DNA from: Ligustrum vulgare
Lineage: Eukaryota; Streptophyta; Magnoliopsida; Lamiales; Oleaceae
Direction of reading: 5' to 3'
NCBI GenBank assembly: GCA_963555705.1
Contig: OY743182.1
Location: 53,076,592 to 53,140,591 of the forward strand
Length of the DNA: 64,000 nt
Part shown: positions 1 to 64,000 of the stretch, one piece after another
How positions within the stretch are numbered: position 1 is the first letter of the stretch
Layout: every line of letters begins with the position of its first letter
Notes under the pieces: generated by a model
The model's database searches: none
What the model was told of the DNA's origin: nothing
What the model saw: only the letters and a program-made list of their open reading frames with translations
Program-made: the position numbers and the translations under genes

Positions 1-860
1 TCTTCGAGTAAATTTGAAAGGCAGTCTTGGATCAACGGGGTTAGTGACATTTATTCTCAATTATTTTTCATACTTGTAAGTAAAAAAATGTATATATATT
101 TAGGTATAAGCACGTAAAGATCAAATAGTTAAAATATTTAGCATTTTAATTTGTGAAATAGTTATATATGATATCTGTCATCAGTGGCTTTTTAAAGTCC
201 CTAATACTTTCCTTGAACTGTATTTAACCAAAGTAATTAACAATTAAACTAAATATAATCCCAATTCATTGGAATTTATAAAAAAAAGTGTTTACAAAAT
301 TACAACCATATATAAATAGTAATAAACATATGTCAAAAACTTTTGGGAAGATAAGTGTATATATCTTTAAGTATAAGTGTACCATATAATGGATTGACGG
401 CTATATATTCCAAATCACCGTCTGCAAAAATATCAATTTCATTTTTTTTTAATTTTATCACATCTATCAAAATAAAACTTTTAAGCTGTGTTTGATTTCT
501 AAGTGGAAAACGTTTCCTCACCAAATAAGTAAAAAAAATATTTTTGGCTAAAGTATGTTTCAATTGGTTGTACCATAGAAAATATTTTCTAAGTCAGATT
601 TTCCAATCAAACAAACACAAAATGGTGAAAATATTTTTCATTATGTGAAATTTTCTAGATAAAACTAAGGCAATCAAACATATCCTTACATTTAATATTT
701 GATGTGATTTTAGAGACAATGTGTTTACATTAGCTCTCACTTGTGAGTTAGTATAAAAAAAATCAAGATATTTGATTTGACACTCAGAATGCATATTTTT
801 CAATTTTCAAAATAATAGTATAATTATAAAAAATATGAATAAAATTATATGCATAAAAAA
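1..860. other. AT-rich intergenic repeat debris
   Basis: I see no supportable gene here. Roughly 485-680 is palindromic in style, running from TGTGTTTGATT to AATCAAACA, and may be a decayed MITE. Bases 686-835 recur near 4.7 kb. Short open frames in this stretch are low-complexity and match nothing I recognise. Confidence 0.5.
686..835. repeat. Dispersed repeat, copy 1 (other copy about 4684-4845)
   Basis: About 150 bp aligns in the same orientation with 4684-4845. Shared anchors include TTTGATGTGATTTTA, a run around CTTGTGAGTT, and AGTATAATTAT near the end. The second copy lies in a Helitron remnant, so this copy may also be Helitron-derived. I cannot identify the family. Confidence 0.45.
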
Positions 861-2456
861 TGACACGACCCGCCCCGAATCACCCTAATGGACTCTAGAA
901 AAGGTGTGCGCCGATGATGGATGCCAGCTAAATGTCGGACCCACAACCAAGGCTGACTCTGATACTACCAATCATGTGCTAAATAATGAAAAATAATTTT
1001 ATTTCAAAACGAATGTGGGCCCAAACTGAATTTAAATGCTTTCAGTGAAACAATAACCTACACATGTCATACGAATGTAGCTCCAAAATCAACAGGCTCT
1101 TCAGGCTTTAGGAACTCAATTGTCACCTATTAAGAAAATTGTGGGAAAAATAATGAGTTGATAGCTCAGTGAGTGGAGAATTTCGAAGATAATCATACTT
1201 TCTCATTTATACATTTTTATCGAAAATCAAGTATACATCACTTAACAATTCACATAATAACATCATATCCTTTCACATCACATCATCAATAGTTTACTGT
1301 CAACATAGTATGTAATATCTACGTATGGCCATACTCTAATAAATCTCACCAAAATGTACCCACTGAATATAATCTGTAATTTGGTCTGCCTCATGGGCTA
1401 GTCTCAAGAGACATCCGATAATCAATTCTAAAACACGGCTAAGACCCCTCAGTGAACTATATCATACACGGTCAGACCGCCTCAGGGTAATATCATACCC
1501 GATCAAGACCCCTCAGTGCAGTATAGAACACGGTCAAAGCCCCTCAGTGAACTAGAAGAAGTATATAATCATGGGTACTTTTCGGTGGATTTCGATATTA
1601 CATTTATTTTCACAAATAATCATTTCACAAACTTTGTAATTCCACAAATTTCATATTCTCATAGTATTTCACAATAATCACGTAATTCGACAAATAAATC
1701 ACATAATCACGTTTAATGTAATTATATATGCAACTTATCAATATTTGAAAATAATTAAGTTTTTCCACTCACAGAACTATGTATCGAATTTGAACAAATT
1801 GATTGGTTGCCCTGATGTTCATGTTGCCTCCTGAAATAATAATAAACTTATTCGAGTAAATGCCCAATTTAGTTCAATTCAAATTTAATAATTAACATGG
1901 TATGATAACCATTTCACTTCCCCTGCTAATGTACTTCCATTTACTAATTAATAGTCACCTACTGTTGCACAAAAATCCATCTGTCAATGTATATAAATAT
2001 TACCATTTTTGTTCCAATTTTACAATAAAGTGACCAGAAACATTTCTTTCCTCTGCCAATTCGGTTGGCTGAATCAAGAGCCCAACACTTTTTCACTTTA
2101 CCTAAACGTACATACTGAATCTTCAATTCTCCATTTACCAATTCCTCTATATAGAAATCTATTTACAAAACCATTGTAAAAACAATAGTTCTCTGGCCAA
2201 GATTTCTAGATAACATATTGCATACAATAGCTCGAAAATAACTTCAAAAATGGAGAAATTTGACCTTAATCCTTAAATTAAATGTTTTAACATCATATAA
2301 ACCAAATAGAATCAAAGATTGAAGCTATAATTTACAAACCCACTTCACTTCCATTTCTCATTTATCTCAACTTCAACCTTAAACAAAATGATATAAATTA
2401 TTCCTTAATAACTTGCTTGCTTACCTCAAAATCTAGTTGGCCATCAAAGTCGAATC
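861..2456 (-). mobile_element. LTR-retrotransposon remnant, minus strand
   Basis: At 957-970 the plus strand reads CTCTGATACTACCA. Its complement resembles a tRNA-iMet primer-binding site with a small insertion. This places a 5' LTR to its right (from about 973) and a short internal piece to its left (861-956, rich in GACCCGCCCCG). The stretch around 1100-1800, with phrases such as GAGTTGATAGCTCAGTGAGTGG, looks like noncoding LTR sequence. The right boundary is not resolved. It may run to the solo LTR at 2457 and resume at 2995. No coding domain is visible. Confidence 0.4.
1434..1554. repeat. Short tandem repeat inside LTR remnant
   Basis: Three to four imperfect copies of a roughly 40-bp unit with the core ACACGGTCAAGACCCCTCAG. 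This is typical of tandem repeats in plant LTR U3 regions. Confidence 0.6.
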
Positions 2457-2994
2457 TGTTGGGAATTACACGTTGATTCCCTCTTCTTTAACCTACAGGA
2501 TCTTTTGATATTCAAGAATTAATTGAGCAACAAGAAAATAATAACAACAACGCAAAATTTCCGGATCGCCAAAGCCTTTCACTATATAATAAATTGTTAC
2601 AATTATATAGAATTTCACTCACCAACCCAATCCCATAGACTACCGAGAAAATACTAATAATAAACTTCTATCTAACCCAAGTTTCTACCCTTTGAATTAT
2701 CCCACAAAGAGTTCAAAAGAAACTATAAAGATAAAGCTCTACAATTCTCTCTAATTAGTCTCACATAAGATTCACAATATTATGGCTCCCTAAAACACAT
2801 ATTTATAGGTAAAAACAACCCCTAGAATATGTAGAATTCGTGTCTAAGTAAGTTTCCTTATTGAAGTAGAATACCAAAATAAAGTCTTTTATTTTCCTTT
2901 TCAGCTTGAACTTGGTCTCCCAGTTAACCACTTTAATAGGGAAATCAATTGTCCAAGATATTCTCATTCTTAATTTGGGTTAAATATCCTAACA
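2457..2994 (-). mobile_element. Solo LTR, Ty1/copia type
   Basis: A 538-bp segment with inverted termini TGTTGGGA and TCCTAACA (TG...CA), flanked on both sides by GAATC (2452-2456 and 2995-2999). The perfect 5-bp TSD and the lack of internal sequence make this a solo LTR left by LTR-LTR recombination. A TATA-box-like CCTATAAATATG lies on the minus strand near 2805. The minus-strand 5' end TGTTAGGATATTTAA is typical of plant copia LTRs, so the orientation is minus. Confidence 0.85.
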
Positions 2995-3788
2995 GAATCC
3001 TCGTTTTCTCCTCTTCATTTTTTTTCCTTCTTTCTTTCTTTCTTCTCTTGTTTTCGTTTCTGGCTACATCACGTATTCAACCTCTGTTTGTATATATCCT
3101 CAAAGAATTGATAAAGCTATCACTTATCCTCTTATTTTAATGGATAACTATAGGGTAATTACAACTTAGGCCTCAAACTTCCATACAATAAAATATTGAG
3201 TCCTTGACTTCCAATAATTGTAAACTAAATATTTAAATTTCTATTTTCTATTATCTCAACCCTCAAACTTTTGTAATTTCAACCATAGTCCTAATAAAAT
3301 CATTTATTCAACTTAGTCCTTATTTGACTCGACCAATTGAATATTTGACTTCGACTAAATAATTTCTTGACTTTTGACTAGTGCAAAAACGAGTTATCAC
3401 AAAAAAAAAAAAAAAAAAAAGTACTCACTATATTTTCAATATTTATTTATTTAGTTCAAATATGGTTTTAAATTTTTTTAAATTGTAAATTTATCAATAT
3501 TTAAATTCTTATATATACTTATGATTTTAAGTTTAATTATTAGAATTTTATAATTATAACATAATTATACATTTTAACCTTAAGGTAATAATTTAAATTT
3601 AAAAGAATTAGTTTGAACACACACACACACATATATATATATAATGACACACATTTGTTACTAACCTTTATTGATACCAACTTTTATTAATTACATTTTT
3701 TTTGAGCAAAAGTTTCCTAATTTAGAAAGAATTTTGGGCGGGAAAGTGTGTGCGTAAAATGGTGACGGTTATCATATTATTATATATA
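2995..3788. other. Noncoding repeat-derived stretch
   Basis: No gene is visible. It contains a pyrimidine-rich run (3000-3060), phrases such as AACTTAGGCCTCAAACTT typical of noncoding plant repeats, a 20-bp A tract (3401-3420) and a CA/TA microsatellite (3617-3643). Bases 3733-3788, read on the minus strand, resemble a Helitron 5' end with an internal CCCGCC motif, so a second Helitron may abut the next feature head to tail. Confidence 0.4.
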
Positions 3789-3902
3789 CTGGTATTACAC
3801 CCTTGCGATGCACGATCATTTGTTAAACATACCTTGTTGAAGCCCTCATTATATACAAAATGAGTTTTTTAATAGTGATTTTTTTGGAGAATATGTACTT
3901 AT

Positions 3903-4077
3903 GTCCCTGTTTAAGACCATTATTTCAAATAATGTTGTTTGTAACAGTGGGAGAATAAGTTTTTAAAAAGTAGGAATATTTTTGAAGTTATACCTAGATT
4001 ATTTTATTAATAGAATGTTAGTTGAAAATGAGTTTTAGAAAAATGAGGTTTTCAATAAAGGGTACCTAGTAGGGGCC
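3903..4077. mobile_element. Small MITE, related to 13501-13686
   Basis: About 175 bp, beginning around TCCCTGTTTAAGACC and ending around GGTACCTAGTAGGGGCC. It is an inverted relative of the segment at 13501-13686, with imperfect inverted ends CCCCTATTTGG-like. The ends resemble hAT-type MITEs, but I could not define a convincing 8-bp TSD. Confidence 0.4.
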
Positions 4078-4683
4078 AAATTTTTTACTAAGTGACTATA
4101 ATTATAATAGTTTAGAACTTGAATGACTTACTAAAAAAAAAAAAAACTCAATGATCATTTACATAACTATTTAATTCTAATGATTATTGACATAATTAAC
4201 TTTCCAAAATATAATTTCTAGATTATAAAATAAATTTATCTCTACTCGAATAACGGAATAGTACTATTAGAATTAGTACTAACTATCTTTTTATTTTATT
4301 TGATTTTATTTTGAGAATCACTAACTATCTTAATATAATATTTGATATTTAAATATTAAACAAATATTTTGTTTCATATTTACTTTAACATTACAAATTA
4401 AATACACGTGGTCTTATATTTAGATGAATGTAACAAATTAAGCAACCTGAATTGATCGAAATATGAAGTTGCAAAAATTATTCGAACTTAATTAAATTAC
4501 ATAAAAGTTGGATATCTATTATTTCTTTTAATTTGATAAGAAAAGAAACTCGAATTGAAATTAATTATCTATGACAAAATTAAATCTAGTTAAGAAATTA
4601 TAAATATCATTATAGGACTTAATAAAACAATTTTGAAATCGAAGGACATTGAGAAAAAAGTAAAAGGTATAAAAGAATTTTTT

Positions 4684-4845
4684 TACCTTTAATCTTTGAT
4701 GTGATTTTAAGGACGAAATGTTTACAGTTGATTCTAGCTTGTGAGTTTGTATTAAATTTCTTATTGAGATATTCGATTTGATATCCATATTGAATATTTT
4801 TTGATTTCAAAATCACAGTATAATTATCAAAAGTATTCTCATTCA
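4684..4845. repeat. Dispersed repeat, copy 2 (other copy about 686-835)
   Basis: Aligns in the same orientation with 686-835, sharing TTTGATGTGATTTTA and the GTATAATTAT anchor. It lies inside the degenerate Helitron 3789-4944. Confidence 0.45.
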
Positions 4846-4948
4846 TTGAAATACTTCTATTTTAGAAAAGACAGTTTAGGCGGGATAAGTTTCAAAACAT
4901 GTTTTTAAGAAGTGTCTTACTTTTATATATGATAAAGATATAGATTAA

Positions 4949-5598
4949 GAGCATCTCCAATGCATAACGTGGATTGGGGCAGATGTGGCGATAAAATAGA
5001 CGGACTTCTAGAGAACGTGGATAAATAAACAGAGTTGTTCAAAATTTATTCTCCAATGGTGCTTTCTATATTTCAATAATATTGATTATGTTGCATTTTT
5101 TTATAATAAAATTAAAATTAATTACACATTATCTCTAATTTACTACAGAGTCCAAAAGAAACTAATTTATACCATACAACTTAATTGGGCCACGTCCTTA
5201 TCCACAGTAATTAAGCCTCTGTTTGGTAAAGTGTTGAAAAACATGTTTTTAAACAACACAATTCTCCAAATTATTTTTTAACTACAAACATTTTCTCTCT
5301 CCATTTTTCAACCATACATTTTACCTCGAAAACATAAAAAAACATGTTTTTAAACAAAAAAATTTTAACAAACAGATCATAAATAATTATAAAATAAAAA
5401 ATTAATGCTGAGTCAGAATGTCTCACGAAGCGTCTAGATGTAGACGGAACACTCCACAATGTCTATTTTTTTCAGCGTCATGTCAGTCTAACATCATAAT
5501 CCACGTTGTACATTGGAGAGAGATTTATATCATATTCCCTCTATTTGCTTACGTGTCAAGCGTATTTTTCCAATCCACGGAATGCATTGGAGATGCTC
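4949..5598. mobile_element. PIF/Harbinger-type MITE
   Basis: The termini are inverted repeats of about 30 bp: GAGCATCTCCAATGCATAAC on the left and its near complement ending TGCATTGGAGATGCTC on the right. They are flanked by TAA on both sides (4946-4948 and 5599-5601). The TAA TSD and GAGCATCTCCAA-type ends fit a Tourist-like, non-autonomous PIF/Harbinger element of 650 bp. The middle (about 5212-5400), with repeated AAAACATGTTTTTAAACAA, looks like a second small nested insertion. Open frames inside the element are not genes. Confidence 0.75.
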
Positions 5599-5601
5599 TA
5601 A

Positions 5602-5784
5602 GCATTGTGTTTCTTCATCCAGAGTATTTTTCGAGTTTTTTGATTTTAACCCATTTACAACTTCTTCAAAAGAGGAACGTTCAGTCATTTCAATTGTTTC
5701 TCCAGAAACCAAGGCAAATTCAGTTAGGTTCAATTTATATCTAGGATTATGCTTTATTTGCCTTCTCTCCCTATCTCTAACCAA
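5602..5784 (-). pseudogene. Copia pol remnant (linker before reverse transcriptase)
   Basis: The minus-strand reading contains VRDRERRQIKHNPRY followed by an acidic stretch and SFEEVVNGLKSK, then DEETQCLE. This order matches the region between integrase and reverse transcriptase in plant Ty1/copia polyproteins, where the host protein would continue into the RT finger. The frame is cut at 5599-5601 by the Harbinger-type MITE, whose TSD abuts it. No complete domain is present, so this is a small relic. Confidence 0.55.
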
Positions 5785-6526
5785 CTAATAGTCTGCAAGA
5801 GAAGTATCTTCCGCAGAAGGAATATGATTCTTAAGTTCAGATCCAGTGTGAAGTTGATTTAAGATGTTTTACTCAATTTCAGTTTCATCTTCTTCGTGTA
5901 AATGGGTAACATTCTCAGCTTAAAAATAACACATGCAGTTGTTCACCCAGTTCAACTGGAGCTTACATCTGGGAGGCTTAGAGATCAACACGTTCACTAG
6001 TACGAAAAACAACCATCCAGATAGAGTATAGTTCAAGAAACCAATACAAACATAGATTTTTCCATAGATCCTTCAGATCTCATAAATTTGAACCCAATAA
6101 ACCTACCTACCACACAAAATTCTATAAGGTAAGTATAGAACCAAAACAGCCAAACATTCAGGCTTACAAAACATTGTAGCAGGATGATTTTACAATGGTT
6201 AACTCAGGCTTCTACTAACTTAGAAATTAGAAGAACCAGAATAAAAGAACTGCCCAGAAAGAGAGAGTCCAGAGAGTTCTGTAAAAATGAAAAGATCCTA
6301 CTAACAAAAGTCAAAGCAAGCATACCACTTCAAAGTTCGCACCAAGGCAAGTAATAAATCTATGTCGTAGATCAAGTATTGGACGGTTCAAATCATCTCC
6401 AAACTAGTACAAATCCAAATGAATTTTGGATAACCAATCAGAAACCAAGCGTCCAAGAATAATGCCCAAATTACCCTTACTATAGCGTGTTTTGGGAAAC
6501 ACATTTCTAAAAATTCATTTGTATTA
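5785..6526. other. Stretch without recognisable gene
   Basis: The first 60-100 bases may continue the copia relic on the minus strand. The remainder is unique-looking AT-rich sequence, and I see no ORF, RNA gene or element ends that I can support. Confidence 0.4.
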
Positions 6527-6832
6527 CTTCCTCCGTCCCAAAAAGATAGTCCTACGGTTATTTTAAGAAATAGTAGTTATATAGTTAGGGTATTAAATTT
6601 ATCAATATTTTCCATTTATACCCTTTATCCCTTATTAAGTGACTCACTTCGTTTTCAACAAAAAATTTGAAAATGCAATAGTTAAGTAGTTGGTTTGTAT
6701 TGTACCAAGATACATTAAATAAGGGTATATGTGGAAATCAAAAATTTAATACATGCTAAATATGAAAACAAGACTATCTTTTTGGAACAAACAAAAATAG
6801 TATACAAGACTATCTTTTTGGGACGGAGGGAG
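6527..6832. mobile_element. Stowaway MITE (Tc1/mariner type)
   Basis: The termini are CTTCCTCCGTCCCAAAAAGA on the left and the complement of CTCCCTCCGTCCCAAAAAGA on the right, flanked by TA (6525-6526 and 6833-6834). The CTCCNTCCGTCCCA ends and TA TSD are hallmarks of plant Stowaway elements. The right TIR segment (AAGACTATCTTTTTGG) is duplicated internally about 40 bp upstream. At 306 bp it is noncoding. Confidence 0.9.
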
Positions 6833-6834
6833 TA

Positions 6835-7742
6835 GAAGTTTTCTTGTGGAGACCATATTGTAATATGGTTAGAACTTGTTACTACAAAAAGTGTCTAAAA
6901 TGGAGAAAATAGGGTAAGATGTGTTTATGACTATCCAAGATTCTATATGTGTAATTTAAGTTTTCATACTCAAAAATCTATTTTAGTTCTATCAATTGTC
7001 GGAAAATTTTCTCGAAATTATTTTGAATGTCAAGGGAAATTTTTTAGGATTCCATTGTAAGTATAATCCCTTATATCGAAAGTAATATAATCAATATAAC
7101 TAAGGGATGTACACACATGTTAGTATGGGTTCACCGTCATTGTGAAAGCTACATCTACTTTGTGATCATAAGTTTTCTTATAATGGAGAACAAGATTACA
7201 AAGTTTCATGCATCTCACCCTCTCTCTAGCTACCTAATTTGTTTCATCTTGGGAGCTTTTGCAATCGAGGGCTAAGTGTACAATATGAGTAGGCTCCGCA
7301 GTCCAATAATTGGTCAAGGAAAGGAGGGGGTTCTGCTGAAGCTCATCATGTATTGGTACGAAAATAAAATTGTTGTCATTCAGTCATTCAAAATAACCTT
7401 TGCTGTTATTGTGTCATTTTAGCCATGTATCACCGATAGCTGAACTATTATTTATATCATAGAAATCGAAGTTTATTGTGTATATAAAGTGTGAGGGCTG
7501 TGTGAACTCAATCAAGAATAAGTTGCAAGTGATGACTATGAGAAACATCATGGTAATAGAAGTTATCATTTGCTTAAAGTGATGAGGATTATGACCGTGT
7601 CTATAATAAATGTTAAGACTTTCTTCCTCTTATTTGTCTTGCTCATTTTTTCTTATGTGGATTATTAACTATCGAATATGGTAACTACGAGTCATAACCG
7701 GATACCATTTTCAATATGAACCTAGTTTCAAAAAGAAGTTTA
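6835..7742. other. Stretch without recognisable gene
   Basis: Apparently unique AT-rich sequence. No ORF of interest, no RNA gene and no element ends were seen. Confidence 0.4.
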
Positions 7743-8116
7743 TGATAAGATCCTTGCTGCTAGAAGGTTACTGCTGCCTATTCTACTGATGATCACAAGA
7801 ATTAGTAGATAATAGATGTTGTAAATGGAGTAATATCTGATAGAAATTAGGATATGATACTATAAATTTGGAAGTATGTATATGCTGTAACTTTAAATAT
7901 TTATTATTGAATATGGAATCAATGGAAACAAACAACACAATTGCAAGAACAATTGCAAACTTTCTAGAGGCTTGCCTCTCCCCAAACATACGTCTATACC
8001 TATTTATACATATCCAAAATAAAAACCCCTCCCCTATTTATAAAATTGGTGTCGTACCTTATTTACAAAATTCTGTAGGTACCCTTCCTCCTATTTTAAT
8101 AGAACGGAACCTATCA
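7743..8116 (-). repeat. 3' LTR of outermost Ty3-type element
   Basis: Runs TGATAAGATCC...CCTATCA on the plus strand (TG...CA). The first ~95 bp match 25702-25795 (shared GATGTTGTAAATGGAGTAAT). The polypurine tract of the minus-strand element lies at about 8117-8135. Confidence 0.65.
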
Positions 8117-8788
8117 TTACTCCGCTCCCGAAATTCACCTTGATCTCAAGGCGAAGGTTGGGAAATGGTTGAATTCTAATTTAGTGTCAAGTCAAACAAT
8201 ATCCTTCACAGCAAGCACCCCCATGGTTGATCCCAAAAGGAGGCATTGTAACCCAATAACGTGGGTGAATGTACAAAATTGATTTACTACCACCAGTATG
8301 TCATCCATGCAAACTCCATAGTTGGTCGAAACCATCTTTGGAATTTTTAATTTTAATTGAACCAAGCTAGGGTAAATTGGTGGGTCCTCCCAAAATCAAA
8401 CACAAGAATAACTTTCTAAAGCATTGTTTTATCTTTTACTTCAATGGTCCTTCTATCAGTCAAACCTATGATAGAATTTAGGGAATGTTTCACTAATTAT
8501 CCCATTTTTTTCCCACACCTTCACCGCCATCTGGATCTGATCGCTTGGTGTCCTCAATAAACAAACACTGCAACTCCTGATTTGACTGAGGTATAACAAA
8601 GAAATTTTATTCGTGTGGGAAACCAAACCCTATGTCTCTCTTAGATTGTAATTCTAATTATGAGGTAATGATAGATTTGTTGATGGAAAGGAATATGTTA
8701 CCAGATTGCAGATTGGTGTGATTATGGTGCCATCCAATTAGTGGAACTTTTAGTTAACATGAGCCCAATCCTATGTGGGCCTATTTAA
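8117..8788 (-). other. 3' internal region of outermost Ty3-type element
   Basis: No intact ORF. The minus-strand reading toward the LTR contains CCTTGAGATCAAGGTGAA followed by the purine-rich PPT, a layout seen at the end of plant Ty3 polyproteins. The rest is noncoding or decayed. Confidence 0.35.
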
Positions 8789-8797
8789 TTGTTAAAT

Positions 8798-10483
8798 GGG
8801 AAATATACATAAATCAGGTGGTTACAATATACTATTTCATTTTTAAGAAATTGGTTTGAAATATTCAAAAATCAGGTCGCAATTAATATTTATATATATA
8901 TTAGATATTAGATTCCAATTATTATGCAAATATAGATCTTCCTTAAATCAAGGATTCAATTACAAATTTCCATTCCAAAACAAATCTCCCAATTTTGAAT
9001 GACTTTGATAACCGAAGAAAAGAAATCAACAAAGAATTCAACTACAACATTACCATATCAATATTATATCAATCACCTGGATGTCCCCAATTTTTTTCAC
9101 GTGACCTAAGAATGAACACGAATGAATGAATGTGATTTGAGAACGAACATGTGACCTGTGAATCGAACATGAAATTGACCTGTGAATCTGAACATGTGAC
9201 CTAAGAAGATCTGAAAATCTAAAACTATACTCAACGCAGTCAGTTCCATCGTGCCCCATTGTTCTATCACACCATTGTCCCTGTCACCTCCATCGTCTCT
9301 CTCCCTCAGTCTCCATTCACATGGAACAACTAATTACAAGTAAAACAACTCGGAAGACACAGATTGCATCAGCACCACTACCTCCAACACACCACCCCCA
9401 TCACTACCAACATCGTCTCCAACAAACACCCACAAAGGCACAAACGTCAACATGTGACCTGAGACAATCATGAACATATAACCTAAGATTTCGAAATGTG
9501 ACCTGAGACCATCAGCATTGGTGATGTGCGAGTGCAAAAACAGTCACACAGTGTAGAGGTCGCAAAACACAATTTTTTCAAGTCACATGGCTCAGGTCAG
9601 ATTTACATGGGAGATTTTAACCACCATTTTTATCCTGTCACAACCACCAATTTTCCCATCACAGCAACCATTTTCAAGGTCACAACCACAAGTAAACTAT
9701 AGGTCACATTTGTAATTTGAGGTCACAACTGTGCGAAATGTTAGCCGCCATCTCCTGAGCCACCAGCACGAATGAACTCTAGCTCGACATAGAGGCGCAC
9801 TGCAGGGATCCACCAGCCACCATCATCCTCAGCCACCAGCGCTACCAGCTCAAACGACATCCAATTCCGACAGAGATTTAGGAGACTCCAGTTGAAGCTG
9901 ATTTGAGCTCCTATGTGGCTGCGTGCTAAGCAGATCAGGACCTCTGAATCTTCGACTAGATCTTGTATCGGTGTCCTCAAACCCAACCCACACCACCAAC
10001 ACCTCACCACTACCCTCAATAGCGTGCCACCACCAGCCACTGCCACTACCGCTACCACCACCACAACGAGAGCCTCTTTCATTTAATCTCACCGCTATCA
10101 CCACCAATTATTGCTGCCACCATCGCCAAAACTACCGTAAACTTCAGTGGTGACGGTAACACCACACGACACCTTTGTACCTACGGATTTCAACGATGAT
10201 GAAAGCAACGCAATGAGGAGATGTTGTTGTCTTTTGATTTGTAGAAGGACAGGAACGCTGTGAACTACTGGTGGTGGGGTGAATTATAAATGGAAGAGGG
10301 ATTTATAATTGGGAAATTAGAATTAATGTTTAGGGTAGTTTAATTTAATTTAAGAATTATTAAAATTTAAAATATTTTATTAAATTTAAAATTTAAAATA
10401 ATGACCTGATTTTTGAAGGTTTATAAGTTTGATCTTATTTATGAATTTGGATCTTTAAAAGTAGGGGTGGGTGTAATTTCCAC
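8798..10483. mobile_element. Mutator-like element (MULE), non-autonomous
   Basis: The perfect 9-bp direct repeat TTGTTAAAT flanks the element at 8789-8797 and 10484-10492, as expected for Mutator-type insertion. The ends are imperfect long inverted repeats of about 100 bp: outer GGGAAATATACA against GTGGAAATTACAC, and an inner shared TTCAAAAATCAGGTC. The interior (about 9000-10280) is less AT-rich than the flanks. It has repeated motifs such as GAACATGTGACCT and a CAC/CCA-rich part near 9760-10120 that looks like UTR or low-complexity coding sequence of a host gene. No transposase was found. A Pack-MULE carrying a gene fragment is possible, but I recognise no protein. Confidence 0.7.
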
Positions 10484-10964
10484 TTGTTAAATTTCAGTCA
10501 TCATATCTTTAGGCTAATTTAGTACATGGCCCCACCTTTGAGGCTTGAGTATTCGAACTAGAGCCTGAATAGTTCGGTTCAACCCATTCACGAAGCTTCC
10601 TTACAAAACTTCCTCTTAATCATCTCTCTCTCCCTTTCCCACCCTTTTTTTTCTTCGGCGGTGGCAACCCTTGTGATGGGAAAATCAATTCAACTCCAGT
10701 AGAGACACCGATAATACCTTCTTCAGTTCGAATAACTTATTCATCGACAACTTCTCTATCTTGTTTGGTGGCACTGCAACTCTTTTTCTCTTTAAGTCGT
10801 GGACCCCGTTCGATTCCTTCACTTCTTCAAAGTAATTTGCAATTTCTCCAAAATTATTCATAGTTTTTTAGCTCATACGATCTGCTCCCATATCTCGTGC
10901 ACGTGAGAAACTAAAGTTCTAGTAATTCCTCCATACTCAGCACACCAGATTCTTCACCATCGAC

Positions 10965-11237
10965 CATGGATGACTTAAGGAATTTCTTTAACATCAAACT
11001 CCTCAGCTCCTCCCACATTTTCACACTTCAGATTCGATCTATCCATTCAAACCATGCCCAAGCTTCTCCATGAAAACAAGCCACAGCGGCCTTGACCTTT
11101 TTCCTCCCGACAAAAAATGACTCCTAGAAAAATATTCCTCCACTTTACACAACCATCAACCTAGATTTTCGCCATAGAATATTGATGTATTGAGTCTGCC
11201 TACTGAATCCAGTTAAGAATTACCAGCTTGATCTACT
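10965..11237 (-). pseudogene. Ty3-type gag relic
   Basis: The minus-strand reading shows KKVKAAVACFHGEAWAWFEW, then WEELRSLMLKKF after a frame change. That is the retrotransposon gag core (basic stretch, small-residue GEA, W-F/Y-W, then W-x-x-L...L..RF). It belongs to the outermost minus-strand element and is cut at 11238-11240 by the CACTA insertion. It resumes at 25587 for about 100 bp. Several stops and frameshifts interrupt it. Confidence 0.5.
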
Positions 11238-11499
11238 ACTCACTAGTACAGATTTTCCCCAAAAAAAAATAAAAAAAATAACAAACTATACTTCATTTTT
11301 TTTTTAAACAACATACACCTATAAAATGTCGGTGACATTTTTACAAATATGTTTTAACTTTATGCATCGATTGCTTAAGAACAATTGACGCATATAAATT
11401 ACTCTTAAAAAAGGCATCGATTTTAGGAGGAACGATGCCTATACACCATAAAAAGCATCGTTCCTTTCAAAAACTGACGCTCGATTATTGTCCAATTAA

Positions 11500-12399
11500 A
11501 CTGTCCAGCCCTATACCCTCACTTCTCTAGAAATCCCTCAAATAGGAAAAACCCACCAGGCCTCAAAATCCCTCACAAATGCAGCAACCCTATCTCTTCC
11601 ACCATCCTCTCAACATCCCACGGCCACACAAACTCTCCAGCAGCGCCTCAACGTCTCTCACCCCTCAACCCAATAGCACCTCTTTAGTTGCCATCCCTCA
11701 CTCTGTAACCTCACAAAATGCAACAACTCCCAACCAACTGGCACTTCTCTCTTCACCGCACTAGTCGAACTACACTTTTTCTCCATCATTCATCAAAACG
11801 ACTCAACCTTGCCGCACCCAACAGCCAGCCCTTCTACAACATCAGCCGCACTCAACTAACCACCCACCCCTCACGCCTCTCTGCCAACCAGCAGCTGCTC
11901 ATGCAGCTAATAGCCCTTACTGCTCTCAATCCCAAAAGGAAGCGCTTTCTTTTCCTCAACCCGACAACGACCCCTCCACCAATCGCACACCATCGCTCAA
12001 GCCCAGTAGCCAAATCTCCTCCAGCAGCCCCTCACTGATACATCATAGTACTCACTTCTCGTAAATCACCTCACTCGTCAACACTTACAGTCCAACTCAT
12101 TGATTGGGTGATTTGTTCTAGTTTAAATTCCTATTTTGATTAGAGTAACAATAGTTTCACTTATTAGTTCTCATAAATTTAGATTAATAAATGTTAGTTG
12201 AGCTTGAGATATATTATTGATTATTGAATTTTCAGCTACAAACTAGAATTTCACTTTCTAGTTGTGGTATTTGTTTGTTTGAATTTTATTTTGGTTAATT
12301 CAGTTATGGTTGGCTAAGTTATGTTTGAAGGAGTTATTCTTAGCTTCAATGGGTAAGGTTTAACATATTGTTTTAAATTTTCATATTATTTTACTTAAA
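11500..12399. other. CACTA internal leader, C-rich
   Basis: A pyrimidine- and CCA-rich stretch (11520-12060) followed by AT-rich intron-like DNA. Open frames here are proline/serine/threonine-rich low complexity. The same kind of C-rich leader follows the subterminal repeats of the second CACTA element (36600-37050), so I read it as the transposon's own 5' region rather than a captured gene. Confidence 0.4.
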
Positions 12400-12411
12400 C
12401 TAGTATTCGCA

Positions 12412-12428
12412 CCCGTGCGTTGCACGGG
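12412..12428 (-). repeat. Helitron 3' hairpin
   Basis: CCCGTGCGTTGCACGGG: a 7-bp perfect stem with a 3-base loop, followed on the minus strand by 9 bases and the CTAG terminus at 12400-12403. Confidence 0.85.
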
Positions 12429-13100
12429 AAAAAAAATTATAATTATTAATTAATGAAAATGTGAGAAATACACAACGAAAACAATTAAATTCATATTTTA
12501 TGAGAAAGAATATGAAAAAACATAAAAGTTTCAATAGCAAAATTCAATGTAAATTACAAAACACTTCTTTCAAAATTTAGGATCCTTAAAATTTAGGATA
12601 TTAAAACTTTCCAATTTAATTGTGCAGAACATCAATCAATACATGAAAAAGAATTACACGTGAATTAAATTTATTTTTTGAAAATAACAATGTTTTTTTA
12701 TTTCTTGCGTTAATGTTGTTCAACGTTACAAATAATATTTTCATAGATATTTTTAGTAATGTCAAAATATAATAATGATAAAAAAATTAAAATAAATAAA
12801 ATTTCTATTTCTCAAACGGAAATGGTTTTTTTTTTTTTTTTTTTTCCATTCTTGAATGTTACATAATTTGTCCTTGAAATCCATATGAAAATGATTCAAT
12901 TAATGAATCAATGCATTATAGAATTGATTAAAAAAAGTTAGATAAAAAAAAAAAAAGATTAAACAATTTGTCAGTACCAATGCACTGATCCTCATCATCA
13001 TATGTCAGACAAATAGCTACCACAATTTGACCGTGAGGAAGGCAAAAAAAAAAAAAATGGAGAGCAGTTTAGGCTGGAAAACATGGGTCAACTATCCTGT

Positions 13101-13159
<59 letters not shown>
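13101..13159. repeat. (TAA)n microsatellite
   Basis: About 19 uninterrupted TAA units within the Helitron. Confidence 0.95.
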
Positions 13160-13500
13160 GATAAAATTTCTCCCGTACACAAAATGCATAAAAAATAATA
13201 TATTAAAATAATTAATAAGATTTTACAAACAATAAAACTACTTCAAATTATAATAGCTTCTTTGAGTAATAAAAATCAATTTATATATTTAAGTAGTAAA
13301 TGATTATTAAGTTTTCCACATTTTTTCACAAAAAAAAATTAAAAAAAAAATTGAAGTTGTTGTTCAAAAAAAATTGATATTATTTTTTTATCGAAAATAA
13401 CAGATATTTGCACATTGTTTGAAGTAGCGTTGTTAAGTATTAAAATGAACATCCTTAATAATTTTAATTTCATTTCCCATTACACTAAACGCATCATCAA

Positions 13501-13686
13501 GCCCCTATTTGGTACCTATTATTTTTAAATCTCATTTTTTAAAAACTTATTTTCATCCACACATTATACCAATAAAATAATCTACACATAAGTTCAAAAA
13601 TATTCTCCAATTTTTAACTACACATCTCCAAAAAATTTACTATTTCAAACAACATTATTCCAAATAATGGGTCTCCAACAGGGGTC
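13501..13686. mobile_element. Small MITE, related to 3903-4077
   Basis: Runs from GCCCCTATTTGGTACC to GGGTCTCCAACAGGGGTC, with imperfect inverted ends. It is an inverted relative of 3903-4077. It sits inside the Helitron. hAT-like by its ends, but the TSD is unclear. Confidence 0.45.
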
Positions 13687-14787
13687 AAATACAGTCAACA
13701 CGTCATCCATAACATAGTAATTAATTTCACTACGTAAAATGATTTCCATAATACCATTCAAATTTTATTAATGTGATGACATAATAATTAGTTTTAGTTT
13801 CAATAAATTATTAATTATCATCAGTACCTCTTACGTTGATTAAGCAAGTTTAATTCAAATAATTAAAAAAAAAATGAATAGTCACCGTTTTCTTAAAAAA
13901 AAAAATTACCGTTTTCTGGAAAAAAAATCTATTAAGAAGTGTAAACAAACTTATTTGTCACTAATATTTTTAACTAAACAAAAAAGAACAAATATTAAAA
14001 TTTAATAAAATATTAGTCTAATTAATGCACAAGTAATGCACGAAAAAGTAAAGTTATTTTTCTTTTTCAAAGTTAATGTGTAGTTTTCCAAATGTATTAA
14101 TTTCTTTATAAAATTTATTTTTTATAAAGCAATTAATGATGAATATTAATGCAAACAAACTTACTTGTCACTAATATTTTTAACTAAACAAAAAAGAACA
14201 AACAATAAAACTACTTCAAATTATAATAGTTATATTAAAATTTTTTGTAATTTTTTTATCATCAACTCTTTATTAATTTTCACATCTTGTCTTTTGAGAC
14301 GATTTTCATTCAATATATTTGTTTTGTTGGCGAAAAACACTTACTTATCTCTCATATTTTTAAATGATCAAAATAAATAATTAATACAAAAGTTAAAAAA
14401 AAATATTGCACATCATTTCAATACAAATTAGCAGAATATTTGAATAGAATTTGTGATTAGAAATAAAATTTATTAATTAATTGAATGTTATAAATAACAA
14501 TGCGATTAAAAAAAGTTAAGGATATAAAAGCAAAACTAAACAAACACCGAAAATCTATCTTGCAATTAAACTATGGTGTAAATTTAAAAAAATGTGTTGT
14601 ATGAATATTGTTACTTAAATATAATTAGCTTTATTTTCAAAATATGAAAAACACGTACAATGAAATGATTCATCGGTGTTAAAACAATTACAAATTTGGA
14701 TGGATTAATGAGTGAAGTGAATGAATTGGAATATAAATAAATGTTATGTCAACAATTATTTCTTGTAGGATCCATAAAAATTGTAGG

Positions 14788-14789
<2 letters not shown>

Positions 14790-14869
<80 letters not shown>
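14790..14869. repeat. (TA)n(GA)n compound microsatellite
   Basis: About 21 TA units directly joined to about 18 GA units. The peptide-like frames across it on both strands are artefacts. Confidence 0.95.
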
Positions 14870-14873
<4 letters not shown>

Positions 14874-15082
14874 CAAATTATTAGTATTCAATACTTGTAG
14901 TCAAGTGCCTATTTACAATGCATTACACACTTTCCCACATTAAATGTCTCATTAATTGTCAACAACTCATTTTCCAATTCCGAAAATTCAATTGAAAAAA
15001 TTTTTTTTTTTTTCCAAAAATAGAAACTGAAAATGGGCGGGAAAAATTTTGACGGCTGTTCTTCTTTAATATATAATATAGA

Positions 15083-15359
15083 TTAATGCCTCGGATGTGA
15101 TATGTATTGAATTTGTAAAAAAATGGATTTTGTTAGTTCATATTGTACTAGATTATGTGAATTGAATTTTGTATAAAAGAAAGTATATGGTAAGCCAAGC
15201 AAGTATTTTAAAGAGTTAAGCAACAAAAAGGAATTTTAATTGTTTATACATTTAATTATATAAGAAAATTATATGAAAAGTTATTACATAAGTTCGGGAT
15301 AAACTTACTCTTTACTGCTAATACACAGTGAATATCTTGATATATATAGGTCATTAGAT
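15083..15359. other. CACTA internal noncoding, upstream of transposase
   Basis: AT-rich sequence between the Helitron and the transposase start. It is probably an intron or 5' UTR of the CACTA transposase gene. No separate feature seen. Confidence 0.4.
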
Positions 15360-15730
15360 ATGGATCGGAGTTGGATGTATGAGAGATCTAATACACATGA
15401 ATATGTGAAAATGGTTGAAGAGTTTATGAAATATGCTGAGGAAAATAAAATAAAGAAAGGTGGAGAAATTATTTTGTGTCTTTGTTGTGATTGAAAGAAT
15501 CTGAAAAGTTTCGTAACTCTAAGCAAGTGAAGAACCATTTGATTCGTCGTAGGTTTAAGGAAGGTTATATACGATGGATATGGCATGTGAGAGTCAATTC
15601 CTAGGAAATGCATTGGTGATGATGGGGGTGATCAGGAAGAGAATAATTTGAGCAACAATGATGAGACTAATGTGAACAATGATGAGAATGATGTGGATAA
15701 TGATCGGATAGACAAAATGATGTGTGATAT
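15360..15730 (+). pseudogene. CACTA TNP2-type transposase, 5' part
   Basis: The frame opens with MDRSWMYERSNTHEYVKMVE and continues with FMKYAEENKIKKGGEIILCL. This is the transposase-associated domain that starts plant CACTA transposases (MDRSWM..., a helix, then a Cys-rich segment). A TGA stop follows at about codon 45, where CPC..C is expected, and later codons need frame changes. An acidic Asn/Asp-rich linker ends with DKMMCDI at the Ty3 insertion. The GATAT target duplication falls exactly here, and the protein reading resumes at 24602. Confidence 0.8.
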
Positions 15731-16460
15731 TGATGCGAACCCCTTTGCTGTTTGAACCAAAAATTTCCACAATAATTTTGTATCAACCCAAGAAAGCTAA
15801 AAATGGTAATAATGGGATGATCTTGACCCAAGCTTAACCTAACCAAAATTCTAAGGAATATGAACCATAGCCCAAATGAGAGATTAAAGCAAATACCAAG
15901 ATGTTTGTAGAATATTCAAAAACAAATACACAAGAATAATATCTCAAATAAAAGTTGAAGAAATTCCAAGAATATTTACAAATGTAGAAAGGATTTTACC
16001 TCTCAATGCTCTCAAGGAGTCTTCTACAATGCCAAGCTACCTAGGGTTTGAGAGCAAAATGGTGTTTATGGTACAAAATTGGAAAAGAAGAAAGTTTGAT
16101 GAAATTGTAAGAAAACCTTTTTTTTTTAAATTCAGCGTGTTTCGGTCGATCGAAATGTCCCTTTTGGTCGTACAATGATCAGCTAAGCCCGACTGAGGCT
16201 GCGCTAAAAATCCTACAGAGTTTCGGTCGACCGAGGTAACTTTCGGTCGACCGAATTCGCCTAAAGCTCCAAGATTGTGAAATTGACTTTGATTTTGTTT
16301 TCTTCCTTGTGGACCTGATTTCGAAGCTTATAAATGAGTCCGACCATCGACTCTTGGACCTCTTTGTCCTTAGATCATGTGCATGGGCCCCACTGGTACT
16401 CTTATCGAGGGTTGACTTGGTTGACTTTAACTTGGTAGACTCCCTGTATTCTTATCATCA
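15731..16460 (-). repeat. 3' LTR of Ty3/gypsy element
   Basis: TGATGCGAACC...CTTATCATCA, 730 bp. Matches 23823-24596 over its whole length. It carries the palindrome GGTCGACCGA in two places near 16220-16255 and is about 44 bp shorter than the 5' LTR, which has extra copies of this motif. Confidence 0.92.
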
Positions 16461-17520
16461 TTTCCCTCTTGAAAAGGATTCGACCTCAAATCTTCACATG
16501 CATCAAAAGGAGATAAATCAGAGACATTAAAAGAAGTCGATACATTGTACTCACCTAGGAGGTCAAGCTTGTAGGTATTGTCATTAATTTTCTCGATGAA
16601 TTGAAAGGGGCCATCACCATATGGTTGCAATTTTGATTATCTTTGATTTGGGAACCGCTCTTTCCTCAAATGTAGCCACACCCAATCACCTGGTTTGAAT
16701 GTCATGCGTTTGTTTGCACTGGAGGCATATTGTTCATTCTTCTTCTTAATTTGGAGTTTGACATTCTCGTGGAGAGATTTGACCAACTCAACCTTTCTCT
16801 TCCCATTTAAATTACATCTTTCATCAGTATGCAAAGGAATCAAATCTAAAGGAGTTAGTGGGTTAAAGCCATAAACAAACTCAAATGGAGAAAAGGAAGT
16901 AGTAGAATGAACACTTCGATTATAGAAAATTCAACAAAAGGTAGACATTCTTCCCAATTCTTTAAATTGCTTTTAAGGATACTGCGAAGGAGTTGTGTTA
17001 ATGAAACCACCTCAGTTTGGCCATTGGTTTGGGGTGACAAGTTGTTGAAAATAAAAGTTTAGTTCCCAATTTTCCCTTCAACACCTTCCAAAAGTGGCTA
17101 AGAAATTTTACATCTCTATCCGACACAATGCTCCCAGGGACTCCATGAAGTCTCATTATCTCCTTAAGGAATAAGTCGGCTATATCAGTGACATTATTAG
17201 TTTTATGATAAGCAAAGAAATGTGCCATTTTACTAAATCTATCAACGACCACAATAACAGAATCACTCCCCTTTTCATACCTAGGTAAGCCCAAAATAAA
17301 ATCCACAGAAATCTAGGTCCAAGGTTCGCTAGGAACTGGTAAGGGCATATACAATCCATGAGGTGCTATTTTGAACTTGGCTTTTTTACAAGTGATGCAC
17401 CTAGAACAAATTCTTTCTACATCCCTCCTCATTTTAGGCCAAAAGAAATGTTCTTGCAAAATCTCTAAAGTCCTCCTCACACCAAAATGCCCCATCAAAC
17501 CTCCCCATGGGCCTCTCTCA
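16427..17520 (-). pseudogene. Ty3/gypsy integrase
   Basis: Read from 17498 down. The zinc-binding region has [20 protein letters not shown] and [11 protein letters not shown] (17313-17498). The DDE core has [20 protein letters not shown] with the first Asp, then [16 protein letters not shown] with the second (16998-17306). The third acidic residue is in [11 protein letters not shown] (16855-17040). The C-terminal part (16427-16843) has FKPGDWVWLHLRKERFP and GDGPFQFIEKINDNTYKLDL, the usual post-core region. At least three frame breaks separate these pieces, so it is inactive. The last codons run through the polypurine tract into the LTR, as is common in plant Ty3 elements. Confidence 0.88.
16461..16470 (-). 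other. Polypurine tract of Ty3/gypsy element
   Basis: The minus strand reads AAGAGGGAAA directly before the 3' LTR terminus TGATGATAAG. This is the plus-strand primer site and confirms minus orientation. Confidence 0.85.
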
Positions 17521-17531
17521 CAACAACTCTC

Positions 17532-18716
17532 TTAACGAGCAATTAGGCATGCAAAGTTTATTCCACGAAACAAAAATTCATCATGCCTATAATATTTATC
17601 ACATGCAACCTTTTCACAAGAAACAAATATAGTTGCAAAATCTACATCATGCACATACAAATCATTAATAGATTCAAAACCCAACAATCTTGCACCCAAG
17701 GTAGTGATAAGAGCATACCTCCTAGATAGTGCATCGACTACCACATTCTCCTTACCTTGCTTATATTTGATAATGTAGGGGAATGTCTTCACATATTCCA
17801 CCCATTTGGCATGCCTCTTACTCAACTTTCCTTGTCCTTTCAAATGCTTCAAGGACTCGTGATCGGTATGAATGACGAACTCCCTTGGCCATAAGTAGTA
17901 ATGCCATGTCTCCAACGCCCTTACCAAAGCATGGAATTCCTTGTCATATGTTGGTGTAACGACCCGGCTCCCTCGCTGGGGCCTTCTCCAAGTCGTACTC
18001 ATCGTCTTTCCACTCCCTCCTGGCTCCCTCGCTGGGGCCTTCTCCAGAATTGGATTTTTGCTTTTCGCAGGATTCGAACCATGTACCTAAGGGTTTAGTA
18101 CAATGATTCTTAGAATCCTGCTACCATTCGACCAACCAATCCACTTTTGGAGAAGGCCCCATCGAGGGAGCTAGGGGGAGTGGAAAGACAATGAGTACGA
18201 CTCGGAGAAGGCCCCAGCGAGGGAGCCAGGTAGTTAAAAAAAGGCGCCTTTTTTGTAACGACTCGGCTCCCTCGTTGGGGCCTTCTCCAGAAGTGAATTT
18301 TTGCCTTCCACAGGATTCGAACCATGTACCTAGGGTTTAGTACAATGATTCTTAGAATCTTGCTACCATTAGATTACAGTTGGGTAGTTCAATGCGGCCC
18401 CATTGAGTTTTTCGCTAAAGTAAGCGACGAGCCTCTTCTCTTGCATTAGCACCTCTCCAATACCTATATTTGAAGCATCACATTCAATCTTTTAAGTTTT
18501 GTCAAATTTAGGCAATGATAAAAATGGTTCAATGCACAATCTTTCCTTTATTTCATTAAAAGCACTTTCTTGTGCCTCCTCCCACTTGAAACTCACATTC
18601 TTTTTAACAACATTGGTAAGGGGTGAAGCTAGTGTACTAAAATCTTTAACAAAACGACGATAAAAACTAGTTAACCCATAAAAACTTCTTACCTCGGTGA
18701 CACTTTTGGGAGTTAG
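17532..18716 (-). pseudogene. Ty3/gypsy RNase H and connection domain, split by insertion
   Basis: Upstream part (18379-18716): FYRRFVKDFSTLASPLTNVV, then KIECDASNIGIGEVL and YFSEKLNGAALNYP, the start of the RNase H domain with its first Asp. Downstream part (17532-17949): [20 protein letters not shown], then [20 protein letters not shown] (second Asp) and [16 protein letters not shown] (the DALSR motif). The two halves join at ...NYPT|YDKE if the 424-bp element 17955-18378 and one copy of its GTTGG duplication are removed. Extra frame breaks also exist. Confidence 0.88.
17955..18378. mobile_element. TRIM-like miniature LTR element
   Basis: Bounded by TGTAACGACCCGG and GATTACA, flanked by GTTGG on both sides (17950-17954 and 18379-18383). 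It begins and ends with related direct repeats, 17955-18138 (184 bp) and 18254-18378 (125 bp). Both contain GGCTCCCTCG.TGGGGCCTTC, GCAGGATTCGAACC-like and TTAGTACAATGATTCTTAGA. The first copy has a 60-bp internal duplication. The 115-bp middle carries inverted copies of the GGAGAAGGCCCC motif. TG...CA ends, a 5-bp TSD and tiny terminal repeats fit a TRIM/SMART. I could not identify a PBS or PPT. GGATTCGAACC resembles a tRNA B-box complement, so a tRNA-related origin is an alternative. Confidence 0.65.
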
Positions 18717-19262
18717 TCATTCCTTAATGACCTTGATCTTCTCCTCATCAACCTCGATCCTCTTAGTGCTAACAACAAAGCCAAGGAAAGCAATACTTTC
18801 CATGCAAAAATTAAATCTCACGTGTTCAACATGCTCATCCAAATTCTTGCTATAGATCAAAATATGATCAAAGTAAATTACCACAAATTTTTCAATGAAT
18901 GCACGGAAGACGTAATTCATTAATCTCATGAAAGTGTTCAATGCATTAGTGAGACCAAAGGGAATAACCAACCATTCATATAAACCATATTTAGTTTTAA
19001 ATACGATTTTCCATTCATCCCCTTCTCCCATCCTGATTTAGTGGTACCCACTTCTCAAATCAATTTTACTAAAAATGCAAGAACCATGCAATTCATCTAG
19101 CCTGTCATCTAACTTAGGAATGGGATGTCGATACTTTACTATAATGTTGTTGATGGCTCGAAAATTGACCCACATTCTATATGTTCCATCCTTCTTGGGC
19201 ACTAGTAGCATGGGAACGGCAGAAGGACTCATGTTCTCACGAACATATCCTTTGCTCATCAA
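18717..19262 (-). pseudogene. Ty3/gypsy reverse transcriptase
   Basis: Read from 19262: YVRENMSPSAVPMLLVPKKD, then YRMWVNFRAINNIIVKYRHP and FSKIDLRSGYH (the first catalytic Asp in KIDL). After a frame break comes [20 protein letters not shown] and then [15 protein letters not shown]. The last should be Y-x-D-D but reads YFDH, so one of the two catalytic aspartates is lost. A frame break lies at about 19035. The thumb region follows toward 18717. Confidence 0.9.
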
Positions 19263-20317
19263 CTCCTCAACTTGCTTTTGGAGTTCCTTGGTCTCTTCCG
19301 GATTGCTTCGGTATGCCGGTCGATTGAGAATGATGGCTCCGAGGATGAAGTCAATTTGGTGTTCAATGCCTCTAAGGGGTGAAGTACACTAGGCATCTCC
19401 TCCGGAAAGACATCCTCGAATTCCTGCAACAAAGAGGTAGCTAAATTGGGGAGGGTAGGGTGAGTTTCATCAATTGTAAGGAGGGACTCCTTGTACACCA
19501 TCAAGAATATGTGTTGATTTTCTTTTAAATCTCTCTCCACATTACCCTTACTAGCATAAAAATTCATTTTTTTCTCAACCTCCTTTGCCCTCTTTCTCTT
19601 TTCTTTCCCCCCTCACTTTTTTTCTCACTACTCTTCTCACCTTTTTTTCACTCTCTTTTTGCTCCCCACTCACCTCCATCCTTTTTCTTCTTCTCTCATT
19701 TTCCTCTTCTTCCTCCCTTTTGAGTTTCAATTGGTCCTTATAAACTTCTTCTGAGCTCAAAGGTAGTAGTGTCATGGGTTTCCCATTAATTTGGAAACTA
19801 TACCTATTTTTCCTCTCATCATGTAACACCTTCCTATCATATTGCCAAGGCCTACCCAATAGTATATGGATAGCTTTCATGGGAACCACATCACAAATCA
19901 CTTTATCTTCATATGTCCCAATGTTGAAAGTAATAGGTACTATAGCTTACTTACCTTCAACTCCCCATAATCACTCAACCACTACAACTTATAAGGACTA
20001 GGATGTGGCATCAATGGTAATCCCAACTTCTCCACCATGCTAGTACTAGCCACATTGGTGCAACTTTCTCCATCAATGATGAGGCCACAAGCTTTGTCTC
20101 TCACAAGACACCTAGTGTGAAAAATATTTTCTCTTTGCTTAGCCATTTCATCAACATTAGCTTGAGTGTTGAGAGATTTTATGATAACCAAAGACTTTGG
20201 TGGACTAACAACTCCCTCCACCTCTTCTTCCTCACTCTCACTGTCATCTCCACCTTGCACTCTCTCTTCCTCCCCTTCATCTCCCGAGTACCACTCTCCA
20301 TTCTTAATGAACATCAC
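19259..20317 (-). pseudogene. Ty3/gypsy aspartic protease and linker
   Basis: The protease core is seen at 19982-20317 as CGLIIDGESCTNVASTSMVE (active-site Asp retained; the usual second Gly is Glu). At 19575-19901 it continues as DVVPMKAIHILLGRPWQYDR (the ILLGRPW strand motif). A Lys/Glu/Arg-rich linker follows. At 19259-19567 comes LLQEFEDVFPEEMPS, the conserved lead-in to RT, with partial RNRPAYR-type sequence degraded. Stops and frame shifts separate all three pieces. Confidence 0.85.
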
Positions 20318-20339
20318 CCTATTTTTAGGATGCTCTCGA

Positions 20340-21535
20340 GAATAATGCCCCCAACCCCTACACTTGAAACATTCAATATCCCTACTCCTAAAAGTGGTAG
20401 GAACAACATTGGGCTTATCCTTGATGAAGCCAACTTCCTTCCCCTTGGATATTTCAATTTTTTCCTAAAGTGGCATTTTATCAACCTTATCATTTCCCCA
20501 TTTATACTTCCAAGTGGAACTAGGACCCCCTAAGAATTTTTCTTGTCCCTTCTTCTTCAATTGAACCTCCACTTTGATAGCCATATGCACCAACTCCTCC
20601 ATCTCTACATAATGGTGCAATTCCACCACATTAGCTACCTCCCTATTCAACCCACTCATAAATCGAGCCATGGTGGCCTCTCTATCCTCCTCTATATAGC
20701 CCTCATTAAGGCCTTCTCCAACTCCTTATAATAATCTTCTACCCCTCTAGAACCTTGAGTAAGAGTTTGCAATTTTTGATAGAGTTCCCTATAATAATGG
20801 TTAGGAACAAACCTCTTCCTCATGAGACTCTTCAACTCACCCCAAGTGTCCACACTACCCTCAAAATTTCTACTTCTAGTGAGGACTAAATTATCCCACC
20901 AAGCTAAGGCATAGTCGGCAAACTCCACCAACGCTAACTTAACCTTTTTATCCTCGGAATAACTATGACACTCAAAAATCAACTCCATTTTTCGTTCCCA
21001 CTCTAGGTATGCATCCGGATCACTTTTCCCATGGAAAGAAGAAATCCTCATTTTGATGCTCCCAAGATTACTAAGCATCCCATCTCTTCCTCTATGATTC
21101 CTCTCATGAACTCGACCAAACCCTCTACCGTTTCTACCTCCTCTATTCCTACCCATGCGCCAATTTTGTTCACTACCCCCTTCACTATCCAATTCTTCAT
21201 CGTCGTCATCATCATCATCATCATCATATTCATCTCTAGACCTTCTCTTATTACCCCCTCCTTTCATTGTTGCCCCTTGGTTGTGGGACTTCCCCTCTAG
21301 TCTCCAATCTTTCTAATCTCCCCTCCAACCTTCTTTCAATTCTTACTCCCATTTCTTCTACTTGTCTTGCCATTGTAACCATGAGAGCTTGTATCATGTC
21401 TCTCAATTCTTGAGTTTGTGCATTTGAATCTTGTCCACTTGAAGTATGAGCATTTTCCATGGAGTGCAAGTGTGTAAGTGTCCTTACAAAAATATTTTCT
21501 CTCGTGTTTTCACTTAATTTAGGCTTTTTGTTCAC
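20340..21535 (-). pseudogene. Ty3/gypsy gag
   Basis: Begins with M at 21535 (NKKPKLSENTRENIF). The N-terminal part is a coiled-coil-like, Arg-rich helix (21251-21535). The middle (20692-21267) has an Asp-rich tract and the gag core SSFHGKSDPDAYLEWERKME, FVPNHYYRELYQKLQTLTQG and VEDYYKELEKAL. 20465-20671 continues MARFMSGLNREVANVVELHH. The zinc knuckle near 20340-20390 reads CFKCRGWGHYSREHP: C-x2-C-x4-H is present but the last Cys is His. Two to three frame breaks. Confidence 0.88.
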
Positions 21536-23217
21536 TGATATCTCGCAAAACGAAATATTCCCACAAGTATACAGGTCGTGAGAAGTAATAAGTGGACCTA
21601 AGAGTCCGGATCATCGTTCTCACAAGGACTACTATTAAGTATCGAAATGTGTTAGTTCCTATCCTTATTTGAAATGATGAATTTGTGTTGATGTTTGAAA
21701 TCTAAAATTAAGAAAATCAATTAAAGAATTAAAATTACGAGATTTGTTTTGTTTTTAAAAATGATTGTAAAGTAGTTGATATTCACGATTTCACCTAACC
21801 AATTAAATCAATTCCAATTCCAGTTTTATTTCCTAAATATGCATTCGGTTGAATTCACTAATGTATATTGAAATTCCTTTCTCGAGTTTAAATTAATTCT
21901 ACCCAATTAAGTCAACAATGTATCTCTACAGAGGGTTCGAATATTCCTTTTCTAGATGCATAACACACAAGAATTCACACACGATTGCAATAATAACAAG
22001 AGTATATCTCTATCTCTCGTTCAATTACCGGATTTATTACCACGTTCTAAATTATTGACTCACCTCTCGAATTATGAAAATAACTCAATAAATCATGAAT
22101 TGGTAATCAAGCAATTCAATTATTAAGAATAATAATAAATCAATACATGCAACGAATTACTAAAACAAATGAACTTGGAATTAAAATAATTAACTAGGCT
22201 ACATCGTTCATCCCAACATTAAATTTAGTTACACATCATGATTAAAAAGAAAAAATAATGAAATAAAACATTCATTGAAAATAACAAGAAGAAAGGAAAG
22301 CATGCACCAAGTCTCAATTCTTCAATTATCTTCAATTCACGCCCCTTTGCTATGCTTCAATCTCCCAAGAATTGAATAATAAAATCTGAGTTTAGGCCTG
22401 TTCTTAGGTGAGGCAAAGGTTCTAATTTTTGTGCGAAGAGGTTATATTTATAGTTGATGAAGAGACCAAGTTGAAGAAGGAAAGAAATTCGTCAAATCCG
22501 TGCGCGAGTCTTTTCTTGTTTCTGCAGGGCGTTCAGTATTTCGATCATATATTTATATTCTCTTATCCGATTGAGGTGATTCAAAGTGAGTTGAAAAGAC
22601 AACGTAAAGGGATATAATTCTTCCTGAAATATAATTTCCCCAATTAGAACGTTTACGGCCCCAAATTCAGGTCTCAAAGTCCGACTAGAATTCTGTCCAG
22701 AATCTTCCAGGATTGGAATCAATTTTATGGTAATATTATTATCATATTCCATTCCTTTTTGACTTCTACATGCATCCAATTGACTCCTAAAAGTCCTCAA
22801 AGTGTTTTCTTGTGATCCAAGTCAATCATTGGATATTTGCAAGTTGTTCCCTCATGTTTAATTTTCTCTTCAGTCCTTCAACTTCCAATTGCAACAATAT
22901 AGTCTCCATACTTTGAAATCTTCTCAATTTGCTCGTTTCAACTCTCAATTCCTTCAATTGGATCCTCCAACTTATTATTCATTTACTTTGGCACATTGCA
23001 TATTTCCCTGTTGACGTCATTAGCCTCTCGATTGTCCAATTTAGCTACAATTAGTATTCAATTATGCATTTTTCTCATCAATTACTTCATTCTTCATCTT
23101 TTTGGATATTTTCTGAAAAATAAACAAATAAACACAAACTAAATAGTAAATATTCTAGAATTACAACAATATATTCTAATTTAGACATATAAATAAGTGT
23201 ATACACTACACTTATCA
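21536..23217. mobile_element. Probable insertion in the Ty3 5' leader, family unresolved
   Basis: Starts TGATATCTCGC and ends CACTTATCA, giving TGATA...TATCA inverted ends. The first 120 bases (TTCCCACAAGTATACAGGTC, then TCGTTCTCACAAGGAC) look like the end of a long plant LTR. If it is removed, the Ty3 leader shrinks to about 600 bp, a normal size. No ORF is convincing. TCAC occurs at both junctions, but a clean 5-bp TSD was not found, so this may be a solo LTR or another repeat. Confidence 0.35.
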
Positions 23218-23808
23218 CTTTTACCCTCTAATAAGATCACCACTCTTGCCTTTTACCATTCCAAGTTTTCTTACTCAAACTCTCCAAAGAACGTAATCAA
23301 CTAAAGTGAGAAATCAATTCTTATGTAGTAAAATTCTACAAACAAAGCAAGGAAGTAAAGGAATGATTGACACAATAGCAAGTAGAATTTCTTTGTTTGC
23401 TACTATACAAGAAAGATAGGTATTGAATGGGTTTGACAAAGTTCTAAAGAGTATGATCACAATAAGCTTGATAAAAAGGAATAAGGAATCAACTGGGAAT
23501 GTGTTTGGTGTTTGGAAAGTAGAAGTTAACATGAAAGTCTTCTTTGGAACATTTTATCAAACACTTAGGATGCAAACTTTTAATAGCATAGGAAATTAAG
23601 TGTTTGTACAAATGTAACCCTCAACAATCTCAAATTTGGAAACAATAACAATACCCAAGATATAAGAATCAAGAAAAACTCATGGGCATCTAGTTTTCCC
23701 CAATTTTTTTTTTTTGTATTTTTCGTTTTTTTTTTTTTTTTTTTTTTTTTTTGGATGATGAACAATAAGAAAAAATGTACAGATAAGTTTACCAATTTTT
23801 AGAGCCAA
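23218..23808 (-). other. 5' leader of Ty3/gypsy element
   Basis: Noncoding sequence between primer site and gag. Includes long A/T homopolymers (23706-23752). No other feature. Confidence 0.6.
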
Positions 23809-23820
23809 GCTCTAATACCA
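23809..23820 (-). other. Primer-binding site (tRNA-iMet) of Ty3/gypsy element
   Basis: The minus strand reads TGGTATTAGAGC, one mismatch from the complement of the initiator tRNA-Met 3' end, two bases from the LTR. Confidence 0.88.
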
Positions 23821-23822
23821 AA

Positions 23823-24596
23823 TGATGCGAACTCCATTGGTATTTGAACCAAAAATTTTCACAACAATTTTGTATCAACCCAAGAAAGTTAAAAATGGTA
23901 ATAATAGGATGATCTTGACCCAATCTTAATCCAACCAAAATTCTAAGGAATATGAACCATAACCCAAAGGAGAGATTAAAGCAAATACAAAGACGTTTGT
24001 GGAATATTCAACAATAAATACATAAGAATAATATCTCAAATAAAAGTTGAAGAAATTCCAACAATAGTTAAAAGTGAAAAAAGGATTTTACCTCTCAATG
24101 CTCTCAAGGACTCTTCTACAATGCCAAGCTACCTAGGGTTTGAGAGCAAAATGGTGTTTATAGTACAAAATTGGAAAAGAAGAAAGTTTGGTGAAATTGC
24201 AAGAAATCCCCCTTTTTTTTAATTCTGCATGTTTCAATCGACCAATACGGTCGACCGAAATAGTATCGGTCGACCGAATCAATTTCGATCGATCACATGA
24301 TCGATCGAAATGTCCCTTTCAGTCGTACAATGATCAGCCGAACCCGACTGAGGTTGTGTCTAAAAATCCTGTAGAGTTCCGGTCGATCGATGTAACTTTT
24401 GGTCGTGTGAATTCGCCTGAAGCTCCAAGATTGTGAAATTGACTTCGGTTTTGTTTTCTTCCTAGTAGACTTGATTTCGGATCTTATATCCTGCCATCGA
24501 CTCTTGGAACTCTTTGGCCTTAGATCTTGTCATGGGCCCCACCGGTACTCTTATCGATGTTGACTTTGACTTGGTTAACTCCCTGGATTCTCATCA
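23823..24596 (-). repeat. 5' LTR of Ty3/gypsy element
   Basis: TGATGCGAACT...TTCTCATCA, 774 bp, homologous to 15731-16460. Contains a cluster of GGTCGACCGA and CGATCGATC palindromes at about 24236-24310, more copies than in the other LTR. These lie in the U3 part and may bind regulators. Confidence 0.92.
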
Positions 24597-24601
24597 GATA
24601 T

Positions 24602-25440
24602 ACAAGAAGATTTCATTGAAAAACCTTATATATTCGATAGTTTGTTCAATGATTTGAAAAACCTTTGTTTTATGCTTGTAATAAATTCAAAAACTTGTGT
24701 GTTATGTTTAAATTGAATAACTTTAAAGCAAAACATATATGGAGTGATAGGTTTCACGGCATTATTGGAACTGCTTTCAAAGGATAACGAGCTTCCTATT
24801 TCAATTTACAAGACAAAGAAAATGTTGTGTCTGATGGGTATGGAGATCGAGAGGATACATGCGTATTCAAATGATTGCATATTGTATCGGAATAAGTAAA
24901 AGGACTTGTATCTGTGTTCAAAGTGTGGGGCATCGTGCTATAAGCGAAAGGACGAAATGCAAAGGATGCGAAGAACATGCGGTGGCATATTGAAGGGAGG
25001 AAAGAAGATGGAAAACTAAGACACCTGGCCGATTCTCCTCAATGGAGGAACATTAATAGAATTTTTCCTAAATTTAGTGGTGAAGATACGAATCTTCAGC
25101 TTGGACTATGTACAAATGGGATGAACAAGCGCGGTAGCATGAGTAGTCGACATAGTACTTGGCCATTTCTTTTGGTGATTTACAATCTTCCTCCTTGGTT
25201 ATATATGAAGTACAAGTACATCATGTTGTCGTTGTTAATATCATAGCCTAAACAACCTGGAAATGACATAGATATTTACCTAGCGCTACTAATTGAAGAC
25301 TTAAGACTGTTGTGGAATGAAGGTGGGTCCGTGTTTGAAGCACATAGTCAAATGAATTTCACCTTACGTGCTATAATATTTTGCACCATAAATTATTTTT
25401 CAGCATTTGGTAACTTTTCGATTTAGATTTGGTGATGTGG
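24602..25440 (+). pseudogene. CACTA TNP2-type transposase, 3' part
   Basis: Continues the frame cut at 15730: QEDFIEKPYIFDSLFNDLKN, then LLELLSKDNELPISIYKTKK and ERIHAYSNDCILYRN, typical of TNP2. The stretch 24977-25246 reads LRHLADSPQWRNINRIFPKF, RLGL-type LQLGLCTNGMNKRGSMS, and WPFLLVIYNLPPWLYMKYKY. Further relics run to about 25440. The conserved order (ADS..W, LG...DG..., YNLPPW.CMK) identifies the En/Spm transposase core. Many stops and frameshifts are present and the C-terminal half is missing, so the element could only move with help from another copy. Confidence 0.85.
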
Positions 25441-25687
25441 AAAATGTGGTGGTGTAGTAGATACGCAAGATTTGGTGACTGAAGCATATTGTCTAGACTT
25501 TAGGCGTCGACTCCAAATGCATCGTTTTTACGATCGATGAGTATTGTGCGGAACAACCGACACCTATGAGTCATTCTGTACTAGTGACTCTTAGTCGCAA
25601 CCTCATTTGCTCAAACTCATTGAATATCGGGCTCCAACTATCTTCCAGATATTTACTGGAATCCTTTTCCATTTCCCTAGAATCAAT

Positions 25688-25699
25688 GCTCTAATACCA
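25688..25699 (-). other. Primer-binding site of outermost Ty3-type element
   Basis: The plus strand GCTCTAATACCA is the complement of TGGTATTAGAGC (tRNA-iMet type). The LTR terminus TGATAAGATCC starts two bases later. Confidence 0.7.
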
Positions 25700-25701
25700 T
25701 T

Positions 25702-25795
25702 TGATAAGATCCTTTATGCTGGAAGGTTTCTAATTCCTTTTCTACTGATGATCATAACAATTAGTAGATAATAGATGTTGTAAATGGAGTAATCT
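25702..25795 (-). repeat. Truncated 5' LTR of outermost Ty3-type element
   Basis: Matches the start of the LTR at 7743 for about 95 bp (shared TCTACTGATGATCA and GTAGATAATAGATGTTGTAA), then diverges at CTGTGAAATTGCC. Confidence 0.65.
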
Positions 25796-27640
25796 GTGAA
25801 ATTGCCATATGCATGGTCGAACCTATCTAGAGGCACATGAGGCCACCGCATCATGGCCTATCGACCCAATTATTTTTAGGGGCCCAAAAATCTTTTTTTA
25901 TTTTTTATTTTTAACAAGCCAATCCATACAGTCCAACCCTCCATAGACCCATAGCCCAGAGAAGAAAAAAGCCTCAAAAAATGGGCCGCTCGTTTTATAG
26001 ATATTCTGTCACTCTCCCCTTTACTAATGTTTCGATGTGAGACTAGGAAAGGAACTAAAAACCAATAATAGTGCTGTATTTCACACATTAATTCTGGGAT
26101 GGTATATTATTATTTTCCTTGATTTTAGTGATTTCTTATTCGGTCCCCCCCTCCCCCCCCTAATTTTGTGAGATAGTTAGAAATTATCTCCTCTAATCAC
26201 GAGATCCTTATTCTATTGATTGAAGCAGATTTGTCTCTGTCTTTGTATAAATAGCTGTGTATTTCTCCATTAAAATAAGAAGAAAATCTTCTCCCAAATT
26301 CTTACAAATAGCATTCTAGAAACGGGTTTCTTCAATTAGATAACCCAATAAAGTTCCAATTAGCAAATGAATAGAACGACATTTCTAGACATTGACTCCG
26401 TGTTATAATCAACAACTAAACTTAACTTATCTTATCAGTAAATCTATTTATAAGCAAATAATAATTTTTCAAATAAATATCCTGTTAGTAAATGTTAGAG
26501 ATAAGTAAATTGCTTGTTTTGAAATTTGATAGTAAAGTGTGAATTACTTTCCAAAAAATGTAGTTTTTATTATTATTATAAATCAAACTATTTAAAATTA
26601 AGAGCATGTGTTTGGTAATAGTGATTTTGAAGGAATTTTTTATTTTTTTAAGACATGTAATTAAAAAGGTATTGAAAAATGTGAAAAATGATAAATTATA
26701 TAATTTATAAACAAGCTAAAAGCATATCCAGCAATCATACTACAGGCAAATGGTTGTTGTCGATTGAGAAAGAAATTGTTGAACAATTTGACTACACTGA
26801 TTTGATTATTTTTTCCACTAAAACAGTTAGACAACTAGTGTTTAAGTAAGGTTGCGTATGATACACAACCATTTTCATGGAAAATGTGATTTTTCATCAA
26901 ATCTTCCAACTTTGGTATGTTTGATTGCCAATTATTTCCATGAAAACCATTTCAATGTCAATGTCATTTCAAGCCTCAATTCCTCACAAATGAGGAATTC
27001 ATTTTCCAACGAGAATGAGTTTTTATTTTCCATAGAAAAACTTTGATCAATTCGTCACGCTTAATCATTTTTATTGTTAACTGATTTATTTATTTTTAAA
27101 CAAATGAACATTATTATTATTAGGTGCAAATGTGTGAAAAAAAATATTAAAATAGCTAATTTCGCTTCATTTTTCATGGAAAATAATGTCAATCAAACAA
27201 CAAAAGTTGAAAAAATCTTCACTTTTTCCACCTAGAAAATTAAACCAATCAAACACATTAATCTTCAAATTCCTAGGAACTCAATTACTTGAAATTCATT
27301 TTTTTCCATCCAAATTCCACTATTGCTATCAAACACAGCCTAATTGTTTTGAATATTTTATGCCTTGATATGATATAAGTATTTGGAATATTATAATTTG
27401 TTTGTTGTTTTATGTTAGTTAACAGTTTTGATATTTTTTTTTTTTTGGTGAGTTTGTATATTATGTAGTACATTTTTCCTTTGTCGTGTGAATTTGAATT
27501 TATCGTTATTTTCAATTTTTTCCTATGAAAAAAAAGATCTACCTCCGAATCCCCATAAGGTCCAACATGAATGAGAGGGGCCCATTTTTATTTCTAAAAA
27601 TACATTGAACATGTCTCAGATCTCAAAAGGCAAAGATAAG
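25796..27640. other. Repeat-derived sequence without recognisable gene
   Basis: Bases 26100-26360 look like LTR or promoter sequence on the plus strand (TATAAATAGCTG near 26247, downstream of a C tract at 26143-26160). Bases 26848-27345 may be a hAT-like MITE, since GGTTGCGTATGATA at the left resembles the complement of TATCAAACACAGCC at the right. Neither has a TSD that I could confirm. No coding evidence. Confidence 0.35.
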
Positions 27641-27889
27641 GACATGTTCTCTTTACTGTTTTGAGGTCATTTTTTGTTTTTATTTTCGAAAACACTAAAA
27701 ACGCATTCTCTTTACTATTTTCGAAAATGCATTTTGAAAAAAAAAAATTTGTACAAAAAACACAAAACGTCCAAAACCTCGTTTTGGGCGTTTTATGTGT
27801 ATTTCAACAAAAAATGTTCAAAACACGAAAAATGCATTTTGAGATTTTTTTTTTTTTTAATAATTATCCTAACTTGAAATTAAGCTTAA

Positions 27890-27892
<3 letters not shown>

Positions 27893-27929
<37 letters not shown>
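27893..27929. repeat. (TA)n microsatellite
   Basis: About 18 TA units inside the first duplication copy. Confidence 0.95.
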
Positions 27930-27932
<3 letters not shown>

Positions 27933-27948
27933 CCTAGTTTGGAACTAA

Positions 27949-28111
27949 GAGCCCGTTTGGTAATGTGAAAAATTTTGATTTTTGTGAATTTTTTTGATTT
28001 TTTTATGGATGTAGGGTTTAAAAAGTCAAAAATTGTGGGTTTGACTAAGAATTGATGGTTGAGATTGAGTTTGAAAAATTTGGGTGAATATTTACTTTAG
28101 CAAACAGGCTC
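27949..28111. mobile_element. 163-bp MITE, TAA target duplication
   Basis: Inverted ends GAGCCCGTTTGGTAA and TTTAGCAAACAGGCTC. TAA flanks both sides (27946-27948 and 28112-28114). It is absent from the second duplication copy, so it inserted after the duplication. PIF/Harbinger-like by TSD. Confidence 0.6.
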
Positions 28112-28621
28112 TAAATCTAATTAATTTTTTATTTATTTATTTTTTTTTTAGAATTATCCTAACTTGAAACTAAGCCTAAATAAAGTTTTATTGAATTCAA
28201 TATCAACAATACAAAAAAAAAAAAAAAAATAATTAAGTGAGAATTCTTGTTGTTATATTTCAAAAAATGTCTTGATAAATGGATTCTGGTGGTTCTGAAA
28301 GAACTTGCATTTTCTAGATTTTAATAGAATCAGAACTTCCTCAAATTCCGAACATAACCAAGTTATGTTAATATAGATTCTTAGTGCTCACATTAGTGTA
28401 TTGCAGGTAACCATGTTTTCAGTGTATTGTGGAAGAAAATTTGAGTTTGAGCCAGTAATATTCTGCAAGCAAATTAATTAAAAATAGTTTAAGTAGTATT
28501 CTGCAAAATTTTAAATAGAACATGTTTTTCAATTTTTCATTTTCAAAAACAGTTTTCAGAAATGACAAATCAGACGAGTTTTCAACAAATTTGAAAACAA
28601 AAATAAAAACAAGAAATATAA

Positions 28622-29440
28622 GGCCATGTTCTCTTTGCTGTTTTGAGGTCGTTTTCTGTTTTTATTTTCGAAAACGCTAAAAACGCGTTCTCTTTACAAT
28701 TTTCGAAAACGCATTTTGGAAAATAAAAAAAAAAAAATTGTACACAAAACGCAAAACGCCAAAACCTCATTTTGGGCATTTTGTGTGTATTTCAACAAAA
28801 AATGTCCAAAACGCGAAAAACGCGTTTTGGGAAATTTTTTTTTTTTTTTTTTTTTAAGAATTATCTTAACTTGGAACTAAACTTAATATAAAGTTTTTAT
28901 TTATTTATTTATTTTATTTTTTTTTTTAAGAATTATCCTAGCTTGGAACTAAGCCTAAATAAAGAATTTTTTTTTTTTTTTTTGAGATTTATCCTAACTT
29001 GGAACTAAGCTTAAATAAAGTTTTATTGAATTCAATAACAACATTACAAAAAAAATTAAGTGAGAATTCTTGTTGTTATATTTCAAAAAATGCACTGATA
29101 AATGGACTCTGGTAGTTTTGAAAGAACTTGCATTTTCTGGATTTTAATAGAACTAAAGCTTTCTCAAATCCCCAACCTGACTAAGCTGTGTTAATATAGA
29201 CTCTTAATGCTCACATTAGTGTGTTGCATGTAACCATGTTTTCAGTGTATTGTAAAAGGAAATTTGAGTTTGAATCAGTAGTATTCTGCAAGCAAATTAA
29301 TTAAAAATAATTTAAGTAGTATTCTGCAAAATTTCAAACAGGACGTGTTTTTCAGCTTTTCATTTTCAAAACAGTTTTCAGAAATGACAAATCAAAAGCG
29401 TTTTCAGCAAATTTGAAAACAAAAATAAAAACACAAAACA
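28622..29440. repeat. Tandem duplication, copy 2
   Basis: Starts GGCCATGTTCTCTTTGCTG. Homologous to 27641-28617 without the MITE. It ends about 430 bp before the GRF start codon, so it is part of that gene's upstream region. Confidence 0.7.
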
Positions 29441-29869
29441 CAAAATATTTTCAAAAATGAAAATACAAAATAAAATACAAATAGAACGCAAGAAAGACCC
29501 TGACCATATGGTAAAAATAATTTTATTACGCCACATGGTAGTTTCACGCTGCGTGTGAGTAAGGCTTAAAAATCTATTGAAATTTTGTCTCTACCAATGA
29601 ATAGAACTTGCAGTTTATTTATGCCTGTCCCTACTCACGGCCCACAATCCAAAGATTCATTTTCAGACAAAACTTTCAGAAGACTTTACAGGCTATCTTT
29701 TTCAGTTTTTTGTCATAATTTGTTCATTGGAGACAATCAATTCAATCATCCCTATTAAAAAAATAAAATAAAATATAACATATTCAAGATATATTATGAG
29801 CCAATATCTATTTAACACACACACTTGGAAGAGAAAGTATTTGCAATTTGACACTGAAGGTGCATAAAG
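29441..29869 (+). promoter_or_regulatory. Proximal upstream region of the GRF gene
   Basis: AT-rich sequence between the duplicated repeat and the GRF ATG. It should contain the core promoter, but I do not see an unambiguous TATA box or a defined transcription start. The segment at 29600-29720 (GCCTGTCCCTACTCACGGCC) is less AT-rich than its surroundings. Confidence 0.3.
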
Positions 29870-30697
29870 ATGGACATCCAGAGTCGACCTTCGAAGATTT
29901 CTAAAATCGCAGGTAATGGAAACACTTGAGTTGCACGAAACTTTTAAAACGTCAATGTTTCCACTTCAGAAAGTTGTGGTTTCTAACCTTTCTACAACAA
30001 ACCATGGAGAACCCTTTTCGGATTTTCCCTTCAACTTCTCATTTACACATTTTTTTCATGTATGAAAATTGAAAAGCTTACTTCTTTTATGAATGGGAAA
30101 AGCAGCATTGAATGGACATGGGAATGATCTTCAGCACGAACAATGTCTTGTTAATGGGGTTGACCGCATAATATCCGGTGGTTTTACGTTAATGCAACTG
30201 CAAGAACTGCAGCAACAAGCACTAATCTATAAGTACATGGAAGCTGGATTTCCCATTCCTTTTCATCTTATCATGCCAATTTGGAAGAGTATTAATTCAC
30301 TAAGCAGCTGTCATCTTTACCCCAGTTGTAAGTAAAAAAAATGTTCGAAAATCATTTTTACTTTTACTGTCAAATTATTTCACTACAAGTACATTTCGTG
30401 GTTATGTGTTTTTTGGGTTACACAGTGTTGGGTTATGGTGCCTTAAACACAACTAGATTGGATAATGAGCCAGGAAGGTGCAGGAGAACAGATGGTAAAA
30501 GATGGAGATGTAGCAAAAGTGTTGTTAGAGGACAAAAATATTGCGAAAGGCACATGCACAGGAACCGGGACTCGGACGGGCAGCGTTCAAGAAAACATGA
30601 CGAAACGCTGACAAACAGCAGCAGCAATTTGGACAATGTAGAAGCCAATCTCACCCTTTCTTGGCCGACATATGGCAATATTAGTAGCCAAAAATGA
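29870..30697 (+). CDS. Growth-regulating factor (GRF) transcription factor, three exons
   Basis: Exons 29870-29912, 30103-30327 and 30426-30697 join in frame (GT/AG introns, both phase 1) to about 179 residues, starting [12 protein letters not shown]. Exon 2 encodes the QLQ domain ([20 protein letters not shown], then [10 protein letters not shown]), which binds GIF co-activators. Exon 3 encodes the WRC DNA-binding domain ([18 protein letters not shown], then [11 protein letters not shown], a C-x9-C-x10-C-x2-H finger) with a nuclear-localising basic tail. GRFs are nuclear regulators of leaf and meristem growth. The protein is short: the long C-terminal activation region of most GRFs is missing, and TGA follows soon after the WRC. 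The second acceptor is AAGCAG, so exon 2 could also start at 30106. A miR396 site lies in exon 3. Its neighbours are all transposons. It appears intact, but expression is unproven. Confidence 0.85.
30584..30604 (+). promoter_or_regulatory. miR396 target site in GRF mRNA
   Basis: CGTTCAAGAAAACATGACGA(A), encoding RSRKHDE at the end of the WRC domain, occupies the usual GRF miR396 site. It matches the common GRF target with about three substitutions in its 3' part, while the 5' CGTTCAAGAAA is intact. Regulation is inferred from family knowledge. Confidence 0.7.
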
Positions 30698-30993
30698 ACT
30701 GAACTTTATGTCATGTTTGGGAGTTGTTTATAATTGGTTTCAATTATAAGAAAGTTCTTTTGATTTCCTTGAAATGTCTGAATAAAATGTGATTTGATTG
30801 AATATAAACATTTTATAAACAATATTCAAACATATGCTTAATTCAAGTATTTTGACAGTCATCAACTAGACAAGGAGAAAATATTTTATGTTTTTGTAAA
30901 GAAGCTTATTTTAAATGGTTACTTTTCATTTTTATTTTTGAATTCCCTGAAATATAAATGGTTTATATAACTGGGGCTAGCCCCATATCACCG

Positions 30994-31159
30994 TGTAAAA
31001 ATTAGTCTCTTAAAACCCAGTTTCATGGTTTGTTAATTAAGTGATGTGCGCGTGTCAGGTTTTGATTTGCTTCAAAAGTTTCACGTGGATTATATGTTTG
31101 TTTGAGAGAGAATCTAGTCATCGGAATAAACAAATGACGAAAAACCTAATTGTAGTTGG
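30994..31159 (+). repeat. Left LTR of decayed copia, segment 1
   Basis: Starts TGTAAAAATTAGTCTC and aligns with 49640-49850. It is cut at GTTGG by element B. Confidence 0.65.
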
Positions 31160-31428
31160 TGTTGTGAAACTATGAAAATTCTAAACAAAAATTAAGAGAG
31201 AAAATGGAGAGAGCTTAGAGAGCTAGAGAGAATTCTCTCATTCTTAAGAAATTGGCAAGTTTACAAATGAAACATAGGCCCTTATTTATAGAGGCGGATA
31301 ATGGCATAATCGTAATATGTATAATGACATAATCGTAATATGTAAATTTTACAGGGGTATAAGAGTAATTTTCATTCACACCTAACATTTACCTAATTTC
31401 ATTACCTCATACCCAATATTTCATAACA
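31160..31428 (-). repeat. 3' LTR of element B
   Basis: TGTTGTGAAACTATG...TTTCATAACA. The minus strand contains a TATA-like CCTATAAATAAGGGCC (plus-strand 31269-31286 region). Carries a duplicated ATAATCGTAATATGTA segment that is single in the right LTR. Confidence 0.88.
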
Positions 31429-31440
31429 CTCCCCCTTAAA
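31429..31440 (-). other. Polypurine tract of element B
   Basis: The minus strand reads TTTAAGGGGGAG directly before the 3' LTR. Confidence 0.8.
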
Positions 31441-31465
31441 TGACATATTACTCGCTTGCTCAATG

Positions 31466-32300
31466 GTCTGCCTCATTAAAACCTTGCTAAGAAAACCCAA
31501 TGGGATAAAACTTGAGCGAAAGAAAAAGAGTACAACTGCTTCCCCTGATGTTGGCCATCATTAATCATTGAGTCTAATATCCAAAATGACATCAATGATA
31601 AGTAGTACAAATCATTTACTGGAAACTTCGAATTATGAAGTGCTGAAGTGCTTCATTGCTGTATTGCTTTAGTGCTTTAGTACTTTAGTGCTGCATTGCT
31701 TTAGTGCTTTAGTGCTTCAGTACTGCCTCGTTAAAACCTTGTCAGTATAACCTAATGGGACAAAATCTGAACCAAGGAAAAAGCGTACAGCTGCTGCCTC
31801 GTTAAAACCTTGTCAGGAAAACCCTGTGGGACAAAACCTGGACGAAGGAAAAAGAGTACAGCATGACAGCATGATTCTCCCCCTGAAGTGTGCAATCAAG
31901 TATTCATGAACCTTTTGAATAATGATATCATCTTTCGTCTGAAATATGTATATATGAAAATCTTCTTGTGTATAGCCAATATCATAACATTCTTCATAAG
32001 ATGTCTATGATTTTCTCCATTTGTTGATACCATTCTAGATGTCTATGATTTTCTTCATTTGTTGATATCATTTCAGCACAATTTAAAGAGAGCTTGTTGT
32101 TGAATTATTACTTGCAGATAGCTGTGACAATGTCTCAAAAACCTTGTTAGGAAAATCCTGTGGGACAAAACCTTAGCGAAGGGAAAAAGAGTACATTATT
32201 CTCATTGATACGCCATAATTGCTCCATAATTGCTGCCTCATTAAAAACCTTACTAGGAAAACCCTGTGGGACAAAACCTCAGCTAAGGAAAAAAGAATGC
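31466..32300 (-). repeat. Array of five copia-type 3' motifs in element B
   Basis: Five copies of a roughly 60-bp unit, starting near 31468, 31722, 31794, 32135 and 32235. The core is CCTCRTTAAAACCTTG followed by GAAAACCCTGTGGGACAAAA and GGAAAAAGAGTACA. The unit is known as the sequence just downstream of pol in some plant copia elements. It suggests that B derives from such an element by deletion and local amplification. Confidence 0.7.
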
Positions 32301-34340
32301 AGTGCGTATTTGTTCCCTTCATAGGAATATCATAAGTATATTAATGCAATCTCAAATTATTTCATCAAACATATAGTTTGTGATGAGCTTTTATAAATAG
32401 TTTATAACTCATTTATAATGTCATAGCTCATTTATGATGTACTGAACATGTTATACCAAGCAATATTTAGTTAGTTAACTGATTGCATTACTCAAATCTA
32501 GAATTGATTCACTTCTATCAAAATCTAGAATTTGTTCTGATGAATAATTAAATATTCATTTTCAAATTCACTTCTGGTGAATATTCATTTTCCCGGTGGA
32601 TAATATAATTTTGCATATTGAAAATCAATTGCATGCCCAAATATTCAAATATAATAATAGTACACTCCAATTTCATTTTCAACATATTATATTATGGGGT
32701 CATATGTATCATATCATTCTTCATGTAATTTTATTTTAAGAATCACATTTCATTCTATAATGATACTATTCTGGGAAAATTGAATATTTCAATGATTTAT
32801 TCATGTATGTTCTTGCGCTTTATAAGCTGCACTTTCTAATTTGCATGAGTATAATCAATCATTGAAATAGATATCAATTTCGACATATAATCTATAATCA
32901 TTTCGCTTGAAATCTCAACGTACCGCGATCAACTGGTACATCAAAAAAAACTCTCAAAGTACCGAGATGAGAATCACACTTTTTGATCTCACTCATTGGT
33001 ATATCAAAGAGCTCAAACTAGTGAAATTAGACTATAGTCTATCCACCATATTTCATGCCAGTTTTATGAAAAAATTTGCACGCAACTAGTCATCTTTTAC
33101 GACTGTGTAATATTTTTCATTTGTATAAATAATTACTGGCAATACACATTTAAGTGTTTTGGACTTCAGGTCTTATAACAATAATCCCTACATTGGGATT
33201 TTATATTTGGCCAAAGTATTATAATTTCATCAACCTCATTTTCATAAGAGGGTTGTTTGTGTATGCAGTCGACTTATTTATCGATTCCATTTTATGTCAA
33301 TATAAACATAACATAGAGAGATCTCTTTGTATATTCTATCATCAGGTACCTAAATCCCTTACATTTAATTATATTCCTTTTACTCACCATGAGTATTTAG
33401 CCTCAAATTGATCATTTCCATTATTTAAGAGATATTTGTTTTTGGAATCGATTGTCATTATGCTTCAGGCATAATTACGCTTTAAGTTTGATCACGCTTC
33501 ATGCGTGTTATTGTTTAATTTCCCCATAATATTCAAGAAACTTGTATTATATCAGTCGGCTAAAAATGTCGCAACACATATCATACGTAATTATGGATAT
33601 AATCACAATCATTTATCTAAGTGCGTGTTGTTGGAGTGTATATAGATATCGCACTTTTTAGAAATCATAAAGCTTTACAAGCAAATCTTTATTTCATCGT
33701 ATTGACATGTTTGTATATAAAATATTGTTGCATGATAAATATTTATATTCAAGTTGTTCTTATAGAAAATAACTTGAGGCTATTAATTTGCTAAATCATT
33801 AGCAATATAATATTCTATTATTTCAACTGATTCGTAAAATCATTAATGACTTTAAGATATATTCATGCTAGCATTTATCACTTTGCTCGTAATATCATTA
33901 CTTGAGCAAATAATGAGTCATTAATTTTCTTAGTGAGATAATTAATTTGCTTTTGAGAACAAGCAGCAATGATAATTTGTTAACCTGAACAATCTTCTGG
34001 TTCTTTAATGAATGCCATTTTGCATTCTCAATAAATCTCATTATTGAATTGGAATCTAACCAATCATTATAAAACTTCTGGTTCAGTAAGATATTTCACT
34101 TGTACATATGTATGAACTTCTGGTTCAATACAGTATTCATTTCATCAGTACGTATTTCTGTATAGTTCAAATCAGTATACTTTTATTACTTTTAGTATAC
34201 CAAAAAAATCAGGTACAATATCCAAGAAAATATCTCATGATCTCAATCTTGTCGCCAAATCTTCCCTTATTTCGAAAAAGGTTATGACGCATTATCTCAT
34301 TGTTCCCACTTTTTCAATAATTTATTCCATTATTTCTTAA
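32301..34340. other. Noncoding interior of element B
   Basis: AT-rich, with repeated phrases such as AACTTCTGGTTCA (33970-34140). No ORF with recognisable domains on either strand. Confidence 0.4.
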
Positions 34341-34341
34341 T

Positions 34342-34397
34342 GGAATCACTGACACGCGAAGCGCTCCTTTACGCGTTTTAATAATGCATTTAAATAG
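34342..34397 (+). promoter_or_regulatory. Shared upstream block of the cassette, element B copy
   Basis: GGAATCA (34342), CACGCG (34353) and TTTAAATAG (34389-34397), 31 bp before the ATG of the first cassette gene. The same motifs occur in the same order in element D (complement of 58645-58693), although flanking sequence differs. It is a candidate promoter. The TTTAAATAG is TATA-like but very close to the ATG. Confidence 0.45.
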
Positions 34398-34428
34398 ATC
34401 ATTTAGGAAGATATTAGATCCATAAAAA

Positions 34429-34710
34429 ATGGATGTTATATTATCAAATATTCGCAAATATTATTCTAATCTTCCGATAAATGTTTTGAAAAATATTTAC
34501 CAAGTTCGACTTGAAAGATTGAGGCTGCTGATGGATCAAGGCATTCCAAAAGATGTTCGTTGGTTGATCGAAGCAAAAGTTCGTTTAGCTGGTGAATTAC
34601 CAGATTCATTTTCTAAACACATGCCTGGTTTAGGTAAGAGTACTTTTGGCTATTCAGCATTTGTAAAGTGTATTGAAAAATCACCAAAAGGTAAACTTTA
34701 TCAAAAGTAG
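34429..34710 (+). pseudogene. Zinc-finger RNA-binding-like protein, finger lost (element B)
   Basis: A 93-residue frame starting MDVILSNIRKYYSNLPINVL, followed by RLERLRLLMDQGIPKDVRWL and HMPGLGKSTF. It is clearly homologous to the 183-residue protein of element D (58060-58611). After GKSTF the sequence jumps to GYSAF. The basic stretch and all four zinc-ligand cysteines (about 27 residues) are deleted, and the frame then ends early. The remaining N-terminal domain is therefore probably non-functional for nucleic-acid binding. The gene lies antisense to element B and about 150 bp upstream of LOG. Confidence 0.7.
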
Positions 34711-34862
34711 TGTAATTTAGTTAGAAGTAGGTTTTCACTTTTTCAAAAAATGAGCAGTAAATAGTGAAGTTTTTCAAGTTTAAAAAGCCAATGATTTTCA
34801 CAATTTCATGCATCCCAAAATATCATTTTCTCATAAGTTTTTCCTTCCTTATACTCTCAAAG

Positions 34863-35516
34863 ATGGAAGGACCAAAACTTCGACAGATCAAAACTATCTG
34901 TGTATTTTGTGGATCAAATGTAGGGAAAATTTTTGGGTATCTAGAAGCAGCAGTGGATTTAGGAAAGAAGTTGGGAGAGAAAGGTATCAATCTCATATAT
35001 GGAGGTGGTAGCAGTGGTTTGATGGGTTGTGTTTCCCAATCTGCTCTCACAGAGCGTGTAAAAGTGATCGGTGTTATACCTGTTCCTTTAGCTGATATCG
35101 CAGGTAAAACACGAGGGCATGAAGTACAAACCTTATCTATCCACGAACGCATAACTTGCATATTATATGGTTCTGATGCCTTCATTGCCATGCCTGGAGG
35201 TTTTGGTACTTTAGAGGAAATATTCAATATTACCTCATGGGCTCAATTAGATCTCCATACCAAGCCTATTGGGATTTTAAATGTTAACAATTTCTTTGAT
35301 GGTTTGCTAACATTTCTTGATTATGCCGTGGAACAGGGATTCATCTTTCCATTTTCTAGGAGAATCCTTATTTCTGCTCCTACTATCGAGGAATTGCTGG
35401 ATAAGTTGCAATCATATATCCCCATACAAGATCCAACAGGAGTTAAGATAGATTGGTCGCAAGGAAGGGGAATCAAGCGAAACTGGAGTCCGGTTAATGT
35501 AAACTTCACTTTGTGA
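34863..35516 (+). CDS. LOG-family cytokinin riboside 5'-monophosphate phosphoribohydrolase (element B)
   Basis: 217 residues, one exon. LOG enzymes release the ribose 5-phosphate from cytokinin nucleotides to give active free-base cytokinin in the cytosol or nucleus. Seen: a Rossmann start KTICVFCGSNVGK (10-22), IYGGGSSGLMG (45-55), HERI (94-97) and the signature PGGFGTLEE (111-119). In most LOGs the Arg is followed by Lys; here it is Ile. The start at MEGPK is chosen because element D starts at the same place and has the same length. An in-frame Met at 34764 would add 33 unconserved residues. It differs from the D copy at about 20 of 217 positions. Plant LOG genes normally have several introns, so this looks cDNA-derived. 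The ORF is intact. Activity is inferred. Confidence 0.85.
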   Translation: MEGPKLRQIKTICVFCGSNVGKIFGYLEAAVDLGKKLGEKGINLIYGGGSSGLMGCVSQSALTERVKVIGVIPVPLADIAGKTRGHEVQTLSIHERITCILYGSDAFIAMPGGFGTLEEIFNITSWAQLDLHTKPIGILNVNNFFDGLLTFLDYAVEQGFIFPFSRRILISAPTIEELLDKLQSYIPIQDPTGVKIDWSQGRGIKRNWSPVNVNFTL

Positions 35517-35528
35517 ACCCCAGAATAG

Positions 35529-35730
35529 ATGGTGGTAGAGTACGGAGTATTCTTACTCTTGAGACACACCTTAAATTTCTAGGATTTTATCAATGTTTCT
35601 TCTTGTGTACCTTAAAGATAGGTGGTAGAGTACAGAGTATTCTTACTCTTGAAACATACCTCTTTGAGTATTTCTTTATTTCCTCAAAAGATCAGAGGTG
35701 GTAGGATACGGCAACTCCCGAAACACTTCT
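35529..35730 (+). repeat. Three hairpin-like repeats after LOG, element B
   Basis: Units start at about 35531, 35621 and 35696 (GGTGGTAGAGTACGGAGTAT, then TACTCTTGAGACACACC). AGAGTA can pair with TACTCT, and GGTG with CACC. The same three units follow LOG in element D. Possible 3' processing or stability element (inference). Confidence 0.55.
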
Positions 35731-36323
35731 CTTACTTTGAGGATCATAAATGTTTCCCCTTTTTGTATTTTGTATGTATGACTCGTTTATGCTTCTTCAG
35801 GAGCAATAATAATAATATCATTTCAGCATGTTTAGATGATAATTTTTACTTCTTCTGGAGTAAATATGTACTTCTTCTGGAATACATAAGTGCTCGTGTG
35901 CTAGAACTTTTTCAGATACTTATCATCTAATATTCATCTCATAATACTGATGAGATTATTTTCACATTAGCTATGTCTGTGCTATCATGTGATATTATCT
36001 TATCATACATCAACATTCTCTTATTGGATAATCCATTTTTATCTATCTTTTCAATACAGATACAGATAATGGTAACTTCCGGTACCGTTTGATAAAATAT
36101 TTTTTATCAACATTTACCAACTTTTTGATAATGATAACTTCTGGTATCATTTGATAAAATATTATCTAACTTTTAGTATTGATAACTTCTGGTATCCTTT
36201 AATGAAATATGAAATAACAATAATATCAATAATAATACTGGGGTTATACCACCACGTATATATGTTAACAACATCCTCTAGTATGTTAGAATTAACCAAC
36301 AACTGAGGTGTTTCTGAAATAAT
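35731..36323. other. Noncoding interior of element B
   Basis: AT-rich, with several copies of GATAACTTCTGGTATC-like phrases (36060-36200). No gene seen. Confidence 0.4.
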
Positions 36324-36420
36324 CACTAGTACAAAATTACACAAAAAAATAACATATTAGCGTCGTTTTTCTCAAAAAACGACGCCTCAAAAAATGCGGT
36401 GGCAAAATAGTAAATAAAAA

Positions 36421-36600
36421 TTTTAAAAAAGCGTCGGTTCTTTAGTAAGAACCGACGTCAGTATTGCCGTGCAAGTAAGGGCGTCGGTTCTTTAATAAGA
36501 ACCGACGCCTATAATTAAGTAAGGGCGTCGGTTCTTAAAAAAGACCGACGCCTTTTAATTAAAGGCGGCGGTTCTTTAAAGGAACCGCCGCCTTTAAGTT
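36421..36600. repeat. CACTA subterminal repeats, left
   Basis: Four palindromic units of the form GGCGTCGGTTCTTNNNAAGA followed by ACCGACGCC, spaced by 10-20 bp. The last unit is GGCGGCGGTTC...GAACCGCCGCC, with matched changes in both arms. Likely transposase-binding sites. Confidence 0.85.
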
Positions 36601-37050
36601 AACTATTTCTAGGTTTAGTCTTCATCAAACCCGGCACACAGTTCCCCTCAAAGCTCAGCAAATCTGACCTTCTCCCCAAGCCCGTACGTCGTTCATCACA
36701 CCTCTCCCCCGCCGTCGCCACCATCACCACCGTGCCGGCCGTGCAGCTCCGGCGCCATCACAGCTCTCCCCCGTCGCCGGTACCTGCTCTTTCTCTTCCT
36801 CCGCGAGCCTCTTCTCTTCCTCATCGTGAGCCATCTCTTTTCTTCTCCGACGCGCACCACCCCCACCCCCACCCCGCTCCCCTCTCTTTTACCTCCGTGC
36901 GCCACCCCCAGCCCCCACTGTTCATCCGTACCGGCACCTCCACCAACCGCCACCGTCCCTCCCCCAGCCGCGTTCATCCATACCCCAGCCGGCACCTCCG
37001 CCACCGTCCCTCCCCCAGCAGCCACCGTCCCACCCCAGGTCCACCACCAA
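36600..37050. other. GC-rich leader in CACTA element
   Basis: Rich in CCACCGTCC/CCCCCA repeats, open on both strands. The reading frames are low-complexity (Pro/Ser/Thr or Gly/Ala/Val) and not credible proteins. It probably corresponds to a captured 5' UTR or promoter CpG-rich region. Confidence 0.4.
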
Positions 37051-37309
37051 CACGGTAATTTTTCATATTTTAAGTTTGTTCATTTTGTTAGTTTATAATT
37101 TAATCTACCGTCAGGATGCTCTCGAAATTAAGCGTCGTTGCACAATCTGTTTGGTTTGATTTCAAGTTTCCACATTATGTGAAGTTGCTTAGGTATAAAA
37201 ATAGTTAAGTCAATTTAATCACTACATAGAGAACGCGGATTGTCTGATACATTTTATTGCAAGTGATTTTCAACTATTTTTCCACTGAGTCTTAAAATTA
37301 TGGTACTGA

Positions 37310-37531
<222 letters not shown>

Positions 37532-38331
37532 TAAAGTTATTGACTTAAAGATGCTTATTTGGTTTGTTGCACGTTACAAAATCAAAGAATAAAAGTATTT
37601 ATGTCTATTGAGGACCTTATTTCTTTGTCCTGCTTTATTGATTTCCCAAATTCTACATATTATTTGAACTTTGTAACTTTTCCTAGCATGTTTTGACAAT
37701 TAAGAGAGTCCCCAATTTCTACTTTCTATATTATGTTGCTCACACTTTGGGGTTATACTTTTTATTACTAGTGGATTGACAGACTATAGGTAGCACTAAG
37801 CACTTCATCAATTCATTATGGAGTGCTGAAATGAAGAACTTCAACCTTAATGTTAACTGATGTATTTTGATCAACACTTAAAAGTATGACTCATTTTAAT
37901 CTAATTAATAGAATTTAGGAAGCATGGATACAAACACAAGTATAATTTCCCATGGAAACTCAAAAATGAATCTAAGTACTTGAAGTTGGCTCGATGTTGT
38001 TGGTGAAAGTTTATTTGAGATCGGTTAACTTTCGAATTTGAATATACTTTAGAGGCTGTCAACATGTTGGCCTCAGCTCAACTTGAACTCAATTTTAAAG
38101 CCTTTTAAGCAATCAGACATGGCTTGAACTACCTGTTTTTTATCCACATATTTCATAGAACCCAGGGGTGAATCATCAATTTTTATTTTTTTGGTAGGGA
38201 ATCCTTTTTCCCCTGTATATCAGCCCAGTTGAAAAATATTTTTTTGTCCCCCTGGCTCTGCCCCTGATAGAACCGACAAGTACAATCCACCATTCCACCA
38301 CTCATTTCTCTATATTAATCAAACCTTTCAA

Positions 38332-38661
38332 ATGGAGTTGGCAGCCAGTAGGAGCGTTCAAGACAATGAGAGGATCGAGGGGTCATCTGTAACATCTAAA
38401 GAGGGGGCTCCAAGGAAGAATGCATTTATGGTAATAGGAATTAATACAGCTTTCAGTAGTAGGAAGAGAAGGGATTCCGTTAGAGGGACTTGGATGCCTC
38501 AAGGTGATACCATGTTCTTTGTTTGAGTATAGGTCTCCAGTGAAGTAGATACTTCTTATGCATGAAATATAATGATCTATTTGTGTGATTTGATCAGGGG
38601 AACAACTTCTCAGATTAGAGAAGGAGAAGGGGATCATCGTCCGCTTCATGATCAGACATAG
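38332..38661 (+). pseudogene. Captured beta-1,3-galactosyltransferase exons (GT31 family)
   Basis: Exon 38332-38503 reads [12 protein letters not shown], then [20 protein letters not shown] and VRGTWMPQ. Exon 38598-38661 reads GEQLLRLEKEKGIIVRFMIR. Splice sites CAAG|GTGATA, GATCAG|GGGAAC and ATAG|GTAAGC are kept, and the two exons join in frame. This is the start of the catalytic domain of plant beta-1,3-galactosyltransferases, Golgi enzymes that galactosylate glycoproteins such as arabinogalactan proteins. The DxD metal-binding part and the rest are absent, so it is only a fragment. A chimeric transcript with the upstream exon is possible. Confidence 0.85.
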
Positions 38662-39489
38662 GTAAGCTACTTTTTCCTTACATTTTCAGATCGTATTTTG
38701 TTTGACTAGTTTCCTTGTACTTGTATACTTGGTCTACATTTGGTGGTATAGTTTGAGTTATACGGCTTGAATATCCTCAAGTTCTCAAGGAAGTTCAATT
38801 ACATATTTCCTGTTTTGATAAAGTCTATAGATGCAGTGTTAATAAATTTCATATATTTATTGACCAACACTAGTAGTTACCTCCTTCTATCATATTCTAG
38901 TGGGAACTGGGGATGATGAAATGGAATTAGAGTTCCTCTACGAAGTTGTAGATGAAATGCAAATGATTCAAAGATCAACAAAGAATAGGGGGAGATTTGA
39001 TGCATTTTATACATATATAGGATTATGATAATTGTTAGGATAGTTTTCAATAATATATAGGTATTTATACATGTTGGTTAATTTCAATTTATAGGGGAGA
39101 CTCTGGCAAAATTTATGTAAGAATTTTGAGTTTTATTATTATTTTTATAGCTTATTCATATTTATTGAAACTTTAGGGCCTTTCGAGCATTTTGGTCATT
39201 ACGAGGCAAGAGGGCAACATCCAATTTATGGGCCAAATATTTCGTCGAAGAGTGTATGTAAATTTGGCTCATTTTTTGTTAACATGTACAAATTTTTTAA
39301 CAATATTGTGAATACAAAATTAATTATTTCGAAATTCCGTTTATTGAGTTATTAAGTTTTGTTTTGCATTCCTCGATTATTTATTTGTTGAAGATAATTA
39401 GTTGGTGTATGTGATTGTTATATAGTGTATCTATAATGAAAATATAAATAAACGAATAAAATTTTTAAAAAAAAAAAAAATTCTTACTA

Positions 39490-39735
39490 AAAGGCGTCGG
39501 TTGGTTATAACAACCGACGCCTTTTATATGACTAAAGGCGTCGTTTGGTTATAACAACCGACGCCTTTTATTGACTTAAGGCGTCGGTTGTTAATTAACA
39601 ACCGACGCCTTAAATTAATATAAGGCGTCGGTTTACAACCGACGCCTTAAGTATACAGTTTTAGCGTCGCTACTATAGGCGTCTCCTGTACAACCGACGC
39701 CTTTTTCGCTTTACAACCGACGCCTTTGACTCTTA
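39490..39735. repeat. CACTA subterminal repeats, right
   Basis: Five or more units GGCGTCGGTTGTTNNNNAAC / AACCGACGCC, including palindromes at 39493-39525, 39535-39569 and 39579-39611. They match the left array motif. Confidence 0.85.
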
Positions 39736-39749
39736 TTGTACTAGTGAAT

Positions 39750-40729
39750 ATAAAATATGAATATATGTAAAGTATTTCGTAAACCGACCATATAGGCGGT
39801 GTCAACATAATGAAATAATTACCTTTCATGAGTGAGCGAGTCATATCTCCCAGTCAAGGTATTCATAATAGTGATCAAGTCATATCGTCAAATCCAGTCA
39901 AGGTATTCATAATAGTCCAATCTGTTGCAATGATGAGTCATATCCAGTTAAGGTATAAATCCAGTCCATAATAACTCAATCCATCACGGTATGACAATGA
40001 TTATTTTACTTATACCTTGTTTAAAAACCTTTAATTTATCTTGTTGATCACATATTAATCGTTAATTTTCGATTAATATACTTTTATGTATTACCAAGGG
40101 TAAAATTGTCCATATTTTAATATGTTGCTCATATGGATAAATCGAAACCGTCAATAGGATTGAAATTTAATTTAGAACAAACTTACTTTTGGTCCGAAGT
40201 TCAAAATCCCGTCGGAAGTGCTTCAAAAACGGTTTTTAAGAAAACTGCCACGTTCCACCGCCGGAAAATCTCAAAACTGTACAAAACAGAAAAGTAAGAT
40301 CATAGAAAAATTAAGATCGTCGATATGAATAAACTGCCTGTTGAAGTAGTCACGAAATCGTCTCCACGCGCCGCCTCGACGTCTGCGCGTGGGCCTCACG
40401 CGCCGCCGCGCCGGTGCCGGAGCCGTCGACACGTGCCGGTTCGGCAGAATTGTCCGGTCGCCGTGGTCATGGATCCGGTCTCCGATCATCATTTGGATAT
40501 ACGGTTTGGTGTGAATTTGGTTTGGGAGTTTCGGATTACACAATTTCTTCAATTTTTCTATGGACTTGAAATTGATCTTCTAATCTATGATGTATAAATG
40601 ATTTTCTAACAACAAAAACACTAGATTTGGAATATGAAATATTGATTAGTAATAATCTGATTTCTGATACAGAGGTTCATCATTTAGATGCAACTGTAGA
40701 CCATACTCCCGTCATATTACTCAATAGGC
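39750..40729. other. 5' internal region of element B
   Basis: No supportable gene. CCAGTCAAGGTATTCATAAT is repeated around 39850-39960. A GC-rich patch at 40330-40500 is open on both strands but looks low-complexity. It may be UTR or leader sequence of element B. Confidence 0.4.
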
Positions 40730-40750
40730 CAGAGGCTCGTGCTGATAACG
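40730..40750 (-). other. Presumed primer-binding region of element B
   Basis: The minus strand reads CGTTATCAGCACGAGCCTCT next to the 5' LTR. It does not start with TGG, so it is not a standard 3'-end tRNA primer site. The phrase is nevertheless recurrent next to short LTRs in plant copia elements. Primer unknown. Confidence 0.45.
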
Positions 40751-40987
40751 TGTTGTGAAACTATCAAAATTCTAAACAAAAATTAAGAGAGAAAATGGAG
40801 AGAGCTAGAGAGAATTCTCTCATTCTTAAGAAATTGGCAAGTTTACAAATGAAATATAGGCCCTTATTTATAGGGGCGGATAATGGCATAATCGTAATAT
40901 GTAAATTTTACAGGGGCATAAGAGTAATTTTCATTCACACCTAACATTTACCTAATTTCATTACATCATACCCAATATTTCATAACA
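40751..40987 (-). repeat. 5' LTR of element B
   Basis: TGTTGTGAAACTATC...TTTCATAACA, 237 bp. TATA-like CCTATAAATAAGGGCC on the minus strand near 40857-40884. Confidence 0.88.
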
Positions 40988-40992
40988 GTTGG

Positions 40993-41255
40993 CTAGTTTT
41001 TCAACTTTATTCATTGTAGTAATAAAGTGTATTCAAAGCCCGAATGAAGCAGCTAAATACATAATTTATGTTGCCAAACGAAATTTGGAAGCCTAGACGG
41101 GGTTTGCTGGAGAAGGAAGAAAGAAGAAACCGCTGGAAATAAGCTGGTGGACAGATTATTACAAGAGGCAAACATAATCACAAGAAGCTGTCGAAAGTGA
41201 ATTGTCTTGGAATTTTGCAATCTATGAGAAAAAAATTATGTTGTAAATCTCTATA
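40993..41255 (+). repeat. Left LTR of decayed copia, segment 2
   Basis: Continues the LTR interrupted by element B (CTAGTTTTTCAACTTTATTC onward) and matches about 49858-50275. It ends CTCTATA beside the younger copia insertion. Confidence 0.7.
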
Positions 41256-41261
41256 AAAATG

Positions 41262-41473
41262 TATAGGGAATTAAAATAAAATCATTTCTTCATGTATTGT
41301 TGTAACTTATTGTTTCATTATTATCTCTTTAGCTCTTCCGTAGTTATCTTCAGTTAGTTTTACCAATAGTTATCTTTAATTAGTTTTACCATATTCATTT
41401 TTGTATATATATACATTTACAGCATCAATGAGAATTAAGTTTTAACACTTCAAATATATTTTCTTTTCTTTTA
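41262..41473 (+). repeat. 5' LTR of younger copia
   Basis: TATAGGGAATTAAAATAAAA...TTTTCTTTTA. TATA-like TTTTTGTATATATATACA near 41400. Compared with the 3' LTR it shows about five substitutions and a TA-repeat length change. Confidence 0.88.
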
Positions 41474-41484
41474 TGGTATCAGAG
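41474..41484 (+). other. Primer-binding site of younger copia
   Basis: TGGTATCAGAG, tRNA-iMet type, directly after the LTR. Confidence 0.85.
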
Positions 41485-41515
41485 TTTCTCCACTGTCAAG
41501 CTTTCTTTTGATCCT

Positions 41516-42540
41516 ATGGCCTCAACTATCAACTCTTCTAACTCATCCGATAGCACAACTCCATCCACTGTCTCGGATCCTCCTCTTCTTCTTACTACCA
41601 CCACCATACCTTCACCACCAATTGTCATCAATGGCCAATCTCAACTCCCCATCAAACTCACCACTACAAACTTTCCCGCTTAGCACATACAATTTCATAG
41701 CCTCTCAATAGGTTATGATCTAATTGGTTTCATTGATGGTACCTTACCATGTCCATCTCCTATGATGTCAGATTCGGCTACACCTAAAACTTCAATTCCA
41801 AACCTCGAATTTGTCAAATGGATCCGGCAAGACAAACTTTTACTAAACGCAATTGTTTGCTCCTTATCTCCAAATCTTGTCTCTTTCATTGCTGCTGCAA
41901 AAAACTCTAGGGACGCCTGGATTACCATAACAAACACATATGCGAAATCATCTAGGGGACGCATCATGAACCTCAAAAGCAGTCTTGGCCAGCTACAAAA
42001 AGGAGACTCCACAATTATGGAGTATATGCACAAAGTCAAAAGTATCGTGGATAGTCTGACATTAATGAATTCTGCACCTGATAATGATGAACTCGTTCTT
42101 CACATTCTACGTGGACTCGGTCCTGAGTACAATGGATTATGTGAAGCTGTTCGCGCTCATGAATCATCCATCTCTTTTGATGAACTTCATGAAAAACTAG
42201 TCACATGGGAATCCTAGTTGCAACCCGTGAGTACTCCCACCTCTTTCAACCCCGTCACAGCCAATTACACCTCAAAATCCAACACCCGCCATCCAACCTC
42301 ATCTCCCACACAATATTCAAATTCCAAGAACAACAATAATCAGAATAACAACCAATCTCGTGGTCCTTCCAACTCTCAAAACAACAACAATCCCCGGCCT
42401 TACAAAGGCTTCTGTCAGCTATGTGGCCAACAAGATTATTCCTCTAAACGATGTCTCACCTATCGTTTTTCTCCTTGGCAAAACTCGTCCTCTTCTCCTA
42501 ACTATACACCTCGGTCATCCATACCACTCCCACAGCTAAT
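41516..42540 (+). pseudogene. Copia gag, two or three nonsense changes
   Basis: Starts MASTINSSNSSDSTTPSTVS. The UBN2-type gag body includes LEFVKWIRQDKLLLNAIVCS, LSPNLVSFIAAAKNSRDAWI and LHILRGLGPEYNGLCEAVRA. A zinc knuckle relic is GFCQLCGQQDYSSKRC (C-x2-C-x4-x-x4-C with the His position changed to Tyr). TAG stops interrupt at about 41681 (where a Trp is expected) and 42215, and a +1 shift occurs shortly before 42530, leading into the protease frame. Confidence 0.85.
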
Positions 42541-42552
42541 GTAGCCCATCCT

Positions 42553-44432
42553 ATGGCTCCCAACACATCTCCAGATGATTGGCTACTTGATTCTGGGGCG
42601 TCACATCATATCACTAATGATCTCAACAATCTCTCTTTACACTCGAACTACACTGGCACTGATGACGTTATCATAGGTGATGGCACAGGCCTTAACATTT
42701 CCCATACTGGAAAAGCTATTCTTCAAACACCAAATAGGAAGTTTATCCTCAACAACACTCTTTGTGTTCCTAAAATGCATCAAAATCTCATTTCGGTGTT
42801 CAATTTCTGCTATCAAAATTCTGTTTCTATTGAATTCTCACCAAGTTGTTTTGTTGTTAAAAATTTGCAGACAGGAGCGCCACTCTTGACAGGACCAGTT
42901 AAAGATGGAATATATGTGCTATATCACCTTCCAAGTCCAAACCATTCATTGCATTTTCTGCTGCTCTTTCATCCTTAGATACGTGGCACCAGCGTTTAGG
43001 GCATCCATCTTCGAAGATTTTAGATTTTTTAGTTTCAAATAATTTATTGTCGTTGTCGTCGAACAAAAGTCGTTTAACTCATTGTAATTCATGTCAATGC
43101 AATAAAAGTCATAAGTTGCCTTTTCAGACTTCGAGCATTTCTAGTACAAAACCTCTACAATTTATTTATTCAGATGTTTGGACATCACCTATCACTTCAA
43201 CTGATGGATTTAAATACTATGTCATATTTGTTGATCACTTCTCTAAATATGTATGGTTTTATCCATTAAAGAAAAAATCCGATGTTCGTGATATTTTTAT
43301 TAAATTCAAGGCACTTGTTGAAAATACTTTAAACACGAAAATTGTCAGCCTTTATACCGATAATGGCGGTGAGTATATTGCACTGCCAAATTTTCTATCT
43401 CAAAAAGGAATAAATCACTTGACCACCCCACCTCATACCCCTGAACATAATGGCTATTTTGAGTTACGACACCGACACATAGTTGAAACTGGTTTAAGCC
43501 TTCTCCAACAAGCGTCAATTCCTACAAAATATTGGCCATACGCCTTTGGTACTGCAGTTTATTTAATCAACCGATTACCCAAAGTTAACTTGGATTTTAA
43601 TTTCTCATTTTCCAAATTATTCAACAATACGCCAAATTTATCGAAATTACGTATTTTTGGCTGTTTGTGTTATCCTTGGTTACGCCCATATAACAATCAT
43701 AAACTTGATCCCAAATATAAACCTTGTGTTTTCTTTGGTTACAGTACCACACAAAGTGCATATCTATGTTTTGATCACACTACTAGTCGTCTTTATGTTA
43801 GTCGCCACGTTAAATTTGTCGGGAAGATTTTTCCTTTTTCAACAAACTCAACCCCACTCATACCAAACTTGTCCACTTCCTATTCATCTACGCCATCCTC
43901 TATTCAAAATGAAGTTAATCCCACACCTTTATCATTATCACTTTTGAAAATTCAATCCCCAACTCATACTTATCTTCCCAACCACCAAGGTGATAATGCA
44001 TATATTTCTCTACCAATAGGGACTACCAAAGTGGACGTCCCTACATGTGATCAGAATAAAAGGCAAGGTGAGAATTTAAATTTAATCACTTCTTCTTTAT
44101 CTAATTATCATTTACCTTTATCACCTTCTACACCCACAACTCATCTTCCCACATTGGATGACTCCAAATTTCCTACATCATCTCCTCCAAGTGACTTTCG
44201 GTTGGCCAGCACATCCTCCACCAACACTCCTAACAATCCATCCATATCACCTCACACCTTATCTTCAACCGATAATCAACGTCCAACCCGAAGATTATTC
44301 AATCTCCTCTTAACCACTCCTATTGTTAGACAAACTTCTCCACCTCCAATCCAAAAAATGTTATTATCCCCAACTATCTCAACTCCATCTATATCAACTT
44401 CTACTACTATCCATTCAATCCACACTAAATGA
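42553..44432 (+). pseudogene. Copia protease and integrase
   Basis: The protease has DDWLLDSGASHHITND (active site DSG). A frame shift near 42955 leads to the pre-integrase zinc region DTWHQRLGHPSSKILDFL and CNSCQCNKSHKLPF. The integrase core has FIYSDVWTSP (first Asp), SLYTDNGGEYIALPNF (second Asp) and HRHIVETGLSLLQQA (Glu kept, although the preceding NG..ER is changed to NGYFELR). After the core come HKLDPKYKPCVFFGYS and a Ser/Pro/Thr-rich tail ending at 44432. Mostly open over 460 codons, so it decayed recently. Confidence 0.88.
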
Positions 44433-44608
44433 AGAACATTCCAAGACTCCAACCATTTCATTCCAAGACTCCAACCATTTCAACCTCACCGCCCATGGTC
44501 TCTCCTTCCTCCCCCAGCCTCGGTCACAATCTTCAGGCTTCGAATATTATACCACCTCTCTCTCGAAACATCCATCCAATGATCACTCGAAACAAGAATA
44601 ATATCTAG

Positions 44609-45640
44609 TTGCCTACAAAAAAATTCTCCTTCTATAGCTCCCTCTCCTCTTCTTCCACTATTGAACCTATTTTCGCCAGGGACGCTCTCAAAATTCCGGA
44701 ATGGCGAGCAGCCATGATGAAAAAATATAATGCTTTACTTCATAATTCCACATGGACCCTAGTTCCTGCTGATCATAGCCAAAATATTGTGGGGGTGTAA
44801 ATGGGTTTTTCGTCTTAAACGAAAGCCAGATGGGTCCATCGACAAATACAAAGCCAGGTTGGTTGCAAAGGGGTTCCAACAACGCCCCGGACTTGATTAC
44901 ACTGATACATTCAGCCCATTCATCAAACCCTCCACCATCAGGCTGATACTCACACTTGCAGTCACCAACCATTGGTCTTTATGTCAGCTGGACGTAAAAA
45001 ATGGATTTTTACATAGCTCACTCTCAGAGGATGTTTACATGCAGCAACCCCCTGGATTTATTCATCCCGACTCTCCCACTCACGTGTGCCATCTCCAAAA
45101 GTCGATATATAGGCTAAAACAAGCTCCACGAGCTTGGTACACGGCACTAAAACAATTCCTCATTTCCTTTGGCTTCCAAACATCTCGGTCAGATTCTTCT
45201 CTGTTCCTTTTTCGTAAATCCCATGTCATTATTTTTGTTTTAGTTTATGTTGATGACATAATTATCACAGGAAACTCACCTTCTCTCCTTGATAAATTTG
45301 TTGCGTCCCTTGCCAAAAAAATTTCCATTAAAGATCTTGGTACATTGTCCTACTTCTTGGGTGTTGAGGTAATCCATCATCTTGATGGTCTTTTTCTCTC
45401 CCAAAGAAAATATATACTGGACCTTCTCCATCGCTGCAATATGTTAAATTCCAAGGAAGTAGTCAGTTCAATGTCAACCTCTCATGTTCCAATTCTTAAT
45501 GAAGGAGAACCTATGCAAAACCCTAGTGAATATCGGTCGGTCCTTGGGGGTTTGCACTACCTACCTTTGACAAGTCCAGATATTTCCTTTACAGTTAGTA
45601 AACTATCTCAATTCATGCATTGTCCTACTACTGTACACCG
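44609..45640 (+). pseudogene. Copia reverse transcriptase
   Basis: 44609-44790: EPIFARDALKIPEWRAAMMK and NSTWTLVP. A run of five G's at 44790-44796 (four expected) shifts the frame into [20 protein letters not shown]. It then reads [40 protein letters not shown] (first catalytic Asp), [20 protein letters not shown], and [13 protein letters not shown] (the intact YVDD). The frame breaks again near 45645 at the entrance to RNase H. Confidence 0.92.
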
Positions 45641-45649
45641 GGGGGTGTC

Positions 45650-46195
45650 AAACGTTTGCTTCGTTATCTTCGAGGCACCGTTGATTTTGGTATTTTCTAA
45701 CATCAAAACTCTCCCTTGTCACTCCATGCGTTCTCTGACGCTGACTGGGGTGGCAACTTAACTTACATTGTGTTTCTAGGGTCAAATCCTATTTCCTGGA
45801 GTTCTAAAAAGCAGTCTACTGTGGCCCGTTCCTCAACTGAGGCTGAATATCGGTCAATTGCCTCCACTTTTGCTGAATTGACTTGGATACATTCATTACT
45901 TACTGAAATTGGTTTTGCATTGTCCTGGCCTCCTGTCGTGTACTGTGATAATGTGGGGGCAACTTATTTGTGTGCTAATCCTGTTTTCCACTCAAGGATG
46001 AAGCACATTGCACTAGATTTCCATTTTGTCCGAGAAAAAATCCAAGCTGGTGACTTGCGTGTTTCTCATGTCTCTTCATCAGAACAATTGGCTGACACTC
46101 TCACTAAGCCTCTTCTCGGCTCACGGCTCAGTGTCATTCGTGCCAAGATAGGCGTCCTTTCGGCCTCCATCTTGAGGGGGCGTATTGGGAATTAA
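45650..46195 (+). pseudogene. Copia RNase H
   Basis: From 45716: [13 protein letters not shown] (first Asp), [20 protein letters not shown] (Glu), [20 protein letters not shown] (Asp) and [20 protein letters not shown] followed by [10 protein letters not shown]. The last motif, the D..TK of copia RNase H, is kept. A single frame shift near 45645 separates it from RT. Translation ends at TAA 46193-46195 just inside the 3' LTR. Confidence 0.9.
46174..46182 (+). other. Polypurine tract of younger copia
   Basis: TTGAGGGGGCG immediately before the 3' LTR. Confidence 0.8.
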
Positions 46196-46398
46196 AATAA
46201 AATCATTTCTTCATGTATTGTTGTAACTTATTGTTTCATTATTATCTCTTTAACTCTTCCGTAGTTATCTTCAGTTAGTTTTACCAGTAGTTATCTTTAA
46301 TTAATTTTACCAAATTCATTTTTGTATATATATATATACATTTACAGCATCAATGAGAATTAAGTTTTAACACTTCAAATATATTTTCTTTTCTTTTA
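46183..46398 (+). repeat. 3' LTR of younger copia
   Basis: TATTGGGAATTAAAATAAAA...TTTTCTTTTA, followed by AAATG. Confidence 0.88.
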
Positions 46399-46403
46399 AA
46401 ATG

Positions 46404-49400
46404 GTATTAGAGCCATCAATGAACCTTGGGTGGTGAAGAACAGCAATCGGTTCTATCGGATCTAGGTGAAATTGTAGGATCAGTTGTGAAGGAGAAAAGA
46501 AGTTCGAACCTGTGATCTTGGATTTTGGCTGAACCTCACCTCCAATCAACAAATGGATGCTAGATTTGTGTTCGAGAGGAAGATGCACTGGTAGTTTTGC
46601 AATGCAAGAAATGTTTCGACGACAGCGAAGGCACGTATTGGTCCGACAACAATGCGTGAAAACCTCGGCGAGTCGAACACGCGCCTTGTCGGTAAACATT
46701 GCTTGTTGGTAGAACTAAAATAGGGGTTTTACGTACTATAGTATGGGAGTTGACAGGAATTTGATTTTTCTTCGTACACGTTCACAGTGGCATGCTGATG
46801 TGATTAGTCTCGTTGTTTAGATTCAAGAAATTTTGAATTTTTTATAAGTACTCATGATTGTGATCCAAGTTGTCTTGGATCTATTTGTGCAAAGATAATG
46901 TCTTCATTTTCTTTGTATATATTTACTATTCAGGTGTGATTAATTTGTGTATAAATTTATTTTTTGAAAGAATTTTTTTCATGAAAAACCATCTTCTGTC
47001 TATGACTAAAACTGATCCAAGATCAGTCCTTATCTTCCAAAGCGTATACTTGCCAAAATTTAATGCGAAGTGAGACTATGCTATTTAGAAGTAGAAAATG
47101 AGAGCTATTCTAATCAACAAAGGGTCTCGAAGGCCCTTAATGATCCTGAAGAAATTTCTGCTAAATTGGAAACACAACCTGATATAATTGAAGAAATGAA
47201 TGAGATTGCATATAATTAGGTCATTTTACAATTGTCTAATAATATTTTTAGGCAAATAGGTGAGTCTAAGACTGCTAGAGATCTGTGGGCTACCATTGAT
47301 ACTTTTCTTTACTAAGACCCTGCCTAAAAATTTACTTGCTGGAGAAATTAGCTTTAAGATGTATACTAGTAAAGACTTAGAGACTCATTTAAATATTTTC
47401 AGTATAATTGTCAAGAGTCTTGCACATAATGATAAGAAATTTTTGTATGAGGATCTAGTGGTTATTCAGTTGAATTATTTACCTAAGTCCTATAGAGAAT
47501 TGAAGAATGCTATAAATTACTCTAGGGACACACTTACCAAGTTATTGATATAGATGCACTTCAATTTAAGGAGCTAGAGGTTAGAAAGGATTCTAGGAGC
47601 ACGAGAGAAAATAATATGTTTGTTAGCGAAAGACTTGAGAAGAGACATGGTGGTAGTAACGAATATAAGAAGTCTAATGGTAAATCCAATAGTAGGTCTA
47701 AGTCAAGGGATACAAGCAATAAAAAGTCTTTACACTGTGGGAAAATAAGACACTTTAAGAAAGACTGCTTTGACTTCAAGAGGAAATTGAAAGACCATAA
47801 GAGCGAGCCCCCAAAATAATGTAGCATTGGAGGTTGAAATTTATAGCTTGAATGTGATGACTGTTAGTGAGAGATGTGGTTCGAGAGTGAATTTTGAGAC
47901 GGGTGCCACTTTTCATATGTGTCCCGCTAGAAATTGATTTTGTAATTAAAAGAGAGTGAACATAGGAAAGTCTACATGGTTGATAATGTTTCCCAAGTTG
48001 TAGAAGGTATAGGGGACTTTGCAATAAGAATGCATGATGGGATAGTTAGGTCTCTTTATATTATGAGGTACGTTCTTGAGTTAAAGAGAAACCTGATATC
48101 CTTAGGTGTTCTTGAAGATGAATGTAATGAGTTTAAATATGATAATTTCTCTCCAATAGTGATTAAAGATTCATTGGTAGTTATGAAGGGTCTCGAAGAG
48201 GTGGTTTATAATACTTATGAGAGATTCAAATGCCGAATGATTCGAGTTCTTTCTGAATCTATGAACATAGAATTGAATTATGGCATAATAGAATGGGGCA
48301 CATGGGAAATAAAGGTTTAAAACTTCTAGGTGATTAACAATTATTTGGGAAAAACTCATTGAATAAGATGACCTTTTGTGAGACTTACATCCTAGGTAAG
48401 TCACGTAAACTTAGTTTTGGAAAGGGGGGCACACAATGCACAAAAACCACCTTTTTATGTTCATACTAATTTGTGTTGGTCATGGTGGGAATATATATAT
48501 TTTGTCTATAGTAGATGTCTATAGTAGGAAACCTTTAGGTATTTTAGATAGTGGTTAACACTTGTCAAAAATCAAGTGGGTTATAGGGTTAAAAATTTAA
48601 AGACCGACAATGGCCTTGAGTTTGATTCCTTTTTGCAAAGAAATGGGTATTCAAAGACATAGCAATGTTAGGCACACGGCACAATGAAATGAGGTGCCTA
48701 AGAGGCTTAATAGGACCATCATGCATAAGGTGAGTTGTATATTGATTAGTTCAGATCTAGCTAAGAGTTTTGGGGTGAGACGGCCAGTATAGCCCTTTAT
48801 TTGATTAATAGGCCTCCTTCAAGTGCTATCGAATTTAAGACTCCGGAAGAATTACGGAGTAGGAAGCCTTCGAATTTGTCCCATATTAGGGTTTTTGGTT
48901 GTGCGGTACATGTACATCAAACTGAAGGAAATTTTGATGTTAAGGTTGTTAAATGTGTGTTGTAGGTTATACCGTTGGGATTAAAGGATGTATGTTATGG
49001 ATTTTGGATGAAAAATGATATTAAGATCATTAATAGCAGAGATGTGGCATTTAATGAATTAGAGAGACCTTCCCTTAAGTCTAAAAAATAACATATAGAA
49101 CAACCACAAGTGAAAGAACATATTTTTAAGCATTTGGAGGTTGAAAATGAACATGAAATTGTCGAAACAACACCTGAAATTGTCGAAAAACACCCGAAGC
49201 TCTATAGAACCCCAACCTGAAGTACCAAAAACTGGAATCCCTTTCCTAGATGAAGAACAAGTATGAATACCAACTTATTAAGGATAGAGTTAGGAGAGAG
49301 ATGAGACATAATCCAAGATATACAAATATTAATCTAGCTGAATTTGCATATGTTTCAGTTAAAGAGTTTGAGAAATTAGAACCATCAACATAAAGAGAAT

Positions 49401-49639
49401 TTATTGAGTGTACTATGTTTAATAAGAGGCTTCAATCCATGTAAGAGGATTTGAGGACTAAGGTTCTTAGAGCTAGTAAATTTAGTACATATTTAGATTT
49501 ACTTCATTTTGAGTTTGTTTAATTTTGATTATTTCTTTTGCGGGTGGGGGTGATGAGAACATATAAATGTCAATTAAATGTAGGATAAGCACTAGCTATT
49601 TGAAATCTCGAAGAAGGGTTTTATTATCTAAGGTGGATG
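46404..49639 (+). pseudogene. Gag-pol relic of the older copia element
   Basis: Leader, then gag with SVYLPKFN.KDYAI and KMRAILINKGSR (about 47020-47130). Next SFKMYTSKDLETHLNIFSII and LNYLPKSYRELKNAINYSRD (47260-47553). The zinc knuckle LHCGKIRHFKKDC (47700-47770) has lost its first Cys. The protease active site reads ETGATFHMCP for D-S/T-G (about 47895). The integrase is heavily shifted: KDRQWP / NRPPSSAI-type pieces near 48590-48900. The linker DRVRREMRHNPRYTNINLAE and YREFIECTMFNKRLQSM (49280-49440) marks the point just before RT. RT and RNase H are deleted and the 3' end follows directly. Confidence 0.75.
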
Positions 49640-50275
49640 CTATAAAATTTAATGTCTCTTAAAACCCAATTTTATGGTTTGATTAAGTGGTTTGTGCATT
49701 TCAAGTTTTGATTTGCTTAAAAACCTTCACGTAGATTATGTGTTTGTTTGAAAGAGAATCTAAGCTATTGGTATAAAAATGACTAAGACCAAAACTTAAG
49801 TAAAAGATGTTTATTTGGGTTTTTAAAGAAAGTATATACCGGTTTTTGATGTTGGCTAGTTATTCAACTTTATTCATTATTCTTTAAAAAAGTTTTAGAA
49901 AATCTTTCTCTAGAAAAATAAGCACAAATTGAGGTTACAAGTGACAAGTGAGAAATCTTGTCTAAGAATCAAAGGGGATCATCAACTGCTTGAGTGTATT
50001 GGTAGTTAGTGCAACGTTCCAAGTCATAAAGTATATCAGAGCCCAAAGGAAGCAGCGAAGGACATAATTTGTGTTGTTGAACGAAATTTAGAAGCCTGGA
50101 TGGGATCTGCTGGAGAAGCAAGAAAGAAGAAACCATTGGAAATAAGCTGCATGACATATTGTTTCAAGAGGCAGACAGAATTACAAGAAGCCACAGGAGA
50201 AGAAATCTGTCAGAAGTGAGTTGTCTTGGAATGTTGCAATTTATGAGAAAAAAACTTCTGCTGTAAATCACTACA
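49640..50275 (+). repeat. Right LTR of decayed copia
   Basis: TGCTATAAAATTTAATGTCTC...AATCACTACA, 636 bp, preceded by a purine-rich AAGGTGGA. The left copy is about 200 bp shorter because of deletions. No TSD found. Confidence 0.65.
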
Positions 50276-51307
50276 CGTTGTTTGAATCCATAAATTATAA
50301 AATTAACTTGTAAAAAATTATAAAAGAATCAATACAATAAACTTTAAAACGGGTCCTCCTGTTATTTCTTCAATCTCTTTCACCTAGTCAAAATCTACAC
50401 AAAAATGTTCACCAAGGTAAACATAATACCCTCTCATTTTCTAAACTAAGTACAAGTCAAAACCCCATTCAAGATTTTATAGAGAATAACCAAGAAGTTT
50501 TCAAAGAAAAAAATGAGAGAAATTATCAAAGTTACACATATAGGATTAATCCTTTTATAAGAGACAACAAAAAACCCTATAGCCAAAACCTACAACTTAG
50601 CTACGTCTAAGAGTCAACCTGCTTAACGAACCAAACATGTCATTTGATAAAATACTTGCCAAGTCAAGCAAGAGGTTAATAGTGAACATATAACAACATA
50701 TCGATTATTTATACAACAATACTAGCTTGTGTTTGAGATCCATTTTTTGACTAGTCACTATCAAAGTTGATTTTGTAGGGACCCACTCCTTGACTTCAAA
50801 CAAAATAGGAGACAATGTGTCAACAATGTCCCACGTCACTGATTTTCCTTTAGCTTATAATCCAATTACACTCTTATTTCAATTACACTCTTCTCATTTT
50901 AATATAAAAAAGGGGTTGATTTGAAAAAGGAGGTTATTCCAGTAATTTTACACTCTAACGACTCCAAGACTATATTACAGTCTGACAAGATACACACATA
51001 ATAGACTCTGCACCGGACCGATATTTGCATTGTGTGTCCACTTTTAGAGAAAGAGAAATTAATGGGAATTAGATTGCAGATGGTGAGACGAATGTTGTGT
51101 AGTTTTGATCGTACATTTGAAATCTTTCCCAAGCAACATGGAAGGTATGGACTCGGACTAAGAGATCTATACGTCTTTTCTTTAATTATATTTCTTTCTT
51201 ATATTGTTATTATTATCAAATCTGACTAATTACTAATCAACCTAGTGATTTTCAGAAGTGTTTGGACTTAAAAAGTCATGTCAAACGGTCAATTCTGTTG
51301 GTAATGT

Positions 51308-51351
<44 letters not shown>

Positions 51352-52059
51352 TATGTAATTTGATTCTTAAGAATCAAATTAAATAATTTACTCAAGCTTG
51401 AGGGTTTTATTTCAACTGTGGTCATTGTACTTCCACCCCAAGATTGAATTAGGTTACTACACTTTTACTTGTATCAATTTAGTCATTATAACTTTAAGTT
51501 TGTTGGATCACTATAGTCCAATCTGTCAATTGAGTTTTACATCTCAATCAAAAATCTTTCTTTATCTGTGTATAAACGACAGTGGTGGTATTGATAAATA
51601 CCTTTCTCATTCAAGGCCTTATAAAAAATTCTTAATTATGCATATATTTTATTATATCGCAAAATGGTCAACACATTCACCGCAAGAATTCAAACTGCAT
51701 CAGATTAACACTCACTAGTAAATGATTGCCACATCAGGATTCGACATTACTCAAAGTGATGAATTTCAAAGTAGTAATATAATTTGAGACAAAGTTAAAA
51801 TATATTCAGTTGAAAAAAATTGAGTTAAAATAATTTAATTGAGACTCGGTGAAAGTATAGGGGAAAAGTCTAAATGTACAGAAAAAGCCATACAGATTGG
51901 CATACATACTATAAAAAATTACCAAAATATCACTTTTATAAATTCTAACATACAAAGTCCTCAAGTTTACACATTTCAAATCATTAAGTATACAAAATTC
52001 CAAAACAACTTTAATATAATTTTACAATTTTTGTTTACTCATAGTAGCACCCCCTAAAT
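50276..52059. other. Stretch without recognisable gene
   Basis: AT-rich. 50350-50700 has noncoding LTR-like style. 51370-51730 resembles noncoding plant repeats (TTCAACTGTGGTCATTGTAC). 51800-52059 is A-rich and ends at a tRNA-Met-type primer sequence, so it may be the intergenic region of the pararetrovirus fragment that follows. Confidence 0.4.
51310..51347. repeat. (TA)n microsatellite
   Basis: About 19 TA units. Confidence 0.95.
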
Positions 52060-52233
52060 TGGTATCAGGGCCATATGATAGATCTAAAAGATAAATATTG
52101 CATAACAAAATACAAAAAATGAATATAGAATACACACGTCTAGACTAATAATTATACATAAATTAATACTACCTGATAATTATAAAATAAAAATTTTAAG
52201 AACCTTAAAAAATTTAGATAAAGACTTAAAAAG

Positions 52234-52234
<1 letters not shown>

Positions 52235-52270
<36 letters not shown>
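52235..52270. repeat. (TA)n microsatellite in pararetrovirus fragment
   Basis: About 18 TA units, interrupting the viral reading frame. Confidence 0.95.
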
Positions 52271-52273
<3 letters not shown>

Positions 52274-52888
52274 CTAATAAACTTCAATATAATAAAGAAA
52301 AATTTTATCATAAACGAAATATTAGATTTAATCCATAACGATATATTAGAAGAACTGTACAAAGACTATAGAAATTGACTATCATAGAGCAAACCATTTA
52401 CTAGAAAAATATTTAGATATAGAAAAAAATGAAAAATTAGATTTAATAGCTAAACAAAGAAGGAATTTAAGTAATATGATTAGAGATGAAAGAATTATAA
52501 AAAGAGAAGAAGTATTAAGATTAAAATCATTAGAAAAAGGAGAGAATATTATGAAATTATCATTAAACAATTTCCTAAAATACAAATAATCCAAGAAAAC
52601 AAAGAAAAATTAATAAAGAAATATATGAAAAAACTGGAGAAATAGAAAGATTGAGAAAATATTTTAGAATACAAGGAAGAAAAGAAATGACAAGATCAAT
52701 AGAAAAATTTAGTGAATATATGATAATAAAATATAAAGAAGCAAAATACCAGTCAGAACTTATACTAGAAATAGAACATATTAAAGGAAGGTTCTAATCA
52801 CAGAATTCTCAGAAATAAAATTTGAAAAACAAATAATAGAAAATATTAAACTACCAGTTGAATCTTATCAAATAAAACGAGCTAATAC
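52271..52888 (+). pseudogene. Pararetroviral ORF relic, function unclear
   Basis: Pieces include YHRANHLLEKYLDIEKNEKL and LDLIAKQRRNLSNMIRDERI. After shifts come RLRKYFRIQGRKEMTRSIEK and MIIKYKEAKYQSELILEIEH. It is rich in Lys, Glu and Ile with helix/coiled-coil character. It lies between the primer site and the virion-associated-like ORF, where caulimovirids have their first ORF(s). It continues past the insertion at 61826. I do not recognise a movement-protein motif. Confidence 0.45.
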
Positions 52889-53189
52889 TGTAGCGACCAA
52901 GAAATTTTACGCGATTAATAATTATTTTAATAGAAAATCGTGTCGCTACTATTTCACCCATTTTTATTAAGTTAACGCCACGACGTATTCGTATAGCCAA
53001 GTCAAGAAATAATCGAGATCGTTCGATTTTAAATTAAATTCCGAATTTCTAAAAATATCTCCATTCTCTTGATTTAAAGTATATTAAGTCCAAGTACTTA
53101 ATTCAATGTTATCCCAATATTTATTTATACAAAAATTACTTTTATTATTGAAATTAAGAAAATATATGCAATCATGGGAGGTTCCATTA

Positions 53190-53610
53190 TATGTAATCAT
53201 GAAGAGCATAATATTTGTATAAATATGGAAAAGTATATGAATGATTTATATACTCCATTATATATAATCATGAAGAGCATAATATTTATATAAATATGGA
53301 AAAGTATATGAATGATTGATAAGACTCCATTATATGTAATCATGAAGAGCATAATATTTGTATAAATATGGAAAAGTATATAAATGATTTATATACTCCA
53401 TTATATATAATCATGAAGAGCATAATATTTGTATAAATATGGAAAAGTATATGAATGATTGATAAGACTCCATTATATGTAATCATGAAGAGCATAATAT
53501 TTGTATAAATATGGAAAAGTATATGAATGATTTATATACTCCATTATATATAATCATGAAGAGCATATTATTTGTATAAATATGGAAAAGTATATGAATG
53601 GTGCTTTACT
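53190..53610 (+). repeat. 71/72-bp minisatellite in 5' LTR of D
   Basis: Units containing AATCATGAAGAGCATAATAT start at about 53196, 53267, 53339, 53410, 53482 and 53553 (six copies). Two variants (TGATTTATATACTCC and TGATTGATAAGACTCC) alternate, giving a 143-bp higher-order period. Confidence 0.92.
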
Positions 53611-53825
53611 TTAAGAAAATGATGTGTTAAAATTAATAGAATTGAATGATTATGTTTACAATATGCCAACTTTATACATCTATTTAATCCCATCTCTTTT
53701 ACACACAACTCTACACATATACACTTATTTTCAATCTCTTGACAAAATCCACAAGTAAGAGAAATTCAAGGTGGTCAAGAAAGTTTTGGTCCATTTACTA
53801 CTACACTTCATTTTAATCTTTTAAA

Positions 53826-54345
53826 AGGTAAGTATATCTTATGTTTTTATGAAAAGTAAGTATGTTTTTATGAAAGGTAAATACACCTTATGTTTTTATG
53901 AAAAGTAAGTATGTTTTTATGACAAGTAAGTATATCTTATGTTTTTATGAAAAGTAAGTATGTTTTTATGAAAGGTAAATACACCTTATGTTTTTATGAA
54001 AAGTAAGTATGTTTTTATGACAAGTAAGTATATCTTATGTTTTTATGAAAAGTAAGTATGTTTTTATGAAAGGTAAATACACCTTATGTTTTTATGAAAA
54101 GTAAGTATGTTTTTATGACAAGTAAGTATATCTTATGTTTTTATGAAAAGTAAGTATGTTTTTATGAAAGGTAAATACACCTTATGTTTTTATGAAAAGT
54201 AAGTATGTTTTTATGACAAGTAAGTATATCTTATGTTTTTATGAAAAGTAAGTATGTTTTTATGAAAGGTAAATATACCTTATGTTTTTATGAAAAGTAA
54301 GTATGTTTTTATGACAAGTAAGTATATCTTATGTTTTTATGAAAA
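53826..54345 (+). repeat. 98-bp minisatellite in 5' LTR of D
   Basis: Units starting GTAAGTATATCTTATG at 53828, 53926, 54024, 54122, 54220 and 54318. Each unit is built of shorter TTTTTATGAAAAGTAAGTAT-like subrepeats. Confidence 0.92.
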
Positions 54346-54859
54346 TGTTTGGATCATTGCTATGAAATCAATCTCACAAGATTGTTATGGGTTCCATATG
54401 ATATGTTTATGATTATGTTAAGGGGACCGGAGTTTAGTAGCGCTACACATAAGAATTCTTGCCATTTAAGTTCGGTAAAATTCTTGTGTCTCCCTATGTT
54501 TATGAGTATTTCGATCCTATCCTATGTTATGATGAAAATGATCCATATGCTTTCAAAAGAAAATTTATGCTTGGTATACTTACTGGGATTTTATAAATCT
54601 CACTCCACGATATTTACCATTTTCAGATAATTGAAGGTTCGAGGCGGTCAACATGGAAGTGGCAAAAGTGGTTAAGATTGATGAGATAATTACGTTGAAC
54701 TTTATGTAAGAAAATTATGTTCTATTTTTATTCACAAATAAAATTATGGGATTCTAATTATTCTTTTGAATAATTTTACATTACTATTTAAGTCTCGATA
54801 ATATGATATGAGTCACTTTTAGTGGCACTCGAATGGTCGAGAATTCGGGTCGTCGCAGT

Positions 54860-54871
54860 TGGTATCAGAGC
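54860..54871 (+). other. Primer-binding site of element D
   Basis: TGGTATCAGAGC, an exact match to the tRNA-iMet type, two bases after the LTR. Confidence 0.9.
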
Positions 54872-56817
54872 AAAGAGTTTTAAAAACGATTCTGTAGATT
54901 TTTGAAATTTTATTTCTTTAAAAAAAAAAAAAAAATCACTATTCACGTGAACAGTAAAACGACGTGCTATTCATGATGAACAGTGAACGAAATCACTATT
55001 CATTATAAAAAAAAAAAGTTGAATTTTCACATGTCAAGTATGGTTATGATTTTGAAAAGCATGATGAAATTTGATGAGCGAATTTCAAGGACAAAATTCA
55101 TTTTAAGCAAGGGAGTTTGTAATGTCCTGAAAATTTTATGGAATATAATTAGTTAGTGATATGATGTTTATATTGATGTCTTTGATAAATTTCTAGAAGT
55201 TCGGGGACTAAAGGAAAAATAAGATTTGACGATAAATTTTATTTGGGTTAAGTTATTAATTATTGATGGGGAGATAATTACTATATCGATATTGGATTTG
55301 TTTTGAAGACTGTGATTAATTAGGAATTATGATTCAAGAAAATGTTGATTTGGATACAACCACATTAAATTATTGTTGATTAAAGGAAAATAAGATTATA
55401 TGAAATATTTTAACTCATCACTCTACTATGTCACTCTCCACGTATTGACTCCTCGAACCAGGTATGTTATATGCTTTGCAAGTCATTTACGATTTTATTA
55501 AGACATGTTAAGTATGAAATCTTCATATGTTATGAATCTTTAAGTGAAATATACATGTTGAGTATGATATGAATTGATAGAAGCCTGAATTTTAATTTAT
55601 TCCTTTTTATGTAGAATCATGAGACATAGAGGATATTGATATGAATTTTGGTTCATATTAAGCTTAGTAAGACTGACTAAATTAGAAAAATAAGTTGGTT
55701 CGTAACTTTTGCCAAAAAAATATATGGAATAATATATTAAACAAACAAAATTAATAATGAATTTGTACAATAATTTATCCCTTTATCACTACCTTTGTGT
55801 AAAAACAAGGGAAAAACTGTGGATGGTTATTAGTACTTCCTCTTCAAGTTTCAATTTTCGGTTCAATAATTTATCCCTTTATCACTACCTTTGCTTAAAA
55901 GCAAGGAAAAACTGTGGATGATTATTGGTACCACTCTTCAAGTTTCAATTCTGAAAAAAATTCGGAAAGAAAGAAAGAGAACGGGTGTTGAGCATAATGG
56001 GAATAATATGACTTAAGAATGATTTTCAAAATCATTGTTGTCCTCGAGTTTAGAAATGATGAACCTTAAATGGACTTTGCATAATTGATTTTAGACATGG
56101 CACTAAGTATAAGAAGTCAACAGAAATGATTAGAAATATGTTCAGATTATCTATCATTTAGATTTAATGAGAAATAGCGAGCCAATTTTATGAAGTTTTA
56201 TGAGATGTTAAGATTATAAGTGATATGATTTTAATGAGACTTTTATGAGAAGCATTATGAAGTTAGAGATTTAAAGATTTGGTTATTGGGAATTAAGTAA
56301 TGGCTATTATGTTGAGTAAGTGAATTATGCCTCTATATTGAAGAGAAATTTATTATGAACTTTGGCCTTGTGATTAAATTTTGGGAATATGATTTATGAC
56401 TTATAAATATAAGTATGAGTAATCTTTTGAACCAATTAAGGTATTGAAGGAAGTGATATTGTGATATTGACGACTATGATTTGAAATTTCTATGTTGAGG
56501 AATTATGAATTGATTTTCTGGAATATTTTTTTATAATATTGAAGTTTGATGAAATTGTGGTCAATTTTTAGATCGTTGTGATCAAATGTGGAATTATTTA
56601 TTATTGTGAGTTATGAAGTATGCTTACGGTTTGAATAAGTCCAAATTTCAAAGGAAACTCTGCCTAGAATTTTATCGTTTGGAATTAAGAGCATAGTATG
56701 GTATGCAATCACTAAGAGAATTGAGGTTAGACATGCAAATTCATTTACATCACAAACGAGATTTAGTAGATGATAACAGAGATATTATTATTTTCTCGTA
56801 AGGAGAACACACAAGAG
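54872..56817. other. Noncoding interior of element D, with a relic LTR start
   Basis: Contains CACGTGAACAGTAAAACGAC-type motifs near 54945. At 55080-55135 a second polypurine-like run (TTTTAAGCAAGGGAG) precedes TGTAATGTCCTGAAAATTTT. That looks like the PPT/LTR start of another Ty3 element fused into D. A roughly 90-bp segment repeats at 55780-55850 and 55865-55945 (TTTATCCCTTTATCACTACC). No ORF with recognisable domains. Confidence 0.5.
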
Positions 56818-56888
56818 TCACACTGGAAAGAAATACATGAAACACGCAAAAGCAAAAGAAAGCAACATGGGAAATTCCTCAAATTGAG

Positions 56889-57100
56889 AGATGTGTTTCC
56901 GGAGTAGCCGTATCCTACCACCTCTGACCTTTTGAGGAAATAAAGAAACCTTCAAAGAGGTGTGTTTCGAGAGTAAGAATACTCCGTAATCTACCACCTG
57001 GAACCTTTGAGGTACACACAAGATTTAAACATTAAGGAAATCCTAGGAAATTAGAGGGGTGTCTCGAGAGTAAGAATACTCCGTACTCTACCCCCACCTA
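56889..57100 (-). repeat. Three hairpin-like repeats after LOG, element D
   Basis: On the minus strand, units at about 57100-57055, 57000-56957 and 56930-56889 (GTAGAGTACGGAGTATTCTT, then ACTCTCGAGACACC). They are the homologues of 35529-35730. In the first unit the outer arms read GGGG/CCCC, where element B has GGTG/CACC. Confidence 0.55.
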
Positions 57101-57109
57101 TTCTAAGAT

Positions 57110-57763
57110 TCATAAAGTTAAGTTTACATTAACCGGACTCCATTTTCGCTTGATTCCCCTTCCTTGCGACCAATCTATCTTAACCCCTGCTGGATCTTGT
57201 ATTGAGATATATGACTGCAGCTTATCCAGTAGTTCATCAATAGTAGGAGCAGAAATAAGGAGCCTTCTGGAAAATGGAGAGATGAATCCCTGTTCCACAG
57301 CATAATCAAGAAAGGTTAACAAGCCATCAAAGAAATTGTTAACATTCAGAAGCCCAATAGGCTTAGTATGGAGATCTAGTTGAGCCCACGAGGTAATGTT
57401 AAAGATTTCTTCTAAGGTACCAAAACCTCCGGGCAGGGCTATAAAGGCATCAGAACCATATAGCATACAAGTTATGCGTTCATGGATGGATAAGGTTTGA
57501 ACTTCATGCCCTCGTGTTTTGCCTGCAACATCTACCAAAGGGACAGGTATGACACCGATTACTTTTGATTTCTCTGCAAGAGCAGATTGGGAAACACAAC
57601 CCATTAGACCACTGCTACCACCCCCATATACAAGAGTGATACCTTTTTCCCCCAGTTTCTTTCCAAGATCTACGGCCGCTTCTAGATAACCGAAGCCTTT
57701 CCCCACTTTTGATCCACAAAATACACAAATAGTTTTGATCTGTCGAAGTTTTGGTGCTTCCAT
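57110..57763 (-). CDS. LOG-family cytokinin riboside 5'-monophosphate phosphoribohydrolase (element D)
   Basis: 217 residues, intronless. The predicted reaction is hydrolysis of cytokinin riboside 5'-monophosphate to active cytokinin base plus ribose 5-phosphate. Motifs: KTICVFCGSKVGKGFGYLEA (10-29), LVYGGGSSGLMG (44-55), HERI with Arg96, and PGGFGTLEE (111-119), the nucleotide/catalytic signature with Glu. Ile replaces the Lys that usually follows the Arg. The ORF starts MEAPKLRQ and ends VNVNLTL like the B copy, with about 20 differences in 217. Upstream on the minus strand is TTTAAATAGCC (complement of 57838-57846), about 75 bp before the ATG. The gene is antisense to element D. It is full-length and open in a young element, so it may well be expressed. 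Low introns and capture suggest a cDNA origin. Confidence 0.88.
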   Translation of the reverse strand: MEAPKLRQIKTICVFCGSKVGKGFGYLEAAVDLGKKLGEKGITLVYGGGSSGLMGCVSQSALAEKSKVIGVIPVPLVDVAGKTRGHEVQTLSIHERITCMLYGSDAFIALPGGFGTLEEIFNITSWAQLDLHTKPIGLLNVNNFFDGLLTFLDYAVEQGFISPFSRRLLISAPTIDELLDKLQSYISIQDPAGVKIDWSQGRGIKRKWSPVNVNLTL

Positions 57764-57837
57764 CTTTGATAGTATAGAAGAGAAAACTTACGAAGAAGAT
57801 GTGATTTTGGGATGCCTGAACTATGAAATATGTTTGG

Positions 57838-57846
57838 CTATTTAAA
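57838..57846 (-). promoter_or_regulatory. TATA-like motif upstream of LOG, element D
   Basis: The minus strand reads TTTAAATAG within GGCTTTAAATAGCC, 75 bp before the LOG ATG. The same TTTAAATAG precedes the zinc-finger gene. Element B has TTTAAAAAG at the corresponding place. Confidence 0.4.
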
Positions 57847-58059
57847 GCCGAAAAAATTTACTGTTTTTGATTGATTATGAAAAAGTAAAGATTTACTTTT
57901 GACAAAATCGGCCAACTTTTGACTGTTTTACCAAAGATATCACCTTTCGGTGATTTATTTCCAGCTTTATCAAAACTCGAGAAAGGAAAATATATTTTAT
58001 TTCCAAAACGCGTGAAAGAAAACAGCAAAATATTTTAAATGTGTATCAAGAGATTTACC

Positions 58060-58611
58060 TTATATCATTGTTGAACTGCCAGAAGCCTCATTTTGTAAAA
58101 CAGACTGGCAAACAGGATCTTTTGCTATTATATTTTGGAGACTATAACGATTTTTGTCCTCGTTAAACTGAGCGTATAAGGAGAGAAGTTCACGTTGCAC
58201 ATAACCACTTGGGTGCGTCTCAAGAGTCAGTCGAATATCATCCAAAGACTCCTTACTCAGTCCACCCTTTATGAATTTGATTTTATCATCCCGATTAGTA
58301 GAAGAATATCCTACTGTTTTGCAACGAGTATCACAGTTCCAACGAGCACATTTGTAGCAACCATTCAGCCTTTTTGCTCTTCGTTTCTTTGCGAAGGTGC
58401 TTTTGCCTAAACCAGGCATGTGCTTTGGAAAGGTCATAGGTAATTCACCAGATAGTCGAACTTTTGCTTCGATCAACCAGCGAACATCTTCTGGAATATC
58501 ATGAGCCATCAGCAACCTCAATCTTTCGAGCCTTATTCTATAGATCTTTCTCAGATCATTCATAGGAAGATTGGAATAATACTTGCGAATGTTAGAAAGG
58601 ATGATATCCAT
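58060..58611 (-). CDS. Small zinc-finger protein resembling Betaflexiviridae nucleic-acid-binding proteins
   Basis: 183 residues, one exon, starting MDIILSNIRKYYSNLP. The N-terminal part is helical and Arg/Leu-rich (RLERLRLLM, 28-36). The core at 68-97 is GLGKSTFAKKRRAKRLNGCY followed by KCARWNCDTRC, a basic patch and a C-x2-C-x4-C-x3-C finger (C85, C88, C93, C97). Then comes DDKIKFIKGGLSKESL. Order and spacing (G-x-S/T-x-F/Y, A-K-x-R-R-A, Cys cluster, then K-x-K/R-F) resemble the 3'-proximal RNA-binding/silencing-suppressor proteins of vitiviruses and carlaviruses. That resemblance is by pattern only, and a plant protein with a convergent finger is possible. It lies 297 bp upstream of LOG in the same orientation. 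Confidence 0.6.
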   Translation of the reverse strand: MDIILSNIRKYYSNLPMNDLRKIYRIRLERLRLLMAHDIPEDVRWLIEAKVRLSGELPMTFPKHMPGLGKSTFAKKRRAKRLNGCYKCARWNCDTRCKTVGYSSTNRDDKIKFIKGGLSKESLDDIRLTLETHPSGYVQRELLSLYAQFNEDKNRYSLQNIIAKDPVCQSVLQNEASGSSTMI

Positions 58612-58644
58612 TGTTTGATGATTCTAACCTCTTCCCAGCATGAA

Positions 58645-58693
58645 CTATTTAAAAGCATTAAGGATCGGAGGGAATCCGCGTGATATTGATTCC
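58645..58693 (-). promoter_or_regulatory. Shared upstream block of the cassette, element D copy
   Basis: The minus strand has GGAATCAATATCACGCG, then TTTAAATAG (complement of 58645-58653) 33 bp before the ATG. Matches 34342-34397 of element B in motif order and spacing. Confidence 0.45.
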
Positions 58694-59522
58694 AGCAAGA
58701 AAGCGCGGAATAGAATAATGGAAAAGAGGGAACAAGAGTTTATGCGCCGTTTACTTTCTTGATAAAAGGAAGATTTGATGATGACGGGATTTGAGATATG
58801 GAATATTTTCTTGGATTTTGGGTACTGATATTTTGATATAATAATCAAGGTATAGAAATAATACGGGGATACGTGAAAGTGAAATAAGGACTGTATTGAA
58901 TCAGGATTAATAAGTTTGTGCAAGTGAAAGGAATACCTTACGGGAAATGTTATGATATTTGAGTTAAGAATTTTAATTATTTGGGAGATATTTGTTTATT
59001 GAATTTTGCAGAAATTTTGGGTTACAAATATTGGAAAGATGAACTGATGATTATGTTGATATGTGAATAACATGTTTGGGTATATTACATAGAGAATATT
59101 CAGGTAATCGTTTTAATTATTTTGGGATATTTGGTGATAAGAAGAAATGACAAATTATTATGGTATGATATGTTAGTAAAGATTTATTGAAATTTTAGAG
59201 ATATTAATACGAATATTTGAGGTCACATGATACGATGATAAATGACAAGTTACATGAATACTACAAGATATGATGAAATATCACATACGATTGGGAATTT
59301 TCATTTTGATTCAGAAGAATTTATGAGTAGACATATGTCTATTATTGATAGAAAAGTCCATGTCTTAAGAAAACAAATTGATGCATTTAGTCAAAGTCCA
59401 GTGGGTTAAATATGGTTGGGTTAAATATAGTAGCGATGATGCTACATAAGAAGAAGAAGAGATTCTGATTAAGTGTTCAGAAATCATAAGATCAAGTAAG
59501 ATTAATTTCGAGGACGAAATTA
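58694..59522. other. Noncoding interior of element D before the PPT
   Basis: AT-rich and low in open frames on either strand. No domain recognised. It ends in TTTCGAGGACGAAATTATTT, the usual lead-in to a Ty3-type PPT. Confidence 0.45.
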
Positions 59523-59533
59523 TTTTAAGGGGG
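59523..59533 (+). other. Polypurine tract of element D
   Basis: TTTTAAGGGGG, six bases before the 3' LTR. Confidence 0.85.
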
Positions 59534-59839
59534 TAAATTTGTAGCGACCAAGAAATTTTACGCGATTAATAATTATTTTAATAGAAAATCGTGTCGCTAC
59601 TATTTCACCCATTTTTATTAAGTTAACGCCACGACGTATTCGTATAGCCAAGTCAAGAAATAATCGAGATCGTTCGATTTTAAATTAAATTCCGAATTTC
59701 TAAAAATATCTCCATTCTCTTGATTTAAAGTATATTAAGTCCAAGTACTTAATTCAATGTTATCCCAATATTTATTTATACAAAAATTACTTTTATTATT
59801 GAAATTAAGAAAATATATGCAATCATGGGAGGTTCCATT

Positions 59840-60475
59840 ATATGTAATCATGAAGAGCATAATATTTGTATAAATATGGAAAAGTATATGAATGATTTAT
59901 ATACTCCATTATATATAATCATGAAGAGCATAATATTTATATAAATATGGAAAAGTATATGAATGATTGATAAGACTCCATTATATGTAATCATGAAGAG
60001 CATAATATTTGTATAAATATGGAAAAGTATATGAATGATTTATATACTCCATTATATATAATCATGAAGAGCATAATATTTGTATAAATATGGAAAAGTA
60101 TATGAATGATTGATAAGACTCCATTATATGTAATCATGAAGAGCATAATATTTGTATAAATATAGAAAAGTATATGAATGATTTATATACTCCATTATAT
60201 GTAATCATGAAGAGCATAATATTTGTATAAATATGGAAAAGTATATGAATGATTTATATACTCCATTATATATAATCATGAAGAGCATAATATTTGTATA
60301 AATATGGAAAAGTATATGAATGATTGATAAGACTCCATTATATGTAATCATGAAGAGCATAATATTTGTATAAATATGGAAAAGTATATGAATGATTTAT
60401 ATACTCCATTATATATAATCATGAAGAGCATATTATTTGTATAAATATGGAAAAGTATATGAATGGTGCTTTACT
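59840..60475 (+). repeat. 71/72-bp minisatellite in 3' LTR of D
   Basis: Nine units, starting at about 59847, 59918, 59990, 60061, 60133, 60204, 60275, 60347 and 60418. The strict alternation of the two variants is broken once, at 60133-60275. Confidence 0.92.
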
Positions 60476-60689
60476 TTAAGAAAAGGATGTGTTAAAATTA
60501 ATAGAATTGAATGATTATGTTTACAATATGCCAACTTTATACATCTATTTAAACCCATCTCTTTTACACACAACTCTACACATATACACTTATTTCCAAT
60601 CTCTTGACAAAATCCACAAGTAAGAGAAATTCAAGGTGGTCAAGAAAGTTTTGGTCCATTTACTATTACACTTCATTTTAATCTTTTAA

Positions 60690-61308
60690 AAGGTAAGTAT
60701 ATCTTATGTTTTTATGAAAAGTAAGTATGTTTTTATGAAAGGTAAATACACCTTATGTTTTTATGAAAAGTAAGTATGTTTTTATGACAAGTAAGTATAT
60801 CTTATGTTTTTATGAAAAGTAAGTATGTTTTTATGAAAGGTAAATACACCTTATGTTTTTATGAAAAGTAAGTATGTTTTTATGACAAGTAAGTATATCT
60901 TATGTTTTTATGAAAAGTAAGTATGTTTTTATGAAAGGTAAATACACCTTATGTTTTTATGAAAAGTAAGTATGTTTTTATGACAAGTAAGTATATCTTA
61001 TGTTTTTATGAAAAGTAAGTATGTTTTTATGAAAGGTAAATACACCTTATGTTTTTATGAAAAGTAAGTATGTTTTTATGACAAGTAAGTATATCTTATG
61101 TTTTTATGAAAAGTAAGTATGTTTTTATGAAAGGTAAATACACCTTATGTTTTTATGAAAAGTAAGTATGTTTTTATGACAAGTAAGTATATCTTATGTT
61201 TTTATGAAAAGTAAGTATGTTTTTATGAAAGGTAAATATACCTTATGTTTTTATGAAAAGTAAGTATGTTTTTATGACAAGTAAGTATATCTTATGTTTT
61301 TATGAAAA
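60690..61308 (+). repeat. 98-bp minisatellite in 3' LTR of D
   Basis: Unit starts at 60693, 60791, 60889, 60987, 61085, 61183 and 61281, one more than in the 5' LTR. Confidence 0.92.
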
Positions 61309-61825
61309 TGTTTGGATCATTGCTATGAAATCAATCTCACAAGATTGTTATGGGTTCCATATGATATGTTTATGATTATGTTAAGGGGACCGGAGTTTAG
61401 TAGCGCTACACATAAGAATTCTTGCCATTTAAGTTCGGTGAAATTCTTGTGTCTCCCTATGTTTATGAGTATTTCGATCCTATCCTATGTTATGATGAAA
61501 ATGATCCATATGCTTTCAAAAGAAAATTTATGATTGGTATACTTACTGGGATTTTATAAATCTCACTCCACGATATTTACCATTTTCAGATAATTGAAGG
61601 TTCGAGGCGGTCAACATGGAAGTGGCAAAAGTGGTTAAGATTGATGAGATAATTATGTTGAACTTTATGTAAGAAAATTATGTTCTATTTTTATTGACAA
61701 ATAAAATTATGGGATTCTAATTATTCTTTTGAATAATTTTACATTACTATTTAAGTCTCGATAATATGATATGAGTCACTTTTAGTGGCACTCGAATGGT
61801 CGAGAATTCGGGTCGTCGCAAATAC

Positions 61826-62080
61826 AACCATGTTTCAATTGGATAAGTGCATTTTTATGGCAAACATATAAAAACATAAGTATACAAGATAAAATAGCTA
61901 TTGAAGAACTCAAACAATTAAATATACAAAATAAAAATATTAAAGAAAAATTACAAAACATCCAAAACAAGCTAACAATACAATTTCAAGAATTAAAAGA
62001 TATGATAGGAAAAGCTAAAAATATAAATGAAAAAATTTTAAAAGAATTCCGAAGAAAATCAGGAGAATTAATTAATTAAG
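61826..62080 (+). pseudogene. Pararetroviral ORF relic, continuation after element D
   Basis: Reads FNWISAFLWQTYKNISIQDK, then IAIEELKQLNIQNKNIKEKL and FQELKDMIGKAKNINEKILK, ending GELIN before TAA. Long heptad-like coiled coil. It continues the frame interrupted at 52888 once the AATAC duplication is discounted. Confidence 0.5.
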
Positions 62081-62091
62081 ATCAAATAGGA

Positions 62092-62241
62092 ATGATTGTA
62101 GAAAAAATAAGTGAAAAAATAAATAATGAAAGAATCATGAAAATAGAAGAAAGAATCAAGAAAATAGAAACGAAAATTTATGAAATGTACGATAGACTAT
62201 TTAAAGTACAAAAACCACAGATCACTAAACCAAGAGCATAA
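62092..62241 (+). pseudogene. Small coiled-coil ORF of pararetrovirus fragment
   Basis: 49 codons, starting MIVEKISEKINNERIMKIEE and ending KPQITKPRA. Lys/Glu/Ile-rich. The stop codon is only one base from the next ATG (62243), a compact layout typical of caulimovirid genomes. Function unknown. Confidence 0.45.
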
Positions 62242-62242
62242 T

Positions 62243-62392
62243 ATGTCAATAAGTGAATGTTTTGAAGAATTAAAAATATTAATAAAATCTTTAATAAAAG
62301 ATGTTCAAGAAGTTAAAAATGAATTAAAAGAAGCAAGAAATTACATAAATATACTAAAACTTGAAATTAGAGAGTTAAAAGAAAAAAAATAA
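62243..62392 (+). pseudogene. Virion-associated-protein-like coiled-coil ORF
   Basis: 49 codons, starting MSISECFEELKILIKSLIKD, then VQEVKNELKEARNYINILKL, ending in a Lys/Glu tail. Heptads of I/L fit the tetrameric coiled coil of caulimovirid virion-associated proteins, but the DNA-binding proline-rich tail of that family is absent, so it is truncated or divergent. The start at 62243 is preferred over an upstream ATG at 62180 because of the preceding ORF. Confidence 0.45.
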
Positions 62393-62416
62393 ACAAAAGA
62401 AAATAAACAAAAAACT

Positions 62417-63418
62417 TATGGAAAAAGAAATGGTTAGAATAGGAAAGAAATACTTTGAACAAGAAAAAATTGTAATAGAAACAGGAAGCATAGATGATGA
62501 ATTTCGAAAAAAATATATTACCAAAAATACTAGAAGAAGAATTAGAATTACAAAAATTCATAGAAAAAACTATAGGAAAACTAAAAACTGAAGAAAAACG
62601 AAACAAAAATGAATGAAGAGCTAGACTTACTAATAGAAAATTTTGATCAATTAAGCTTAGAAAATTCAGATGAATACCAAGTTTTAATGAATATTGGAGG
62701 AGCACCTAATCCAGCTCCAATAAGAACTTCTAAATTACCAAATCCAGATGAAGGTTATGTACCTTTATATAGCTAACCACATAGACAATATTATGATAAA
62801 ATCGGAGAAAGACAACCACCTAAAGGGAATAAGTACGAAGATAGATATAAACCAGATAATAATTATGACAACCTTATTAACCATGGAGGAGCAAATTGGA
62901 TATAGATTGCAAAATAGACACCAAAAAAACCTTATTAACTTAGGCAGATTCAATGATATTATTTTTTATATATAATAAAGATGATTCGTGGAAAAGTACT
63001 GAAAGAAGAATAAACTTTCTAGTTTCATCCTTTGAAGGAAATGTAAGAAACTGGTGGAAAGGAATTAATAATGATACAAAAGCTTTAATAAGAAGAAATC
63101 TACAAACAGAAATAATCAAATCAGATAGAGAAGGTATAGAAAAATTAACAGAATATATTGCAGATGAATTTATAGGAGAAGATTGGATAGGAGATAGAGA
63201 ACGAGAATTAATAAGAGAAAAAGACAATGCTAGAGTCAAATTGATAAATTTAACAATATGTGATACGTGTAAGATTAAAGAATACACATGTGAATTTAAA
63301 GAATACTATTATGTACAATTTTACAGTAATGAAAATCAAAAAGTATATCAATATATGTATTACAATAAATTACCAGGTTCATGGGGAAAATATTTCAAGA
63401 TAGAATTTAAATTATTTG
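62417..63418 (+). pseudogene. Pararetroviral capsid protein relic
   Basis: Begins MEKEMVRIGKKYFEQEKIVI. After a shift comes ELDLLIENFDQLSLENSDEY, an acidic N-terminal region. From 62990 to 63415 it reads FLVSSFEGNVRNWWKGINND, LTEYIADEFIGEDW and then NLTICDTCKIKEYTCEFKEY, ending with YYNKLPGSWGKYFKIEF. The W-W motif, the EFIG stretch and the C-x2-C...Y-x-C-E-F-x-x-Y-Y pattern are those of Caulimoviridae coat proteins. At least two frameshifts and several stops interrupt it, and homology ends where a different repeat begins. The nucleic-acid-binding zinc knuckle is not present. Confidence 0.6.
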
Positions 63419-63704
63419 TGAACATTACCCAATTGTATAGTAATCATTACCATCTCATTTTCTCATTTACATAATCAAGATATATTCATCATATTCACTA
63501 ACAACATTTTTAACCTTTCACTTTACGACATTACACATTAGCATGCAAGAATTTACAATAATTGGAACATCAAATAACATTTCATAATTTAAACAAAATT
63601 TAACTTACCAGATGATCGAGGAAGATGCACTTAAGGCGTGACTCAGTACCCGAACCATTTCAAATAAGTTTTTAAAGTATACAGAATCGCTTTTAAAACT
63701 CTTA
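63419..63704 (-). other. Internal end of a minus-strand LTR element
   Basis: Noncoding sequence between the pararetrovirus break and a primer site. The phrase TTAAGGCGTGACTCAGTACC recalls leader sequence of Ty3 elements. The element is truncated at about 63419. Confidence 0.4.
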
Positions 63705-63716
63705 GCTCTGATACCA
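63705..63716 (-). other. Primer-binding site of minus-strand element at right edge
   Basis: GCTCTGATACCA on the plus strand is the exact complement of the tRNA-iMet type TGGTATCAGAGC. Confidence 0.8.
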
Positions 63717-63720
63717 CAAA

Positions 63721-64000
63721 TGTAACACCCTAAGTTCAAAAATCTTAAACCTAGGTGTGTTAACTTCCCTTATCTTAAATGCGGAAATAAATCATTTAAA
63801 AACTTCAACCTTTTCATTTTCTATTATAAACTTTTACAGAATTTCGGCAGAGTCTCCTCTATAAATTGGACTTAACCAACCGTAGAGGGACAATATAACC
63901 AAAAGAATAATTTAAACATAATCAAACCACCTCTCAATCACATTCATCATCACCAAAATAAATTCATTCAATCACAAACTCCTTAACATAAAAATCCCAA
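63721..64000 (-). mobile_element. 5' LTR of a Ty3-type element, cut by the window edge
   Basis: Starts TGTAACACCCTAAGTTC four bases after the primer site. GCGGAAATAAATCATTT and ACAGAATTTCGGCAGAGTCT are phrases found in many plant Ty3 (Del/Tekay-style) LTRs. It continues beyond the window. Confidence 0.65.

Follow-up and report, generated by a model that had tools for sequence, protein, structure and literature searches.

Two LTR elements with a common antisense cassette

How LTR elements that resemble each other in neither LTR, PBS nor PPT come to carry the same pair of genes is the question raised by a 64,000-nucleotide stretch of the Ligustrum vulgare genome (contig OY743182.1), referred to here as the window. 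Its two elements of interest, B and D, both display paired LTRs, a 5-bp target site duplication (TSD), a PBS and a PPT, and their TSDs and LTR pairs agree with a preliminary description of the window as containing LTR elements that differ in LTR, PBS and PPT. Element D lies on the forward strand (52889–61820, +), between copies of the TSD AATAC at 52884–52888 and 61821–61825. Its 5' LTR (52889–54857, +), which begins TGTAGCGACC and ends GTCGTCGCA, is followed by the PBS region GTTGGTATCAGAGC (54858–54871, +), which we take to be of the initiator-tRNA-Met type, and the PPT region TTTTAAGGGGGTAAATT (59523–59539, +) precedes the 3' LTR (59540–61820, +). The LTRs measure 1969 and 2281 bp, with nine mismatches across 1969 aligned positions. 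The exact LTR/PBS junction of window D occurs five times in the genome, a figure that is no measure of copy number because the junction is CpG-rich and LTRs of the D family are variable; the LTR subfamily of window D may be rare.

Element B is on the reverse strand (31160–40987, −; TSD GTTGG at 31155–31159 and 40988–40992), with LTRs of 269 and 237 bp (five mismatches across 237) and a PPT that is the reverse complement of CTCCCCCTTAAATG (31429–31442, −). Its PBS, CGTTATCAGCACGAGCC (40734–40750, −), is presumably of the half-tRNA-Ile type, fitting plant tRNA-Ile. This PBS type is tied to the Bianca-type Ty1/copia lineage in PMC6317226; B itself contains no RT by which its lineage could be placed. 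A CACTA-type transposon (36324–39746; TSD AAT) is nested within B, outside the cassette, and is missing in all four B-family members compared, so that the B unit minus this insert is about 6.4 kb. Both elements are regarded as non-autonomous: no gag/pol-like frame was seen in B or D when the frames were judged by eye, and tblastn with one Gypsy integrase as query gave no significant match within either.

All that B and D have in common is a cassette of about 2 kb, made up of a NABP-type zinc-finger gene and then an intronless LOG gene. It spans 56782–58929 (−) in D, the stretch conserved with the B family and/or a third family, E, beyond which the flanks are unalignable, and 34094–35743 (+) in B, as given by B–D homology. 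B 34701–35743 aligns with D 57922–56876 at 84% and B 34094–34646 with D 58929–58394 at 72%, and from these two blocks it follows that both genes and both flanks are homologous, as had been proposed for the upstream and 3' sequence. The PBS and PPT place D on the forward and B on the reverse strand, hence the cassette is antisense in both, again in line with the preliminary description, and among Pfam families its ORFs match NABP and LOG only. A TATA-like TTTAAATA occurs in D both 42 nt upstream of the NABP start (58646–58653, −) and 83 nt upstream of the LOG start (57839–57846, −). Between families the intergenic DNA of the cassette aligns at about 0.5–0.8 in most alignment windows and at 0.2–0.5 in one. 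The 3' flank of LOG in D (56876–57100, −) contains three similar hairpin-like repeats of about 40 nt, conserved between families; individually these hairpins are weak (z −1.5 to 0.06) and they are not claimed as RNA elements.

The LOG and NABP proteins

The LOG genes of D (57110–57763, −) and B (34863–35516, +; first in-frame ATG upstream at 34791) are each one uninterrupted frame of 217 aa with an intact PGGFGTLEE motif, ending in VNVNLTL and VNVNFTL, respectively. The protein matches Pfam Lysine_decarbox (1.3e-33) and PDB 2a33 (1.6e-57), the PGGxGTxxE motif of the family is present in both copies, and on this domain and motif element LOG is a member of the cytokinin riboside monophosphate phosphoribohydrolase family. 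The structure model is confident (pLDDT 82.6), with a disordered tail. Canonical plant LOG (Arabidopsis LOG3, PDB 2a33) has the same fold family, PGGxGTxxE motif and length, whereas the element LOGs stand phylogenetically apart, with one continuous frame in the window copies and a tail that is basic and mostly of the LxLxL type. In a tree of 104 rows, made up of the 65 element-type and 35 canonical sequences that passed length filters (from 120 each), the two window LOGs, and partial sequences of an Orobanche minor LOG and AtLOG8, one 100/100 branch splits the element LOGs from the 35 LOG3-like rows and AtLOG8. An EAR-type LxLxL end is found in 92 of 120 LOG relatives (best 120 of 6,948) and in 0 of 120 LOG3-like enzymes, a control that represents the LOG3 subgroup, being the best 120 of 7,863 matches to Arabidopsis LOG3. 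The strict LxLxL is absent from the window LOGs and from the other full-length copies sampled here; the tail of the Ligustrum vulgare copies is degenerate (VNVNL[TS]L or VNVNFTL), fitting neither LxLxL nor DLNxxP.

The NABP gene of D (58060–58611, −) encodes a 183-aa protein of the viral nucleic-acid-binding zinc-finger family, matching Viral_NABP (PF05515; 9.9e-9, 35.9 bits against a cut-off of 23) and, also above cut-off, Carla_C4 (2.2e-5). In B about the first 73 codons are left (34429–34647, +), so the claim that both elements carry a zinc-finger gene followed by LOG holds for D and has to be amended to a broken zinc-finger gene for B; the gene is unbroken in several other B-family copies. 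For NABP the predicted fold is of low confidence (pLDDT 61), too weak for a structure search. A zinc motif CX2CX4CX3C is present in 105 of 120 NABP relatives (best 120 of 343 matches), which do not show the CX2CX12CX4C reported for a carlavirus CRP in PMC10141686. Carlavirus CRP/NABP and the plant proteins are alike in Viral_NABP and Carla_C4 homology and in a basic patch adjoining the cysteine motif, but differ in the spacing of that motif and in that the plant NABP is carried by a retroelement; given the different spacing, viral function is not simply transferable to NABP. Among viral contigs no NABP was found and LOG gave one distant match (29%), and the NABP relative P0027 had no match among plasmids and phages.

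Copy number and carrier families

Across the 1.385-Gb genome there are 4,459 exact occurrences of a 20-mer from the 5' part of LOG (reversed-pattern control, 0), and first-look candidates number 7,995 for LOG and 7,081 for NABP, of which the best 150 of each were scored, 150/150 matching. NABP adjoins LOG on the same strand in all 20 fetched 10-kb LOG loci and in 7/7 systematic pattern loci, two of the seven systematic copies having a frameshifted LOG. In the B family, matching 5-mers flank the LTRs in 7 of 11 fetched 10-kb loci, all seven different, although two of these are weak since they sit in AT repeats; the other four loci have no credible flanking 5-mer. The possibility that the cassette is an ordinary host locus is rejected, given 4,459 exact LOG copies and dispersed insertions with different target duplications.

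Three carrier families are separated by their sequences, B, D and E (the last outside the window), with at least two unrelated backbones between them, and each of the 37 distinct loci fetched besides the window is assignable to one of the three. Cross-family scores across these 37 loci are 0, or small and confined to the cassette edge, except in a neighbouring element at locus L029. Among 20 loci compared for orientation, 16 have the cassette antisense and four, lacking a PBS motif, are uninformative; it is likewise antisense in 16/16 B-type PBS–LOG pairs. Orientation in the D family is taken from window D and loci L028 and L043, and in the E family from six loci. A pair that had been described from B and D alone is therefore carried by both and by thousands of copies elsewhere, in three families and antisense wherever this could be tested.

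Selection, age and source

Between families, dN/dS is 0.080 (B–D), 0.101 (B–E) and 0.115 (D–E) for LOG and 0.159, 0.178 and 0.133, respectively, for NABP, in a set of 24 LOG and 18 NABP sequences from which short or broken frames were dropped and in which most copies were chosen by best score, biasing it towards conserved copies. The B–D LOG pair of the window alone gives 0.095 (bootstrap 0.049–0.164). Purifying selection on both proteins between families is evident at the sequence level, and for LOG, at 0.08–0.12, this answers the question of constraint that the preliminary description had posed. Inter-family dS is 0.37–0.77 over both genes (LOG, 0.37–0.50), set against LTR pairs that are 95.3–99.5% identical in 13 elements and 84.6% in one (L014), which indicates that the conservation is mostly older than the insertions. 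The selection could also have acted in an unseen source gene.

Relatives of both cassette proteins occur in several eudicot orders, and on another contig (L002) a NABP copy (PF05515, 34.1 bits) follows a Gypsy pol in sense orientation. The LOG-bearing elements of Steinbauerova et al. (2011) are reportedly Athila-like, with similarity to LOGL4. As to the Athila-like elements of this genome, the 3' 4 kb beside 4 of 95 scored integrase matches contained no NABP or LOG (best E 0.68), so that a source was not found in these four flanks, nor was an autonomous partner identified for the cassette-bearing elements.

One cassette on different backbones

The preliminary description held that the cassette has been moved or captured as a unit at least twice; that it is common to LTR elements with different LTR, PBS and PPT stands, while the transfer itself we infer. 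Its rival is a common origin of B, D and E in a single cassette-bearing element, the LTRs, leader and ends having been exchanged over time in modular fashion, which we think rather unlikely for the set as a whole. All tested copies are antisense, as descent predicts, but B seems unrelated to the other two families: its backbone has no homology to D or E in the loci fetched, though the intergenic cassette DNA still aligns, and both its PBS type and the size of its LTRs are different. For D and E, LTR exchange is a possible link. Next to the B element at L029 a D-type LTR (97–99%) is joined to an E-type leader (72.5% over 790 columns), from which it is clear that D-type ends and E-type internal DNA do co-occur, and window D has LTRs and a leader very unlike those of the D-family loci L028 and L043; together these make D–E exchange a live option. 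A cassette that is itself mobile, inserting independently into LTR elements, would account for edges that are sharp and common to the three families, but is very improbable, since the surrounding backbone is of B, D or E type at 37/37 fetched loci besides the window, the cassette edges show by eye neither terminal repeats nor a target duplication, and the reversed orientation was never seen.

Comparison with described elements

A LOG (YgdH) domain has been described in Gypsy-type elements of Citrus and Populus trichocarpa (PMC9289625, citing Steinbauerova et al. 2011), and the supposition that no such system had been described is to that extent mistaken; our literature search found no report of a NABP partner, of a NABP–LOG pair or of its sharing by unrelated elements, and this part of the claim stands as far as these sources go. 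The Citrus and Populus elements likewise have a LOG-family gene in plant LTR retrotransposons, but theirs was found in RT-bearing Gypsy consensus sequences, whereas the carriers here are without gag/pol, with LOG antisense and paired with NABP, and carrier B is, by its PBS, not Gypsy-like. Retand elements (PMC11963269) resemble the present ones in antisense accessory genes within an LTR element and in common tandem repeats, and differ in that their antisense ORFs are mostly TRP28 (PF04195) and pol domains are kept; B and D, which have no pol, lack the TRP28 gene that Retand carries in antisense between pol and its 3' LTR, and the main text and domain table of PMC11963269 make no mention of LOG, cytokinin, NABP or zinc. 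The Phalaenopsis Gypsy elements with an AlkB RNA demethylase (PMC9289625) also have a host-type enzyme fixed and proposed to counter host control, but there it is a single extra gene of other activity in a 25-kb Gypsy element with pol.

What the cassette may do for its carriers

B and D are best explained as members of high-copy non-autonomous LTR families whose only recognised coding content is an antisense NABP–LOG module, probably, in our view, an accessory one kept by selection, with both proteins presumably working for the element. Such elements would be copied by gag/pol supplied in trans, and the module would have been put together from a LOG of plant lineage and a NABP of RNA-virus type and have moved from one LTR backbone to another via recombination or capture. 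Inside the host cell both proteins would serve the element. NABP has a basic patch and a motif of four cysteines; it may bind nucleic acid and, by analogy with carlavirus CRP, for which functions in silencing and on proliferation genes are reported in PMC9650830 and PMC10141686, might damp silencing and/or drive proliferation genes. LOG would release active cytokinin and so favour cells that are dividing or meristematic, through which new insertions could enter the germ line; the basic, LxLxL-type tail found in other species might additionally link LOG with corepressors in the nucleus. Lying antisense, the genes could be transcribed from promoters of their own, with the genomic RNA left uninterrupted. 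More tentatively, the pair might be a selfish toolkit of a viral NABP regulator and a hormone-activating enzyme, traded among unrelated LTR elements and reprogramming host silencing and cytokinin for the spread of elements without gag/pol. It would then parallel, in plants, the accessory genes of retroviruses, and its carrier would be a transposon that manipulates a hormone.

Plant LTR elements commonly capture genes, and a working pair of host genes, or an old insertion of viral origin, might have been captured and amplified as cargo without benefit. The decay of copies (the broken NABP of B, the frameshifted systematic LOGs) and the higher within-family B–B dN/dS of 0.25–0.26 are in keeping with such a passenger, which we nonetheless judge unlikely, because between-family dN/dS is 0.08–0.18 in both genes over the dS given above, both genes, their order and orientation are kept in three carrier families, and relatives of both proteins persist across several eudicot orders. 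That the genes are kept for the benefit of the plant, the elements being incidental, would suit LOG as a normal plant growth enzyme family, but is highly doubtful: copies are dispersed in their thousands, those that can be dated are mostly young, and constraint is seen between element lineages. Most cargo of plant transposons is regarded as debris. The two proteins described here are conserved by selection, their host targets are plausible, and the genome has thousands of copies on different elements. If active, they would help to explain the abundance of elements without gag/pol and bring hormone control into the transposon–host conflict. Gene catalogues are affected as well: in Diospyros and Populus, LOGs with the element-type LxLxL tail have been given names of the host type, LOGL10 for example.

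Carrier elements and the NABP–LOG cassette

Elements D (52889-61820, + strand, 5-bp TSD AATAC) and B (31160-40987, - strand, 5-bp TSD GTTGG) are non-autonomous LTR elements in which the PBS adjoins the 5' LTR and the PPT adjoins the 3' LTR. The PBS of D (GTTGGTATCAGAGC) is presumably of the initiator-tRNA-Met type, and that of B (CGTTATCAGCACGAGCC) we take to fit a half tRNA-Ile primer. Half tRNA-Ile primers are tied to Bianca elements in one study (PMC6317226). In both elements an antisense NABP gene (viral nucleic-acid-binding zinc-finger family) is followed by a LOG gene (cytokinin-activating enzyme family), the order and orientation given in the preliminary description, and by eye no other frame in B or D resembles a known element gene. 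The NABP of D exceeds the Pfam cut-offs for Viral_NABP and Carla_C4, and that of B is cut down to about 73 codons; LOG is an uninterrupted frame in each, matches Lysine_decarbox and keeps PGGFGTLEE. That the two elements differ outside the cassette was borne out, homology being limited to 34094-35743 in B and 56876-58929 in D, with nothing substantial in common beyond.

When a third carrier family from elsewhere in the genome, E, was included, 60-nt windows were conserved across a span that opens just upstream of the NABP start and closes about 300 nt beyond the LOG stop, and flank identity outside the cassette dropped to 0.2-0.6. The box TTTAAATA lies in D both 42 nt upstream of NABP and 83 nt upstream of LOG; the copy before NABP is also present in 4/4 B copies compared, locus L028 and 2/4 E copies, and that before LOG in 4/4 E copies, L028 and 1/4 B copies. 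Three similar hairpin-like repeats 3' of LOG (56876-57100, -, in D; 35530-35743, +, in B) rank with the best-conserved non-coding stretches of the cassette; their single folds were not significant.

Some further features of this region were recorded. A CACTA-type transposon (36324-39746, TSD AAT) is nested in B and absent from all four B-family members compared; a frame within it (38233-38523) is galactosyltransferase-exon-like by eye, without a Pfam match. The LTRs of D contain 49-bp tandem arrays (53672-54461 and 60537-61424) as well as arrays of about 71/143 bp; for both kinds of array the copy number differs from one LTR to the other. Directly outside B is a WRC domain (30332-30694, +, 1.8e-17), which is typical of growth-regulating factors, and an ORF at 62953-63474 (+) matches the Caulimovirus coat-protein domain below cut-off (25.0 bits vs 27), possibly an endogenous pararetrovirus remnant.

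Copies, carriers and orientation in the genome

In the 1.385-Gb genome we counted 2,138 forward and 2,321 reverse occurrences of an exact LOG 20-mer, and none of its reversed-pattern control. Pfam searches gave 7,995 LOG and 7,081 NABP first-look candidates; scoring covered the top 150 of each, and every one of these matched. NABP sequence lay upstream of LOG on the same strand in 20/20 10-kb LOG loci, drawn from the best-scoring list to span different frame lengths; their backbones were 11 B, 8 E and 1 D. Loci picked by NABP score were all B (8/8), and seven sampled systematically from the first 100 places of the 20-mer were 6 D and 1 B, with NABP free of stops in 7/7 and LOG unbroken in five and frameshifted in two. 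The loci cut numbered 43, of which 37 were distinct, and every one could be assigned to a single family. The listing of copies and carriers proposed earlier comprises thousands of LOG 20-mer copies and three families. Some copies stand in head-to-tail arrays. One stretch (G000 C2:24821734-24846566) has five LOG copies spaced about 6.1 kb, with a repeat of 3.9 kb that is 100% identical in L018, and is read as a head-to-tail LTR-element array.

The preliminary claim that B and D are unrelated appears to hold, and B looks unrelated to E as well; matters are less simple for D against E. The E family has LTRs of about 1.8 kb (TGTTGACC...GGTCAACA) and a PBS of the initiator-Met type. Cross-family scores beyond the cassette were zero or small cassette-edge matches, with the sole exception of a neighbour element outside the B element of L029 (L029:7931-10000), where a D-type LTR is followed by an E-type leader (72.5% over 790 columns). 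On these comparisons B therefore appears to stand apart, and D and E may have a common history of exchange.

The antisense position of the cassette extends beyond the window. With loci turned to put LOG on the - strand and a PBS of B or initiator-Met type sought, a PBS was present on + in 16/20 loci and absent from the other four; the single - strand motif, at L026, lies outside the element and beyond its PBS. A second sample, which covers the B family, joined the first 100 LOG places with 53 B-type PBS junctions from the same stretch of contig C1 and gave 16 pairs less than 4 kb apart, antisense in 16/16 at a spacing of 1.8-2.6 kb. In seven B-family loci the ends carry 5-bp matches that all differ from locus to locus; two of the seven fall within AT repeats.

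Selection and age

The dN/dS comparison suggested in the preliminary description gave low values for LOG between families (0.080 B-D, 0.101 B-E, 0.115 D-E; mean dS 0.37-0.50), as for NABP (0.159, 0.178 and 0.133, respectively); score-picked loci skew these values toward conserved copies, and the window B-D pair, which was not score-picked, gave 0.095 for LOG (bootstrap 0.049-0.164). LTR pairs were 95.3-99.5% identical in 13 elements, B and D among them, and 84.6% identical in L014. Since nearly all pairs are so similar, the protein constraint long predates most of these insertions. In our view the cassette is genuine, occurs in great abundance and has been conserved by selection; its anatomy is nearly certain, and we have moderate confidence that it has a role for the element.

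Possible role and known precedents

LOG enzymes carry out the activation step of cytokinin. Cytokinin activity is described as regulated by LOG proteins (PMC9289625), and a carlavirus CRP as a nucleic-acid-binding suppressor of RNA silencing that can act on cell size and proliferation as a transcription factor (PMC9650830), with a basic NLS adjoining its zinc motif (PMC10141686). By analogy, NABP and LOG could jointly favour expression in dividing cells and reduce silencing; the cysteine spacing of NABP relatives, however, differs from that reported for a carlavirus CRP.

Accessory genes in LTR elements are already known as a kind. Additional ORFs are reviewed in PMC7264820, from whose main text the words LOG, cytokinin and zinc are absent. 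Antisense ORFs are a standard Retand feature, but with other domains than NABP and LOG (PMC11963269). A LOG-type YgdH domain has been reported from consensus sequences of Citrus (two species) and, when no filter was applied, of Populus trichocarpa (PMC9289625, citing Steinbauerova et al. 2011). The earlier statement that no described system of this kind was known does not hold for LOG; a literature search, thin for subscription papers, returned no report of the NABP–LOG pair or of NABP in LTR elements. What is new is an antisense NABP–LOG module common to backbones that lack gag/pol, of which at least two are unrelated.

Relatives in other plants

The NABP search gave 343 matches, the best 120 including Orobanche (three species), Striga, Populus (two), Acer and Xanthoceras as named hosts; in the Orobanche gene models P0014 and P0018 NABP runs into LOG. 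Among the best 120 of 6,948 LOG matches at 1e-20 were many from Reevesia and several from Xanthoceras, Populus and Diplodiscus. Four NABP/LOG match pairs (>1.5 kb) had equal contig size and source, against a jitter mean of 0.18, which points indirectly to linkage in other plants. A LOG tree of 104 rows has a 100/100 branch with the 35 canonical LOGs and AtLOG8 all on the same side of it. The two LOGs of the window belong to a 100/99 group of eight with two named members, Diospyros and Orobanche; the Orobanche branch is long and uncertain.

Among the same 120 LOG relatives, 92 had LxLxL within the last 12 residues and 103 a basic cluster within the last 18, compared with 0 and 1 of 120 LOG3-like host enzymes; 5% of shuffled tails had LxLxL, which is one EAR consensus (PMC6283911). 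Full-length copies sampled from this genome lack the strict LxLxL, their tails being VNVNL[TS]L or, in B, VNVNFTL.

A sense NABP, 65% identical to that of D, occurs on a 3,330-bp contig (L002, DAIEQH010000041.1) filed in a bacterial MAG (Candidatus Nomurabacteria) and read as plant contamination. An integrase frame of Gypsy type (rve 2.1e-16) precedes this NABP by 192 nt, and by eye the gene sits between pol and a GAGGACAATG...TTGGGGGG motif, in what is presumably an Athila-like element. Four integrase relatives in the window's genome (73% identical) have the same motif and no NABP at that place. A pyrimidine tract ending GCAG follows directly after pol in L002 (about 1640-1740) and in L039-L042 (first 200 nt), possibly a splice acceptor for a downstream gene.
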